This document shows positions 1-64,000 of a stretch of 64,000 bases of DNA, piece after piece (position 1 is the first letter of the stretch; the number at the start of each line of letters is the position of its first letter). The DNA lies in contig BPQB01000050.1 of NCBI GenBank assembly GCA_019973155.2, positions 124,001 to 188,000 of the forward strand, written 5' to 3'. This stretch comes from Phanerochaete sordida (taxonomy: Eukaryota; Basidiomycota; Agaricomycetes; Polyporales; Phanerochaetaceae). A program made the position numbers and the translations under genes. The notes below the pieces were generated by a model, which saw nothing but the letters and a program-made list of their open reading frames with translations, made no database searches and was not told where the DNA came from.

Positions 1-1720
1 CGCATTGGGCTCTGAATCGTTGGCGACCTCTTCCTTGGTCACGAGCGATGCGCCTTCAGCGACCGCATTGGTCGGTATCAGGTGAGGGGAAGTGTTCGCC
101 TGGCATCGTTCGTAGGGGTCAGATAGTGCATCCCGAGAAATTGGATTTATGACTGACTGGCGTGAAGTCCTCGGGTATGGCAGGTGCGATATTGAGGAGG
201 CGGACATCGTAGTCGGGCATGGCGGTCGTAACGTGAAGAGGTTGCGGGTGGATTGCAGGGCTCAGTCCGCGTTTCCTATACGAAGGAACATGTGTATATA
301 AGCTTTGACGGTCTCATCATATGTAGGTAGCATGTGACGATTAGAAAGCGACATGGTAACTTAGGAGCTAGCCATGATGAACGCACAGAAGCGAACAAAG
401 CCGTCTTGAACTTTGGTGTACCTGGATTGCCTACTACCGATTGAGGCTACTAGACGTCGTCCCAGAAACCGCAGCGCGAGCTTAGTCCAACGGCCTTGCA
501 CCCTAGACGGTTTTTGACCACAGTGAGTTCAGTAGCCTAGCACACATGGTGCCGGTAGTCGGCGCGCAGATCATCACAAAGACGAGCCCGAATTGACCGC
601 AATTTGTGGTATCGATTCCTGCGGGCAGAGCGTGAAAACGTGCACAGATGGCGGCAGATTCATGTGCGCAAGGCGAAGTAGCTGCGCTGCCAAGCTAGGT
701 TAAAGTCGCTGATGGCTCTGGCCGAATCTTCACGGTAGCGCGAAGAACCTACTGAACACCATCGTAATCTGGTAAGACAGCAAAGATCACGCAGTGAAGG
801 GGCTGACTTGGAAGCGTAATTGTTCTATAGTTCCCTCGTTGCAGAGCTCTGCGGTGAGCGGCCCCGTTGATCACTATCGGCATCTTTACACTGAGGTAAG
901 ATCGTAGTCTGTTGATCGCATGCTATAACATACTGGACATGGAGAAAGGCAAGATCGCAGTGCGCCGTGACTAAAATGCTGGGCACAAGCCACCTGGCTT
1001 CCCTGGCTCCGAAGCAACCTGCAGGCAGCAAGCTGTGGGCCGATGAGCGCTGCGAACTGTCAAACAGATGACGAAGCCCTGTGCAGCAGCACGGTCAGAC
1101 AAATGCATCGCAACACAAACAAGGTTCGACAGCGCACCTGCCGTCACATCCCTAAATACACAGCCAGATACCCACGCCTGGCACAAGCCTCTCCGGCCTG
1201 AGCGAGGCTCTCACGCCGCATCGCGCTGCAGAAGACGTCCATGCCTCGGCGAACAAGGCTCGCAGCCGAGAACGGGCGTACGCCCGCGCCGTACTCGGCG
1301 CATTGTGCGGTAAAAGCCCTTATCCGGCGCTGGACAGGGCTGTTGAATGTGGAGGACCGGGCGCCTCGAGGTCCACGGAGCAGCGGTCAGCACGTGCCTG
1401 AGACAGAGGACACGCTCTTCGCCAAGCTCGGGATGCGGTGCTAGAGGGCAGTGGCTGCCCCCGCTCCCACAGCGTGCGCGATGCGGCTCACCAATCGATC
1501 GCCAGTCTTCCATGCCGGCTGATCACTATGCAGGGTGTCCTCGAATGGCACCCACAACAATGCCGAGACGACGATAGTTGCAACAGAGGTAATACAGCCA
1601 GAAGATAAGATATCTGTGAAAAGTCCTGCAAACCGACTTCGTACGAGGTCAGTCAAAGGGTCGTCAGAGAGCGGACCAATGGGCTACGCACGACATGAGT
1701 TCGAATATAAGACCGTCCCC
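1..1720. other. Intergenic, no gene recognised
   Basis: Only short overlapping reading frames are present, with no recognisable domain, consistent codon bias or matching splice pattern. It lies downstream of the membrane-protein gene on the minus strand. Confidence 0.5.
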
Positions 1721-2532
1721 TTAGTTCCTCCCTCCAAAAATTCCTCCAGCAGGAACTGCTGGCTGAGCGAGGTCAGCTTGCTCTCCTGTCTCGCTATTGG
1801 TATTACTCGGAGCCGGTGGGCTAGCACTGGGTGAAGGGCCACCCGTGACCCCGGTCGCTGAGCCGGTGCCGTCGCCCGTCGGTGCGCCCGTAGATGGGTC
1901 CGTCGTTCCGCTCTGCGCCGCTACACCTTGGCTCGCCTGAGTTACGGACGACGTAGCAGAGGTATTTGGCGAGGTGCCTGGAGAAGTAGCAATTGGCGAT
2001 GGACTTGTCGAGCCCGCTGAGACAGCACCAATAACGGTTGAATTCGAACCGCCAAAACCGTTGCCTTGCGTGTTCGTGCTGGGAAGCGCGGTAGTGTTTG
2101 CGCTCGAGGGACTGGACGAGTTGGAGGATAGGTTGTGGTTGGAGTGGTGATGCACAGTGCCACCGACCGCCCCGCCGACGATCGCAGCAATCGCGACGAC
2201 AGCGAAGACGACGGCAAAGATGATGAACTTCTTCGTCCGCCACCAGGGCACGGCGCGTGTGGTTGGATACGGCGTCAACGCCTCCTTGGATGCGAGCCCT
2301 GCCTCGGCATGGCCGTGGTTCGACGTGAGCGGCGCGCGCACGTCGAGGGCCGGGGACCCGATGGCGGGCGTCGCCATGCCCTTGCGCGGATCCTCGAGCA
2401 GGTCGACATTGTATCCCTCCTGCGCGCGCTGTCAGTCGCCGGCGCTGACAGCACGCGACGGAGACGCACCTGCTTCGCCGCGCGGCTCGCGGCGGGAGCG
2501 GCCTCGAGGAGGCGTTCGTCGTAGCTGGCCAT
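1721..2532 (-). CDS. Single-pass membrane protein with short conserved N-terminus and Ser/Thr-rich ectodomain
   Basis: Two exons, 2532-2470 and 2419-1721, are joined across a 50-nt GT-AG intron and give 253 aa. The start is set by the agaricomycete-type opening MASYDERLLEAAP, and the splice restores EGYNVDLLEDP, which is typical of this group of small membrane proteins. A basic-aromatic patch (WWRTKK) precedes one transmembrane helix rich in Val, Ala and Ile at about residues 85-108. A His/Asn-rich linker and a roughly 140-residue Ser, Thr, Pro and Gly-rich tail follow, probably extracellular and O-glycosylated. I see no enzymatic domain, and no lectin or propeller domain after the tail. The function is unknown; a cell-surface or wall-associated role is inferred from composition only. 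Confidence 0.8.
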
Positions 2533-3528
2533 GGTGGTGGTGGAAGGGAAAGAGGCGGGTAGACGGCGGGCGGGGCGATGCACAGGCACCTGCCAGGGCC
2601 CTGCCCAGCGTCCATCTCCCGCGACAATGACGGTTTGATCCAACCTCGCCTTAGCCTTTTCGGGTATCACAAAAGATCCGCCCAGTAGACGCCCAGATTT
2701 CGGCTAAGCTTCGTCGTTTCCTGGCCCGTTGTCGCCTTCAAACAGGCTCAGAGACAGTCTCGTAGTGTTCATTGTAGCAGAAAAACACTGCTATGGTGCT
2801 TGGGAATCTGACGTATCGATGTGCTGTGTCAGAAAGAGATAGCGATGCAAAAGATCCAATGTCGCAGTTCAGGGCCATGCAGGCTATATTTGCCAGTAGT
2901 AAGAATCGCCCAAGTCGCACTAAGATCTACTCACAGCTACATTTAGCTCATTCTTGCGGAGAACTACACTTGCTTGCTCAAGAGAGTCTCGCTTTGAGCG
3001 TCAGTGCTTTAGCGCTTGAGCACGCTCGCAGGTGTCCGAGGTCCTGTATTTGGTTTGGACGCCAGAGCCCCCGAACGTCGGTCGCGGCTTATTCTTCTAC
3101 TCCCTGACTCGACATGACGAACGCGACGAAGAGGTCTATGGACGCACTTTGAACCGCCGTGTAAGAGCTTTTAGAAAATAACGAGCGTATGCGAATCTTA
3201 GAGGCTTGCAAGTTGTCTTGAAGGCCGGCTGAGTCTTCTCGCTTTATACTTTCCAGCCAGTCCTTTGTTAGTCGGGTGCCAGGATTCGCAGGTAAGGACA
3301 TCAGGAGAACATTGTCTGTGGTTCAGAAACCATCTTCTGAATCTACCGCAGGGCGTCTATGTCCGTGATACTGGCCAGGTATTACAACACGGGGCGAACG
3401 AGCATCACTGGTGCTGCGGCGGACATTGCTTGGGCGAGGAAGAGCGGAGTGGGCTTACCCACAGCCGAAGCCATGGATATGTTGTCCGTGCAAATCCTGA
3501 AGACGATGAGCTCGCCGCGTGTCTACAC
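2533..3528. other. Intergenic, no gene recognised
   Basis: This stretch lies between the membrane-protein promoter and the 3' end of the F-box gene. Scattered short ORFs look like noise, and no repeat or RNA gene was seen. Confidence 0.5.
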
Positions 3529-5046
3529 TCAATTCCCCGCGGCTCTCCCCGACATCCTGGAAGCGAGGACAAGCTCGTCTCTCGGGCTCTCGCCCCCACC
3601 ACCCCCATCCACCATCCGCGCAGCGACAAGTTCACGCAGGTACGCGTCCCGCCCGGAACCTTGGAAGATGCGTAGGAGCCACTCGGCCTGCTCCTCCGTG
3701 TCGAGCGTGAGCGCGTGGCCGTCGACGGCGTGCTCGGCCGGAACGACGTTGATGTCCGCGCAGGAGAGGCTCGATAAGGGGCGGCGGTCGGGATGTCTGT
3801 GCTTGCAGAAGTGCAGGAGGCCGCGGTTGAGGGCCCACGCGAGCCGCGTACGGCGCAAAACCGCGCACATGAGCCGCTTCACGGAGTGGTACTGCCCGCC
3901 TGGCGCGACCGTGAAGCAGAGGAACTTCGCGTGCGCGGGGTCGAGGAGGGGCTCGAGGGCGTCCCAGGGGAGGCTTTCGACCTCGATGTCTGGATCCGAG
4001 AACCAGATGTCGAGTTCCATGCCCTGTATGCGAGCCTGCTGCGGTGCGGCCCCTGTATTTTCGTTTGATTGGCTCATCCAAATCCCCGCTTCCACAGTGA
4101 CAAGTGGGCAGTCTGCCTGAACGGGTGAGCGGAAGCTGACGAGCACTGTGTCTGAACCGTTGCATGCACCGTGAGCTCGACGGCCGAGCGAGGAATGGGA
4201 GCACGTACTGCGAGGTAACATCCCCGCCGGTTTCGTGTTCACACATACTCCTCCACTGGCCCCGGGTGCGAGAGCGGCCAGCGCATCCAGGAGCTTGTCC
4301 CGAGTGTCGCTGGCATCCACGACACTGGGCCGAACAGACGTTGTCAGGATATCGCACGCCAGGGCGGCCTCGGCAGCGATTGTCATGCCCTGGCTTCCCG
4401 AGATCTCGCATGTGGTAAGGGGAGACCACGGGCGCCGTCGCACTCTGCGAGACTGGACGACCTGCGAGGTGTCCACAAAAACGATGTCGTCGGTGATGCA
4501 TGTTTCGAGTGTGGGAAAGCGATCGACGAATCTCGCGAATTCGGTTGTGTCTGTGAGCTGGAGGCCGGATATGTGGAGGTGAGTGAGGCGCAGGCAGGTT
4601 GGAGGAAGGGTCCTAGGAAGCGTGTTTAGCAGAGATGTGCTAGGGGATATCGGGGCATCTTGAGCATCAGTATCGGATGAGAGTTCGTAGCTGAAGATGG
4701 TCTTAGGCAGTCGCATCGACAGCCAATGGATGTGATGCATCCAGGCTTTGTTGTCTGTAACGACACGCAAAACGAAGATGTCCTCGATTGCATTGTAAAG
4801 CGAGGAAATAGGAAAGAGGGGGCTGTCGATGATCCCTCGCAGGAAAAAGATATCGGGGAGACTCGTGAGGCAGATAGAACGAAATAGGGCTGGTCTGATC
4901 ATCTCGGACCAGTACGCGCATACTTGACTAGGGCCTAAGAGCAGACGCTTGTCTTCTCTGGACTGTACTTCGTGTTCAGGAGCATCTGTGAGATGATGTA
5001 GGACGGTAGCCAGGATTTCGGAAGGAAATTCGGCTGCTGCTGGCAT
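3529..5046 (-). CDS. F-box domain protein
   Basis: This is an uninterrupted reading frame of 505 codons. The ATG at 5046 is preferred over one 27 codons upstream because the F-box starts almost at once (FPSEILATVLHHLTD), followed by the usual aspartate/serine-rich spacer and SQVCAYWSEMIRPALFRSI at about residues 45-63. The rest has leucine-spaced segments reminiscent of degenerate leucine-rich repeats but no clear second domain. F-box proteins bind Skp1 and recruit substrates to SCF ubiquitin ligases; basidiomycete genomes carry large, fast-evolving families of them. The absence of introns fits some family members. The target is unknown. Confidence 0.8.
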   Translation of the reverse strand: MPAAAEFPSEILATVLHHLTDAPEHEVQSREDKRLLLGPSQVCAYWSEMIRPALFRSICLTSLPDIFFLRGIIDSPLFPISSLYNAIEDIFVLRVVTDNKAWMHHIHWLSMRLPKTIFSYELSSDTDAQDAPISPSTSLLNTLPRTLPPTCLRLTHLHISGLQLTDTTEFARFVDRFPTLETCITDDIVFVDTSQVVQSRRVRRRPWSPLTTCEISGSQGMTIAAEAALACDILTTSVRPSVVDASDTRDKLLDALAALAPGASGGVCVNTKPAGMLPRSTCSHSSLGRRAHGACNGSDTVLVSFRSPVQADCPLVTVEAGIWMSQSNENTGAAPQQARIQGMELDIWFSDPDIEVESLPWDALEPLLDPAHAKFLCFTVAPGGQYHSVKRLMCAVLRRTRLAWALNRGLLHFCKHRHPDRRPLSSLSCADINVVPAEHAVDGHALTLDTEEQAEWLLRIFQGSGRDAYLRELVAARMVDGGGGGESPRDELVLASRMSGRAAGN

Positions 5047-6590
5047 GGTCTTGACGAGAGGGAAGGTGTGATAGACCGAGGGTGTGTACGAGGGCGGGGC
5101 CTGGGCCAACATGAGAAGGATACGCACACCATACTATATCGCGGAATTGGGTGCTTACACAGGCCCCAAGTCAGATCATGTCCTGGTACGTCGCATCATT
5201 GTTCCCGCACAGCCGGCATGAAAAAGCAGAAGCCAGATATCTACAGCCAGTCGGAAGAGTCTGGTCGCTGCGACACACCTAATGTCAATCCCGCCGCTCA
5301 GAAAGACGGCTATATATCTGGCCAGCTTCAAGGTCTACAGGCTGGACGCAACTTGAAGCAGCTACTCTGCTACTTCTCTGCTAGCCTGCACGACGCAGCC
5401 TGCGGTGCGCCGTGCAGCCGCCTACAGAGCATCCGGAGATAGCAATCAAATGTAGCGCAGCTTGCTAGGACATATCACGCACCCATGTCAACTTGACGTG
5501 ACGGTTGCTCTCACGCGACGACCGGCCACGCATGCAGCAGCTAGCCGGAAATTGTGCTCGCACCGTTCATGATAGGCCTCGTCCCTTACACATAAAATGT
5601 ACACCACAAAAATGGGAATACGCATGAATGATTCGAAGACGTTCAGGTTTTGGCGTCGAGCGTCGTGAAGCGGTCAGATGAGAAAGAGGTTGAGAGCACG
5701 AGCAAGTTTGATCGATGTCCCGAGTGGTCGATATTCGGGGTCCGAGGTATGGGCGACATAGAGACCCCGAATACCTCTCAGCGCGCCCCGAGTCACTGAT
5801 TCGAGTGTCTGGACGACCGCACTCAGAGATGTTCGTGCTTCCGCGACCTCAAATCTCACGCAGTGTAGTTTAAGAGCATTAGCGAAGTCATATTATCCGC
5901 GGGATTTTGTATGTGCGTACGTTGATGCCGAAAGGCAGTGACCACAGCCCTGACAGTCTCAAAGGAGATGCTGGTGTCGTCTGACCAAGCGGTCCAAGCC
6001 AAGGGTATCGCGAAATATTTGTGGACTTCCGTAGCGCGCCGAGAATGCAGATTTGGCCTTCATGTTAGGCGTTCCGTGGACATAAGCCAGTGCTAGCGCC
6101 TCGTAGCACTGCTATCGGAGGTGTGCCACTCAGGGACAAGGATCATATTGCTCCTGTGGACCCCTTCTGGACCTTTTGAGCAGAGATGTCACAATTCTTA
6201 CCATTAAAACATGAGGTCTAGTCTAACCTCAAGCACAATCCAGATAGGGACAACAAGAGATCGTTTCGCTTCGCTACACGCCTGCTGCTCTCGTGGCTGC
6301 TGCTCTCATGGCTGCGGGTATTGTGGCTGCGGGTATCGTGGCTGCAGTTCTCGCGGCTACAGGTGATTTCCTTCGAAGCGTTTTGTATTCTTACCTTTAT
6401 AGCGTTCTCACTTTAATTACACAGCTTGGGAAAGGGTTTGCGCCGCCCGCGGCGTAGACTCGTGTCCAGTCAACTTGGTAGGGTAGGGACGCGTCCTGAG
6501 GAGATGGGAGGCCAGGGCGTGCTGGTGAACGAGCCTACCCGCGGCGGCTCAGGCGTTCGTGGGCGTCCGCAGCCACGGCCTAAGATAACG
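5047..6590. other. Intergenic, no gene recognised
   Basis: No convincing gene is present. A 15-bp tandem repeat near 6281 is listed separately. The left end of the inverted duplication begins near 6590. Confidence 0.45.
6281..6355. repeat. Five tandem copies of a 15-bp unit
   Basis: The units 6281-6295, 6296-6310, 6311-6325, 6326-6340 and 6341-6355 begin (g/c)ctgc and diverge mostly at positions 6-13. A sixth unit (gctacaggtg) is cut short. One + frame reads as a hydrophobic five-residue repeat (AALV, AAGIV, AAGIV, AAVL), so this may be a decayed membrane-segment exon rather than a random minisatellite. Confidence 0.65.
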
Positions 6591-7594
6591 GCGGACGCCG
6601 CTATACCTTGGCTTAGCAGATCTTTGCCCCCGTGGAAGTCCTTGAATGACCGGTGTCCGTTAACGCATGGCTTTACTGCATGGGGGTTCAAATACAAAAT
6701 ATCTTGAATGGAACACTGCGTTTTACGGAGACTTCCTGGGTTTTGGCTATGAAGCTACTTAAAAAACACAGATTAGCACACGGCTTTTGCAGCTCGACAC
6801 GTAATTGAGCAATCTGAGGCTCCAAGGCTGCAAAAAATACCTTGTACAAGGCGCTGTCTTGAGGACAAACTCAACTGAGTCTGAGCAAAACATGGTGTTC
6901 ACTTCTTGCAAGTGGTGAAAGCCGGCGAGAATTCATTGTTCAAGCTGTCAGGCTATCCTAGCGCTCGTGAGTTCCCGGGGTCCTGGTCACGGCGACACAC
7001 TGCGGGGTCTCGCACTGACCGTTTCCTCCCCCGTGCGCGTTCAGAACTTCTGACTGCAGCACTATCATCTTACCGTGGCCTGACCTAACTCATGGTAGCT
7101 GATGATGATGTTCTCATTGGCAGAGCATATAGCACGAATAACCTTTGATCGCAGGTGCGAGATAAAATTAATTTTCGCACCAGTCCTATCACGACGTTTT
7201 TTCCAGCTCTAACCTATACGACGAAGCCTGCCTAAGCTTAAGGCGACGAGAATCCTCGCAGAGCACTTCAAAAGACCTAAGATCTAGATGCAGGGTTGCA
7301 GAGTTAGATCACACGACGCAAGCTGCGAGAACTACGCTCTAGCGTCTCGGCCGCTCCTGACATCAGTGAACAGCGGGCGCGTCCCCGCAGCACCGCACCC
7401 GCACGCGCCGCCGCCAAGTGCATGCAACGCAGCCGCTGCGCTCAACTCTTCTCGCGATAACGCTTCTTGCGCATGCAATAGAACGTCGCGAGCTCAAACC
7501 TAGCGCGGAAAGGACCTTGATATCTCACGCCCGCGTCGACGCGACCGCCCAGCGGAATCACGCCTCGTAGATCCATAACCTTGCCTCGACGAAC

Positions 7595-8712
7595 ATGGCC
7601 GAGCTTCGCAGACGCGACGCGTCGCTCCGTGCACACAGCGACTCGCAGCAGACGCTCCTTACGGAAGAGTCCCCGCGCAAAGGTAGTGGCCGCGAACGAG
7701 TTGTGCCGCGGCGCATGCAGTACGGTGCGCACCCCCGCGCCCCTGCGCGCCCAGCCGTCATTGACGTGCGTACGCAGGCGACATCTCGACGGTGTACGAC
7801 ACGATGCACCGCGCGAACGCGGGCGACCCGCTGCAGCGCTTCCTGCTCGCGACGTCGGACAGCGCGGGGCCCCACCCAATACGTACGGCAGCGCGCAAGT
7901 TGCTTTACTACGTGCAGTACGCAACCGAGGTGCACGCGCGCATCGCGTGGGTCGTGCAAGGCGGCGCGTCGTACATGCGTTTGTGCGTCCTTCCTTCCTC
8001 GCTTTTTTCCCTCTTAGTCCGGCGCCGTCCTGCTGACGGTTTATGAACGATGGGTTTGCAGCGGCGACCCCTTCCGGCCAAAGACGTGGCTCACAAGGGC
8101 GGCAGATTGCGCCGCCGCGGCAGCGCTGGGGTGGGTCCTCACGAAGCAGCAGCGTGCGGTGGGTCCACGCTTCCTTTTCCCTCCCACGCATACCAGAGCT
8201 GACATCGCACCCGCTGACATTGCGCTTCGGCCTGACAGCGCCGCACGGAGTTCCGCACGAAGCTGCTCACAGCTGTGCACGCGCGCCTGGGCGACGGCGC
8301 GCGGCGCATGGTAGAGGTCGCGATCCTGATGACCGCGCCCGAGTGCCAGGGGCGTGGGTACGCGTCTGCCCTCGTGCGCGGCGCGACGGGGCTCGTGCGT
8401 CGTTTCTTAGCCCTCTGTCGGTGCCGCTGACGCGTTCTTTCTGGCACTACGTTTGGATGGTTGGCAGGCGGACGCACACGGCGTGGGCAGCTTCGTCGTG
8501 TCGAGCAACGTCGCGAACCGCGGGTTCTATCGCGCCTGCGGGTTTGAGATTGTCGAGACGTTATGGGTCGGAGATGAGCCGACGTGGGACGGCGAGCTGG
8601 TGCCCGTCGATCTGGTGAGTGTGCTGCTTGGCTTGTGTCGCGTGGGGCTGACAGCGTGCAGATGGCGAGAGAGCTCGAGCAGGGCAGGGCGAAGGAGGCG
8701 GAGGCAGAGTAG
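7595..8712 (+). CDS. GNAT-family N-acetyltransferase, GNAT-1
   Basis: Six exons (7595-7724, 7778-7982, 8062-8158, 8239-8394, 8468-8614, 8662-8712) give 261 aa. GNAT enzymes move an acetyl group from acetyl-CoA to an amine; the CoA pyrophosphate-binding motif here is CQGRGYA (Q/RxxGxG/A) near residue 180. It is followed by SSNVANRGFY, the alpha4/motif B region where the Tyr often acts as general acid. The N-terminal half carries the family signature RMQYGDISTVYDT...GDPLQRF and an alpha-helical stretch starting GDP. Exon 2 is exactly the sum (80+125) of two exons in most relatives, so an intron has been lost or was never gained. The last exon starts exactly at an ATG codon (MARELEQ). Its inverted near-copy is GNAT-6. 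The substrate is unknown. Confidence 0.85.
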
Positions 8713-9398
8713 TTGTCTCTGTTTGCTGTCGGTGATGGACACGTTAAAGCGCGCTGAGGTGAGCGGTCCTGTCTTTCTTCGTGCGTCTTTGCCGCAGGCT
8801 CACATACGCATCAAACCTCTCAGATCACCCTACGGCAGAGGACGTGCGAGAAGACCATTTCGCCGCGCTGCTCATGTCCGCAAAGACTATACAATGGATG
8901 CCGAATTTTGGCTCTCGTGCGCGCACTGAGCTCGGGCTACATCCTACGGTAAAAATAAAGCGGCGAAGGTGTCGTTTCAGGATCTGCAGCGCGTAAAATC
9001 AACCAATGTTAGGAGTACGGCCGCGACGACCCAACGTAAACCAGGCCTCCGACCTCGTGGGTTCTGTGAATGCTGCATCATCTTGCTTGTCGCTGATAGC
9101 TACCACAGCTTGACACTCCTAATCTTTCTCAGAGCATGTTCAGGTCGTCCGCCTTCAGAGCAGGGCCTATGCAGCGTCTCGGCCGAGGCCGACGGCAGCG
9201 GAGTCACTGACCTGCGAACTGACAAGTGCTCCACGTGCTCTCCCGGCATCGAGCTTCCCTCGTAACTCCGCCACATTCGACGTTCAAAAGGCGCGTGGTG
9301 GGCGAGTGCTCTCGTACCGCTGTTCAAGGATTTTCGCGGTGGATTCTCGGTCTCTGCCCCGTGCTGCTACGGACACGGTTCACAAGGATAGCGCTGTA
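8713..9398. other. Spacer between GNAT-1 and GNAT-2
   Basis: The portion from about 9225 is homologous to sequence upstream of GNAT-5 and probably contains the GNAT-2 promoter. The rest shows no gene and no recognisable remnant of the wax-synthase gene found at the matching place in the right arm. Confidence 0.5.
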
Positions 9399-10545
9399 AT
9401 GCAACACTCGCGTCATACCCCCGAGCAGATACCGCAGGGCCTCGGTGTCGGCAAGGATGTAGAGACGCTGCATCTCGCGACGCAGCAGTCGGTGGTGCCT
9501 CGCCCGATGCGATATCGTGAGTGACACCACAGACGGCCTATCGTACGTCACGCGATGACGCCGCTTCCAGGCGATATCCCCACAGTATACGACACCACGC
9601 GGCGGGCGAGCATCGACGACCCGCTGAACCGCTTTCTGAAGTACTATCCGGTCAGTACCGCCTCTGCCGACAGATTTACGCTGACTTGCACTGGACAGGA
9701 GAGCACGCGTCGTTTTGATATGCGCAGCCCAGCCCAGAAGGCTGTGATGTACCTTTCGTTTGTGAGCGAGGTTCGCGAGAGGGTAAGCTGGACCGCCAAC
9801 CGTGGCGAGTCCTACCTGCGCATGTAAGTCCTTTTTGATGACCATTCACGACGACTGACGGGCTATTTGTATCGCACTTAAGCGGCGACCCATTGCACGA
9901 AACCGGAATCTTAACGAAACTAATCGAGCGCGTCGTAGGGTTCCTCATGGGCCTCCTTCTGACCTCAGAGCAGAAGACGGTGCGTACGGGGCTATCACCG
10001 CGTCAGGCAACACCGCGGCTGACGTCCTTCCAGCGGCGCGCAGAGTGGGCGCGGAAGCTGGAAGAGGCCACGCGCGCAGCGCTCGGCGACGGCCCGACGC
10101 GCATGGTCGAGCTCACGAGCGTCGCGACCGCACCCGAGCGACAGGGGCACGGGTACGCGTCTACGCTCGTGCGGATCGTGACAGCCCTCGTGCGTGCTAC
10201 TTGCCTTCTCTACCACCGCTAATGCAGGCGCGACTCACTGCGTTCACCAGGCGGACGGGCGTGGCGTCGGCAGCTGGCTCGTCTCGAGCAACGTCGCGAA
10301 TCGCGGCTTCTATGCAACGTTCGGGTACACGGTCGCGCGGACGTTCGACCTTGGCGGCGAGGACCCGACGTGGACGCTGCCGCCGGTGCCGATTGACATC
10401 GTGAGCAGCGCTGGCATTCGCCGTTTACTTTGGGACTGACCTCGTCGCGTTGTAGATGGTGCGGGAGCCCGTGGGCGTAGGGGAGAAGCAGAAGGCACAT
10501 TCGTTAGCAGAGGCGCAGGGAAGCCTCGGTGGCGTATTGCTATGA
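9399..10545 (+). CDS. GNAT-family N-acetyltransferase, GNAT-2
   Basis: Seven exons (9399-9516, 9571-9650, 9699-9823, 9883-9979, 10034-10189, 10251-10400, 10456-10545) give 271 aa. The CoA loop is RQGHGYA, followed by SSNVANRGFY and the terminal segment PPVPIDI-MVREP. The start is uncertain: 9399 is the first ATG near the conserved block, but an in-frame ATG lies at 9306, and the ATG used in the duplicate GNAT-5 is not conserved here. The final exon is 30 codons, 12 longer than in GNAT-5. Similarity between the copies stops at the shared codons AHSL, and the extra tail is read from sequence beyond the duplication boundary. Intron 2 starts GTCAGT, as in GNAT-3 and GNAT-5. Confidence 0.85.
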
Positions 10546-10903
10546 ACGAAACCCATTGCGTCAAAGCACGTCGATAGCCGGTGCGGCGCACGGTACTGTA
10601 CAATCCCCCCTATCTCTCGTCGGACTCTGTACTCGATGTCAGAAGATACATCTTCCGCCATAGTACTTGCTACGCATCAGGCGGACAGGCTTGCTGCGCA
10701 CGTCCATATAGCATATGTAGCATTGTAACATGTCTGTGGAACCATGTGCTTACCGCTGCGCAGATCCTGCGCTTGGTTCCTGGATCAACGTCAACCGCAG
10801 CCCGCACCCTGTGTTAAAAAGGCCTTTCCACGCAGAGCATTCGGTGAGGTTTGTAGTGCTAAGCTCACCCACAGCGGGTGGCGGACATTCTCTGCAGATC
10901 GCT

Positions 10904-12025
10904 ATGCGCCTGTCTTCTGTTAAACGCTGTGCCTTCCGGACCGAACGTAACGCTTCGGAGGAGACGCTATGCGGTCTTGAAGAAAGCAAAGGGCTCGGGT
11001 CCATCCACTTGCCTCCAACTGAACAGGAGATAGTAGCCCCTCAACCGATGCAAATCCGTGCGTACCACTGTAGACTGTTATCTATGCATCGAAACCTGAC
11101 ATCGCCGCCTATAGGAGATGTCCCGAAAGTGTTTGACACTACAAAGCGGGCTAACATCGACGATCCGCTCAATCGCTACATCAAGGATACTCCGGTCAGT
11201 GCTGACGCGCCGCGGCCCACGTTCCTGCTCTTACGTGGAATACAGGACGGCGGGAAGCCTTCCGGTGCCCGTACTGCGGCGGGGCGGGCTGTGATGTACC
11301 TCTCGTACTCGAACGAGGCGCACGAGAAGATCAGCTGGACAATCAACCACGGCGAGTCTTACCTGCGCCTGTGAGTCTCGGGCAACGAGCCTGCGATAAA
11401 TGAGCAGTCGCTGACCGTACCTCCACGCAGCGGCGACCCCCTGCACAAGAAGAGCCGTCTGGCAAGGGTTGTGGAACGCGTCGTCGGGGTGCTCCTCGTG
11501 GGTCTTCTGACGGCCGAGCAGAAGAAGGTACGTGCGCGGGCATGGCGTCAGCGACCTCACTGATGGCCTCCCAGCGGCACGGAGAGTTCCTGCGCAAGCT
11601 GCGCGCCGCGCTCGAAGAGCTTTTTGGCGACGAGCTAGAGCGTATGGTGGAGCTCACGAGCATCGCGACCGCGCCAGAGCGGCAGGGACGCGGCTATGCG
11701 TCCGCTCTTGTGCACATCGTGACGGACCTGGTGAGTCCTGTGCAAATTTTGTTATTAAAAATCTTGCTGAATGCGCGTGGGATGTGTTAGGCGGACGCCC
11801 GCGGAGTCGACAGCTGGGTCGTCTCGAGCAACACCGCGAACCGCGGGTTTTACGGCTCTTTCGGGTACAAGCTCGCGAGGACAATCTACCTCGGCGGCGA
11901 CGATCCGACGTGGGAGAAGCCACCGGTGGCGGTCGACATTGTGAGTAGAGTCATGTAAAGGCATCCATGTAGCTGACGTGGTCCTGTAGATGGTGCGAAA
12001 GCCCAAGAGTATGCGGGAGAAGTAG
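10904..12025 (+). CDS. GNAT-family N-acetyltransferase, GNAT-3
   Basis: Seven exons (10904-11057, 11115-11194, 11246-11370, 11431-11527, 11575-11730, 11791-11940, 11990-12025) give 265 aa on the standard 80/125/97/156/150 template. Visible features are RANIDDPLNRY, WTINHGESYLRL, the CoA loop RQGRGYA and SSNTANRGFY. Exon 1 is poorly conserved; the frame is open back to 10730, so the ATG at 10904 is a choice. The C-terminal mini-exon encodes only MVRKPKSMREK. It has no partner in the inverted duplication, so it either predates that event or lies outside it. It is about as divergent from GNAT-2 as the more distant copies are. Confidence 0.83.
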
Positions 12026-12513
12026 GTCAGAGGACAATCAGGGAAAGCATCGTCGTCGGGTCGGGTCGGGTTAGGCTCATGCAAGCCCCACGAACAAAGG
12101 TCCTGAGCAAGGCTAGACGGTATGCCTCTGGTATGGAGGGCTTTCTTAACTCTTGGTACGATGCGAGCGGCCCTGAGAACTTCATTTCCGCAAATACATT
12201 CGATTGCACACGCCAGCTGGGAGAACGATGTACATCGTGGTAGAAACATGGCTTTCCAACGTTAGGTATGGGGAAAGGACCGGCCCCAGAGCGACTAGGG
12301 TCGTGAGTCGATGGGCCGCTGTGGTGACTGTCCGGAGTGAGCCACCGCAACGCGGGCGCATGCTGGCGTCCTGGCGTCGGACGCACGGACGCACAGGAGC
12401 GTTGGCGAGCTCCGTTGACCGTCGAACGCGTGCGGTGGCCGCAGGGGCCGAAAGTCTAAGACGGACTGCATCGTAGGGCGGGCAGCACTCTAAAAGCATG
12501 GTAAACCAGCATT
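12026..12513. other. Intergenic between GNAT-3 and the RRM gene
   Basis: The two genes converge here. Nothing beyond 3' flanks is seen. Confidence 0.5.
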
Positions 12514-14268
12514 CTAGGACTTGGACTTGCGAGGGAGCAGCAAGATTTCGGGCTTGGCCTGCGGGATTATAGGGTTCGCCTGCGGGGTTACAGGGTTCGC
12601 CTGCGCGGCGTTTACAGTCTCGGCTCGGCGCTTTGCGAGGTTCTGCACGAGGCTCTTCACCTCGGGCGAGTTACTCGGCTGCCAATCCTCTCCGAGGTAC
12701 TTCGCGATGCGCTCGAGGCGTCCCCACTGGTCGCGGCGGTGTACGTCGCGGAAGAGCTGCGTCTCCGCGTCGAGGCGCGCGCTTTTGTCGCCGGTGGTGA
12801 GACCATACCCGAACTTCTCGCCGCCGAAGTCGCGCCCCTGGACGCCGCCGACCGCGCGCCAGCCCTTCGGCTGCGGCGCGTAGGACGCGACGATCTGCTC
12901 GTCCCCGTTGACCTTCATCTCCCGCAGCCGCTCGAGCGCAGCCGCTGCGTGGGACGTCGTGTCAAACTCAAGGAAGGCGACGGTGCTACCTTTGCCTTCA
13001 CGCATCGCGCCAGGCGCTGAGTGAAACAGTAAGCGATGGCCCAGGCGACGTAGTTGCGACGACGTACGGTAGAACGTTTTCCATACGAACGGAGAGAGCC
13101 GTTCTGCAATCTCTTCCGTCGCCTTCTTTCCACCGGAGTATCCCTCGATCCTCAACGTGTGGTGCGGTGGGTGTTCGACTGGAGGCCGCCAAAAGTCCAT
13201 GCGAAGTAGTGATCCGAGGGCGGCGAGTTTGCCTGCCTTCCACGCCTCAACGGCCTTGCATGCTTCTTCAACAGTCGCAAATTCGATGAATGCCAAGTTT
13301 CGCGAGCTGTCGGCATAGTAGTCTACGCAAAGTCAGGTGGGCGACAGAGGTAGGACCGTGTGGACGTACTGATTGCAACACTTATAATTTCGCCATATGA
13401 CCTGAACACTCTCCGGAGAAGCTCTTCAGACACAGGTTTGCCGAACCTCGTCGCAAAAATCTTCCTGTGTGGAGGGTGCAGTTCGGCCGGAGCGGCGGCA
13501 GGCCTCACATACTTGTTCCCAACGCTCGGAGCTGCGAACTGCAAGCCCAATGGGACTTGATCGAATGCGAGCGGTGACGCCATGTGTGCGTCCATGACGG
13601 ATGATGCGTCCTCGGCGGAGCGAAAGTCGACGTAGGCGGTCCCCGGATGTCGGCCAAAGCGAATGTTCTCGACTTCAGCGTGTTTCGCAAATAGCTCGCG
13701 GAGGGCGCTCAGCTCTGTTTCCTCCTGCACATTGGTGACGTGCAGAGTCGGCGAAAGCATCATGGCGCCCAAGGAGCTCTTGTACCACTGCACTTTGATC
13801 TGGGCGTCGTTTACGGTGACTCCTTCAGATTTGTACATGTCGAGGGCCTTGGTGGCATCGTCAGCAAGACGAAACTCAATGAACGCGTGATCTTTGTTCA
13901 GCTTGAATGGTCCACCAACGTCCTCGCCTGTCAAATATGAGCGGGCAGGGTATGTTATCCAGTCAGGTGCACGCACTCGTCAAGATGGTTTGAATAGGGC
14001 CAAAGCACTCAAAAGCGGAGCGCAGGTCGTCGACGCTCGTTCCATCGGGGAGTCCATAGACACGTAGAGTTGTCCGAGGTCGCTTTATCTTCCGGTCATG
14101 CTCAAACGTCGAGTTATGTGCCTTGGTCTCCGGCGTCCGGAATTGATGCACTGGCGTCGTGTATGCGAAATTCCGAGTAGGAGTGTGTGGAATGAGGATT
14201 AATGAGTGATCGCGTGTAGTGATATGGCCGTAAGCCTGCAAGCTGAGGCGAAGTTGCCGACGGAACAT
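12514..14268 (-). CDS. Multi-RRM RNA-binding protein, probably mitochondrial
   Basis: Three exons (14268-13977, 13927-13370, 13322-12514) with 49- and 47-nt introns encode 552 aa. Four RRM-like units can be read: the first starts TLRVYGLPDGTS with RNP1-like KDHAFIEF, the second TLHVTNVQEETE with GTAYVDF, the third RKIFATRFGKPVS with NLAFIEF, and the fourth TLRIEGYSGG with STVAFLEF. The N-terminus (MFRRQLRLSLQAYG, Arg-rich, no acidic residues early, then TRNFAYTT) looks like a mitochondrial presequence. An alternative ATG at 14325 would add 19 residues. The C-terminal 100 residues are charged, ending in a short NP[VI][TI]PQA repeat (three copies). It probably acts in mitochondrial RNA processing or translation; that is inferred from the presequence and RRMs only. 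Confidence 0.8.
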
Positions 14269-17073
14269 GCAACAAACATGAAGGTCGGGACCAGGAGCGA
14301 GAACGCACGTATGAAGCGCCGGCAAGAGCCCAAACCGAGACCCCGACCACCACGGACCTGCTCAGCGCTCAGAGACCGGCTGCGCTTCCACCAGCACCGG
14401 GCAACAAGGATGGTAAGTGGAAGTGACGCTTTCCTTGCCATCGCATACTCATCCGATTGCAATCACAGTCAGATGGCTGCTCACACAACTGGTGGCCGGT
14501 TGTCTCAAAGTACAGTAAATGTTTTGCGCGGCGCTAGGTGGACGAAATATTTGTGGATCAGCCCGTCTGCGAAGCTGCAAACGCTTGCATAACCAGTGTG
14601 TTGGATAAAATTCCATGTTCGTATTGGCTGTGGACTATAAGGTATGTCATCTGAAGAGGACTAGTTCATTGCCGCTTGATCCAAACTCGCCGTAGGTCTT
14701 GAACGAACCGCCGCTACCAAAACAGCCCCGGGTCAGCTGCGCCTCCATGGTCAGCAGGACCGTCTGTTAGTTTGGGTCATGTTCCTCACGGGCATTTAGC
14801 ACACAGACATGGGCGATAATTTTGCCAGGAGCCGTTCTGGTAGGAAGCGACACTGCCGGTGCGTCGCGATGACAGAGCTAACAGCCTCGACATCCTCAGG
14901 CTCATCAAATGTTGCGGCCAACGCACGCGAGGACTGTTGAGGATATTTATCCCTTCACTCAGGGACGCCCAACAACGCGACTCGGTCAGGTAACAGACAG
15001 GGAGGAAAGCTCGCGCAATTAGCATGCTGACTGGTATCCTTCCGACCACGGGGCAGATATCGGGTTGTGCACGGGATCAAGTGCCCGGTATACGCACAGG
15101 GGGCTCACGAGAAGGATGACGGCACAGTCCAGGAACCCTTCCGTGGACGTCAGCCCAATGGGCGTGGTCGCGAGCTGAATGGTGTGGCGCTCAAAAAGCG
15201 GACGTGCGGGCACGCATATTCTCTGCCGCATCACTGTCAGTCTGACGCGTTCTCCTCGAATGCAGACGACGAGCATGAGATTCTGTGTGCAGGTATCGCA
15301 TTTCGCGGAGTTCCGCGGTATGGAAAGCTGGGCCGTCGGGAGCAACACGGCGAACCGTGGGTCCTCGGCTTCATGCCTGCGAACCTGAGGACGTTCTGTT
15401 TCCGCCACGAGGACCCTGCTCGACGAATTGTATTACCCAGTAGACCACCTCCGAGCGTGAGCGGTACCGTTCCTCGCCGCGCCTCGCGTAGCTGATTTTA
15501 TCCCGCAGATGGCTGGAGTAGCCAGCGGCCCCGGCGTAAAATAGGCCGCGGAAGCAGAAGGGCTGTCAAGCTTCCCGCAGAGGTGCTTTTGTGGTACGGC
15601 TCTGCAATCGATTGCACGTACACAGGCCGCACGTCGGAGCGCGCCGCTCCCGCCGCCACCATACAGAGGCACCTCTCCTGCCATGCTTGCTTGCAGGCCT
15701 GAGCGAGGCTGCGCGGCGCTGCGCCCACCGCCGCGAGGCCAGGGCGGTATCGCGTACGCATCATGCGGGAGCAGGGACGCTCTTATGACCCAGCCGTTAT
15801 GCAGAGCGCAATGAATGCGAGCATATTCTGGGACCCAGAACCCAAGGTCTCCCCGGGACTCCGCTGCGGGGGCATTTCATCAGGGCCTTGGTGACAAATC
15901 GAAGGTGTTCGTAACGGCAAGCACCTGGCCCGAGAGACGGTACGGAGCCACAGTACTTGATCCTGACAGTGAAGCTAGTGAAGGGCCGACTGCAGGGTAG
16001 GACTGCGATCGGAGGCAGCATCAGCAAGGTTTCCTGTCCGCTCGGCCTCCTATAACGGGCACCGATAATCTTTTGTGGCGAGGCGGTCTGGGGTTTGTGC
16101 GGATATAGCACTCACCGCTGGCTGAGCCTCCGGCATTTTCTCTGCCTGTACTGAGCTGCAAATTTCTAACTTTCGACCCAGCTCTGCCGCCACTCCGCCG
16201 GCCAGCCCTGCAGCGGAGCCAGGCGGGTGGCGCGCTACTCGCGTCCCCCGGGCGCCACGCACGGCCTCAAGGCAAGCTAGCGGACGGGCACCAGGCGCGC
16301 AGACAAGCACGGGGCCCTGTGGCGAGGCTGTACACGCCACACGCCGCCCAGCGGGCACGACAGAACCTTCGCGGGGCTAGCGAGGCGGCTGGGCCGCGCA
16401 CGATTCGCTGCCCAGCCAGGGCGGGCCCGCGGCCGCAGGGCGCACGCGCTGCGCGGAGAACACGCGCACGACGGCGCGCGCTGCGCAGAAATGAAACCCG
16501 GCGCGGGCCCAGGCTGTGCCGCCGTAGCCGGCGGGAGCGGGTTCGCAGGTTCGCGGCGCGGCACTAGTGTGGTGGCCGGCGGCTTCGGCGGCCGCGGGAC
16601 GCTGCCCCATACACAGGCTCGCGAATCCCGAAGCCGAGTGTAGGGACACCGGCGCCGTCGATACGCATTCGAGAATTGGGTAGACTGGCCGATTTCGACC
16701 TCGCGCACGTCTGTGATCCCGCTATCATGCTGGTAGCACCTGGAGACAATCGTGTTGCTGCACGAAGGTGATCCTATCTATGAGACAGGGCGTGGTCTAA
16801 GACAAGAGATGCAGAGACAGCGCAAAGAAGAGACAGAACACCCGCCCATCTGACCGTCGCTGACTACGCGAGCGCGATTCGGGCCGTCGCGGAGCTTCAG
16901 GACTTTGCGCGGAAGCCCGGGATGGTCGCAGAAGCATTCGCCAAGGCTAGAATCGATCATAGGCCTATTTGAACCGGCATCGGTGTGGTGAGGACCAAAG
17001 GGGATGATATAGAGGGAGGGTCGTGGAGCCTCGCTCGTGCAACGGGCAAGCCGGAGAGCTGATTGCTACCAAC
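14269..17073. other. Intergenic with GNAT relic and a GC-rich tract
   Basis: Apart from the decayed GNAT exons near 15.3-15.5 kb and a GC-rich stretch at about 15.6-16.7 kb, no gene is recognised. The GC-rich stretch yields overlapping Arg/Ala/Pro-rich frames on both strands, as expected of composition alone. Confidence 0.45.
15281..15530 (+). pseudogene. GNAT relic, last two exons only
   Basis: A decayed copy of exon 6 lies at about 15293-15456. It is recognisable by SWAVGSNTANRG and HEDP, which correspond to SWLVSSNTANRGFY and DDP in intact copies, and it still has a donor (gtgagc at 15457) and a 52-nt intron. The next exon starts with ATG at 15509, as in intact family members, but runs into a stop after three more codons. 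The frame between the motifs is broken and the CoA-loop exon is not recognisable. It is the same strand as GNAT-1 to GNAT-3. Confidence 0.6.
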
Positions 17074-18171
17074 CTAAGACGTGATGTCTTCAAGTTCCTC
17101 GATATCCTGATCGCTGAGGGTGCCGCTGAGGTATGTGGGGCCCCGGACGCGCTCCTTTGCGAGGGTATCGTTGTCCCAAATCGGCGTGCCCTCGAGCTTG
17201 GGCAGCGGGCGAGATTCCGCTATCTTGCGTAGGAAGCGGTACACCTCCTTGTAGTTCCCGACTGAGCACCAACCCGTCGCCCAGTTTACGACGATCGGCC
17301 AGGCAATGATGCTCGTGTCCTTGGTCGCGAGCGCCACGAGCTCATCTTCGTTCGTCGGGTTCAGATCGTAGCTAGCGCGCGAAGGTTTGAGGAAGGCTTT
17401 AGTGTACGACGGAGCTTGCGCCGCCATCATGGTCATGAGCTGCCGGAGCTGGAGCGGACGTGGTATCGTCGTGTTCACCTTGAGGTGGTATTCCAGCGGA
17501 GGAGGAGGGGGTGGGGGCATTATGTGCGTCGGGTCACCGCGCTGCCGACGCTTGATGGGCTTCGGCTGTGATGAGCGTTCACTCCGCGGCGGGAACGAAT
17601 TCGTGTTCGCTGATACGAGCAAGTCGAGGATTTTGCAGGACAGAGGGTTCTCGGGATTGTGACTGCAGCACCGCGTCAAAGCAGTGAGCTCTATGGGAGC
17701 CCACGACGTGCATAGCGCGACTCACAAGATCTCGATTTCTCCGTATCTCTTCTTCAGTGGTTTATTGTGCGCCAGGACCGCTCGCACAGGCTTCCACTCT
17801 GCCTCATTTGCTCCTCTTGGCTTCCAAGCCCGGGCTGGCTCCCTCAGGTCTTGTTCAAAACGCTTCTTCGGAAACTTGCCCTCGCCATCGCGCGCATTCC
17901 TCGAAGGCTCGCCGCGATTTGATTGGTGCGAAACGGAGTGTTTGCGCGGACCGCTTGGATGTGAAGTGGATGGCTCGGCTCTGGAGTTTCTGAGGTCCGC
18001 CTGGGCACGTTCACTGTCCGGTATACGGGGTCGAAGCCAAGAGCTGGCTTTAGATATCGCTGTTTGTGATATTCGTCGGCTAAGGGCGGTCTCTGCGGGC
18101 TGTATGCTCGAGCCAGTGACGAGCCGAGGTTTCGAGAGGGCTCGCGAGGCAAAGAATCTGAAAGACGACAT
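17074..18171 (-). CDS. Unrecognised basic protein with presequence-like N-terminus
   Basis: Two exons (18171-17726 and 17662-17074) are joined by a 63-nt intron with a perfect GTGAGT donor; the splice keeps the frame across IEIF-HNPENP and gives 344 aa. The N-terminus (MSSFRFFASRALSKPR) is Arg/Ser/Ala-rich with no acid, like a mitochondrial presequence. The first 150 residues are basic and low in complexity. The second exon holds a seven-proline run and a more conserved-looking region with WPIVVNWATGWCSVG, YKEVYRFLRKIAESRPLP and a C-terminal acidic end (SDQDIEELEDI). I do not recognise the family. A non-coding exon further upstream cannot be excluded, since an acceptor-like ctttcag overlaps the start region. 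Confidence 0.65.
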
Positions 18172-18328
18172 CTACGACAAGGCGCACCCGAGTCTTGTGA
18201 TGAAGGTTTCGACCAGCGTGGAATGACGTGAAGAACACACCTGTTTGCGCGCAGTGGAAGGTGCCAGAGCTGCCAGAGCTCGACGGAGTAGAGGTAGTCA
18301 ATATGGTCGAGGAAGAACAGTCCGCGTC

Positions 18329-18453
18329 AGTAAGGAATTGTTGTGAGGTAGTAATGCAGTAAGGATATGTTGCAAGGTAGTAAGTAAATGGATCAAACAT
18401 TAAGTAAATTTCGTAAGACGATTGATAAGTGAGTAAGGTAATGTTTACTTACT
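18329..18453. repeat. 29-bp tandem duplication beside an inverted GTAAGTAA repeat
   Basis: Units 18329-18357 and 18358-18386 both read agtaagga-t-tgttg--aggtagtaa and differ at a few sites. The arms agtaagtaaa (18379-18388) and tttacttact (18444-18453) are exact reverse complements separated by 55 nt and could form a hairpin. This AT-rich patch contrasts with the GC-rich surroundings. It could be the remains of a small non-autonomous element; no target-site duplication was identified. Confidence 0.55.
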
Positions 18454-18899
18454 TTGGCGTCTACTCCTTGTCCAGCGGCCCCAAGCACTGACTTGCGACT
18501 AGATTCACTGACAGTAACGCATTTCTCGCTCTCACAGCATCGCAGTGCCTTGACTCCCCTTCCACACAACTAAGCGCTATTTTTTCTCGCTCTCCTCGAT
18601 ATCCGCCGGCTCCGATACTGCCGCCTGAACGCGTTGTTAGTCGTGATGACCGAGGCAAGGCTAAATCCCCTTCGGACAACAGCACTTCCCAAGGGATGTA
18701 GCTGAATACCGGTATAGTCAATGATAGGCCTGTGTTATCGCATACATCATTACGCTGCTCAAGTTCGTGCCGCTTGCAGTAAGTCTTTGTTCTACGACGA
18801 TTTCGTACACAAGCGCGGATTGACGCGTCAACCCGCGCGGTTCCTTTCCTAGGCTTGCCAGCAGCATAGGCCGGCAACAACCTACGAACCGCTGTGCGA

Positions 18900-21800
18900 G
18901 TATTGACCTCTTGCTACATAGTCACCCGACATCGAGGCACGCTGAAAGCTCCCGTGCGCCACGTGCGGCTCCATATGCGGACATAGCGGTCGCAGGCCCG
19001 CCGTTTCTCGTTCACGTCGCAGACCCCGCCCGACGTCCACGGCGAGGTGACACACCGCGGCATACGTGCCTCCCCGCTGCTGCGACGGCCCTCGCGTGTC
19101 GGCGCCGGCGGGTGCGCGCGGTGCCGTGCGGCGTGCGGGAAGCAAAGGCCGCCGCCGGAATCACTGTCCGGGCCCCGCCCTCCGTCGACGATCCCAGCGG
19201 CGCGGCGCGCCACAAAGGCGGTGAGCATTAATGTTGCCTGCGATCACCATCGTCCGCGCCATCATTGCGCGTCGTGCAGGCTCCGCATCGTGTGCGGTGC
19301 CTCGCTCGCTGGCAGCCGCGATGTCGAGATGACGCAGACACCCGCGGGCAGAATCGTTTGGCAAAACGTACGCGCGAGACAGCGGGCCTCGCGACAAGGG
19401 CCCTCCGGTGCCCGCAGGCGATGCTCGGCCGCGTCAGCTTTGTCCTGGAGGCGTACGCGAGGGGGTCGGGCTGGGCGTGCGCTCATCAGGGTGATGGCTG
19501 GGCGTGCGCCACCATCTCCCGCGCCATGAGGCTATGAGCGACTGCTCGCCACAGGGGCGCACAATGTCCTCTCCTGGCTGCATACCGACCGCAGCGAGGG
19601 GTTTATTGCGCAGGACTGTTGGGGTCGCCTGGTGAGCCGGTTTCAGCCCGCGAGTCCACAGCCAGTAATCGATAATCACTGTAATTGCAGCGGCGAACGC
19701 AGCTTGTCGCCAACGAGCTGCACTCCCGCGGTGTTCTCGACGCGGGACCGGCTCTTTCGAGGCGGCCCGCGGCCGTCGATGGCACACGGGAAGACGACAG
19801 TTGGAATCTTCTTCTCGTCACCGCCGCAGGCGATCTCGGGCGCGCCCTCCCGCTGGACGCGCGCGCGAGCGATTGACAGCGAGAATTGCAGAAGGCTGAT
19901 CTGATGGCCCAGGGCCACGGCCGCGCGCGGACGCCCGCGGTGAGCTCGCGTTGCACTTCGCGCGAATCATCGCGTTGCTTCTGCACAAAGTTCCGACGCA
20001 CATCGGGCATGCGCGTGCGGCGTGCTGCACACGCGACGGGCCCTGGTCGTCGTCCATCGCGGCCATCGACGCAGACACAGCCCGTCGCGCAGCCCGCCTG
20101 GCCCGCGTGCGCGCGAGCGTGATAGCGTGCGGCGCGCGCACCCCGCACGCAGATTGCGTAGCCACGGCGGGCCTGATGCGTGGTGAGTGCACGCGTGCGC
20201 GCTGCCTATTGTCCGTGCGAAGCTAAAATTGCAGGCGACGCGGGTCTGCGCCATCGCAGCATCGCGTGCGATCATTGCGGTGGAACAGGGCCTGGCTCGT
20301 GCCCTCTCGCGCCTCCTTGCGATGCCTCGCTGCGCGCCTGACGCTGCGTGCTCGACGACGAACAGCAGGGCCGCGGTTTCATGTGACCGTGGGGCCATCA
20401 GGCTCCAAATGCAGAGTTCAGGCTCGCTTTTGCCAGCCCGCCATCGGCCGCGAGACGCTTTGCGCTGATGGCCTTTGCGTTTTCACGCGGCAGGGGCCGC
20501 TGCGCAGCTTCTAGCCCAGCGCAAGCTCCGTGCGGGGGTGCGTCCTGCTTTTCTACGTCTGAAAGGCTCTGCAGCGCCGCCGATGCGCCTCGGATTTGCG
20601 CTGGGTCGCGTTGGAAATGGCCCGCGGGAAGGTGCGGACGGGCGGGCGTTCCTCGGCGTATAGAGGCTATCATTCACGCGCCATCTCGCTCGCCACACTG
20701 TGCCTATCGCGGGCGGCAGGAACACGGGATGCGACCATCACGACGGTGCAGACATTCGAGAAAAGGCAGCGGCGGCGCGCGTCTGATGTCAGGCTGGAGC
20801 GCTTTGGGTGCCGAGCCCGCCGAGGGAACGCACCGGAAGTCGCACAGCGCGACGTCGAGGCCTTGGGCGTACGGCGAGCACTGCAGAGCAATAGTTGAGT
20901 GCGAAAACGCTATCAGCTCGCGTCTGTCCGCTGTCTTGGAATTCCCCGAATGCATTTTCACCTTACAGCAAGCTTCAGGACCGTCAAAGGCGGTAATTCG
21001 TATGCTGCAGTCCAGTGCTGTCCGCACACCGCGGGTCACACGTCGGCAACCCAAGCTGAGCTGAGGCGCACCTCGCGAGATATCTTGAGCCTCTGGATCA
21101 TTATCCAGGCAGCTGATGGTGGCTGCGGGGTGCTGGCGACGCTCCTTCGAGCCCTCCTTGTGGAGCCCTCGACCTGTGGCTCATTGATGGTGCACAGGAC
21201 GCACGTGAAGGCGAGTGATCACTCATCTTCCGCTGGATGCTTTCTCATCTTTGCCCCTCGAAAATGCAGCTGGCTGGTCTCGCCCTGGGGCGCCGCGGAC
21301 CGGCATCGCCCCGGCCGACGACGGACATATGGCCCTGCACGTCGTCCTGATCGCTTCGGGCACCGTGATCGTGGCCGCACGCGGAACCAGGCGAAATCTT
21401 TCGAGGGCGGCGCGGCAGCAGTCGGGGGCTGGATAGGCGGGCCTGGCGGCGGGCGCGCCACGTGCGCGAGCGCTGCCCAGCACGCGGCGCCTGCGCGGGC
21501 GCCCCTGAGGGGGGCTTCTTGCGTGCCGCCGGGATACGCCTGCCCGTTTCGGACGCGGATGACATAGGCCGATCGAGGATCGCGATCGCACAGGGACGCG
21601 CCCGCTGATGGCAGCAGCGCCGCGCGCCTGCGCCTGCCGTGAAGCCCGGGCGCGCGAGGCGCGCGCCCCCGCGCTCAGACAGCCGTCGGCTCGTCCGAAG
21701 CCTGCGGTTTGGGCGCGTGCCTCCGCCGTGCAGAGGCCTGCGCCCAGGCGCAGCCTCGTTGCTCTGCAAGCGAAATGTTAATCCTGAGCTCGCCCCCAGC

Positions 21801-23650
21801 GCAGCCCGCGCAGGTTTACCCACGCCGCCGCGGCAGCCGGCGCAGAGCAGGATTCCCGCGCCTCCCCGCGCCCCGGCGACCAGGCGGGGCAGCGCGGGGC
21901 ACCTCGCAGCGCGGCACGCGCCCCCGTCCCTGGCCCACCCGTCTTTCGCCCTGCCTGATCGAGCGCCGCGGAAAAATGGGCGTGGGCGGGGCCCAGCCCC
22001 GCTGCTGACGTCGCCGCACCGTCGGCGAGTTCGCGTCCCAATGCGGCGCGGCAGGTGGCGCAGCGCGCACGCGCGCGGAGGCTGCCTGGCCGCGCGCGGG
22101 CGCAGGGGCGTGCCCATAATGCGCGCCCCCTGATCGGGCGTGCGTCGCGCACTCCGCCCCGGGTGGACCTTCCCGATGCGTTAACTCCTCGGGCGTCCGC
22201 GCCCCCCCGCGCAGGGCACGCTGCGCGCGCCCGCGCTGACAGACGCGTCGATGCATCCGCCGCACACCCGCGGCGGCGCGTGCGCCCTGGCCCGCGCGGT
22301 GCACGCTGGGCGGCCGGTGCGCCCTGGGGGCTGCGCCGCCACCGCCTCGTGCGCGGCGTTTGCGGAGGCGGGCCCCTCGCGGCTGGCCGAGGTGGCGGGC
22401 TGCACGGGACGTGGTGTATGCGCTGACAGAGACACGATCGGCGCACGCGTTGCGGGGCGCGCGTGGCGCAGCGGGGTGCGGCTGGGTGCCGCGGCAGCGC
22501 GCGTGGCCCGCCCCAATGCCGACGGTGCGCAGGCCAGCGTGCCGGGCCGCGCCCCTGAGCGACGCGGCGGCGGCTGGAATCTGGGCGGGGGTGAGTCTAT
22601 CTGCGGTTTCAGCGCGCTGTGCAGCGGTGGGCGACGCTGGAGGGCTGAGACAGGACGCGGCACGCGCTTGGCCGAGGGCGCGTTTTCGTCATGGGCGTGT
22701 CATTGGGCAGCAGCGCGGGGCTCCGCCGCCGCCCGTCGTTATCTCGGGGCACGATTGGTCCGCGCGAGCGTATTGCGTAGCTGCTGGGCCGCAGGCTCCT
22801 TGCAGAATCAATAATATCGTGCACCCCTGCAATTTTTGGAGCGTGTCCCACGCCGCAAGCAGCAGACGGGCGGCCAGCCGCGTGCACGCGTGCCATCGGC
22901 GAGCCTCGCCCTCGCCGCAGGGCGCATCTGCGCGCATTTGCAACGCGCGCGATCGCGCACGAGGGTGGCCCGCCGGCGGACACCCACAACTCCGGCGTCC
23001 CAACCGGCGACCCAGCGCCACGTGCGCCGAGGCGGGCGGCGCGATGCGATCTCGATGGCGATTGGGGCGGGCGCCTGCGCTAGCGTGTGGGAGCGCGTGC
23101 CGGATATGGCAGTGCTTGTGCGAAGGCTGTCCGCCTGCGCGGGGCGGTGCGCGCGCCCATCAGCAGGCGTGCGACGCGGCGGGGGCGGTGCACACGCCCC
23201 GCCGCCAGCCCCCGCCAGGTCGCAGCGGAGCCCGCCCGCCGCCGTCGCCGCCGCGCGCAGGCCTCGGGCTCGCGGCGTGCGGGCGTGCGCGGCGGGCTCG
23301 CTATTCGCAATTTCCGCGCGCATGACAAATGGGCGGGCGGCTGGGGCACGCGACGGCGCGATCGCGCGGGGGGCGCCCAGCGCGGAGGTGGCGAAGGAGC
23401 CTATTTTCGAGGCCTGCCTGAGCCGGGCTGACTGATCTTCCGCCCGCTTTCCGCGGCGGCGGACGCCTCGGGGCGTGCGACGGACAGCGAGCCCAGTCGC
23501 CGCCCGTGCCCTCGAATATTTTGGCGGGGCTGCCTGCATCAGCCCCCAGGGAATGCTGTGGGATCCGCGCCGCTCAGGGTGGGTGGGGTGCCCGGGCGCG
23601 GGCGTCGAGGGGGGCTAGAGAGGATCATCTGTTGACGGGAGTGCACCGCG
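18900..23650. other. Long GC-rich tract lacking credible ORFs
   Basis: Line counts made by eye give 47/60 G+C at 22021-22080 and 50/60 at 23161-23220. Reading frames are open by composition on all six frames, overlap each other, and encode Arg/Ala/Gly/Pro-rich strings with no domain. Short CpG-rich words recur (gcgcg, gggcg), but no long exact repeat was seen. Non-coding GC enrichment on this scale is the opposite of the AT-rich decay usual in fungal repeats. Confidence 0.55.
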
Positions 23651-24059
23651 GGCTGTACAGGACGCAGCCATCTAGGCCCGAAGAGGAACACACCTGCATG
23701 GCCTGGTGATTGACAAAGCGTGATCAGCCTGCGTGCGGGCGTGGTGATTGCTGAGCAGATGTGATATCTGGGTGATACTTGCGCATTCCCGGCCCCCCAG
23801 GCTCGCCGTGCGCCGTTGGCGAGGAGGCAGACGGTGACAGGCTGCGATGACCTGCGAGGCCGCCGCGGGCAGCGCTGGGGGTGGGGAGGGCGCTGCGGTG
23901 GGCTCCCCAGGGTCCCGCAGGCCGTGGTGCCCTGCTGCCGCCTGCACGTCGCCTAGATCTCCATCAGCCGGTGGCAAGCTGGGCTCGGAGCGCTAGGCGT
24001 TGGCTGGAGTCTGCCTCGCGAGCTTGGAATTCGCCATTTCCTGGCCCTGGCCGGATTCC

Positions 24060-24490
24060 TTTATTTCGGGCGTTGAACCTCCTGCCTTTCCCTCTCGACG
24101 CAACCCCCTTTTCCTCCCTGCAGTCTCCCTCCTCCTCGGCAACGGTGTTTGTTTCACCCTCCGTCCTTTCGCCACACTCCTGGGCCGTTCGGTGCGGAAG
24201 CTCCGCCGGGCCCCCCTATTCATACTAGTACATAGATAATCGTCCTCGCCCCGCGCACTTTCTGTTCTTCCACCTCTGATTCCGCTACGAGCCTTGCTCA
24301 GTGTGCAACGCTCGCAAGCCATCATCATCGCCCCGGCTCTATTATTCTGCAGCCAGGCCCGCAACTGCTTTAACGTGCGTACATCACCCACTACTCCTCC
24401 TCACTGCCGCCGCCGCTCACGACCCGTCACGACCCAGCAGTTATTGTCTCCAGACACGAGCTCGCTGACCCTCACATTACTCCCGTCTTA
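24060..24490 (+). promoter_or_regulatory. Pyrimidine-rich STE12 promoter/leader
   Basis: C/T-rich stretches (for example 24080-24135) lie in the 430 bases before the STE12 start, a common feature of filamentous-fungal promoters and leaders. No clear TATA box was seen. A leader intron is possible but was not resolved. Confidence 0.4.
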
Positions 24491-27400
24491 ATGACTACAC
24501 TACTCGCGCCTCGTCACCACTTCCCCATGGACCCATCTCCGTTCAACGCACACGCGCTTCCGTCCGCTGCGGGCTCCTCCCACTCCTCATCGCACTCATC
24601 GCCGCGCATGTTCGCCGCAGACGTCGCCGCCGCAGACCCGCGCTCCTCCCTCTTCGGATCGCCCTTCGTCCCGCACGAGCACAGCGCCCGTCCCAGGACG
24701 CAATCTCCGCTCCAGATATCAACCGCCGCCGCCGCCGCACACGAGCAGGAGCCCGAGGAGGAGACGGCGCACCCGTCGCGGATGCGCTCGCAGCTGCAGC
24801 ACGGCAAGGGGACAGGCGACGCCGCCGAGGGCGCCCAGGCGAGTGCCAGCTCTTCGCGCCGCAGCGCCTCGCCCGCGCGCGGGCTGCCCACCGCGCGCCC
24901 GCCCTCGCTCACCGCCGGCCACGGCTTCGGCAACCTCGACGAGGGCCTCAGCCGGCCGCTCACGCACAAGGAGCGCGAGCTCCTCGCCCACCTCGACCGC
25001 CTCAAGTTCTTCCTCGCCACCGCGCCCTCGCGCTGGACCGACGGCAGCGACGGCAACCCCGCGGACCCCTCTGCACTGCCCGTCGGGCACCCGAACTCGG
25101 CGCACCCTGCGCTCAACCGCTTCCTGCTGCCCAACTCGGAGTACGTCTCGTGCGTGCTCTGGGGTGGACTCTACCACATCACCGGCACCGACATCGTGCG
25201 CGCCCTCGTCTTCCGCTTCGAGGCCTTTGGCCGCCCTGTCAAGAACATGAAGAAGTTCGAGGAGGGTGTGTTTTCCGATCTCCGGAACCTGAAGCCCGGC
25301 GTCGATGCGTGCTTGGAGGAGCCCAAGGTGTGTTCTGCTCAATCATCATACGGCATCGGCACACGCTCATTGATCCTATCCAGTCGCCTTTCCTCGATCT
25401 GCTGTTCAAGTATCAGTGCATTCGCACGCAGAAGAAGCAGAAAGTCTTCTATTGGTGAGTATTCGACATCACACCCCTTCGCGACCGCAGCATGCGGCGC
25501 ACCCGGGACTCGGCAGTGCTGACGCGCCTGTTCCTATCTGCAGGTTCTCCGTGCCACATGATCGCCTATTCCTCGATGCCCTCGAGCGCGACCTCAAGCG
25601 CGAGAAGATGCAGCTGGAGCCGACAACGGTCGTCTCCGGCGAGCCCGCGCTTTCCTTCACGTACGACCCCAAGCGCTCCCTCTACGAACAGTTCAGCAAG
25701 GCGTCAGGGGCCGTCGAGGGCGAGGGCGAGCTCGAGGCCGCTGTGCGGCGCGCGGACGAGACCAAGGACGACGACGGAAAGGACAACGGAGCTTCCTCGA
25801 GTTCTGAGAAGCAGCAGTCCGACGCCGACATGTCTTCTTCCGAGGCGGACGACGGCAAGTCCTCCGATGAGAAGAAGCCTGCAAAGGCCAAGTCTGCGCT
25901 CCACGGCCCCAACTCGCCCTTCTTCTCGATGTTCTCGCTGTTTGAGGGCTCGCCGACGTACAAGCAGCGGCGGAAGAAGGTCCCCAAGCACCGCTCGCCC
26001 AGTCTGCTCGGCATCTCGCCGTACATGACCGACCCCGCGGACGACTACTTCGGCGTCACGCCCGGCATGGGCGGCAGCATGCGCCCGCCGGAGCCCCAGA
26101 TGGACCGGTACGGGCGGGACACGACCCGCCTGAGCGCCGCGGAGATGTTCTTGGCGCAGGCGCGTGGCGACTTTGGTCCGCAGAGCAACCCAGACCTGAT
26201 CGCCTCGCAGAAGGAGCGGCAGCGGCGCGCGATGCTCGCGCGGGCGGGCCAGCTGGCGGACAAGGGCTACTACGGCGCCGGCCTCCCTGGCGCGGACGCC
26301 GGCATGCATCAGCAGGCGCTGCGCGCGTCGCCGGAAAGCCTCTTCCCGGGGCACTCGCCCGCTCTGATGCCCAACGGGGGCCTCTCCGTGGATCAAGACA
26401 TGGGCCGGCCGCACATGGAGGCGCGCCACACGTTCCCGCTGTCGACGTTCCCCGCGCAGGACCGCCCGCGCGCGCACACGCAGCCGTTCGGCGGCGACGT
26501 CGCGGCGCCGTGGCAGCAGCCGTCGGACCCGATCCCCATCCAGCGCACGAAGGCGTTCGTGTGCCCGCTCTTCTCGTGCGGGCGCATGTTCAAGCGCATG
26601 GAGCACCTCAAGCGGCACCTGCGCACGCACACGCTCGAGCGGCCCTACCAGTGCCAGCGCTGCAAGAAGCGCTTCTCGCGCTCGGACAACCTCAACCAGC
26701 ACCTGCGCACGCACACGCGCGCGGACGGCGCCGAGGGCGAGGGCGAGGCGGACGTCGAGAGCGAGGACGTCGACGAGCTCGACGGTGACGACGCGAGCAT
26801 CGAGCACTACATCAACGCGCTCGGCACCATGCCCGACGTCCAGATGTGCGAGGTCGAGATCCAGGGCCAGGTGCAGGAGGTGCAGGGCGACGAGGACGGC
26901 CTCGTGGTGCCTGCGCCGAGCCTCACGCACTCGGCCTCGTCGAGCAGCAGCGTGGACGACGCACAGGAGCTGTACTACGCTGACGTAGGCCCAGGGGCTC
27001 TCGTTGACGCCTCGCCGGAGCAAAGCGCCTTCGTGACGAACTCGCCCAGCGGCGGGCAGTGGGCGACTATCCGATCCTCGCACCCGAGCCCCGCGTTCAG
27101 CACCGTCAGCATGCCCTCGCCCAGCCTCAGCTCGTCGTACGGCTCGTCGTACAACGTCTCGGACTACATCTCGATGTCCGCGCCCTCGCACAAGCAGACG
27201 TTCGACCACAGCAGCCTGTACCCGCCCGCGGTCGAGATCAACAACGGCCCAGGGCCGATCCGCCGCCACCGCAGCGCGACGCCGTCGGTCAGCCGCTACA
27301 GCGAGAACGGCCGTCGCCCGTACACTGCCTCGGACGGCCCGCGGGCCTTCCACCCGTACGCGATGCCCGCGCACTCCGCCGACAGCAGCCCGATGGCGTA

Positions 27401-27785
27401 CACGGTGCCGCTCGCGTACGACGGCTCGCCGCAGATGTCCGCGCTCGCGCGCCCGCCCGTGCACCACGCGCGCTCGAGCTCCGCGGGGCAGCTGCAGGAG
27501 CAGCTCGACCAGATGCTCAGCCTCGACCCGATCGACGGCGCGGGGCTCCCCGGCAGCTACCACGAGCCGCCGCCGCTCCCCGGCGCGTACGGCGAGCTCT
27601 ACCGCACGGACTCGCCGATGCAGTTCGCGGGCACGCCCTCGGGCGCGTACGACGTCGACGTCGACGTGCACCCCCAGGGCGTGTTCCCCATGTCGCTCGA
27701 CCCCCAGGTCGACGTCTCGCCCTTCCCGCTCTCGCAAAGCGGGTTCTACAACGGGCTCGCGTCGCATGGTCCCGTCACCATGTGA
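24491..27785 (+). CDS. STE12: Ste12-type transcription factor with C2H2 zinc fingers
   Basis: Three exons (24491-25327, 25384-25454, 25544-27785) with 56- and 89-nt introns encode 1049 aa. The Ste12 homeodomain-like DNA-binding region covers about residues 155-330, with the hallmark runs [36 protein letters not shown] and [32 protein letters not shown] split across the three exons. Two C2H2 fingers follow at about 640-700 (CPLFSC...HLKRHLRTH and CQRCKKRF...NLNQHLRTH), as in most filamentous fungi but not S. cerevisiae. The remainder is low-complexity Ser/Pro/acidic sequence, probably activating. Known Ste12 proteins act downstream of the pheromone/filamentation MAP kinase. ATG 24491 is the first in frame; 24527 (MDPSPF) is an alternative. 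Confidence 0.95.
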
Positions 27786-28379
27786 AGAGGTCCCGGTGTT
27801 CGAAAAGTCTCCTAAGGTATAGGATTGTAATATAGAATACCTTTTTCTCCTAATCTCTGTTGCTGTATCCATGGTCTTTCCCGCGTCCCCTCACATCTCT
27901 ATCGCCCGGTCGCCTCTGGTTATCTCGGTGGTCAGGCTCTCACAGGCACTCTATTCTATTTTTCTTCCGCATCTCTATGTGTCTATGCTGTATTTACTAC
28001 GGTTCTCGTGTCTCATATTCGCCACGTCATGAATTGGATCTCTATACTATCGCTCGCATGTAAGTCTGGCGTAAATGTGGATCGTGTTGAGGCTCAAAGA
28101 CTCTGTGCGAGCGTGTCTTTGTCCGACATGGAGCTTGCAATTGGTCTCGAATGGTGACGTGCACGGGGTCAAGTTAGCAACGGTCGGTGGTGTCTCGAGC
28201 GGGTGCGAGAGGAGGACTTCGCAGTTTCCGATCCCTGCGGGTGCATCCCGCGGGCGGGGCCGCCAGGAGCGAAAGTTCGAGAATACAGTCCCTGGAGCCA
28301 GATGCGATGCAGGGCTTGTCTATCACTGACGACGCGGTAAGGTACACGTTCGTGGCTCCCGTTTCAGCGCGCAGGAGCA
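27786..28379. other. Convergent 3' region between STE12 and VPS36
   Basis: The AT-richer sequence just after the STE12 stop probably holds its 3' UTR. No further gene is seen. Confidence 0.5.
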
Positions 28380-30630
28380 TCAGTCCTGCCCGTCCCAGAC
28401 ATAGCTCAGGAAGATGTTCATGCACCAGTGCACCTCGTGCCCGCGCCCGCCGAACACGTCGACCTTGCCCTCGCCCTCGTCGCGGCAGATCTCGCCGACC
28501 GCCTCGACCTCGAGCAGCATCTCCTGCACGAGCCCGACGGGCAGCGCCTCCTCGTACGCGACCTCGACCGTCGTCCGCGGGCCCACTGCGCGCGCGTCAG
28601 CGGGACATATCGCGCGCAAAGCGCAGAACACGCACCGAGCGTCAGCAGCCCGCCGAGCCGCGCGGAGAACGCCGCGCGCGTGTACGGCGGCGTGTGCAGC
28701 ACCGCGAGCCCGCTCGCGAACGTCCGCGCGTGCACCGGCGGCGCCGTGCACTGCGGCAGGTACGGCAGCACGAGCAGGAACGTCGCGGGCGGGATCAGCG
28801 CTGCGCCGGCCAATCGTCAGCGGCATGTCACGGGGAGCAGAGAGGGGCACGCACCGACGCCGCGCGCGCGGTTCCAGCCGCCCCAGACCTCGTCGAGCGC
28901 GACGATGCCGCGGCGGCGCATCATGCCCGCGGCGGGCGCGGCGCGCGGCGCGCCCTGGAGCACGCCCGCGAGCTCGCGCGCGAGCTCCTCGTGCCAGCGC
29001 CGCTCGTCCGTGAGCATGTCGAGCGTGACGGGCGCGTTGGGGAGCTGCAGCCCGAGCTGCGCGAGCGACGCGCGGATGAAGGTCGCCTCTTCGGGCTCCA
29101 CTGGGGCTCCACCGGGCGCGGCATGCGGCGCGGCGCTCAGCGCGGTGAGCCGCTCGTTCAGCTCGCCCGCGTAGCGCACCATCTCGCGCGCCTGCACCTT
29201 GAGGGTCTCGAGGTCCTGCAGCGCGTCCTCCATCGTCGTCTGCGTCGCCGCAGCCGCGGTCTGCACGTCCTGCAGGATGCCATCTGCGAGCGTGCGCGTC
29301 AGTGTGCCCCGCGGGCGCGTTATGCTTGGGAAACAGGAGCACGCACTGATGCCGGAGCGTGCGAGCGTGTTGGGGGTCGCGGCGCGCGTGCCCTCCTGAG
29401 AGCTCGGGGCCGGTGCACGACGCGGTTTCGGGCCCTGGAAACGAAGGGCGTGAGCCGCTGCACGCGCCCGCGCGCGGGGGGCGCTGAAACACCGCGCGGC
29501 CGACGCAGACACGCACCTCCCAGGCCTTGTCCAGCAGGCTCCGGCGCACGACCGCGTAGAAGGCCTTGTCGCCTCCTTTCCTGAAGCTGATCTTGATCAT
29601 GCGCGGCCCGTCCGCCGCGTCGGCGGCGTCGTCCTCATCGTCCGACGTGGGCCGCGACGGTGGCGCGCTCCGCGCGGTCGGGTGCGCCGGGCGCGGCAGA
29701 GTGGTCCCGCAGATCTCGCAGGTGGAGAGCGACGGGTGGTTCAGGAACGTGCATGCCGGGCACGCGATCTCCGACGGTGGGTCTGGCTCCGCAGGGAGCG
29801 GCAGGTGGTGCGACGAGGAGGGCAGGGAGGAGGAGAGGTGGCTCGTCTCGCCGGCCAGCCGCGGCTTCGGCTGCGCGGTTGGCGTAGAGCTCGCGGCCAC
29901 GGTGGGCACTGCCGACCGGGGAACACCGCACAACCCGCAGACCACCGACGCAGAGGGGCTGAGGCCCGGCGGGTTACGATTGCCGCAGACCTCGCACACC
30001 CAGACACCGAAGCCGTCGCCCGCGTCTTGCCGGCTGTCCGGTGCATTTGCCAATCCAGCTGTGACGCTTCGGGAAGGTAGTGTGTTGAGGTACAGCGTCA
30101 CCTTGGCCGAGCTTCGGAGCAGTCCCGCCCAGTAGTCCGTGCGGCAGACATGAGAGAGATCCAATGCAAAGGATCGAGACCGTGGATGGCTGGTATCGAT
30201 GTAGAACAGCCGGAGGGTAGACACATGGACAGACCCGGACTGATGTTGCGGTGATTTTTGAGAACTGTCGAGCGCAATCAGTCAAAGTGGCATGCGAAAG
30301 GAAGCCTCAGGAAACCGGCTGTCAGTCACGATCACCTCTGGCCAGAAAAAGGCTGTGACAGTATCGGGGACCGACGGAACATATAGCCACACGGTCGAAC
30401 CGTCCCCTTGGGTGCACTGTCGGCGGCGGCCCCGCCGTGCTCTGTCATATCGAAAGACAAGACCGCAGTGGATAGCGGGGGTATCATGTCACAAATACAA
30501 CGGGCAGTGCTCACCCATCATAAATTCCTACGCCATCTTGGGAGGCAAGGAGGTCCTCGTCTTGGTACAGCAAGGCAGGGACCGGAATCGTACCGTCGAC
30601 AGGCTTTGTGTAACGTTTCAGCGCACTCAT
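28380..30630 (-). CDS. VPS36: ESCRT-II subunit Vps36
   Basis: Six exons (30630-30515, 30264-29517, 29434-29347, 29283-28855, 28800-28636, 28585-28380) give 583 aa. Order: a GLUE domain beginning MSALKRYTKPVDGTIPVPAL and resuming after the insert at MIKISFRKGGDKAFYAVV; two NZF/RanBP2 fingers inserted in it (WVCEVCGN...CGLCG and CPACTFLNHP...CEICG), as in yeast Vps36; a helical linker (DALQDLETLKVQAREMV); then the EAP30 winged helices (ALDEVWGGWNRARGVALIPPATFL). Vps36 links ESCRT-I and ubiquitinated cargo to ESCRT-III on endosomes. The 250-nt first intron is long for this genome. Exon 1 rests on the strong match of its 38 codons to the Vps36 N-terminus. Confidence 0.95.
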
Positions 30631-32218
30631 GGCTCGGGGCCGCGTAAACACGGTTGGTTAGCCGATAAAGTGGCTGTCGTCAAGCAACGGCCTGTATTGA
30701 CTTTGTGAGAACGTCCTGTTCCCTTTCTGCGGTGAGATAGAGATGATGGGACTAACAGTCAGAAAGCGGTAAGACACAAGCTTACGATCGACGACGGAGA
30801 CTGGATAGAATTAGCTCGGAGTGTTCTATAGCCAGTCAGTGGAGTTAGCTGGAGAGCCTAACAAACTCGTAGATTGAGACTGTCCAGCCGTTCCTGGTCT
30901 TCAATGTCGAGAGCAGGCGTGTGGAAGCGAGCCCAATTCAGGGCGCAGTCGTCACAGCCGGTTCGATAGAGTTGATCGCGTCAAGTGAACCGATCCGTCT
31001 GGGCGAACCGCGGTCGCGGCGGGGCTCTCGTCCTGAGCCTCTTGACCCTCGACGCCGACTATCACCCGCAAATCTATGTCGACATGCCCAGCATCCTCGG
31101 CCTGTTTTACGAGTCTAAAGCTTCTTGACCTGCCCTTTCTGCTTGCTGCCATCTTGGCGTTCTCAAGCCTGTATGCTCGACAACACCGGCACGCGCGTCA
31201 CCCGACCACCCTCCTCCACGGTTGATATGAGTGGGATCGTCCGGCATATACCCTCCCAACATTCTCGTCCTTGCACCAGGCACTCCACAGCGTCCCCATA
31301 CCAGAGTACAGCGCAGTCTTCTAGCTCAGAAAGCGTGGCTGCCGGTGTGACCCGTCTTTACCGCTGCTTTGCACAAGTCGGCCTTCCGCACGACAAAAAC
31401 ACGATCCGCGACCTGCTCCTGCCTCACAGCGTAGAGTCGATGTCCTCTGTTCCGTCATAAGCCTCATCATGACTCCGACTATACCCGCACAGAACCGGTC
31501 TCTACATCTCTTCCGCCTCGTTGCAGACGTTGGAAATAGTCATGAGAGTCTTATGCCTTCGTTAGCCCCGAGTCCACACATCATGGGAACACGGTCACCT
31601 CGGGCGTGAGCCAAGCCCAGGGTATTTGCCATCCCCCTGCGTTGTGGCCCAATGCACCCATCGCTGCGCCTGAACGCTATCAGGGTGCCGCTCCGCGCTA
31701 TATGCACATGGTGAGTCGGTATTTTTAACTATGAGCACTCTTTCAGGCTAACTTCACGAACAGGTGTTCTTCAGCTGTACATAGTGCAAATCGAAGTACC
31801 CCAATATATGCTCCCTCAGATGTCATACCGCGTCCATAGGCTGCCAATGCGACCGTGCTTCATCCCGCGCTGCACTCGGCAAACGGCATCCTGATCATCG
31901 GTACACGCGGGTATATGACCGTGTTACTCGGTTATGTTTCCCAAGCCGCCCTGCTGTACCATCTTTCCCTCTGGTGCGACCCAACTGTGGACGGTATGTC
32001 CCACAGCCGACTCCGGTCGATCGCAGCCCAAGCCTGGCGGATCATGTTCTATCCATAGAGGCGTGTAAGCTCTCGAATATTACGGTGCGTCTCCTCGCCT
32101 CGCTAGCTCGTCGTTGCACCTCACTACGCCCCCACAAGCCCTCATTGTGAATGCACATTTGCGCCTATCGTTGCCTCTACACAGCGAGCCCAACCACTCA
32201 ACCACTCTAGTTGTGGCG
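30631..32218. other. Intergenic between divergent VPS36 and the membrane-protein gene
   Basis: No gene is called. Between about 31.0 and 32.06 kb there are Pro/Tyr-rich open stretches, one ending at a good donor (gtgagt at 31710), that could be an unresolved or decayed coding region. No family was recognised. Confidence 0.4.
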
Positions 32219-34678
32219 ATGAAGTAGGTCCTCTTGATAGACTTCCCGCTTCCGGAAGGCTAACAAATAGACTATGGCTCAGATCACCTAGTTACGCCAT
32301 ATTCTGCTTGTTGGTGGCTACTCTCCTTGGTCCTGCGCCGACAACCCGCGTCGCGTATTGGCCTCGCAGTGCAGACTACTGGGCCATCGCGCAGCCAGTG
32401 AATATCACCATCGACGACTCCTCGTCCCTTATCGCGTACTCCGGAAACAACACTTGGCGCGCCTCGAATGTCCCCTGCACGACTTGTCTGGCACCGAACG
32501 GCCGCATGGCGTATGCGGGGACGTGGCATGACGGAACACATGTCCTCCCGACCATCGACAACGACGATCTAAACACCACCACGAGCGGCGGCAGCCAGCA
32601 GACGGCAACCACAGGGGGTGCGGCGGGTGGAGACAATGACAAGGGTGACGGTGATGGAAACGGAGGCGATGAGGACGCTGAGAAGGGTGACGACGACGAC
32701 AAAAAGGGCGGTGGAAAAGGCCCTCAGAGGCGGCGGGGATTGGAGGGAGGCCGCAGGCTCAGGCGGCAGGATACCATCGTCTCCAATCCGTTCTTCACCC
32801 CGAACTTGGATAGTGACGACCCTGGTTTCGTCGACAAGGCGGTTTCCGTTGAGTTCAACTTCACCGGTACGTCACGCTCGATTCTTCCTATCTCTCAATT
32901 GTCCGGCCTGCCTCTCATTCCACCGAGGAGCGGAGGCGGGCCTCATGATTGGTCGCGCAGACACTCAGTTGTACTGACCGGACATTCCTCGCGCACTGCA
33001 GGCTCAGCCATCTACGTGTTCGCCATCATGCCCATGTTCGCCGCTCCAGCGAACACCACGCCGACATTCATGAATCTCACCTACACCTTCGATTCGCAGC
33101 CCGCTGGAGCATTCCTACACACCGGTAGCGCGTCCGCTCCAAATACGTCCTACTCGCCATCAGTCCTCGTATTCCAAAAATCTGGTTTGCCAGAGACCCC
33201 ACACTCTCTCACGGTCAGCGTCGGGCCGGACTCGGTTTTCTTGCTCGATTACATCGTCTACACTGAAGACAACGATTACCTGGTATCAACTGGGAACACG
33301 ACAAACGGAGGCAGTCCGTCGAACACGACAGTATCAGCACCAGTCGGTGCCGCGCATGCTTCGCCAAGCCCATCTGTTAGCCAGTGCGTAAATTCCGCCT
33401 GAACTTCGGGTCCTGTAATTCTGTTGACTAACCAGCCTTATCTCCCATTCGCTCGTACCCCTGTTCTGGCGCTGGCGTCCTTCTTCGTGCGATGCTCGCC
33501 TGACTTGAACCTGATTCGCTCCTTCAATAACCACTCGTGCTCGCTCGTGGTTTGCATCTTCCCTCCACCCACCCTCCACCTTCGCTGCATACCTGCGCCG
33601 CCGCCGTCTCGACTTATAACGGACGCATCCACCGCCGCACTTACGCTTGCCCATTTCCGCGATGCACATCGCCATCGCACCCAGAACGACGGCATCGGCC
33701 GGCGCCTCGTCCAGCAAATCGCACAACGTAGCGACCTTCGCTGGTGCCGTCGGAGGGTCAGTGGGCCTCCTCGCCGTCCTCGCCCTCTCGCTCGCATTCT
33801 CGCTCTACCGCAGGCGCATGCGCGCCCGCCGCCGAGATCGCGCCTACCGCGAGGCCCGCAGGGAGACGTCGTCGATTGCCACATTCCACACAGACGCTTC
33901 GGAGGATGGACCACCGATGCAGGGCCCAGTCCCCTTCGTCCCGAGGTACTTCCCGGGCACGGTCGTCAACGTCGCACCGCCGCCGTACGCGCCGCCCGCG
34001 GAGCCCTCGAACGAGCCCACGAGCGCGCTGCTCGGCACGCCCGAGACGCCGACGCCGACGATGCTCTGGTCGTCGCGCCGCACAGGCGGCGTCGCCGGCG
34101 ACAGCGACTCCTACGCAGAGCACGCGCCGCCGACACCCCCAGTCCCCTCGCTCTACGGCGACTCCGAAGACGGCTTCTACGCGCCGCCGCCGTCGTTCCA
34201 GGTCGCCATCGCCACGCCCGTGCCCGCGATCCTCGCCGGCCTCAGCGGCGTCGCCTCGCCCGTAGCATCGTCCACGTCGCCGTCCCCGCCGTCCCCACCC
34301 GCGTCCCCCGTGATACCCCTGCTCCCGCCGCCGCCGTCCTCGCGCCCGGCGTCGCTGCTCACGCCCGACGCAGAGGCCGCCGCGGGCCCGAGCACCCCGG
34401 GCGTGCACACGCCAGTCATGCGCATGACGGTCATGCGCCCCGCCGCATCGTCCACGTCGCTACGATCGCTGCACCCACAGTCGGCGGAAGGCACTGCATT
34501 GGGCCCGGACGCCGACACGCACTCAATAACGCGCTCCTCATCGGAATCACTGCGCGGAGAGGCGACTGCAGCCGGCCGCGCTCCACCACGACTTTCAATC
34601 GGCGAGTCTCAGGGCGGCTCCGGGTCCCAGGCACAGGAGAGTAGAAGCGAGGGGGAGAGCGGCGCAGCGCATCAGTGA
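32219..34678 (+). CDS. Single-pass membrane protein with Asn-glycosylated ectodomain and Pro-rich tail
   Basis: The model has four exons (32219-32223, 32292-32866, 33002-33383, 33685-34678), 651 aa. The last two junctions are well supported because they restore FNFTGSAIYVFAI and SVSQTTASAGASSS. The 5-nt first exon (ATGAA before gtaggt) is tentative but would give a signal peptide MNYAIFCLLVATLLG. The ectodomain has many N-x-T/S sites and an acidic Gly/Asp/Lys-rich insert at about residues 105-145. One transmembrane helix (GGSVGLLAVLALSLAFSLY) is stopped by RRRMRARRR, and a Pro/Ser-rich cytoplasmic tail follows. This architecture is widespread in agaricomycetes with no assigned function. A sensor or wall-linked role is only an inference. 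Confidence 0.72.
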
Positions 34679-36765
34679 GGAGCTTGTATGATTATTGTAT
34701 TTATGTTGCATAATCGGTGAGCGTCGTTCTCCTCGTCGAGCCCCTCCGAATCCTTCAACACAGGCCATGTCTTGCGCTGTCTTTTTTGCCTGTGCAGACA
34801 TGGCCATGGGCGGTACCACGCTAGCCGGTCGTGCCGACTGTGCGTGGGACCGGTGCTTCCCACCGCACCGGTGCCTGACCCGTGGGCTGGGTGTGCGATT
34901 GCCCTTCGCCGCCTGCACACTGATTGGGTCTCCCGCACCCTCCTCCCGAGTGCGGGGCAGCACCCCAGGTGGCTCCGCCTCCATCACGCCTCGTCATACA
35001 CGGCTCTGTGCTTTCTCACCGTGCGGGCGGACCTCACTGACGCCTTGCCCTCCCGTTCGCAGGGGTCCCACTGCATCTTGCGATCCGCCGGCATCGGGAT
35101 GTATCTTGTACCATAGACGCGTGCAGACACTATTTGCAGAAAGCGCACCCACAGGCGTACATGTTCTGCTTCTCATCTGCCCATGCTCGTGCGAGCCGTG
35201 CCTGAGCCTCTCGTCCGCTGTCCTCGCGCAAGGGTATAACAGAGGCGAGCACGCCCAGTCTGCTGGGTCGGGCCCCGAGCCAGTGGAACGCGGCCGCCAC
35301 CTCTGCTCATTCTTGGTCTGGACAGGGCGGCCTGTAAGCACCGGAAGCTGCAAATCCCCCCTGCACGAATGCGCGCCAGGAATATTCGAGGCATCAGTGC
35401 GCTGTGAACGTTCTCTCGGCGCAGGGCCTCGTGTTAGCTTCGCCTGTGAGCACGGCAGCCCGCCAGCGCGGCAGAGCCTCTTTCTGCAGCAGCCCAACAA
35501 ACCATGTCCCTCACGCCAGGATGCGTCTGCGCTGCGCAGCACGCGCGAGCATGGTGCCCGCCCGCTCCGCCGGGTCCTGCCGTGCCCTTCCGCGGCGCGC
35601 ATGCCGTCCCGCGTCTCCGTCGCCCTGCCGTGCGCGCGCGAGCCTATTCGCGGCGAGGGGCAGCTCCGTCCCCGCATCCGGCATTTGTCAAGCCCCAGAA
35701 CTCGGCGGACTGCACGCGGCGGGTGCACCTGCGTCAGGCAGGTGTTGTGGTCTGCCTGAGGCCCGCGCGGGAGCAGACGGTGTACAGTGCGGCTGGCCTG
35801 GCCCCTGCGCGCGCGAGCGGGAGGATCTGCCTGCTTATGGGCGCGGCGGGCGCGCAGGCGTGCCACGAGCGAGAGAGACAGGCGCCCCAGGCGCGGCTGG
35901 CAGCCTCGGGACGCGGGTGGAACGTAAACGAGGAGAGGGCGCGTGGGACTGTGCAGTCAGCAATGTAGCCGTCGGTGGTCCATTTGTCCTGCGTTGTGCT
36001 CAAGGCGGAGCGGCCTGAGAGCCTTCAGCGAGCAGTATGGAAGCGTCCTGGGTTTGGAGACGGCAATCTAACGCATGCGTCGTAGCGTGTCTAACGCTGT
36101 GCGGTGGACTCATGACCGTGGTCAGCTGCGAGAGCGCAGGTGGTAGACGGCCGGGTGCTGTTCAACTCGGCGAGTCGAGGTAAACCGCAGCATCTGTTGA
36201 CAGCCTTGGGGGCAATGGAACAGTTCGCAGAACCATTGTGTGCCTTGCGGGTGCCATTCTTCGCACGACTCGGCTTCGAACACACTCACGAAAGTCTACT
36301 TTGAGTGCTAATATATGCGGTCGCATGCATTCGGACAAGAGGTGGCGCTGTATGTGCACATGTGTGGCGCCTCAAATATTCTCAAAATAACAGCAAGCCC
36401 CTGTTTACAGTGACATCTAGTTGAGTGTCATGATTTTCCGACATGGATTCATCGCGGCGCAGTACGGGCAGTATCTGCCGCCTTCAAGCTGCTTTTCGAT
36501 CGAAGCATGTGAGCTTCCGTACACGACATCGCTAGTTCGCTGCCTCCTCATCGTCGCAACATCAGCGACACAGTCAGAATATACACGAAGCATCACGCTA
36601 CACAGTCCCTGCGAGTATAACTGCCAGATGGTTCCAGAGACTGCCGTTGCATGGGACACCTGCTGCGCGCGGAGCATGCGGACATCGCGACGGCGTCGGC
36701 CAACACGTATGGAATGAGCACGGACTTAAGTCGCGAGTGTGCAGCTGTGCCTGACAGGCAATTCT
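34679..36765. other. Intergenic with GC-rich tract
   Basis: No supportable gene. About 35.4-36.0 kb is GC-rich with overlapping composition-driven frames on both strands, similar in character to the 18.9-23.65 kb tract. Confidence 0.5.
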
Positions 36766-37858
36766 CTATACATTCTGAGAGGCCTGGAATGCGTATGCCG
36801 CCTTCTCTCTCACCGTGCCGTCCATTTCCTTTGGCTCCCTGACCATCTGCACACGCACGATCAGATCGATGTCGAGGCGAGAGAACGAGTGGGAGCGTAC
36901 GATGTCTATGGGCACCGGCGGAGCTTTCCACGCCGGATTGTCCGTACCAAGATAGAAGGTCGCAACCGTGGCGAAGCCAAGCGAATGGTAGAAGCCTCTG
37001 TTGACGGTGTTGCTCGATGCGAGCCACGTCGGGGCGCCTCTGGCGTCGGCCTGCAGACGGACAGCTGTGAGACGGTGGACTCAGCGGCAGAGGTAACGGG
37101 CGTACCGCATCCGTTGCGACGTGCACGAGGGCCGTCGCATAGCCGCGCCGCCGATATGCGGGTGCAGTGACGAGGCTGCTGACCTCGAACATCTCTGCGA
37201 GCCTGTCGCCAATGGTATCCTCAATAGCCTTCTCCATCTTGCCAACGAACTCCTTGCTACGCTGCACAGAATTGTATCAGGCTTGGAATGCTGACCTTCG
37301 AGAACTCTGGCCCCAAACCTTGTTCTGCTCTTTGTTCTGGTAGACCCCACGGATACCGCGCACGAGACTTCGATAAATTGGGCTGAAAAACTTGCTCAAT
37401 GGCCGCCTTTTCTGCGCTGGGTCGCTGCTGGATATGATAGGATAGCCAGGCCCAAAATATTCGTCAGAAATCCACTAAGTGAAGCTCCTCCACTCAATTT
37501 GACTCACACAATGATCACAGATTGTCCATGCTCAATAGTCCAGGCCGCTCTGTCCAAGATGCTGCGGTAGAACTGCATGCGATACAGCATACGCTGACCA
37601 GTCCGGTAGCGTTTGACATCTTTGTCATCAGCCTGAGGATACCGTGAGTCGGCCATGTCGAACTTAGGACGGGCACCCACCGTCCCTGCCTGTAAGTAAA
37701 ACTCCAAAGTGTCATCATCGACCGAGCTGTCCAGAGTGGCGCATGCAGTTGACACTTCCCCTATCAGAGCCCGTCAGCCAGGGAGATATCCGGACGCGAT
37801 TGCAGGGCGCACCGTATTGCAAAAGCTCTGGTTTCACGAACTCGTCCAGCATCGCCAT
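36766..37858 (-). CDS. GNAT-family N-acetyltransferase, GNAT-4
   Basis: Seven exons (37858-37813, 37760-37681, 37632-37508, 37427-37319, 37261-37106, 37050-36901, 36846-36766) give 248 aa, the shortest copy because exon 1 is only 15 codons (MAMLDEFVKPELLQY). It belongs with GNAT-9 and GNAT-10 in a subgroup whose exon 4 is 109 nt, not 97, and ends at a GTTTG-type donor. The CoA loop reads RRRGYA, which still satisfies R/QxxGxG/A but lacks the usual Gln. SSNTVNRGFY follows. The N-terminal region is the most divergent in the set: DDPLNRF of other copies is DDDTLEF here. The whole frame is open, so it looks functional. Confidence 0.82.
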
Positions 37859-39454
37859 GCAGGGCGGCCAGTCGCCCTTCTCCGTGCCTGTTGTCTCACA
37901 GCACAGCGTGTCCTGCGACGCGCGCCACGAGTGGCTCAATTGTCCGAGCGGCGGACTTAGGCTGAGTTTGGCCAAAGAGACAGCGGGACCCGCTTTGCGA
38001 ACCTGCATTCCGACCGCTGAGTCCCTCTAGCTCGTCGTGGAGGTCGCTGACGAACTGCTATCTGAGCGCAGCGGCCGCAGTCTCATCTTCCACACGGTGT
38101 GCTGTCGACAAACGCGCTGCGGTCATGTGCATGCGCGCCAGTACGCCGCCGCTGCCCGCTCGCCCGAGCCTAGGGTTAGGGCTACATTGGGGTTTGCTGG
38201 CAGGGGCTGGCCGCCTCTTCGTCCGCGGTCTCCCTCACAACCGAGTCATGCCCAAACGCGACGACGTTTAGCAAGCAGAGCGTGTCAGGTGTGCTATCTG
38301 GTTCCGCGTACGTTGCGCTGTCTCCGCCGCAGCTGCAGGCGGACCGCCCCTAGAGTCGATCGAGGGGCGCGATCAGGTCAATGTCGTGATCGCGACTCGG
38401 TTCGGAGGTGGTGGAGCCCGACGCTTGGCTCTTGCGCATTGCTTCCACCACTCTATTCTGACATACAACGCAGCGTTGGCGGCGCGCGCTGCCATCGATA
38501 GTGCCCTCCTAGCAGCAATCGCGGTGTGTTTCCGAAACGACCGGTGAGCGCATTCGTACTAGCTCCTGGGCGCCGCAGCTCCAAGTTGTGCGGAGCAAAA
38601 TTCGTATGTAGTGTTCATCGGTGCGCTCATGCTGCCCGCTCAATACCAATGCTCTCTCCGCGCTCGATCACGGATGGAGTACGTATACACAGCTCACTCC
38701 TGATCACAACCTGATCATAGGTGACCTGTCGCAGGTCGAGCTGCTGCTGGCCCTTGTGGGACTCTTCTCCATGTTTTGCTGGCAAAAATATGGCGTCCCA
38801 GCTCAGGTCCAGGAGGGGTCCATAGGAGCAATGTGATCATTGTCCCTGAACACACCTCCGATAGCAGTGCTACAAGGCGCTAGCTACGACTTATATCCAC
38901 GGACCGCCCATCACTTTTCAACGTTTGATGTAATACCAAGGCCGCAGCTGCATTTTTCGTACGCCACAGTGGTCCCTCAGGTCGACCAAGTACCCTTGTT
39001 TTGGGCCGCTTGGTCAGGCGACGCCAGCATCTCCTTTGGGCCTGTAAGGGCCGTGGTTCACTGCCTTTCGGCTCAAAAGTACAGCTTTACAGAGTTTATT
39101 TGCGCATTTTGCCTTTCACATAGTCTAGAATGACATTGCATGAGCCTGAGGCCTGCGGCAGTGCGGAAATCCTTGCGTAAAGTCGTCCCAACGCTAGAAC
39201 TAGCGAAGACGCGCTGAAAGGTATTCGGGGTCTCAATGACATCGTGATCAGGACCCGGGAAGTACAGTAGGGCCTGGGCAGGACGACATGGAACGCGCGA
39301 CGGCAGTTACTTCCGACTGAGCGGTACGAGTACCAGAAGCTAGCCTTCGAAGCTTCATTAATCATTATCCAACACCTAGGGTGCCAGAAAGCTTGCACAA
39401 TGGTATCCGGTTAAGTTACGTAGTGCCAAGAACGCTGTAGCTCTAGCCCAACTC
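37859..39454. other. Intergenic, no gene recognised
   Basis: About 1.6 kb lies between GNAT-4 and the end of GNAT-5. No ORF, repeat or RNA gene can be supported. The right arm of the duplication ends at about 39457. Confidence 0.5.
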
Positions 39455-40598
39455 TCATAACGAATGTGCTGCCTGCTTCTCAGCCACGCATATCGGCTCC
39501 CGCACCATCTACAGGACAAGGTCAGCCACAAGAGCATCGTATAATGTAGGCGCTGCTCACAATGTCAATCGGCACTGGCGGCAGCGTCCACGTCGGGTCC
39601 TCATCGCCAAGGTACAACGTCCGGGCAACCTTGTACCCGAACGCTGCATAGAAGCCGCGATTCGCGACGTTGCTCGAGACGAGCCAGCTGCCGACGCCAC
39701 GCGCGTCCGCCTGGTGCACGCAGTGAGTCGCGCCTGCATCTGACAGATACGGGCAGGAGCACGTACGAGCGCCGTTACGAGGCGCACGAGCGCAGACGCG
39801 TACCCACGCCCTTGCCGCTCAGGCGCCGTCGCGACGCTCGTGAGCTCAACCATGCGTGTAGCGTCGTCGCCGAGCGCGGCCTTCGTGGCCTCTTCCAGCT
39901 TCCGCGCCCACTCTGCGCGCCGCTAGGAGAGCGTCAGCTGCGGCGTCGCCTGGTGCGGTCATAGTCCCGCACACACCGTCTTTTGCTCTGAGGTCAGAAG
40001 GAGGCCCATGAGGAGCCCTACGACGCGCTCGATTAGTTTCGTTAAGATTCCGGTTTTGTGCGACGGGTCGCCGCTGGGTCGTGGTACACACATGCACATC
40101 AGTCGTCGTGAAGCCTCACGGAATCTCAGAAAGGACTTACATGCGCAGGTAGGACTCGCCACGGCCAATCGTCCAGCTAACCCTCTCGCGCACCTCGCCC
40201 GCAAACGAGAGATACATCAGAGCTCCCTGGGCAGCACCGTGGACATCGAAGCGCCGCGTACTATCCTGTTCGGCAAGTGTTAGGACAAGTCGCACGACGG
40301 AGGCGGCACTGACCGGATAGTACTTCAGGAAGCGGTTGAGTGGATCATCGACGCTGGCTCGCCGCGTGGTGTCGTAAACTGTGGAGATGTCTCCTGCAGA
40401 CAAGATTAGCATGCGGCATACCAGACGCTCTTTGTATTATGACGCACGGTATTGCATAGGGCGAGGCACCACGGTCTCCCATTTCGCGGGACGAAGAGCC
40501 TCTACATCCTCGCCCACGTCGAGTCCCTGCGGCATCTGCTCGGAGGTACGATCATCTGAGTGCTGGAGAGCAAAGCCGTCGCTGTTGAATGCACTCAT
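39455..40598 (-). CDS. GNAT-family N-acetyltransferase, GNAT-5
   Basis: Seven exons (40598-40448, 40393-40314, 40265-40141, 40073-39977, 39922-39767, 39710-39561, 39508-39455) give 270 aa. Exons 2-6 match GNAT-2 in length base for base, and most introns are within a few nt of it. The features are RASVDDPLNRF, WTIGRGESYLRM, CoA loop RQGRGYA and SSNVANRGFYAAFGY. The start ATG (MSAFNSDG) sits in a region that aligns with GNAT-2, where that ATG is not kept. The last exon ends AAHSL-stop, whereas GNAT-2 reads past this point. Confidence 0.87.
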
Positions 40599-41688
40599 AG
40601 GCGAGGACAGGGAAGACTTAGAGTCCGCTGTAAAAGATCTTGAATGGCGGTCTGAGAGCAACCCGCCACGATGAGCCCTTTCAACACCAAATACGGCGGA
40701 GTTAAGAGGTACGCTCGGCACCGGGGGAGCACATGTACGGGTACCTCTTGCTAGTTGGTAGAGTTCAATAAGTATGACTCCGCTGGCTTCCGTCTGCGTC
40801 GGACGAAAGGAAGGAATTCTGATCTCTCACCTGCACGCAAGAAGCCTGTATAAGAAACATCGTCAACGAGATGAACGCCTCTGTACGACAGCCACCATAA
40901 ATGTCTTCAGTCGAGGTGCTGCCCGTCGGACCCGCGCCGGTCGCCCATGCTACTGGCAGTTCGCCTCATGCCTGCCACGACCGACGTCGGCATTCATTGT
41001 GACAGTGTTGGAGTGTATTGATGCGAGTAACGCGCAGAGTCATGGAAGTAAAGGCTTTAATGCTCCAGCCTGGTGCTTTGAAGCTTTGAAGCATGAAGCG
41101 GACACACTAGAGAGTTTTCAACGAAAGAGTCAGTGTGGGACCCCGCAGTATTATGCCCGTAACCAGGACCCCAAGTACTCCCGAGCGCTCGACGTTAATC
41201 AAACGGACTTGAACTTTGTGGTTTCCAACTTCCCTACACTCTGCTCTAGCTAAGGTAGACTGGTTGGTAACTTAAACCATATCAGGTTTTTGTAAGAGAT
41301 ACGTCTGGCTACTGACCTCCCCTTCTAACATGTGAGTCTCAAGCGTATGAATCTGCCAAACAAATCACGCGCTTATTTACTTCGCATGAGAACGTCGCAG
41401 CCGAACTCTGGTGCAGGATCCTCGGGGAATTTGATAGAAAAGCTGGACCGCTCCGTGACAGGACATGGTCACAACGATGCGAAGCACGAGTGCACGACCA
41501 ATTTTATTGAAGTGCAGTTTGAATTGCCATGACGGTGGGCAGTTCAACCATATTAAACGACACCTAGACCTGGTCCATGCCTCTGAATATTCTCCTGCTA
41601 AGCACAATGATAACGCACATATCGATAAAGCCACAGCCTCTGTGCCAGCAACACTCCACCGCCCCTCGAATCGCCTACGAAGCTCGCT
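40599..41688. other. Divergent intergenic region between GNAT-5 and WS-A
   Basis: About 40599-40745 is shared with the GNAT-2 upstream region and may hold the promoter. The rest shows no feature that can be supported. Confidence 0.45.
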
Positions 41689-42984
41689 ATGGCGGGCCCA
41701 CTCCTGCTCATATACGCTGCTCCATTGCATCTCGCCATCTCTCTCATCCTCTCTATGCGCCATCGTCCTGTCTTTGCCACGCGATTTTCCGTATTCGCCG
41801 CCCTACTGGCCGCCACCGTTATCTACGTGAGCCTCAACAGCGGCAGTACCGGCGAGTTGTCGTCCTACGTCGCGGCGGTCGAGATGGGAAACGCGTGCTT
41901 CCTGGCGGCGCTCCTCCTACTGCTGCGCGACCCAGTACGTGACTGTCGGCACGAGGCGCAGAAGGAGGAGGCGGCACAGATGCCGTACTGGCGGCGGCTG
42001 TGGTGGGCGCTGAGTCTGACGTACTCGCATCGGGGTGTCGGGTGGAACTACCAGGTGCGTTTGCTACCTGTGATCCATTACTACTGTATATTTACGCCGA
42101 TCAGGTTGCGCACCTACCTCTACGGCCCACGCATACCCGGCGCAATTTCATCGCCAGCAGAATCGCCCGCCTGGCGTTGCACGGCCTGCTCATGGACGTC
42201 GTGCACTCGTACATGAGTCTCGACCCTATTTTGTCCGCCAGCCGGGACACTGTGGCTGAGCTACGTCTGCAGCGCCCGTGGCTCTTCGTCTTCGACAGCG
42301 GCGTCTGGGTGCTGTACTTCTATACCGGCTACAACATCGTATACGACGCCCTGTCCCTCGCCGCCGTCGCGTCCGGGTGCAGCGAGCCCAACGCCTGGCC
42401 CGTGTCCTTCGGGCGCTGGACAGACGCATACACCGTGCGGCGGTTCTGGGGGTACGTCACTGCTATCCGTCTCCTAACGCACGCTGAGTGGGCGCACCGG
42501 CAGACGCGTCTGGCACCAGATGCTCCGCCACTCCGTCAGCGGCCTGGGCAAGGCCTGCGCGCGGGCGCTCAGGTGCGCCCCGGGCTCGTGGGCGTCCTCG
42601 CATGTCCAGCTCTTCGCCGCGTTCGCCCTCAGCGGCGCGGCGCACGCGCTCGGCGACTGCGTGCTCGGGATCCCCGGGGCGTCCATCCGGTTCTTCGTGG
42701 CGCAGGCCCTCGCCATTACGCTCGAGGACGCTGTCGTCGCCGGCGGGACCCGTCTTGGGGTGGTGGATACGCCTGCCGTGAGAATGTGCGGGTTCGTGTG
42801 GACGGCAGCGTGGGTTTCGTACAGCAATGCGTGGCTGGGGCTTGCGGGGCCGCAGCTGGAAGCGGGACATGCGCACGGTCAGGTGGCGACGGTCTCGTTC
42901 GTGCGTCCGGTGTTGCGATATGCGGCGGCTGTCACAGGCGTGGATATTTTGAAGTTAGTCGAAGCTTTCGTCAAAGGGCCGTAG
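41689..42984 (+). CDS. Wax-synthase-like membrane-bound O-acyltransferase, WS-A
   Basis: Three exons (41689-42054, 42105-42451, 42504-42984) with 50- and 52-nt introns encode 397 aa. The wax-synthase domain (MBOAT-like) is marked by SFGRWTDAYTVRRFWGRVWHQMLRHS and, later, FALSGAAHALGDCVLG. These correspond to the RFWGxxWHQxLR and SGxxHxxGD signatures carrying the conserved histidines. Several hydrophobic segments (first at residues 1-25 and 32-50) indicate a multi-pass ER membrane protein. Such fungal enzymes esterify alcohols, including terpenoid hydroxyls, with acyl-CoA; the acceptor here is unknown. It lies between the two blocks of the right duplication arm, and no counterpart is visible in the left arm. 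Confidence 0.85.
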
Positions 42985-43104
42985 GATATGTAATCCGAGT
43001 GTCGCTACTTGCGAGCTGTGGTAGTTTCAACTTGCAATGGACTCGGACAGAGTACATAGAATCTCCAGCGTATTCGCTGCGTCCCCTACTTACTCTGCCT
43101 TGCT

Positions 43105-44195
43105 CTACTCGAACTTCCTCACCATCTTCACGACCATCAGCACTGTGTAAATCCATCGAGTTATACACACTTACCAGATCGACCGGCACGCGCTCTCCGT
43201 CCCACGTCGGCTCATCGCCGACCCAGAACGTCTCGACGATCTCGAACCCGCAGGCGCGGTAGAACCCGCGGTTCGCGACGTTGCTCGACACGACGAAGCT
43301 CGCTACGCCGTGTGCGTCCGCCTGCTTCCCCACCCAAGCGCAGTGCCAGAAAGAACGCGTCAGCGGCGCAAGGGAAAGGCTAGGAAAGACGCACGAGCCC
43401 CGTCGCGCCGCGCACGAGAGCAGACGCGTACCCACGCCCCTGGCACTCGGGCGCGGTCATCAGGATCGCGACCTCTACCATGCGCCGCGCGCCGTCGCCC
43501 AGGCGCGCGTGCACAGCTGTGAGCAGCTTCGTGCGGAACTCCGCGCGGCGCTGTCAGGCCGAAGCGCAATGCCAGCGGGTGCGATGTCAGCTCTGATATG
43601 CGTGGGAGGGAAAAGGAAGCGTGGACCCACCGCACGCTGCTGCTTCGTGAGGACCCACCCCAGCACCGCCGCCGCGGCGCGATCTGCCGCCCTTGTGAGC
43701 CACGTCTTTGGCTGGAAGGGGTCGCCACTGCAAACCCATCGTTAGTAGACTGTCAGCGGGACGGCGCCGGGCTAAGAGGGAAAAAAAGTGAGGAAGGAAG
43801 GACGCACAGGCGCATGTACGACGCGCCGCCTTGCACGACCCACGCGATGCGGGCGTACACCTCGGTCGCGTACTGCACATAATACAGCGCCTTGCGCGCT
43901 GCCGCACGTATGGGGTGGGGCCCCACGCTGTCCGGCGTCGCGAGCAGGAAGCGCTGCAGCGGGTCGCCCGCGTTTGCGCGGTGCATGGTGTCGTACACTG
44001 TCAGGATGTCGCCTGCGCCCGCACGTCAGTGCAGGTTGGGGACGTGAAGATGCGGGAGTGCGCACCGTACTGCATGCGCCGCGGCACGGCTCGGTCGCGG
44101 CCACTATCTTTGCGCGGGGGCTCCTCCGTAAGGAGCGTCTCCTGGGAGTCGCTGTGTGCACCGAGGGGTGCGTCGCGTCTGCGAAGCTCGGCCAT
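43105..44195 (-). CDS. GNAT-family N-acetyltransferase, GNAT-6
   Basis: Six exons (44195-44066, 44012-43808, 43727-43631, 43550-43395, 43321-43175, 43125-43105) give 251 aa. It is the near-identical inverted partner of GNAT-1, sharing the fused 205-nt exon 2, the 147-nt exon 5 (one codon shorter than other copies) and almost the same intron sizes (53, 80, 80, 73, 49 against 53, 79, 80, 73, 47). CoA loop CQGRGYA and SSNVANRGFYRACGF are intact. The C-terminus differs: the last exon is MVRKFE, ten residues shorter than GNAT-1. Its 3' end is 120 nt from the end of WS-A (convergent). Confidence 0.87.
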
Positions 44196-45328
44196 GGACG
44201 TCGATGCAAGGTTACGGATCTACGAGGCGTGATTCCGCTGGGCGGTCGCGTCGACGCGGGCGTGAGATATCAAGGTCCTTTCCGCGCTAGGTTTGAGCTG
44301 CGGCACCGCCGCGCAGCCTGGACCACATGACGCGGTGTTCTGACGCGACGTTCTATTGCATGCGCAAGAAGCGTTATCTTTAGGAAAGCTGAACGCAATG
44401 GCTGCGTTGCATGCACTTGGCGGCGCTGCGTGCGGCTGCGGTGCTGCGGGGACGTGCCCGCTGTTCATGTCAGGAGCGGTCGATACGCTAGAGCAGAGTT
44501 CTCGCAGCTTGCGTCGTGTGATCTAGCTCTGTAGTCCTTCATCCAAATAACAGGTATTCGAAGCGTTCTGCGAGGATTCTCGCCGTCCCAGGCTCAAACA
44601 GGCTTCGGCGCAGAGGCCAAGAGCTGAAAACCATATGGTAAACTATGACTGGTGTAAAAATTAATTTTATCGCTCACCTGTGCTCAATGAATCAATGTCA
44701 TATCCCACTGCCCATAAAGAACATCCACGGCTACCATAAGGCAGGTAAGACCAAGGTAAGGTGATAGTGCTTCTGTCTGAAGTTATGAACGCAGCACGCT
44801 GGCCCGTCAGTCCGGGACCCCGCAACGTTTGGTTGTCACCAGGACCCCGGGGACCCGCGAGCGCTAGTATGGATGGCCTGAACTTTTCCCGCTGATTGCC
44901 TGCAAGAAGTGGACACCTACGTTTTGCTCAAACTCAGCTGAATCTGTCCTTATAAATTACGTTGAGGAAAGTAATCCTGTACAATATCGGAGCCTCAGAT
45001 CGCTCAATTACGTGTCAAGCTGCATCACCCCCATGCTACTAATCTGCGTTCCGCTTTGGTAGACCCATAACCAAAACCCAGGAAGACTCCTGAAAACGTA
45101 GTCTTCCATCCAGGGCATATTGTATGAGAGCCTTTATGCAGCAAAGACATGCGTTAACGGGCACTCGGAAATTCAAGGCCTTTCACGGAGGCAATTCCGA
45201 GTCAGGCGGAATAGCTGACATTCACTCACGCCTAAGCCAAGGCAGAGGCTATATAATGTCAGCGCAATCCCTGATTTTCCATTGCACCCGTACCCCAGGG
45301 CTTACGGTAACTCTGCTCATCCTCGTCC
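44196..45328. other. Divergent region between GNAT-6 and WS-B
   Basis: This region matches the non-coding DNA at about 6.6-7.59 kb upstream of GNAT-1, reversed, and presumably carries the GNAT-6 promoter. No coding sequence was recognised. It is less GC-rich than its surroundings. Confidence 0.55.
45250..45256 (+). promoter_or_regulatory. TATA-like box of WS-B
   Basis: The sequence tatataa lies 73 bases before the WS-B start codon. It falls at the limit of the duplicated block; the left arm has only ctatacc at the matching site. Confidence 0.4.
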
Positions 45329-46609
45329 ATGTACGTCGTCCTTCTAAATTCCATGATCGCCGTCGCGCTCGCAACGCACCCGCGCCCCCGCATTGCCACG
45401 CGCCTCGCCACCGTCACGGCCCTCACCGCCGCCGTCCTCGTCTTTGTGCAGCGCCACACCGGCAGCCACACCATGTCCGCCTACCTCTCCGGCATCGAAA
45501 CGGGCAACGCGTGCCTCCGCGCGGCGCTCCTGCTCCTCGCCACCGACCCGGTGCGCGCGTGCCGGCACGAGGCGCAGACGGAGGAGCCCGCCCGGATGTC
45601 GTGCGCGCGCCGGCTCGCGTGGACGCTGCGTCTGACGTGCGCGTATCGCGGCGTCGGGTGGAGCTGCCAGGTGCGTCCGTTCAACGCGCTGTGGCCGACG
45701 GCGTCCGGTGTCGCTCACGTCCGCTGCCAAGATCGCGCACCTGCCCCCGCGACCCACGTCCACTCGCAGCGGCTTCGTCGCCAGCCGGCTCTTCCGTATC
45801 GCACTGCACGCCCTGTGTTTGGACGTTGTGCACTCGTACATGAGCGTCGACCCCCTCTTCTCCGGCACCCGCGCCGCCGCGGACGCCCAGCGGCAGCGGC
45901 GCCCGGCGCTCTTCGTCTTCGCCAGCGCGCTCGCGCTGGCGCACTTCTACGCTACCTTCAACATCGCGTACGACGCCACCGCCCTCGCCGCGGTCGCCAC
46001 GCGGTGCAGCGCGCCCGCCGCGTGGCCCGCCGCCTTCGGGCGCTGGGCGGACGCGTACACCGTCCGGCGGTTCTGGGGGTGCGTCCGCGTTGCCATGCCA
46101 TGCCGCGCTCCGCGCTGACGACGCCCAGGCGCACCTGGCACCAGCAGCTCCGCTGGCTGCTCGGCGGCCTCGGCGCGGCGCTCGCGCGCGCACTCGGATG
46201 CGCGCGCGGCTCGTGGGCGTCCGCGCACGTGCAGCTCGGCGCGGCGTTCGCGCTCAGCGGCGCGGCGCACGCGTGCGGCGACGCCGTGCTCGCGCTGCCC
46301 GGCGCGTCTGCGCGCTTCTTCCTCGCGCAGGCCGCCGTCATCACGCTCGAGGACGCGCTCGTCGCGGGCGGGGCGCGCTTGGGCGTCCCGGACGCGCCGG
46401 CCGTGAGGGTGTGCGGGTTCGTGTGGACGGCGGCGTGGATGCTGTGGAGTAACGCGTGGCTCGGGCTCGCGGGGCCGCAGCTGAGGGCGGGGTATCTCGG
46501 CGAGCAGGTGGCGACGGTGTCGGTCGTGCGTCCGGTGCTCCGATATGTGGCGGCTGCCACGGGCATGGATGTTCTGAAGTCGATTGAAACTTTAATCCAA
46601 GGGGCGTAG
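45329..46609 (+). CDS. Wax-synthase-like membrane-bound O-acyltransferase, WS-B
   Basis: Three exons (45329-45670, 45732-46078, 46129-46609) encode 389 aa. Exons 2 and 3 are 347 and 481 nt, exactly as in WS-A, and both introns sit at identical places, so this is a tandem paralogue. Signature parts are AFGRWADAYTVRRFWG, the RTWHQQLRW histidine motif and FALSGAAHACGDAVL. The N-terminus is eight codons shorter than in WS-A, and codons are more GC-rich. Note that the frame happens to stay open through both introns, which could mislead automatic annotation into an unspliced ORF. The substrate is unknown. Confidence 0.85.
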   Translation: MYVVLLNSMIAVALATHPRPRIATRLATVTALTAAVLVFVQRHTGSHTMSAYLSGIETGNACLRAALLLLATDPVRACRHEAQTEEPARMSCARRLAWTLRLTCAYRGVGWSCQVRPFNALWPTASGVAHVRCQDRAPAPATHVHSQRLRRQPALPYRTARPVFGRCALVHERRPPLLRHPRRRGRPAAAAPGALRLRQRARAGALLRYLQHRVRRHRPRRGRHAVQRARRVARRLRALGGRVHRPAVLGVRPRCHAMPRSALTTPRRTWHQQLRWLLGGLGAALARALGCARGSWASAHVQLGAAFALSGAAHACGDAVLALPGASARFFLAQAAVITLEDALVAGGARLGVPDAPAVRVCGFVWTAAWMLWSNAWLGLAGPQLRAGYLGEQVATVSVVRPVLRYVAAATGMDVLKSIETLIQGA

Positions 46610-48197
46610 AGTATTTTACTTGTATCTTTACCTGTGAATTCATGATAGCTTTCGGGAGCAACGTACAGAGCGATGGGATCCCGAATTAATACCAGGATAA
46701 ACCCGTCTTTGGCCTATCGAGCACCCAACACCTTGAACACAGCAGTGTACAACGCCCCCCACAGGCTCAAAACCACCTCTGCCACTCAGTTCCGCCCTCG
46801 CGCGCGCTCCGTTGCACGCCCTCCCCCACCATCTCCGCGCACATCAGCACCTCGCAGACCAGTCGACCCACACGCACTTTCCACAGCACACAAAAAAGAA
46901 AAAGAAAAAGGTACTCGCCGGCGCGGCCAGAGTAGACAGGGAGGGGCACGCACGCGCGCCCCCTGCAGGGGCTGCACTCGAGCGGCCACCAGGCCCGCGC
47001 CGCCGCGCCGCGCACGGGCGAGCAGCGATCTGACCGACCCGGCTCAAAGCCAGTAGGCGTTCCACGCCGCGCCGTCCGCGGCCGCGCCACCGCCTCGCCC
47101 ACGGCGTCGTGGGCTGGCGCGTGGCGTGGCGAGCTGGGCGCGCTGGTAATGCCTCGACGTTGAAGCCCGTGGTGACTATGACGAAGGAGACGGTCGCGCG
47201 GGATGCTTGCTGTCGCCGCCCTCGAAGCCCGGGGATACGACTGGAGAGAACCCGAGAGCAACGTGGCGCACCCTGTCAGCGCCCTGGCGTCTTGGCTTCT
47301 GCGCCTCCGCGGCGTGCGGCAGCGCCAGCCAGAAGGCCCGGCACGTACCCCTTGCGCCCTGTTATTTGCCTGCGAGCTCAGATTGAACCCGTGCGGGCAG
47401 AGCACACGGGCGGCGGTTCCGAGGCCCCGCGAGCCAACAGGCACACCCACACCGCACAGGCCGGGCGTGCGCGCGGGGGACAGACAGGGCTCGCAGCAGA
47501 GCGACGCTCCTGACTCCTGGCAAGCACGCGCGCGCCGCCAGGCCCTGCTCGCAGCCGCCAGCCCGAGGGCGCCCGCTGGCCACCGGAAATCCGCACCAGC
47601 GCGCATCGCACTGCGTCTGGGCACCTCGTTCGCGCGGCGCGGCACGGTCGCGGACGGTAGATGCGAGTGCGGCGCTGTGACGCCACGGCGTGGGCCGCAC
47701 GACCGCAGGGCGCCGCAGATGGTCTGCACGAGGCTGCCCTGCCGCCGCCAGAGCCGCCAAACTTCGCAGGGTGTAGTAGGGCGCGCCGACACTGTGCGCG
47801 CCCGGCGCGCGGCTCGTGCGCCGCACCCGGCGCGCTGCGCGGCCGGGGCGGAGGGCGTGGCGGCTGCTGGGCGCGTGGCGGGCGTGGCGGGCGCGCAGCG
47901 TGCGGGGCGGGACGGCGGACGCGGGGTGAGGCAGGAAGCGGGTCGGCGCTGGGTGGGGCTGTGGCTCGGGACGCGGCCGGATGCTGTAGAGCGCGCGAGG
48001 GCGGAGGCAGCTGTCTGGTTTTGAGAGATGTATGAGACAGCAGAGAGGTGTGTATATGCTATGCGTGGCGCTGCTGTCCAAGTCGGAGCGATCATGCGAG
48101 GTGGAGAAGAAGACTGCTCTGCGACAGAGTGAGATAGACGGAGGGTATATGCGCCTACAATCGACCCCGCATACTTCATGCCGCCCCCCTCCCCCCA
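46610..48197. other. Intergenic with GC-rich tract
   Basis: About 46.9-48.0 kb is strongly GC-rich. Long overlapping frames on both strands (one of 470 codons) show no domain and are judged artefacts of composition. Confidence 0.5.
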
Positions 48198-49326
48198 CTA
48201 CCACTTCCCCTCCCCACCCCGCACCTCGCGCACCATCTACACCGCCCCATCAGCCCCGCCCACCCACACACACTCAGCTCGGAAGGAACTCACGATGTCG
48301 ATCGGCACCGGCGCGCGCGTCCACGTCGCGTCGTCCGCACCCAGGTAAAACGTGCGCACGCCGCGGAAGCCGCACGCGCCGTAGAAGCCGCGGTTCGCGG
48401 CGTTGCTCGAGACGAGCCAGCTGCGCGTGCTGCGTGCGTCGGCCTGCGCGGCGCGCCACCGTCGGTCAGCACACCGTCGCGGGACGCAAGGACGAGGAGG
48501 GGGACGCACGAGGTCGGTCGCGACGCGCACGAGCGCGCGCGCGTACCCGCGCCCCTGGCACGCGGGCGCGGTCGCGAGGCCGTCGACGAGCAGCATGTCT
48601 GCGACGGCGTCGCCGAGCGCGTCTGCGATCGCGGCGTTGGCCGCGCGCACGAACGCGTCGTATCTCTACGTATATCAGCGCGAGCACACGTCAGCGCGGG
48701 AGGCGCGAAAGAAGAAGGAGGGAGACGCACCGCGCGCTGCATGCGCGTCAGCGTGCGCAGCGTGAGCCCGGCCACGAGGCGCGCGACGGCGCGCGCGAGC
48801 GCGTCCGGCGCGTGCAGGGGGTCGCCGCTGTGCTGCGTGTGAGACGGGGCGCGAGCGGAGGGGGCGCGGCGCACAGGCGGAGGTAGGACGCGCCGTGCGC
48901 GACGGTCCAGAGCGCGCCGCTGCGCACGTCGTCTGCGGCCTGCGCGTAGAGCAGCGCCGTGCGCGCCGCGCGCGTGCGTGCGTTCGGGGGCGCGCTGTCC
49001 TGCGGTTTGCAGCGATCAGAGGGGTGTGTGCGTGGGCGGGAGGAGGCGCGCACGGGGGTGTCCTTGAGGAAGCGGTTGAGCGGGTCGGCGGCGAAGGCGG
49101 CGAGGGTGGTCGACACTGCGCGCGGGATGTCGCCTGCGTGACGTCAGCTGCGCGCGGGGCGCGCGGGCGAGGGCGGCGTACGGTACTGCATGCGCTGGGG
49201 CACGGCGAGCTTGAGCTCTGCGGCGGGGCCGGGGCAGCCGGCGGCGCTCTTGGTGGCGCGCGGCGCGTGGGCCGGGTCGTCGGGGGCGGCCAGCGGCGCG
49301 GACAGGCAGAGGAATGGCGCAGCCAT
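48198..49326 (-). CDS. GNAT-family N-acetyltransferase, GNAT-7
   Basis: Seven exons (49326-49182, 49133-49054, 48999-48875, 48827-48731, 48665-48510, 48443-48294, 48236-48198) give 263 aa. Exons 2-6 follow the 80/125/97/156/150 template exactly despite large sequence divergence and very GC-rich codons. Visible are FAADPLNRFLKDTP, WTVAHGASYLRL, CoA loop CQGRGYA and SSNAANRGFYGACGF. Introns are also GC-rich and 47-66 nt. The final exon encodes MVREVRGGEGKW. It forms a tandem pair with GNAT-8. Confidence 0.84.
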
Positions 49327-49925
49327 GGTGGGGTAGCGTAAGCTGAGCTGGGCAGGCGGCCTGCCGTGCGCTGCGGGCTGCGCGTCGCTGATAAGGTTCT
49401 GTCCCCGCAATCGCGGCCATGTGCGCTGCCTGTGCGTCATCTGCCCGGCTGCGATGTCGCCATGGCGTCATGCTTACAAGCCGGTACGCTGAGAGGGCGG
49501 TAGCAGGCTCGCCTCAGCGCGGCCCTCCGTCGTGCCAGCTCAAGTTCAAGGTTCGGCTCGGCACGCGCACGACGGCCGGACGCCACCACGCCAGCGCCCA
49601 TCAGCCGCTCGCGTGGGCCCGCTCCCTGCCTTCGTCCCCTGGTTACTCACGCGAACAAGCTCGGCAAACGTCGCATGGACCGCATACAATGCAGTTCTAT
49701 GTGATTTTCGTTCTAAAATCACCCCGAGTCGAAGATGGGTCGTCCTGGCAAAGAACACGCAGCGTGCACCCCGGACGGCACAGCGTCCAAGCTGCAGCGA
49801 CGACGCCGAGAACGTGTATCTCCGCAGCTCGTCGTCCGCGCTACAGGGCACCCGAGCGCCCAACCCAGCCAGGCCCCCGCCATTTCCATATGTACGCGTA
49901 AGCTCGAAGCCGTCCCCTCCACCAC
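49327..49925. other. Spacer between GNAT-7 and GNAT-8
   Basis: Presumed GNAT-7 promoter and GNAT-8 3' flank; nothing else recognised. Confidence 0.5.
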
Positions 49926-51111
49926 CTACTCGCCCCGCCCCCGCGGCTCGCGCACCATCTGCAGCCCCCGCATCAGCACACGCCCATACCCGCCAAATCC
50001 GCACTCACGATCTCGATCGGCACCGGCGGCTTCCCCCACGCCGCGTCCGCCTCGCCGATCACAAACGTGCGCACGACCTCGAACCCGCGCGCGCGGTAGA
50101 ACGCGCGGTTGCCGACGTTGCTCGACACGAGCCAGCACGCCGCGCCGCGCGCGTCCGCCTGTCGCCCGCCCATCAACAACCATCAGCCCGTCGTTCCTCG
50201 CACGGCAAAAGCAAAGGAGGGGAGACGCACGAGATCTGCGACGACGCGCACGAGCGCACTCGCGTACCCGCGCCCCTGCCACGCCGGGTGCGTCGCGAGC
50301 CCGCCGACGCTCAGCATCTCCTGCATGCGCGCCCCGAGCGCGCCCTGCAGCGCCGCGCCGCGCTTCGTCTTGTACTCTGTCCTGCGCTGCGCCCTGTCAG
50401 CCTTTGTCAAGGGGCGCGCGGGAGACATACCTTGAGCTGCACGCCCGTAAACGTCCACGCGAGCGCCGCGGCGAGCGCGCGGTCGAGCGTGCGCACGAGG
50501 GGCCCGGGCGTGCGTTGCGGGTCACCTCTACAAGTGCACGCACGCACGCGTCAGCCGACGTGGAAACAAAAGAAGAGGGCGGAGAGAGCACGCACAGCCG
50601 CATCCACGACGCCCCGCCGTGCACAGTCCAGATCGCGCCCTGGTAGGCATCGCGCGCGTACATCGCGTACATCAGCGCGGCGCGCAGCGCCCCGCGGAGT
50701 GTCAACCCCTGCTTCGTGCCCTGTTACACGTCGGTGCGCGCGTTAGCCTGGTAACGTTCCAGAGGAAAGCAGGAGGGGAAGCAGGAGAGGAAGGAGGGGG
50801 AGCAGAGGGAGGGACGTACGGCGCTGTCCTTGATGTACAGATTCATCGGGTCGCCGCGCGTCGCGTGCTTCGCCGTCGTCAGTGCCGTCGGGACGTTGCC
50901 TGCGCTGCGTCAGCACGCTCGGGCAGGAACAGACGGGGAGAGACGGACGGTAGCGCAGGAGCTGCGGCGCGGGCGTTGTGCGCTGCGCGGTACGCTGCTC
51001 GGCGTCCTTGCACGGTTCTCCGTGTCCCGCGAGCATTGTCTCAGCAGACGAGTCTGCTGGCTGGGCCCGTCGTTCGCGCAGTCCGTCCATATCGCCGCCG
51101 TACGAAGACAT
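49926..51111 (-). CDS. GNAT-family N-acetyltransferase, GNAT-8
   Basis: Seven exons (51111-50949, 50899-50820, 50720-50596, 50527-50431, 50386-50231, 50158-50009, 49958-49926) give 267 aa. Intron 2 is 99 nt, about twice its usual length; an internal acceptor ending at accag would run into a stop codon, so the distal acceptor is chosen, and it restores the 125-nt exon. Intron 4 is only 44 nt. The CoA loop is WQGRGYA, followed by SSNVGNRAFY: Ala replaces the Gly normally before Phe-Tyr (NRGFY). The last exon encodes MVREPRGRGE. It lies just upstream of GNAT-7 on the same strand. Confidence 0.83.
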
Positions 51112-51801
51112 CGACGTCAAGATGCACCAGCCCGCGCCGCAGGCGCATCGGTATTTGTACCCCCGGACACGCTGCGCCGCGCGGCCGATCCGCTGCGCTG
51201 ATAAGTTAAGTAACTTAGGTCCTGCTGATCAGCCCCGTTGATATAGCCCGGCTGATAGGCACCGTATGTCGTGATGCGGCCTGACGCGCGCGGCGCGATG
51301 GCGCGAACGCGCAGTATTCGCTCTATCGCGTGCATCACGCGCACGCAGACCGCCGCGCACAGCGCGGAGCGAAGCGCGGCCTGTGCGCGCCCATCCGACG
51401 CCTGTCTATGGGAGGGCACTGCCGCAGCGGAAGGCAGGCCGTGCGTGTGACTTTGGAGCGTACATGCGGGTGCGGTGTTGGGAGGTGATGGGTGGATGCG
51501 GCGTGCGCGGGCGGCGGTGAGTTGTGGGAAGCGACAGAGGCGGGTTGGAGCCAGTGGTCCTGCGGGGAGGAGGCGGGTGGGACCCCTGGTACTGATGTGC
51601 GCGGAGAGCACGCCCTATGATTTGGAGAACACTGCACAGACGGTATGCATGCCACGACTGCTGCTCTGACGGTCTGTCCGTGCGTCACTTTCACAGATCG
51701 TGCCTATCGACGCCCGCGAACAGGCTGCACCCGGACGAGCACACGCCTCCGGGTCCCCCAAGGGGCACACCGTCCAGAGCGGCAGATAAATTCGACGTCG
51801 T
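51112..51801. other. Intergenic between GNAT-8 and the GH78 gene
   Basis: A short GC-rich stretch (about 51.25-51.55 kb) with overlapping frames; no supportable gene. Confidence 0.5.
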
Positions 51802-54170
51802 CTACAGATCCACACGAATCCTGTGCTGCCCCCCAAGCAGCACGATCGCGGTCCCGCTGCGGACCGACATGCTCCTCCCATTTACCGTAGCCTCCCCCGA
51901 GACCGGCAGGCGCACCTCTCCAGTTGTTCCGGACGGTGTGGAGACGGTGAGCTCAAACGTCTTTTTCGTGAGCGACCACTGCGCGCCGAACCATCCCAGG
52001 GGCGTCTCGAAGCCGCCCTGCGCGCCCGCGAGCCCGGAGGTGTGCGGGGCGAGAGACCACGTGCGGCCCGCGTCCGCGGTCACGGTGAGCCCGAGGACGT
52101 AGAAGGTGAGCGCCGACGTAGGGCCTGAGCTCCAGCCGTGGGCGTGGCTCGTGTATGAGGCGTCGTAGTTGTAGCCGCGGTAGGAGCGGTACCTGCGGAG
52201 GAAGAGTATGAGTGGAGTGCACCAGAGGCCCGCGCGCATGTGCGCACCCGATGGAGCCGTTCGCGGTGAAGCCTTCGAGCAGGGTCGACTGCACGCTGAG
52301 ATTGGTGTACAGCATGTACCCCCACTCCCGACGCAAAAGGTCCATCGCCCGTTGGTCGTTGCCGGACTGGAAATGAGCTTGGAGCTATGCGATCCGCGTC
52401 AGCTAAGAGACTTTCGAAATGTGCACTGACGCTCACCTCCAATGACCCAATGAACGGCGAGATCGTGTCGGGTAGCTCAGGCGCTACAGCGCCGAGATCG
52501 TTCCAGTTCTTCGTCAGGCCCTCGCTGATGGAGTTCGCCTGCTCGGCGGACGTCGTGAGGTTATAGAGCACCGCCATGGAGTTCGCGTCCTGCGGGCACA
52601 GCGTCGTCGTCGAGTTGTCGCGGTACATACCGGCAGAGGGCAGCCAGAAGACCTCGTTGAAGCGCGTTTTCAGCGCCGCTGCGCTTGAAGACCAGTTCGA
52701 CGACAGGGCGGAGTCGTTCAGGGTGCTCGCGAGGTCGGACGCTGTGATGAGGGTCTGCAGTGCGCCAGCGAGGTCAGCACTGAAGACGTCGGTGACGGAT
52801 CTAGAGCGCACCTGGTACAAGAGAGCATTCCCCTCAGCGTTATGCCCCCCGCCTCCAAGGCGCGCCCAGTCGCGCAGGCCGGTGACATTCATCAGCCCGG
52901 ACCCATCGACCTTCGCGAGCACGAAGCCGACGGCCTTCGTGTAGTTCGCCCAGACGCCCTGCAGCCACGCGACGTCGCCCGCGAAGCGCACGTAGTTGTG
53001 CGTGCCGACGAGCGTCCACATGTGGTACGTGTCGCTGCCCGTCTGCGAGAGCGGCGGGCCGGACTCGGGCAGCGCGCCCGTGCGCGGGTCGAGCGCGGCG
53101 AACATCGTCGAGAGCGCGTTCCGCGTCGGGAGCAGGTCGTTCGTGGAGACGAACTGTGTCGGGACGGCGACGCCCATGTCACCTGCGCGAGGTCAGCTCA
53201 GCTGTATGGTGTAGAGCGCGGCGCGGCTCGCCTGGCCAGACTGCGCTACGAGCCGAAGTCAGAGATCGTTCAAGGGAATACTCCGATATCACTCACCGGT
53301 CGCGTTTGGCTCCGTCGACGATGATCGGGCCAGCGACGCCGAGCGTCGCGTTGTTCGCCCATCCCGGTGATGCGACGAAGGGCACCTCTCGACCAGTATT
53401 CAAAGGCACCGTGTTCGTCTGGACGGTGTACGCGCCAGAGTACCAGATCTACGCGTGTTAAAATCAGCCGATTTATACTCTGCTGGCTCGCTCGCACGAC
53501 ACATGCCTTGGTTAAGAAGTCCTTATCATGAAACACCGGATCCTCAGCATAGAAGTACCCGCTGTACGCGCGCATATCGTCGACATGCGGCGCAAAAGAG
53601 ATCGTGCAGGTCACGTTCACGACGGCGACAGGCGCGTCCGCCGTGGCGACGAGCGTGAGGCACCGGAAGCCGCCGCGGAGGCTCGCGGCGGGCTGCGTCC
53701 AGAGGCCGTCGCGCAGCGGCGCCTGCAGGTGCAGCACGCCGTCGTACGACATGTTCGGCGCGGGGTACGACGAGTCGTCGGACGTGAGCGGGCTGATGAA
53801 CATCGGCGACTCGGTGAAGGAGAGTGCGAGCGCGGACGCGGCGGTCACGTTTGCGAGGGTCAGCGAGATGAGCCCGCCGATCTGGGGGACCATTTTAGTA
53901 CAGTTGAGCGAGAGGGGACAGGATTGTGCGTACCTCCTTGCCAAAGTCCAGCGTCAACCACGACTGGTTGCCTGCGAGGGTCGCGCGTCCGGTCTCCGAC
54001 AGTAGAGCATCCACGTCCTGCACTGCGCCGGTAACCGCCTTCACGCTGGTGGGCCGCACGACCCTCGACGCAGGTGCAAGGTTGAACGCGTCCCAGGGCC
54101 CCGCCGGCGCCACGCACCAGCACGCCGTGGCCGTCGACAGCAGGACGAGCAAGACGCCATGAAGAATCAT
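51802..54170 (-). CDS. Secreted alpha-L-rhamnosidase-like glycoside hydrolase (GH78 type)
   Basis: Seven exons (54170-53934, 53881-53507, 53448-53297, 53245-53232, 53182-52437, 52384-52248, 52192-51802) give 683 aa. It starts with a signal peptide (MILHGVLLVLLSTATACWC). A beta-sandwich region (TLDFGKEIGGLISL, SYDGVLHLQAP) precedes the six-hairpin catalytic barrel: IWYSGAYTVQTNTVP, VDGAKRDRAVWPGDMG, SDTYHMWTLVGTHNYVRF, PQDANSMAVLYNLT, SHAHGWSSGPTSALTFYVLGL. These runs are typical of fungal GH78-like enzymes, which release rhamnose from plant polysaccharides or glycosides. Two introns begin GC, not GT (donors at 53506 and 53231), and one exon is only 14 nt; all are needed to restore the conserved LTK-IWYSGAY and RDRAVWPG-DMG. 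Many N-glycosylation sites support secretion. Confidence 0.88.
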
Positions 54171-54853
54171 GACTGCGAGTAGACACGAGCCACCACCGTT
54201 GCTCAGTCGCGCGTAGTTATAGGCCTGACATGCTGAGTGCGAAGAAGCGGACGATGATGCGCGTGCATCATAGGACCCAGCCGCGGCCCGGGAGCGTGCA
54301 GGAAGCTCCAAGCGTGACCCGTCGGCGGATGCACCTTCTGGTCCTCGAGCATATGGTTGGTCGACGTAATGACCACAAGGTTGTGAAGCGCGGTGTAGTC
54401 TCAGAGCCAGCTGATCCATAGCGGCGAAACACAAGACTCGTGCGTACACTGCGAAGGAATGAGCCTCAGATGGCGGAAGAGTCGAACAACGAGCTCACTT
54501 TATTATACAGCGCGCGCGGCGAAAGGGACCGTACTCAGGACAGACACAGGCGGTGATACAACATCGAACAAGTGAACGTCCAAGCGACAAAAGACAGTGC
54601 AGATTAACTGTATGATACAAGCTCGACAACTATGAGACCGTGGGCGGCGTGGGCTGACAATACAAGAGCGGACAGTCAAGAATCCGTGGATAGGTGCGCG
54701 GGGTATCTGATTAACGTGTGCGACAAAGCAATGTGCGTGCGGGGAGATGCGACTGTAGATGCGTGTGCGTGAGAGCATGTATGCAAGGAGGTGGTGTGCG
54801 CGTGCGGGGGAGGGTGTCTCTGGGGCGGGCGCGGGGCGACGGGCGTAGAGGGT
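54171..54853. other. Upstream region of the GH78 gene and 3' flank of the OTU gene
   Basis: Both flanking genes lie on the minus strand. No feature was recognised. Confidence 0.5.
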
Positions 54854-56579
54854 CTAGATCTTGAGCTCGCGGAAACCGCGGACGTCGACCCTGCCCGTCC
54901 CGTTCTTCTGCCACTCCTCGACCTTATCCTCGGCGGACGCAGCGGAGGCTGCGCCGGCGCGCTTCATGCGTCCGCCGGGGATGACGATCTTGCCCGCGCT
55001 GCGCCGCGTCTGCATCGGCGAGCCGTGGCGCGGCTTGGGCAGCCCGAGCTTCTTGAGTTGCCGCTGCGTGAGCTTGCGCTCCTGGGGAGATGGCGGTGGT
55101 GGTGTTGCCTCGGGTGAAGAGATCGAGGAAAGCGAGCTCATGCTCGATGGCGAGCCGGGCGCAGAGAGCGTCAGGGGTGGTGTGTCCATGTCGCCTTCGC
55201 CATCTTCTAGGTTGGTGCTGAGGGGTGAGCGGGAATCGGCGATAGAAGATCCCTCTTCGGCAGGCCCCTTATGTCGTTTCGCAAGGGACTGCGAGCTCTC
55301 CGATGATGCAGAAGATTCGTCAAAGGTCCGCTTTGGCGAACGATACAGCCTCGACGGGCTCGGCGGAGGTGATGGCATAGGATAAGCGAGTGGAAGATGT
55401 GAGGTAGAGGCTTCTGGAGGAGGCGACACTGAACGCGAGAGAGGTAGGGGGACTTGAGAAGGGGTCAACGGCCTCTGCGGCCCTGCTGCCTTCGACAGCC
55501 GCCTGATCTTCACTGAAGACACTTTGGAGGAGGGCTTAGAGCTTGATCCCACCACCCTCGAAGTGGGTTTCCTTCTCGCCGGTGATGTGGCTGGTGGCGT
55601 GGGCGACCCTCCGTCTTCAACAGGAGTTTCTTGGACATTCGGATGCCCCGCGTGCGGGCCCCTCAAATTCCGAATCGATGAAAAATGTTCCCAATCATGG
55701 TATCTGCATGAGGAAAGCATGAGCAATGCACGTATTCCAAAAACGGGCACCACGTACGCCACATATACGGTGGGAGTAGCATGTCCATCGCTCGCAGGGG
55801 GTGGTGGCAGCGGCAGCTGGGAGGTGGCAAGCTGTTTTTCCAGCCGCTTGCGCTCTCTGCGTGTCAGTGTCTTCTCATCGTCTGCGACGGATGTTGTGCT
55901 TGGCGCAGGCGACGCGTGACGTGACGAGGCTGGCGAGGGCGAGCGTTCGGGAAGGAGATCGCCACCGGCGTTCCATTCGATAACGTACACAAGGCCCGGT
56001 TGGATAACCTTTACGTTGTGTTTCGTCATGTGTGCAAATGCGGATAGCTCCAGGTGGCCGCCGTAGGTCCCTAGGTGATAGATTAGCACGAACGATCTGC
56101 GCAGATGATACCGATGTTGGCTTACCCTGCTGGCGCATGCACTGCAGATGGACATCTAGCCCGCGGTCGTCTTCGACGAAGGGTTCGTACCGCTGCTTAT
56201 GTGCCTCTATCCAGTTGCAGACCTCCTGCCGTAGCTTGAGGTGGTATGACGGCGTGCCGTATAGTTGATCGGAGAGGGCGCGAAAGAGGCAATTGCCATC
56301 ACCGAGTGTCGGGGCAGCATAGAGGCCCAGCGCACGCAGCTGCTCGTTGAGATTCTGTGTGTTCTCTGCAGGGTCTGCGAGGGCCTGAGACACAAGTTAG
56401 GCGAGATGGAACGGGAGGCGGGCAGATAGACGCACCTTGCCCCTACTCCTAGTCGTGCGAGACCGGACTGAGATTTTGCGACGTCGTGGTCAGCAAAACG
56501 CTGACGACGGGCGCCGCGGGCACACGGCCTACTCACGCTGCGGGGCTGTCTTTGCACTCTTCCGCTTCGGAGGGGCCAT
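54854..56579 (-). CDS. OTU-domain deubiquitinase-like protein
   Basis: Five exons (56579-56537, 56467-56436, 56384-56126, 56070-55758, 55703-54854) encode 498 aa. The OTU cysteine-protease domain begins with LGDGNCLFRALSDQLYG, which carries the catalytic Asp and Cys. It continues with QGTYGGHLELSAFAH and IQPGLVYVIEW, and ends at YHDWEHFSSIRN with the catalytic His. A Ser/Pro-rich basic tail follows, with a conserved-looking end (KLTQRQLKKLGLPKPR, IVIPGGRMKR, EWQKNGTGRVDVRG). OTU proteins cleave ubiquitin chains; the layout resembles OTUD3-type members. Exons 1 and 2 (MAPPKRKSAKTAPQ, 32-nt exon) are short and basic, and less certain than the rest, though frame and splice sites agree. Confidence 0.88.
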
Positions 56580-57526
56580 GAAATGCGCGAGAATGCGTGC
56601 TCGTCGTCGGCGACGGCGAGGACGATGGTGGGGGTAAGGTTGTTCGAGCGGTTCCGGGGTCTTGGTTCGAATTTGAGGGACTTCTGACACTGCCTTTTTG
56701 GGTGCCGCTTACCGACGCCGATCCTTTTATGCGGCTGCTCTCGTTCTGCAGCCTCTGTACACACGGAACGGCGGGCTTTTATCTGCTTCTCACAAAGACA
56801 ATGTATACTGCGAGCTACAGCTCAGGATGCCAGCTGCGTCGATGCGTCGTCTGTTCGGGTAGTTCTGCAATGCCTCCCCGGCGGTATGACCCATACGCGC
56901 GCATCTCTTGCTTGGGCAGACTCGAACTGGCCAGTGAGCCTGCGGTCACACGAATCCACAGGCAGACTCCTGAGGATGCTGATGCGCTCCTTGTGAACCC
57001 TCGCCCCTCATCGCATCTACCGTGAGCAGGTTTAGATCGCGCCCTACGCGACCAGGTTGGTGGTAGGACACTGCTCGCGATTCCGATACTCCACTCTCCC
57101 TCGGAGATTCATACACAGCATCCGCTACAGGCAATGACAGATTGCCATGCGCGATACACGAGGCCCGACAGAAGCTGCCGGGCTATCCTGGCTTCTGATA
57201 ATCGCCCGTGTCCTGGGAGACGAGCGCGTCTCTAGCTCTGACTCGTGGAATATATCTTCAAACGAAAAAAGGCTACACAAGCTTGGCGTGTATTTAGCTG
57301 GCGCAAACATATCAGCTTGAGCACGGCATTAAGAAGTCACAGTAGTTCTCAAACGATTTTCGACGCGGATAAACGAATGCTTGAGGTGACGATAGCTACG
57401 ATGACAGAGCAATTGAGAAGTACGGTCTGCGTGTATGTTTATGGATGCGGGGTCGAACATGATTGCCTTAGCAGGAAGCGACCCGCGTGCTCTAAAGGAG
57501 CTGTCGGGGTTAACGACGATCTTCTC
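56580..57526. other. Intergenic, no gene recognised
   Basis: The interval lies upstream of the OTU gene. A TTCGAGT-like element near 56920 (reverse strand) was examined as a tRNA arm and rejected. No ORF can be supported. Confidence 0.5.
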
Positions 57527-58663
57527 CTAGGTCGAGATATCTTTCGGGTCTCTGACCATCTGTGTGGACGTTTTTAGGGATAGTGCTTTGCAGACAGCAG
57601 TTCGAGCTACTGACGAGATCAATGGACACAGGCGCGCCAGCCCAGGACGTGTTTTCCGCGCCGACGTAAAAGGTATGCAGGAACTTGAAGCCTAGTGACT
57701 GATAGAAGTGTCGATTTGCGGGATGGCTAGATGTCAGCTCGAGCTGGACACCCCGCGCATCTGCCTGTAGGTTGCATCAGTTATCGAGATCCGTCCTCGA
57801 TACGTGTAAAAATACAGGTTGAAACGAACCAAGGCGGCGGCGAGCTGCACAAGCGCAGTAGCATATCCGCGATGCTGACATTCGGGAGCGGTGGCAAGAT
57901 GGTCGATCTCGAGAATGTGAGACATACTCTCGCCCAGGAATGCTTCGAAGGTGTTTTGCATCCCGCTTATGAGCTCCGCGGTGCGCTGTGGCCAGGTCAA
58001 TCTCAAGCTCGATGGCGTCCACGATGCAAGAAACAAACCTTCTGCTGCTCTGCGGATAGGCAATACCAATTGATGAGTCGGACGATCCATGTGACAAACC
58101 GGCTAAGGATCTTGTTCAAGGGACGTTCTTCTAACGTAGGGTCGGCTCTTCATGCTTCTTAGACAACGGCTTACTAGCCCCGTAAAGCAGCACTCACAGA
58201 AGCATGATGGAGTCGCCATGATTGACCGTCCACGCAGTCCCGCTATAGACGGCATGACAATACTGTACAAACAATTTTACCTTCCTCCCGACTTGCCACC
58301 GCGCCCTGTACTTATAGTCGTCCTGATTTTATGCTATATCACAGTCGCAAACGTCCCACGAAGACGGCGACTTACAGGAGTGTTGTACAGATATAGGTTC
58401 AGCGGGTCATGCGCTATGCTTCGCATGATGGTGTCGTATACCCTCGGCAAGTCCCCTGCAAATACGCGCGTGAGTTGTCTGCCATACAGTAACGAAGCGA
58501 TGTTATACGGACTGTACTACATTGGTCTCGGCGTAACCATCTCTTGTGAGGTAGACGAGGGGTTCTCATGATAGTCTTCATCCGCCTTGATATCGAAGGA
58601 ATTCGTCTGGGCTTGGGGACCGTTGGCTCTGTCGCGTAGTGGAGCGAGGGGGGGAGGGGTCAT
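57527..58663 (-). pseudogene. GNAT-9, full-length copy interrupted by one in-frame TAG
   Basis: All seven exons are recognisable with good splice sites: 58663-58513, 58455-58376, 58322-58198, 58147-58039, 57985-57830, 57764-57615, 57559-57527 (would-be 267 aa). Lengths follow the subgroup template 80/125/109/156/150. The only defect is a TAG at 58519-58517, at the end of exon 1, where relatives have CAG (Gln) in the RPMQY motif. This is a single C-to-T change. Downstream, DHLATAPECQHRGYA and NRHFYQSLGF are intact, although His replaces Gly in NRGFY. Intron 4 starts GTTTGT. It could be a very recent pseudogene, an allele, or a base-calling error; no other in-frame ATG restores the N-terminus. 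Confidence 0.75.
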
Positions 58664-58937
58664 AGTCACTTCCAGCCGATGGGTTCATGGAGGAGGGCTA
58701 CGTCCTCCCGGAGGGTGGCTCTTTATCGACTTGGACGCGGCCGCATGACGAGATTAACGTAACGCTCTCCGCCAATCGTTACCGCTCATTGATATCATCA
58801 GGACGAGAAGACAAGACGTGCGACTTGAACTTGCGGCAGCACTTGTGTGCGGGATCACATCGTCCAGCTTCAAATTCGGCAAGGGTCGGCGTACCGTAAT
58901 GGTCCCTGAAGAAGAACAATTTGCATTGCGGCAGCTA

Positions 58938-60066
58938 CTATAGCGCAGGAACGCCTGTCTTCTCGTTCCACATGTCGCCCATGCTCTTTGGGTGCCTGAC
59001 CATCTGCGATGTTAAGAGTTAGACGGATGTGACAAAGTCTGGGAAGGTGACGACAGAACGCACAATATCTACCGGCACCGGCGCGGCGGTCCACGTCGGA
59101 TTGCCATCCCCGACGTGGAAAGTTGTCACGACTTCAAAGCCCAAGGAATGATAGAAGCCCCGGTTCGCCGTGTTGCTAGACACGAGCCAACTCGGGACAC
59201 CCCGTGCATCTGCCTACGGAACTGAGCGCCAGGTCTAGAAAACAGTGCGTGATGTCGCTACACGTACAAGGTTTGTGGCTACACGCACCAGGGACGACGC
59301 ATAGCCTCGTCCCTGGCATTCCGGAGAGGTCGCAAGGCTGCCGACTTCTATCATGTATGCCGTCCGCTCGCCCAACGTATCGCGGATCGCCTTTCTCATC
59401 TTTGTGCCGAATTCGGCACTGCGCTGTGGTTGCCTGGTCAGGTGCAAACGCTGACGAGAGTGCAGGCCACAAACCAGGCGCTGTTCCTTCGAATACGTTA
59501 GCTGATTGAGTCCTCGAACAAGCCGGTTGTGAATGGCGTTGATGATCTTATCAACTGCATCCTCCTGGCGCGCGGGGTCGCCGCTGAGCAAACCCGTCTG
59601 AGCTAGAACCAGAAGTCCGACTGTTATGTAAATGTCACTCACAGATTCATGATAGATTCTCCATGGTTGATGGTCCATTCGGACTTCTCGCGGACAACCT
59701 TGCAAAATTGGAGATGAAACGTGACCTTACGGCCAAGCTTCCAGCGTAGGCTGTCCTGGTGATGATCCTCAGGTTCAGGTAAGTCAAAACCCATCGATAC
59801 AGTCACGAGAGTCTCACTGGTGTGCCATTCAGGTATTGGTCCAGAGGGTCGGGCGCCAGAGTCAGCTCCGCGGTCTTGCAAGCTTTCGCCACGTCACCTG
59901 TGGCGGCACCGTCAGCTCCGTAACGGTCGTCGACGATTGACATACGGTATTGCATGTGCCTCGGATAGCTGATTTCGTGCACTTTGTTACCTCCAAATGC
60001 ACGCGGCGTACCATGGAAGACGGTAGAGGCAGTGTCGCGCGCATCCCAATTGTGAACTTCCACCAT
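58938..60066 (-). CDS. GNAT-family N-acetyltransferase, GNAT-10
   Basis: Seven exons (60066-59946, 59897-59818, 59767-59643, 59583-59475, 59423-59268, 59213-59064, 59003-58938) give 268 aa. The 109-nt exon 4 with a GTTTGT donor places it with GNAT-4 and GNAT-9. For exon 3 the acceptor ending ctgag is chosen over one 12 nt downstream because it restores the 125-nt length. Visible features: APDPLDQYLNGTP, WTINHGESIMN, CoA loop CQGRGYA, SSNTANRGFYHSLGF, and a 22-codon last exon starting MVRHPKSMGD. The start codon (MVEVHNW) gives the exon-1 phase shared by all copies. It is in tandem with GNAT-9. Confidence 0.85.
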
Positions 60067-60722
60067 TGCAGCTGAGCTTGGGAGCTGCCAGAGGGAGCCG
60101 GCGGAAGCACAGCCAATTGTTCGCCTCGGCCCCGCACGTACTTGTAGCTCGCAAGCGAGCGTCTTGCTGAGCCGCAGTCGTGGACGTAGTCGTGTCGTGT
60201 ATCACGAGCTGCGGTATGATGAGAGCCAGATGTCAGGAGATTTCGGCGACAATTGATGGTGCGCAGCTGATCCCATATATTCGCACACGCGGTGCCTGCT
60301 CGCTCTAGCCTCCGGCCACGCAGTGTCAGCCGGATTTCTGGGTGATCAGACCGCGATAGCGCCCTCGTGCGCTGCGGCGTAACGTTCGGACCTGCGCTAG
60401 GTGAACGCAGGATGAGCCGCAGCCGCAGCAATCGAGCAGCTTTGCAGAGCGTGCTATCAGCCGGTGTACTCTACCTGCTAAAGATTTCCGGTCAGATCCT
60501 GCGAAGGGGCAAGATCACAGACTGAGACGCACCTTCGTACAGTCACCGTCGAGTGTCATGTTGAGCACGCATTTCTCAGCGTCAGGTTCATCAAGCCCGC
60601 GCACCTATCGCGAAACGCACAAGTGAACATGCCCTGCGGTGGCTGTCATTCATTGATTATGCGTTGCTGTAAGATAATCGTGATGTTGTACAGTGACATG
60701 CGAGGAGAAGAAAGCAAGAAAA
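60067..60722. other. Intergenic between GNAT-10 and the INCENP-like gene
   Basis: This contains GNAT-10 upstream sequence and the 3' flank of the next gene. No other feature was seen. Confidence 0.5.
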
Positions 60723-63700
60723 CTACTCGAACCCCATGCGCCGCGCGTAATCGCGCTCCTCCTGCTCCGTGAGCTCGTCCGGGCCCGCCCAGTTCGCCGA
60801 GCTCGTGCGCGCGCGGAAGCGGCTCTGGCGCGTCCGGAAGATCTCCTCCATGCGCAGCGGCCCGATGGGCCCGAAGATGTCGTCGGGGTTCATCCGGCTC
60901 TGCTGCTCGAGCTGCTGGCGGAGCTCCGGGCTCTGCGCCCACTCGGGCGCGCCGTACCGCGGCCGGTCCTCGTCGTCCGAGTTCGAGTACTCGCTGTTGA
61001 TGTCCGGCAGCTCGATGCTCTCGCTCGTCACCGCTGGCGCGGCCTTCGGCGTCTGCTGCGCCGCCATCTGCGCCTTCGCGCGGTTCGCCATCTGGCTCTG
61101 CACGACCTTGGCTGGCTGCGGCTCGTCGCTGTCTGCGGCCTTGCCTTTGCCCTTGCCGGCGAGCTTGGGGTTTGAAGACGAAGCGGGCATTTTTGAGGTT
61201 TTGCTTTCCGCGGCCTTGGGAATGGCAGACGACGAAGCTGCGGCAGCAAGCGACTGGGTGGAAGCTTTCTTGGCCAAGGCCGACTTCAGTGGCGCGCCCG
61301 TCTTGCCACCCGTGGGTGGCGCATTTGTGGACGCAGACGGCGGCTTGATCGTGCGCGCAGGTTGCGCATCCTTCGATGGCGGCTTCGAAGACCCTGCCTT
61401 CTTGTCTGCCTCGACGTTGAGCTTTCGCTTCTGCGTCGCCTCTTCCTCAGCCTGTACGATAGAAATGAGCGACCGCGTCGTGAGGTGAACTTAGCCGAAC
61501 GCACCTTCTTCGTAGACCTGAGCGGCCGCTTGTCCGTGTGCTCCTCACGCTCGCGCTTCCGGCGCTCGGCCTCCTCGCGGACCTTGCGCTCCTCCTCCTG
61601 CACACGCGCCTTCTCCTCCTCCGCCTTGCGCTGCTGCGCCTGCTGCCGGCGCGCCTCCATCTCCTTGAGCCGCGTCGCCTTCTTCTCCGCCTCTTCCTGC
61701 TGCTGTGCCACGGGTCAGGCGGGGCGCCGCGGAAACGCGCAGAACGACTCACCTTCCGCGCAGCAGCAGCGGCGCGCGCGAGGCTCTTCACCGGCTCGGG
61801 CTTGCCCTTCTGCGCCTTGCTGCCGCCGAGCACGCTGCTCACGAAGCGCGTCGCCTGCCCCCAGACGCCGAGCTGCGACTGCGAGGACGACGTCGACGCC
61901 ATCGACTGCGCGCTCGGTGCGCGCGCGGGCTGCTGCGGTACGCTGTCAGACTTCGCTGCCGGTCGGATATGTGGGGAGCTCACCTTCACCAGGGTGACAG
62001 TAGGCTGGCCCGACGCGACAATCTCGTCGAAGTCCGCGTCCGCACCACCGACATACTCGTCATCCACGTCCATATCGTCCGTCTGCAGGTCGCCCTCATC
62101 AATCTCCCCCCTCGCCTTGTCAACATCCGAGTCAAGCTCCTCCACATCCTTCGCCTCGACCCGCACCTCCGGCCCCGCCGGCGAGTCAAGCCCAAGACTA
62201 CCACTCGCGCCCGCGCCGCCGCGCTGGCTGGGCGCCGAGTCCCACGTCGCGGTGTCGTCCTGCTCCTGCTGCGGCGCGGGCGCGCCGAACGGCGTCCACG
62301 CGGGCGGCGCGCTCGGCGCCGCGTCCGCCTGCCAGCTGTCCTCGAACATGTCGTCGTCGCTGTCGTCCGGCTGCCCATCGCGCTGTGCCGCGCGGTCCTC
62401 GGCCTCCTGCGCGCGGAGCCACGCGGCGGCGGCCTTCGGCGCAGGCGCCGCGTCCGGGCTTGGCAGGCGCGCGGGCACGCCGAGCGTCACGGCGGCGGGG
62501 AGCGAGAAGGGGTTCGCGACGGGAAGCTTGAACGTGTTCTCCTTGAACACGGAGTCCTTGCCCGCTGGCGCGGCGGCGGCGGCGGCGGGAGGCGACTTGC
62601 GCGGGGGTTGTGAGCTTGGCTTCGAGCTCTGCTGCTTTGGCGGCGCCTTGAAGACTGTCGGGGGCTTCGAGAACACGGAGGGGTTGGCTTGCGCAGAGGG
62701 CGGCTTGGTTATGTTCAGGATTGGCGGCGGGGAGTTCGGCGGGGTCGTCGTCGTGCTGATGTCCGCGGTTGACTGTTTGCGCACCGCGCCTGGTGGGCTT
62801 GGTTTCTTGGCCGCCTGCGCCTTGTCGAAGTCGGTCATGAGATCCGAGAGGCTCATGCGCCTGCTCGGGTCTTCCGTAGGCGGCGGCGAGGCCGCTCTCG
62901 CTGGCTTTGTGGACTCGGCAGATCGACGCGCAGGCCTTGCTGGTTCCTCGACGTTCGGAGTCGCCTCTGCCTTCGTCGATGGCTCAGAGGGTTGCTCGGG
63001 CTCTTCGGTCTTGTTCCGTTGAGCGACGCGTGCCTCAGCGGCCTTCCGTGCCTGTGCAAGTTCCGCCGCTGCATTGCCTCCGAGCGACTTGACGCCCTTG
63101 CCAGCGCGCGCGCCCTCGACGGTCTTCTTGAGACGATGCAGTGTGTGCTCCTCCGTCTCGTGGTCCTTGAGTGGGACGGTTATCTCGTCGAGCGCGTCGT
63201 AGTAATTCGAGTGTGATGGCGCGAGCGGGATGGGAGCAGCCTGGGGCTGTAGGTGCGTCTGGGCGGAGGGCTGAGCCTGGGGTTGCGGCACGGGCTGCTG
63301 CGTCTGTCCGGTGGCGCTCTCGAGAGACGACGCGTTCCGCTTGTGACGCAGGAATGCAAGGGCACCCGACTCCGATGCGGGGATCTCCTGCGCCGTCTTC
63401 TTGGGATCCGTAGCAGCGCCAGGAACAAGCATGCCTGCAGGCTCAGCGCTCTCCCCTCTCGACCCAATACGCCTGCCAGGTCCCGTCAGCTCCAGCGCCT
63501 TCGCCTCCTTCGCCTTCGTGAGCCAAGATGTCCGCTTCCCGAGCCCTGCGCCAGGTGTATGCGCCATAGGGTCGTGGGACATGCGCATCGACTTGCGCAG
63601 CGGGGAGGGGACGGGGAGGCCGGAGAACTGGGTGACGCTGGCCTTGCGCTTGAGCGGTGGGCCTGGCTCGTCTCGCAGGGGCACTGCGACGTCCTGGTCC

Positions 63701-64000
63701 ATGGGCTCTACCGTCACGTCGCGGATGGGCACCGCGTCGTCTTCGTCTTGCTCTGGGATGGGGTCAACTTCCAGGCGAACGGGTGATAGGCGGGACTGTT
63801 CGCCGGGCTCTTCGTCTTCTGCGATCATGGACAGCTCCTTGGCCGAGCCATGGTGGACAATGGTGGGTGCTGGGGTGTCTTCGGCGGTAGGCTGCTCGGA
63901 GAGCGCCGGAGGAGACTGCACTGGCTCTGCGATATTGACCTCGATGCGACTCTGAGGGCGTGATACCTCAGTATTCCGCTGGGCTTTGTCTTCAATGGTA
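60723..64000 (-). CDS. INCENP: INCENP/Sli15-like inner centromere protein, 5' end outside window
   Basis: Three exons are visible: the window edge to 61753 (open at 64000), 61702-61505 and 61451-60723, with 50- and 53-nt introns, giving about 1057 aa. The C-terminus is the IN-box that binds and activates Aurora B/Ipl1: IELPDINSEYSNSDDEDR, then PEWAQSPELRQQLEQQS, NPDDIFGPIGPLRMEEIFR and the TSSANW motif (RARTSSANWAGPDEL), close to the stop. Before it is a charged single-helix region (KKATRLKEMEARRQQAQQ onward to about 61505), as in INCENP proteins. The long first part is low-complexity, Pro/Ser/Lys-rich and probably disordered. The N-terminal centromere-targeting part lies beyond the window. 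It would act in the chromosomal passenger complex at kinetochores and the spindle midzone. Confidence 0.93.

What the first reader, a model, noticed from the sequence alone, without database searches (positions are those of the whole stretch)
7595..60066. Ten full-length GNAT acetyltransferase genes plus a relic in one 64-kb window
Seen directly: ten copies share one exon-length template (exons 2-6 of 80, 125, 97 or 109, 156 and 150 nt) although protein and intron sequences have diverged widely. GNAT family knowledge explains the CoA loop (Q/RxxGxG/A) and NRGFY region. The inference is a locally expanded, mostly maintained family under repeated duplication. The combination of an N-terminal RPMQY-x-D...DPLN module with a C-terminal GNAT core is not one I can name, and its substrate is unknown. 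A dispersed array among conserved single-copy genes such as VPS36 and the OTU gene suggests a lineage-specific acetylation system.
Basis: partly seen in the sequence, partly recalled or inferred. Interest (0 to 1): 0.75.

Follow-up and report, generated by a model that had tools for sequence, protein, structure and literature searches.

The report
Fungal cluster of ten acetyltransferase genes
A wood-rotting fungus carries ten related, mostly intact acetyltransferase genes in one stretch of DNA, copied locally and apparently kept by selection; two of them, modelled by computer, resemble the bacterial enzyme that disarms the antibiotic puromycin, but what the fungal versions act on is unknown.

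The parts
7595..8712 (+). copy c1, 261 aa, intact; exons 7595-7724, 7778-7982 (205 nt, intron 2 missing), 8062-8158, 8239-8394, 8468-8614, 8662-8712
9399..10545 (+). copy c2, 271 aa, intact; equals public protein P0002
10904..12025 (+). copy c3, 265 aa, intact; public protein P0003 starts at the last Met of exon 1
15293..15373 (+). relic: fragment of the exon that carries SNTANRG, similarity ends after it; best match c3, 61% over 23 residues, E 1e-4 within the window
36766..38008 (-). copy c4, 298 aa, intact; exon 4 is 109 nt; equals public protein P0004
39455..40598 (-). copy c5, 270 aa, intact; equals public protein P0001; inverted duplicate of c2
43105..44195 (-). copy c6, 251 aa, intact; fused 205-nt exon; inverted duplicate of c1
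48198..49326 (-). copy c7, 263 aa, intact; GC3 0.95
49926..51111 (-). copy c8, 267 aa, intact; GC3 0.89
57527..58663 (-). copy c9, template complete but with an in-frame TAG at 58519-58517 in exon 1; probable young pseudogene (or a sequence error)
58938..60066 (-). copy c10, 264 aa, intact; exon 3 is 113 nt, exon 4 is 109 nt
6624..8623 (+). arm of the inverted duplication: upstream DNA plus most of c1; 82.5% identical to 43166-45194 on the other strand
43166..45194 (-). other arm of the inverted duplication: most of c6 plus upstream DNA
9232..10512 (+). second, colinear block of the inverted duplication, holds c2; 77% identical to 39452-40735 on the other strand
39452..40735 (-). second, colinear block of the inverted duplication, holds c5

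Best explanation
This is a local gene-family expansion in Phanerochaete sordida. A gene encoding a puromycin-N-acetyltransferase-like (PAC-fold) GNAT enzyme was copied repeatedly within about 52 kb, partly by inverted segmental duplication, and nine copies remain intact under purifying selection. Shown here: copy number, gene structure, duplication geometry, constraint on the two youngest pairs, and the predicted fold of two copies. Inferred: each copy is an acetyl-CoA-dependent enzyme that passes the acetyl group straight to an amine of a small molecule, with the NRGFY tyrosine as general acid. Also inferred: the helical hairpin and the helix before strand 2, the most variable parts of the folded domain, set which amine is accepted, so that the cluster works as a set of related phase-II detoxifying (or metabolite-tailoring) N-acetyltransferases.
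Against: No expression data. The acceptor is unknown, and the detoxification role rests on fold and general knowledge of such families. Variation in the hairpin could be relaxed constraint rather than specialisation; the N-terminal tail varies even more (23% identity). Nei-Gojobori dN/dS is high in some old GC-rich pairs (c7/c8 1.01, c1/c8 0.89, c6/c8 0.86, c1/c7 0.75, c6/c7 0.74). The codon model with base frequencies does not show this (0.031 for c7, c8, c1), but those branches are saturated and neither value is reliable. c1/c6 contains a probable gene-conversion tract, so its rates are a mixture. c9 is broken, so not every copy is kept. Only 2 of 10 copies were modelled.
Confidence: 0.6

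Rival explanations
1. The copies are protein or peptide N-acetyltransferases (regulatory or N-terminal acetylation) rather than small-molecule enzymes.
For: The GNAT fold is shared with RimI, Ard1 and Naa enzymes, which also appear in the match lists. The c5 and c4 proteins have weak NCBIfam matches to rimI, far below cut-off (16.4 and 18.8 bits against 86.4).
Confidence: 0.15
2. The locus is part of a secondary-metabolite gene cluster in which the GNATs, with the neighbouring MBOAT acyltransferase genes, decorate one product.
For: An MBOAT_2 gene at about 45329-46606 (34.9 bits, cut-off 25) and a 73.5% similar stretch at 41858-42984 (sub-cut-off match) sit on either side of c6. A GH78-like gene and a STE12-like factor lie nearby.
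Against: No backbone enzyme (polyketide or peptide synthase, terpene cyclase) among the 30 ORFs scanned; many smaller ORFs of the window were not scanned. Housekeeping-type genes (OTU, RRM, a weak VPS36 match) are interspersed.
Confidence: 0.12
3. A by-product of a duplication-prone locus: copies multiply by recombination, have no distinct role, and are on the way to decay.
For: One fragment and one copy with a stop. A probable gene-conversion tract between c1 and c6. Some old pairs have high Nei-Gojobori dN/dS.
Against: Nine of ten copies are open with all splice sites. The young pairs show constraint against the intron yardstick, and omega = 1 is rejected in all five sets tested.
Confidence: 0.13

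Closest known systems
Puromycin N-acetyltransferase (PAC, Streptomyces alboniger; PDB 7k09, 7k0a)
   Different: 17-21% identity in the structural alignments. None of the ten copies keeps the residues aligned to PAC Y30, T77 or E161. N-terminal tail of 40-55 residues with very low model confidence. Eukaryotic, intron-containing, multi-copy.
PsYK624_001330 (P0008, contig C1) and relatives in P. carnosa, Irpex lacteus and Cytidiella melzeri
   Same: Same family; exon lengths 80/122/109/156/150 nearly equal to the cluster's. The single P0008 sequence aligns to PAC over its residues 21-218.
   Different: Outside the cluster; the C1 group is the sister of the cluster group in the protein tree (support 100).
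Arylamine N-acetyltransferases (NAT, PF00797)
   Same: Would perform the same type of reaction, acetyl-CoA to an amine, in xenobiotic metabolism (recalled; PMC3815920 passages, list them among phase-II enzymes).
   Different: Unrelated fold with cysteine chemistry (recalled; PMC7933286 passage on the catalytic triad). No PF00797 match found in this genome.
Insect arylalkylamine / dopamine / polyamine N-acetyltransferases
   Different: Lower Z; 9-17% identity.

Membership tests
GNAT superfamily | Acetyltransf_1 (PF00583) profile above Pfam cut-off | tested here: met
   7 of 7 copies scanned (c1, c2, c4, c5, c7, c8, c10), 33-38 bits against 20.7. c3 by precomputed Pfam of P0003. c6 and c9 not scanned.
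GNAT superfamily | Q/R-x-x-G-x-G/A pyrophosphate loop | tested here: met
10 of 10 copies with A in the last place (c4 as RRRGYA, c9 as QHRGYA).
Puromycin N-acetyltransferase (PAC) | PAC overall fold over the full chain | tested here: met
Puromycin N-acetyltransferase (PAC) | Alpha-helical hairpin between beta 3 and beta 4 (PMC7933286 passages) | tested here: met
   (c5): helices 128-144 and 147-173 between strands 115-120 and 176-183. (c4): helices 143-163 and 166-186, plus a short one at 188-193, between strands 130-135 and 195-202.
Puromycin N-acetyltransferase (PAC) | General-acid Tyr (PAC Y171) | tested here: met
   Tyr in 10 of 10 copies. The P. carnosa relative P0007 has Phe there.
Puromycin N-acetyltransferase (PAC) | PAC active-site residues Y30, T77 and E161 (T77 and E161 described as puromycin-binding) | tested here: not met
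   aligned residues are D in 10 of 10; G, S or A; V, A or T. Sequence alignment only; the Y30 and T77 part is weak (stretch E 0.28).
Puromycin N-acetyltransferase (PAC) | Acetylates puromycin | not testable with these tools
   Needs an enzyme assay.
Arylamine N-acetyltransferase (NAT) | PF00797 domain | tested here: not met
   Not among the Pfam hits (E <= 0.001) of the 7 copies scanned.
Transposon-borne gene family | Flanking sequence repeated widely in the genome | tested here: not met
   the two flank segments tested were found twice each, only inside this locus. Flanks of the other copies were not tested.

The most novel reading that the evidence does not exclude
A eukaryotic branch of the PAC fold, with the helical hairpin thought unique to the bacterial antibiotic-inactivating enzyme, has been expanded in this white-rot fungus as a diversified amine-acetylating arsenal. 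It would serve, in a genome where no classical arylamine N-acetyltransferase was detected, against toxic amines from wood, from pollutants or from competing bacteria.
Probability: 0.2. Interest if true: 0.6.

Novelty: new member of a known kind. Interest (0 to 1): 0.35.

Why it matters
It gives a concrete, testable candidate set for N-acetylation of amines by white-rot fungi. [quoted passage not shown] It also suggests that the hairpin described as unique to the bacterial puromycin enzyme is present in a fungal family, which may help decide how such enzymes choose acceptors. As a genome feature, a local multigene family with one broken copy and one fragment is ordinary.

Tried and rejected
Rejected: a fused unknown N-terminal module (the stretch is the first strand and helices of one GNAT domain). 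Rejected: transposon-driven spread, on the two flank segments tested. Rejected: alleles of a heterozygous assembly (the duplicates are in inverted orientation on one contig with about 17-23% divergence). The published assembly is short-read only (PMC8530024, whole text read), so the c9 stop and the local order are not independently checked.

Led nowhere or weak: NCBIfam gave only sub-cut-off matches. Protein-database searches returned 3, 7 and 8 hits; they need shared exact words and one search scored a capped candidate set, so absence of P. chrysosporium or other fungi means nothing. The Pfam family search of the genome listed no hit in this window at all, because it reads exon by exon; PF13508 listed two. 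Spliced models of the C34 relative were good only over its last exons. The codon-model trio with c7 and c8 is saturated. Paper searches for GNAT expansions in Phanerochaete, white-rot fungi or Agaricomycetes and for fungal PAC homologues showed nothing on this family in the listings; the lists were capped (15 of 174, 15 of 18, 10 of 120 shown). Searches looked for the genome paper and the PAC structure paper. Passages seen: PMC3815920, PMC13340093, PMC4964394, PMC7933286, PMC9890813 (says R. solani, another basidiomycete, encodes many GNAT proteins), PMC9100321, PMC10474215. Whole text: PMC8530024.

Full report
Identity of the window. The c5 protein is 100% identical to a public 'GNAT family N-acetyltransferase [Phanerochaete sordida]' on a 237,632-base contig. 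The window is bases 124001-188000 of contig C50 (237,632 bases) of a 40.8-Mb genome. This fits the YK-624 draft genome, a 41.2-Mb short-read assembly (PMC8530024, whole text).

The copies. tblastn with c2 finds ten copies and one fragment. Spliced alignment with free exon lengths gives the models, refined for starts, ends and the c6 and c9 splice sites. c1-c3 are on the plus strand and c4-c10 on the minus strand. All 58 modelled introns are GT-AG, 44-99 nt. c9 carries TAG in exon 1 where the other nine copies have a sense codon. Public proteins agree with c2, c4 and c5 exactly and with c3 except for its start; none was retrieved for the other six.

Genome-wide distribution. Searches of the whole genome with c5, c10 and the C1 protein find relatives only here, on C1 and on C34 (E <= 0.001); they score only the best candidates. 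A tblastn of all ten proteins against 50 kb of neighbouring contig (104-124 kb and 188-218 kb) finds nothing at E 0.05, although PF13508 marks another, evidently more distant, GNAT domain at C50:201058-201174. The C1 gene has exons of 80, 122, 109, 156 and 150 nt, so the template is probably older than the cluster, and the 109-nt form of exon 4 (c4, c9, c10, C1) is probably ancestral (inference). Other GNAT genes also occur in groups in this genome (C11, C17, C127), so grouping is not peculiar to this family.

How the copies arose. A self-comparison shows two colinear inverted blocks: 6624-8623 against 45194-43166 (82.5%) and 9232-10512 against 40735-39452 (77%). They include non-coding flank, and the two flank segments tested (6624-7594 and 38770-39238) occur twice in the genome, both times here. 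One duplication of a c1-c2 unit is the simplest reading, but divergence differs between the blocks (upstream DNA 22% for c1/c6, 34% for c2/c5; dS 0.17 and 0.38), so either two events or later gene conversion is also involved. A protein tree of 20 sequences puts c1, c2, c3, c5, c6, c7 and c8 together (support 86, moderate). c4 pairs with P0006, a protein of source 'lgn' whose origin I do not know (100). Two P. carnosa proteins fall among c4, c9 and c10, with weak support (36-66). The C1 group is the sister of all these (100). So part of the expansion may predate the split from P. carnosa and part may be specific to the P. sordida line; sampling is too thin to settle it.

Selection. Nei-Gojobori: c1/c6 dS 0.17, dN 0.05; c2/c5 dS 0.38, dN 0.10; intron divergence 0.20 and 0.38. 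Thus dS behaves like neutral divergence and dN is about a quarter of it. Results against: several old GC-rich pairs give 0.74-1.01. One-ratio codon models with F3X4 frequencies give omega 0.142 (all ten), and 0.105, 0.172, 0.031 and 0.103 for four trios, each rejecting omega = 1 (2dlnL 118 to 606). The old branches are saturated, so the young pairs carry the argument. One caution: c1/c6 has a nearly identical tract over intron 3 and the 156-nt exon (2/80 and 2/156 differences), next to 7/79 in intron 2 and 49/172 in introns 1, 4 and 5. Introns 2+3 against 1+4+5 give Fisher p 3e-8 and the exon against the other exons 4e-4, both groupings chosen after seeing the data. Gene conversion is the likely cause and lowers the mean divergence of this pair.

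Mechanism. In PAC, Y171 is very likely the general acid; the aligned residue is Tyr in 10 of 10 copies, though Phe in one P. carnosa relative (P0007). The offset between chain index and paper numbering was taken as two because the letters at Y30, T77, A142, L145, E161 and Y171 then all agree in the alignment. The residues aligned to Y30, T77 and E161 are D, G/S/A and V/A/T in the copies. So the chemistry is expected to be shared and the acceptor different. Identity between the nine intact copies is 67% in the CoA-binding segment, 54-61% in the other core strands, 43% in the first strand and helices, 33% in the hairpin, 30% in helix 85-104 and 23% in the N-terminal tail. This fits acceptor diversification, but relaxed constraint would look similar.

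Biological role. [quoted passage not shown] A PF00797 search of this genome found none (3 of 14 control genomes gave a match; intron-split genes could be missed). N-acetylation of aromatic amines by fungi is reported (passages of PMC9100321 and PMC10474215). A GNAT detoxification set is therefore a reasonable hypothesis, not a result.

Verdict. The array is real, concentrated in this locus and mostly intact, but it is a new member of a known kind: a local expansion of PAC-fold GNAT enzymes. I saw no paper on this family in the listings (an open-access library only, some lists capped).

Noticed in passing
8159-8394 (c1) and 43630-43395 (c6): Intron 3 and the 156-nt exon are almost identical between c1 and c6 (2/80 and 2/156 differences), intron 2 differs by 9%, introns 1, 4 and 5 by 28%; probably gene conversion between inverted copies 35 kb apart.
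   Followed up: partly
7490-7569: No difference in 79 aligned bases just upstream of c1 against c6, in a flank that otherwise differs by about a quarter; a conserved promoter or another conversion tract.
   Followed up: no
41858-42984 and 45474-46609: A second, direct duplication: an MBOAT acyltransferase stretch and a 73.5% identical copy flank c6.
   Followed up: no
5757-6213 and 38770-39238: A segment without an evident long ORF, duplicated in inverted orientation, but at the opposite end of the duplicated block from where a simple inversion would put it; the order looks permuted. Only two copies found in the genome.
   Followed up: partly
48198-51111: c7 and c8 have higher GC3 (0.95 and 0.89) than the other copies (0.65-0.86).
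   Followed up: no
G000:C50:201058-201174: Another GNAT domain (PF13508, 28 bits) about 13 kb beyond the window on the same contig; not matched by the ten proteins at E 0.05.
   Followed up: partly
whole genome: No arylamine N-acetyltransferase (PF00797) match found in this fungal genome.
   Followed up: partly
L050 (contig C34): A divergent relative of the family; only its last exons (156 and 153 nt) could be modelled with confidence.
   Followed up: partly
C11, C17, C127: Other GNAT genes also occur in groups in this genome.
   Followed up: no
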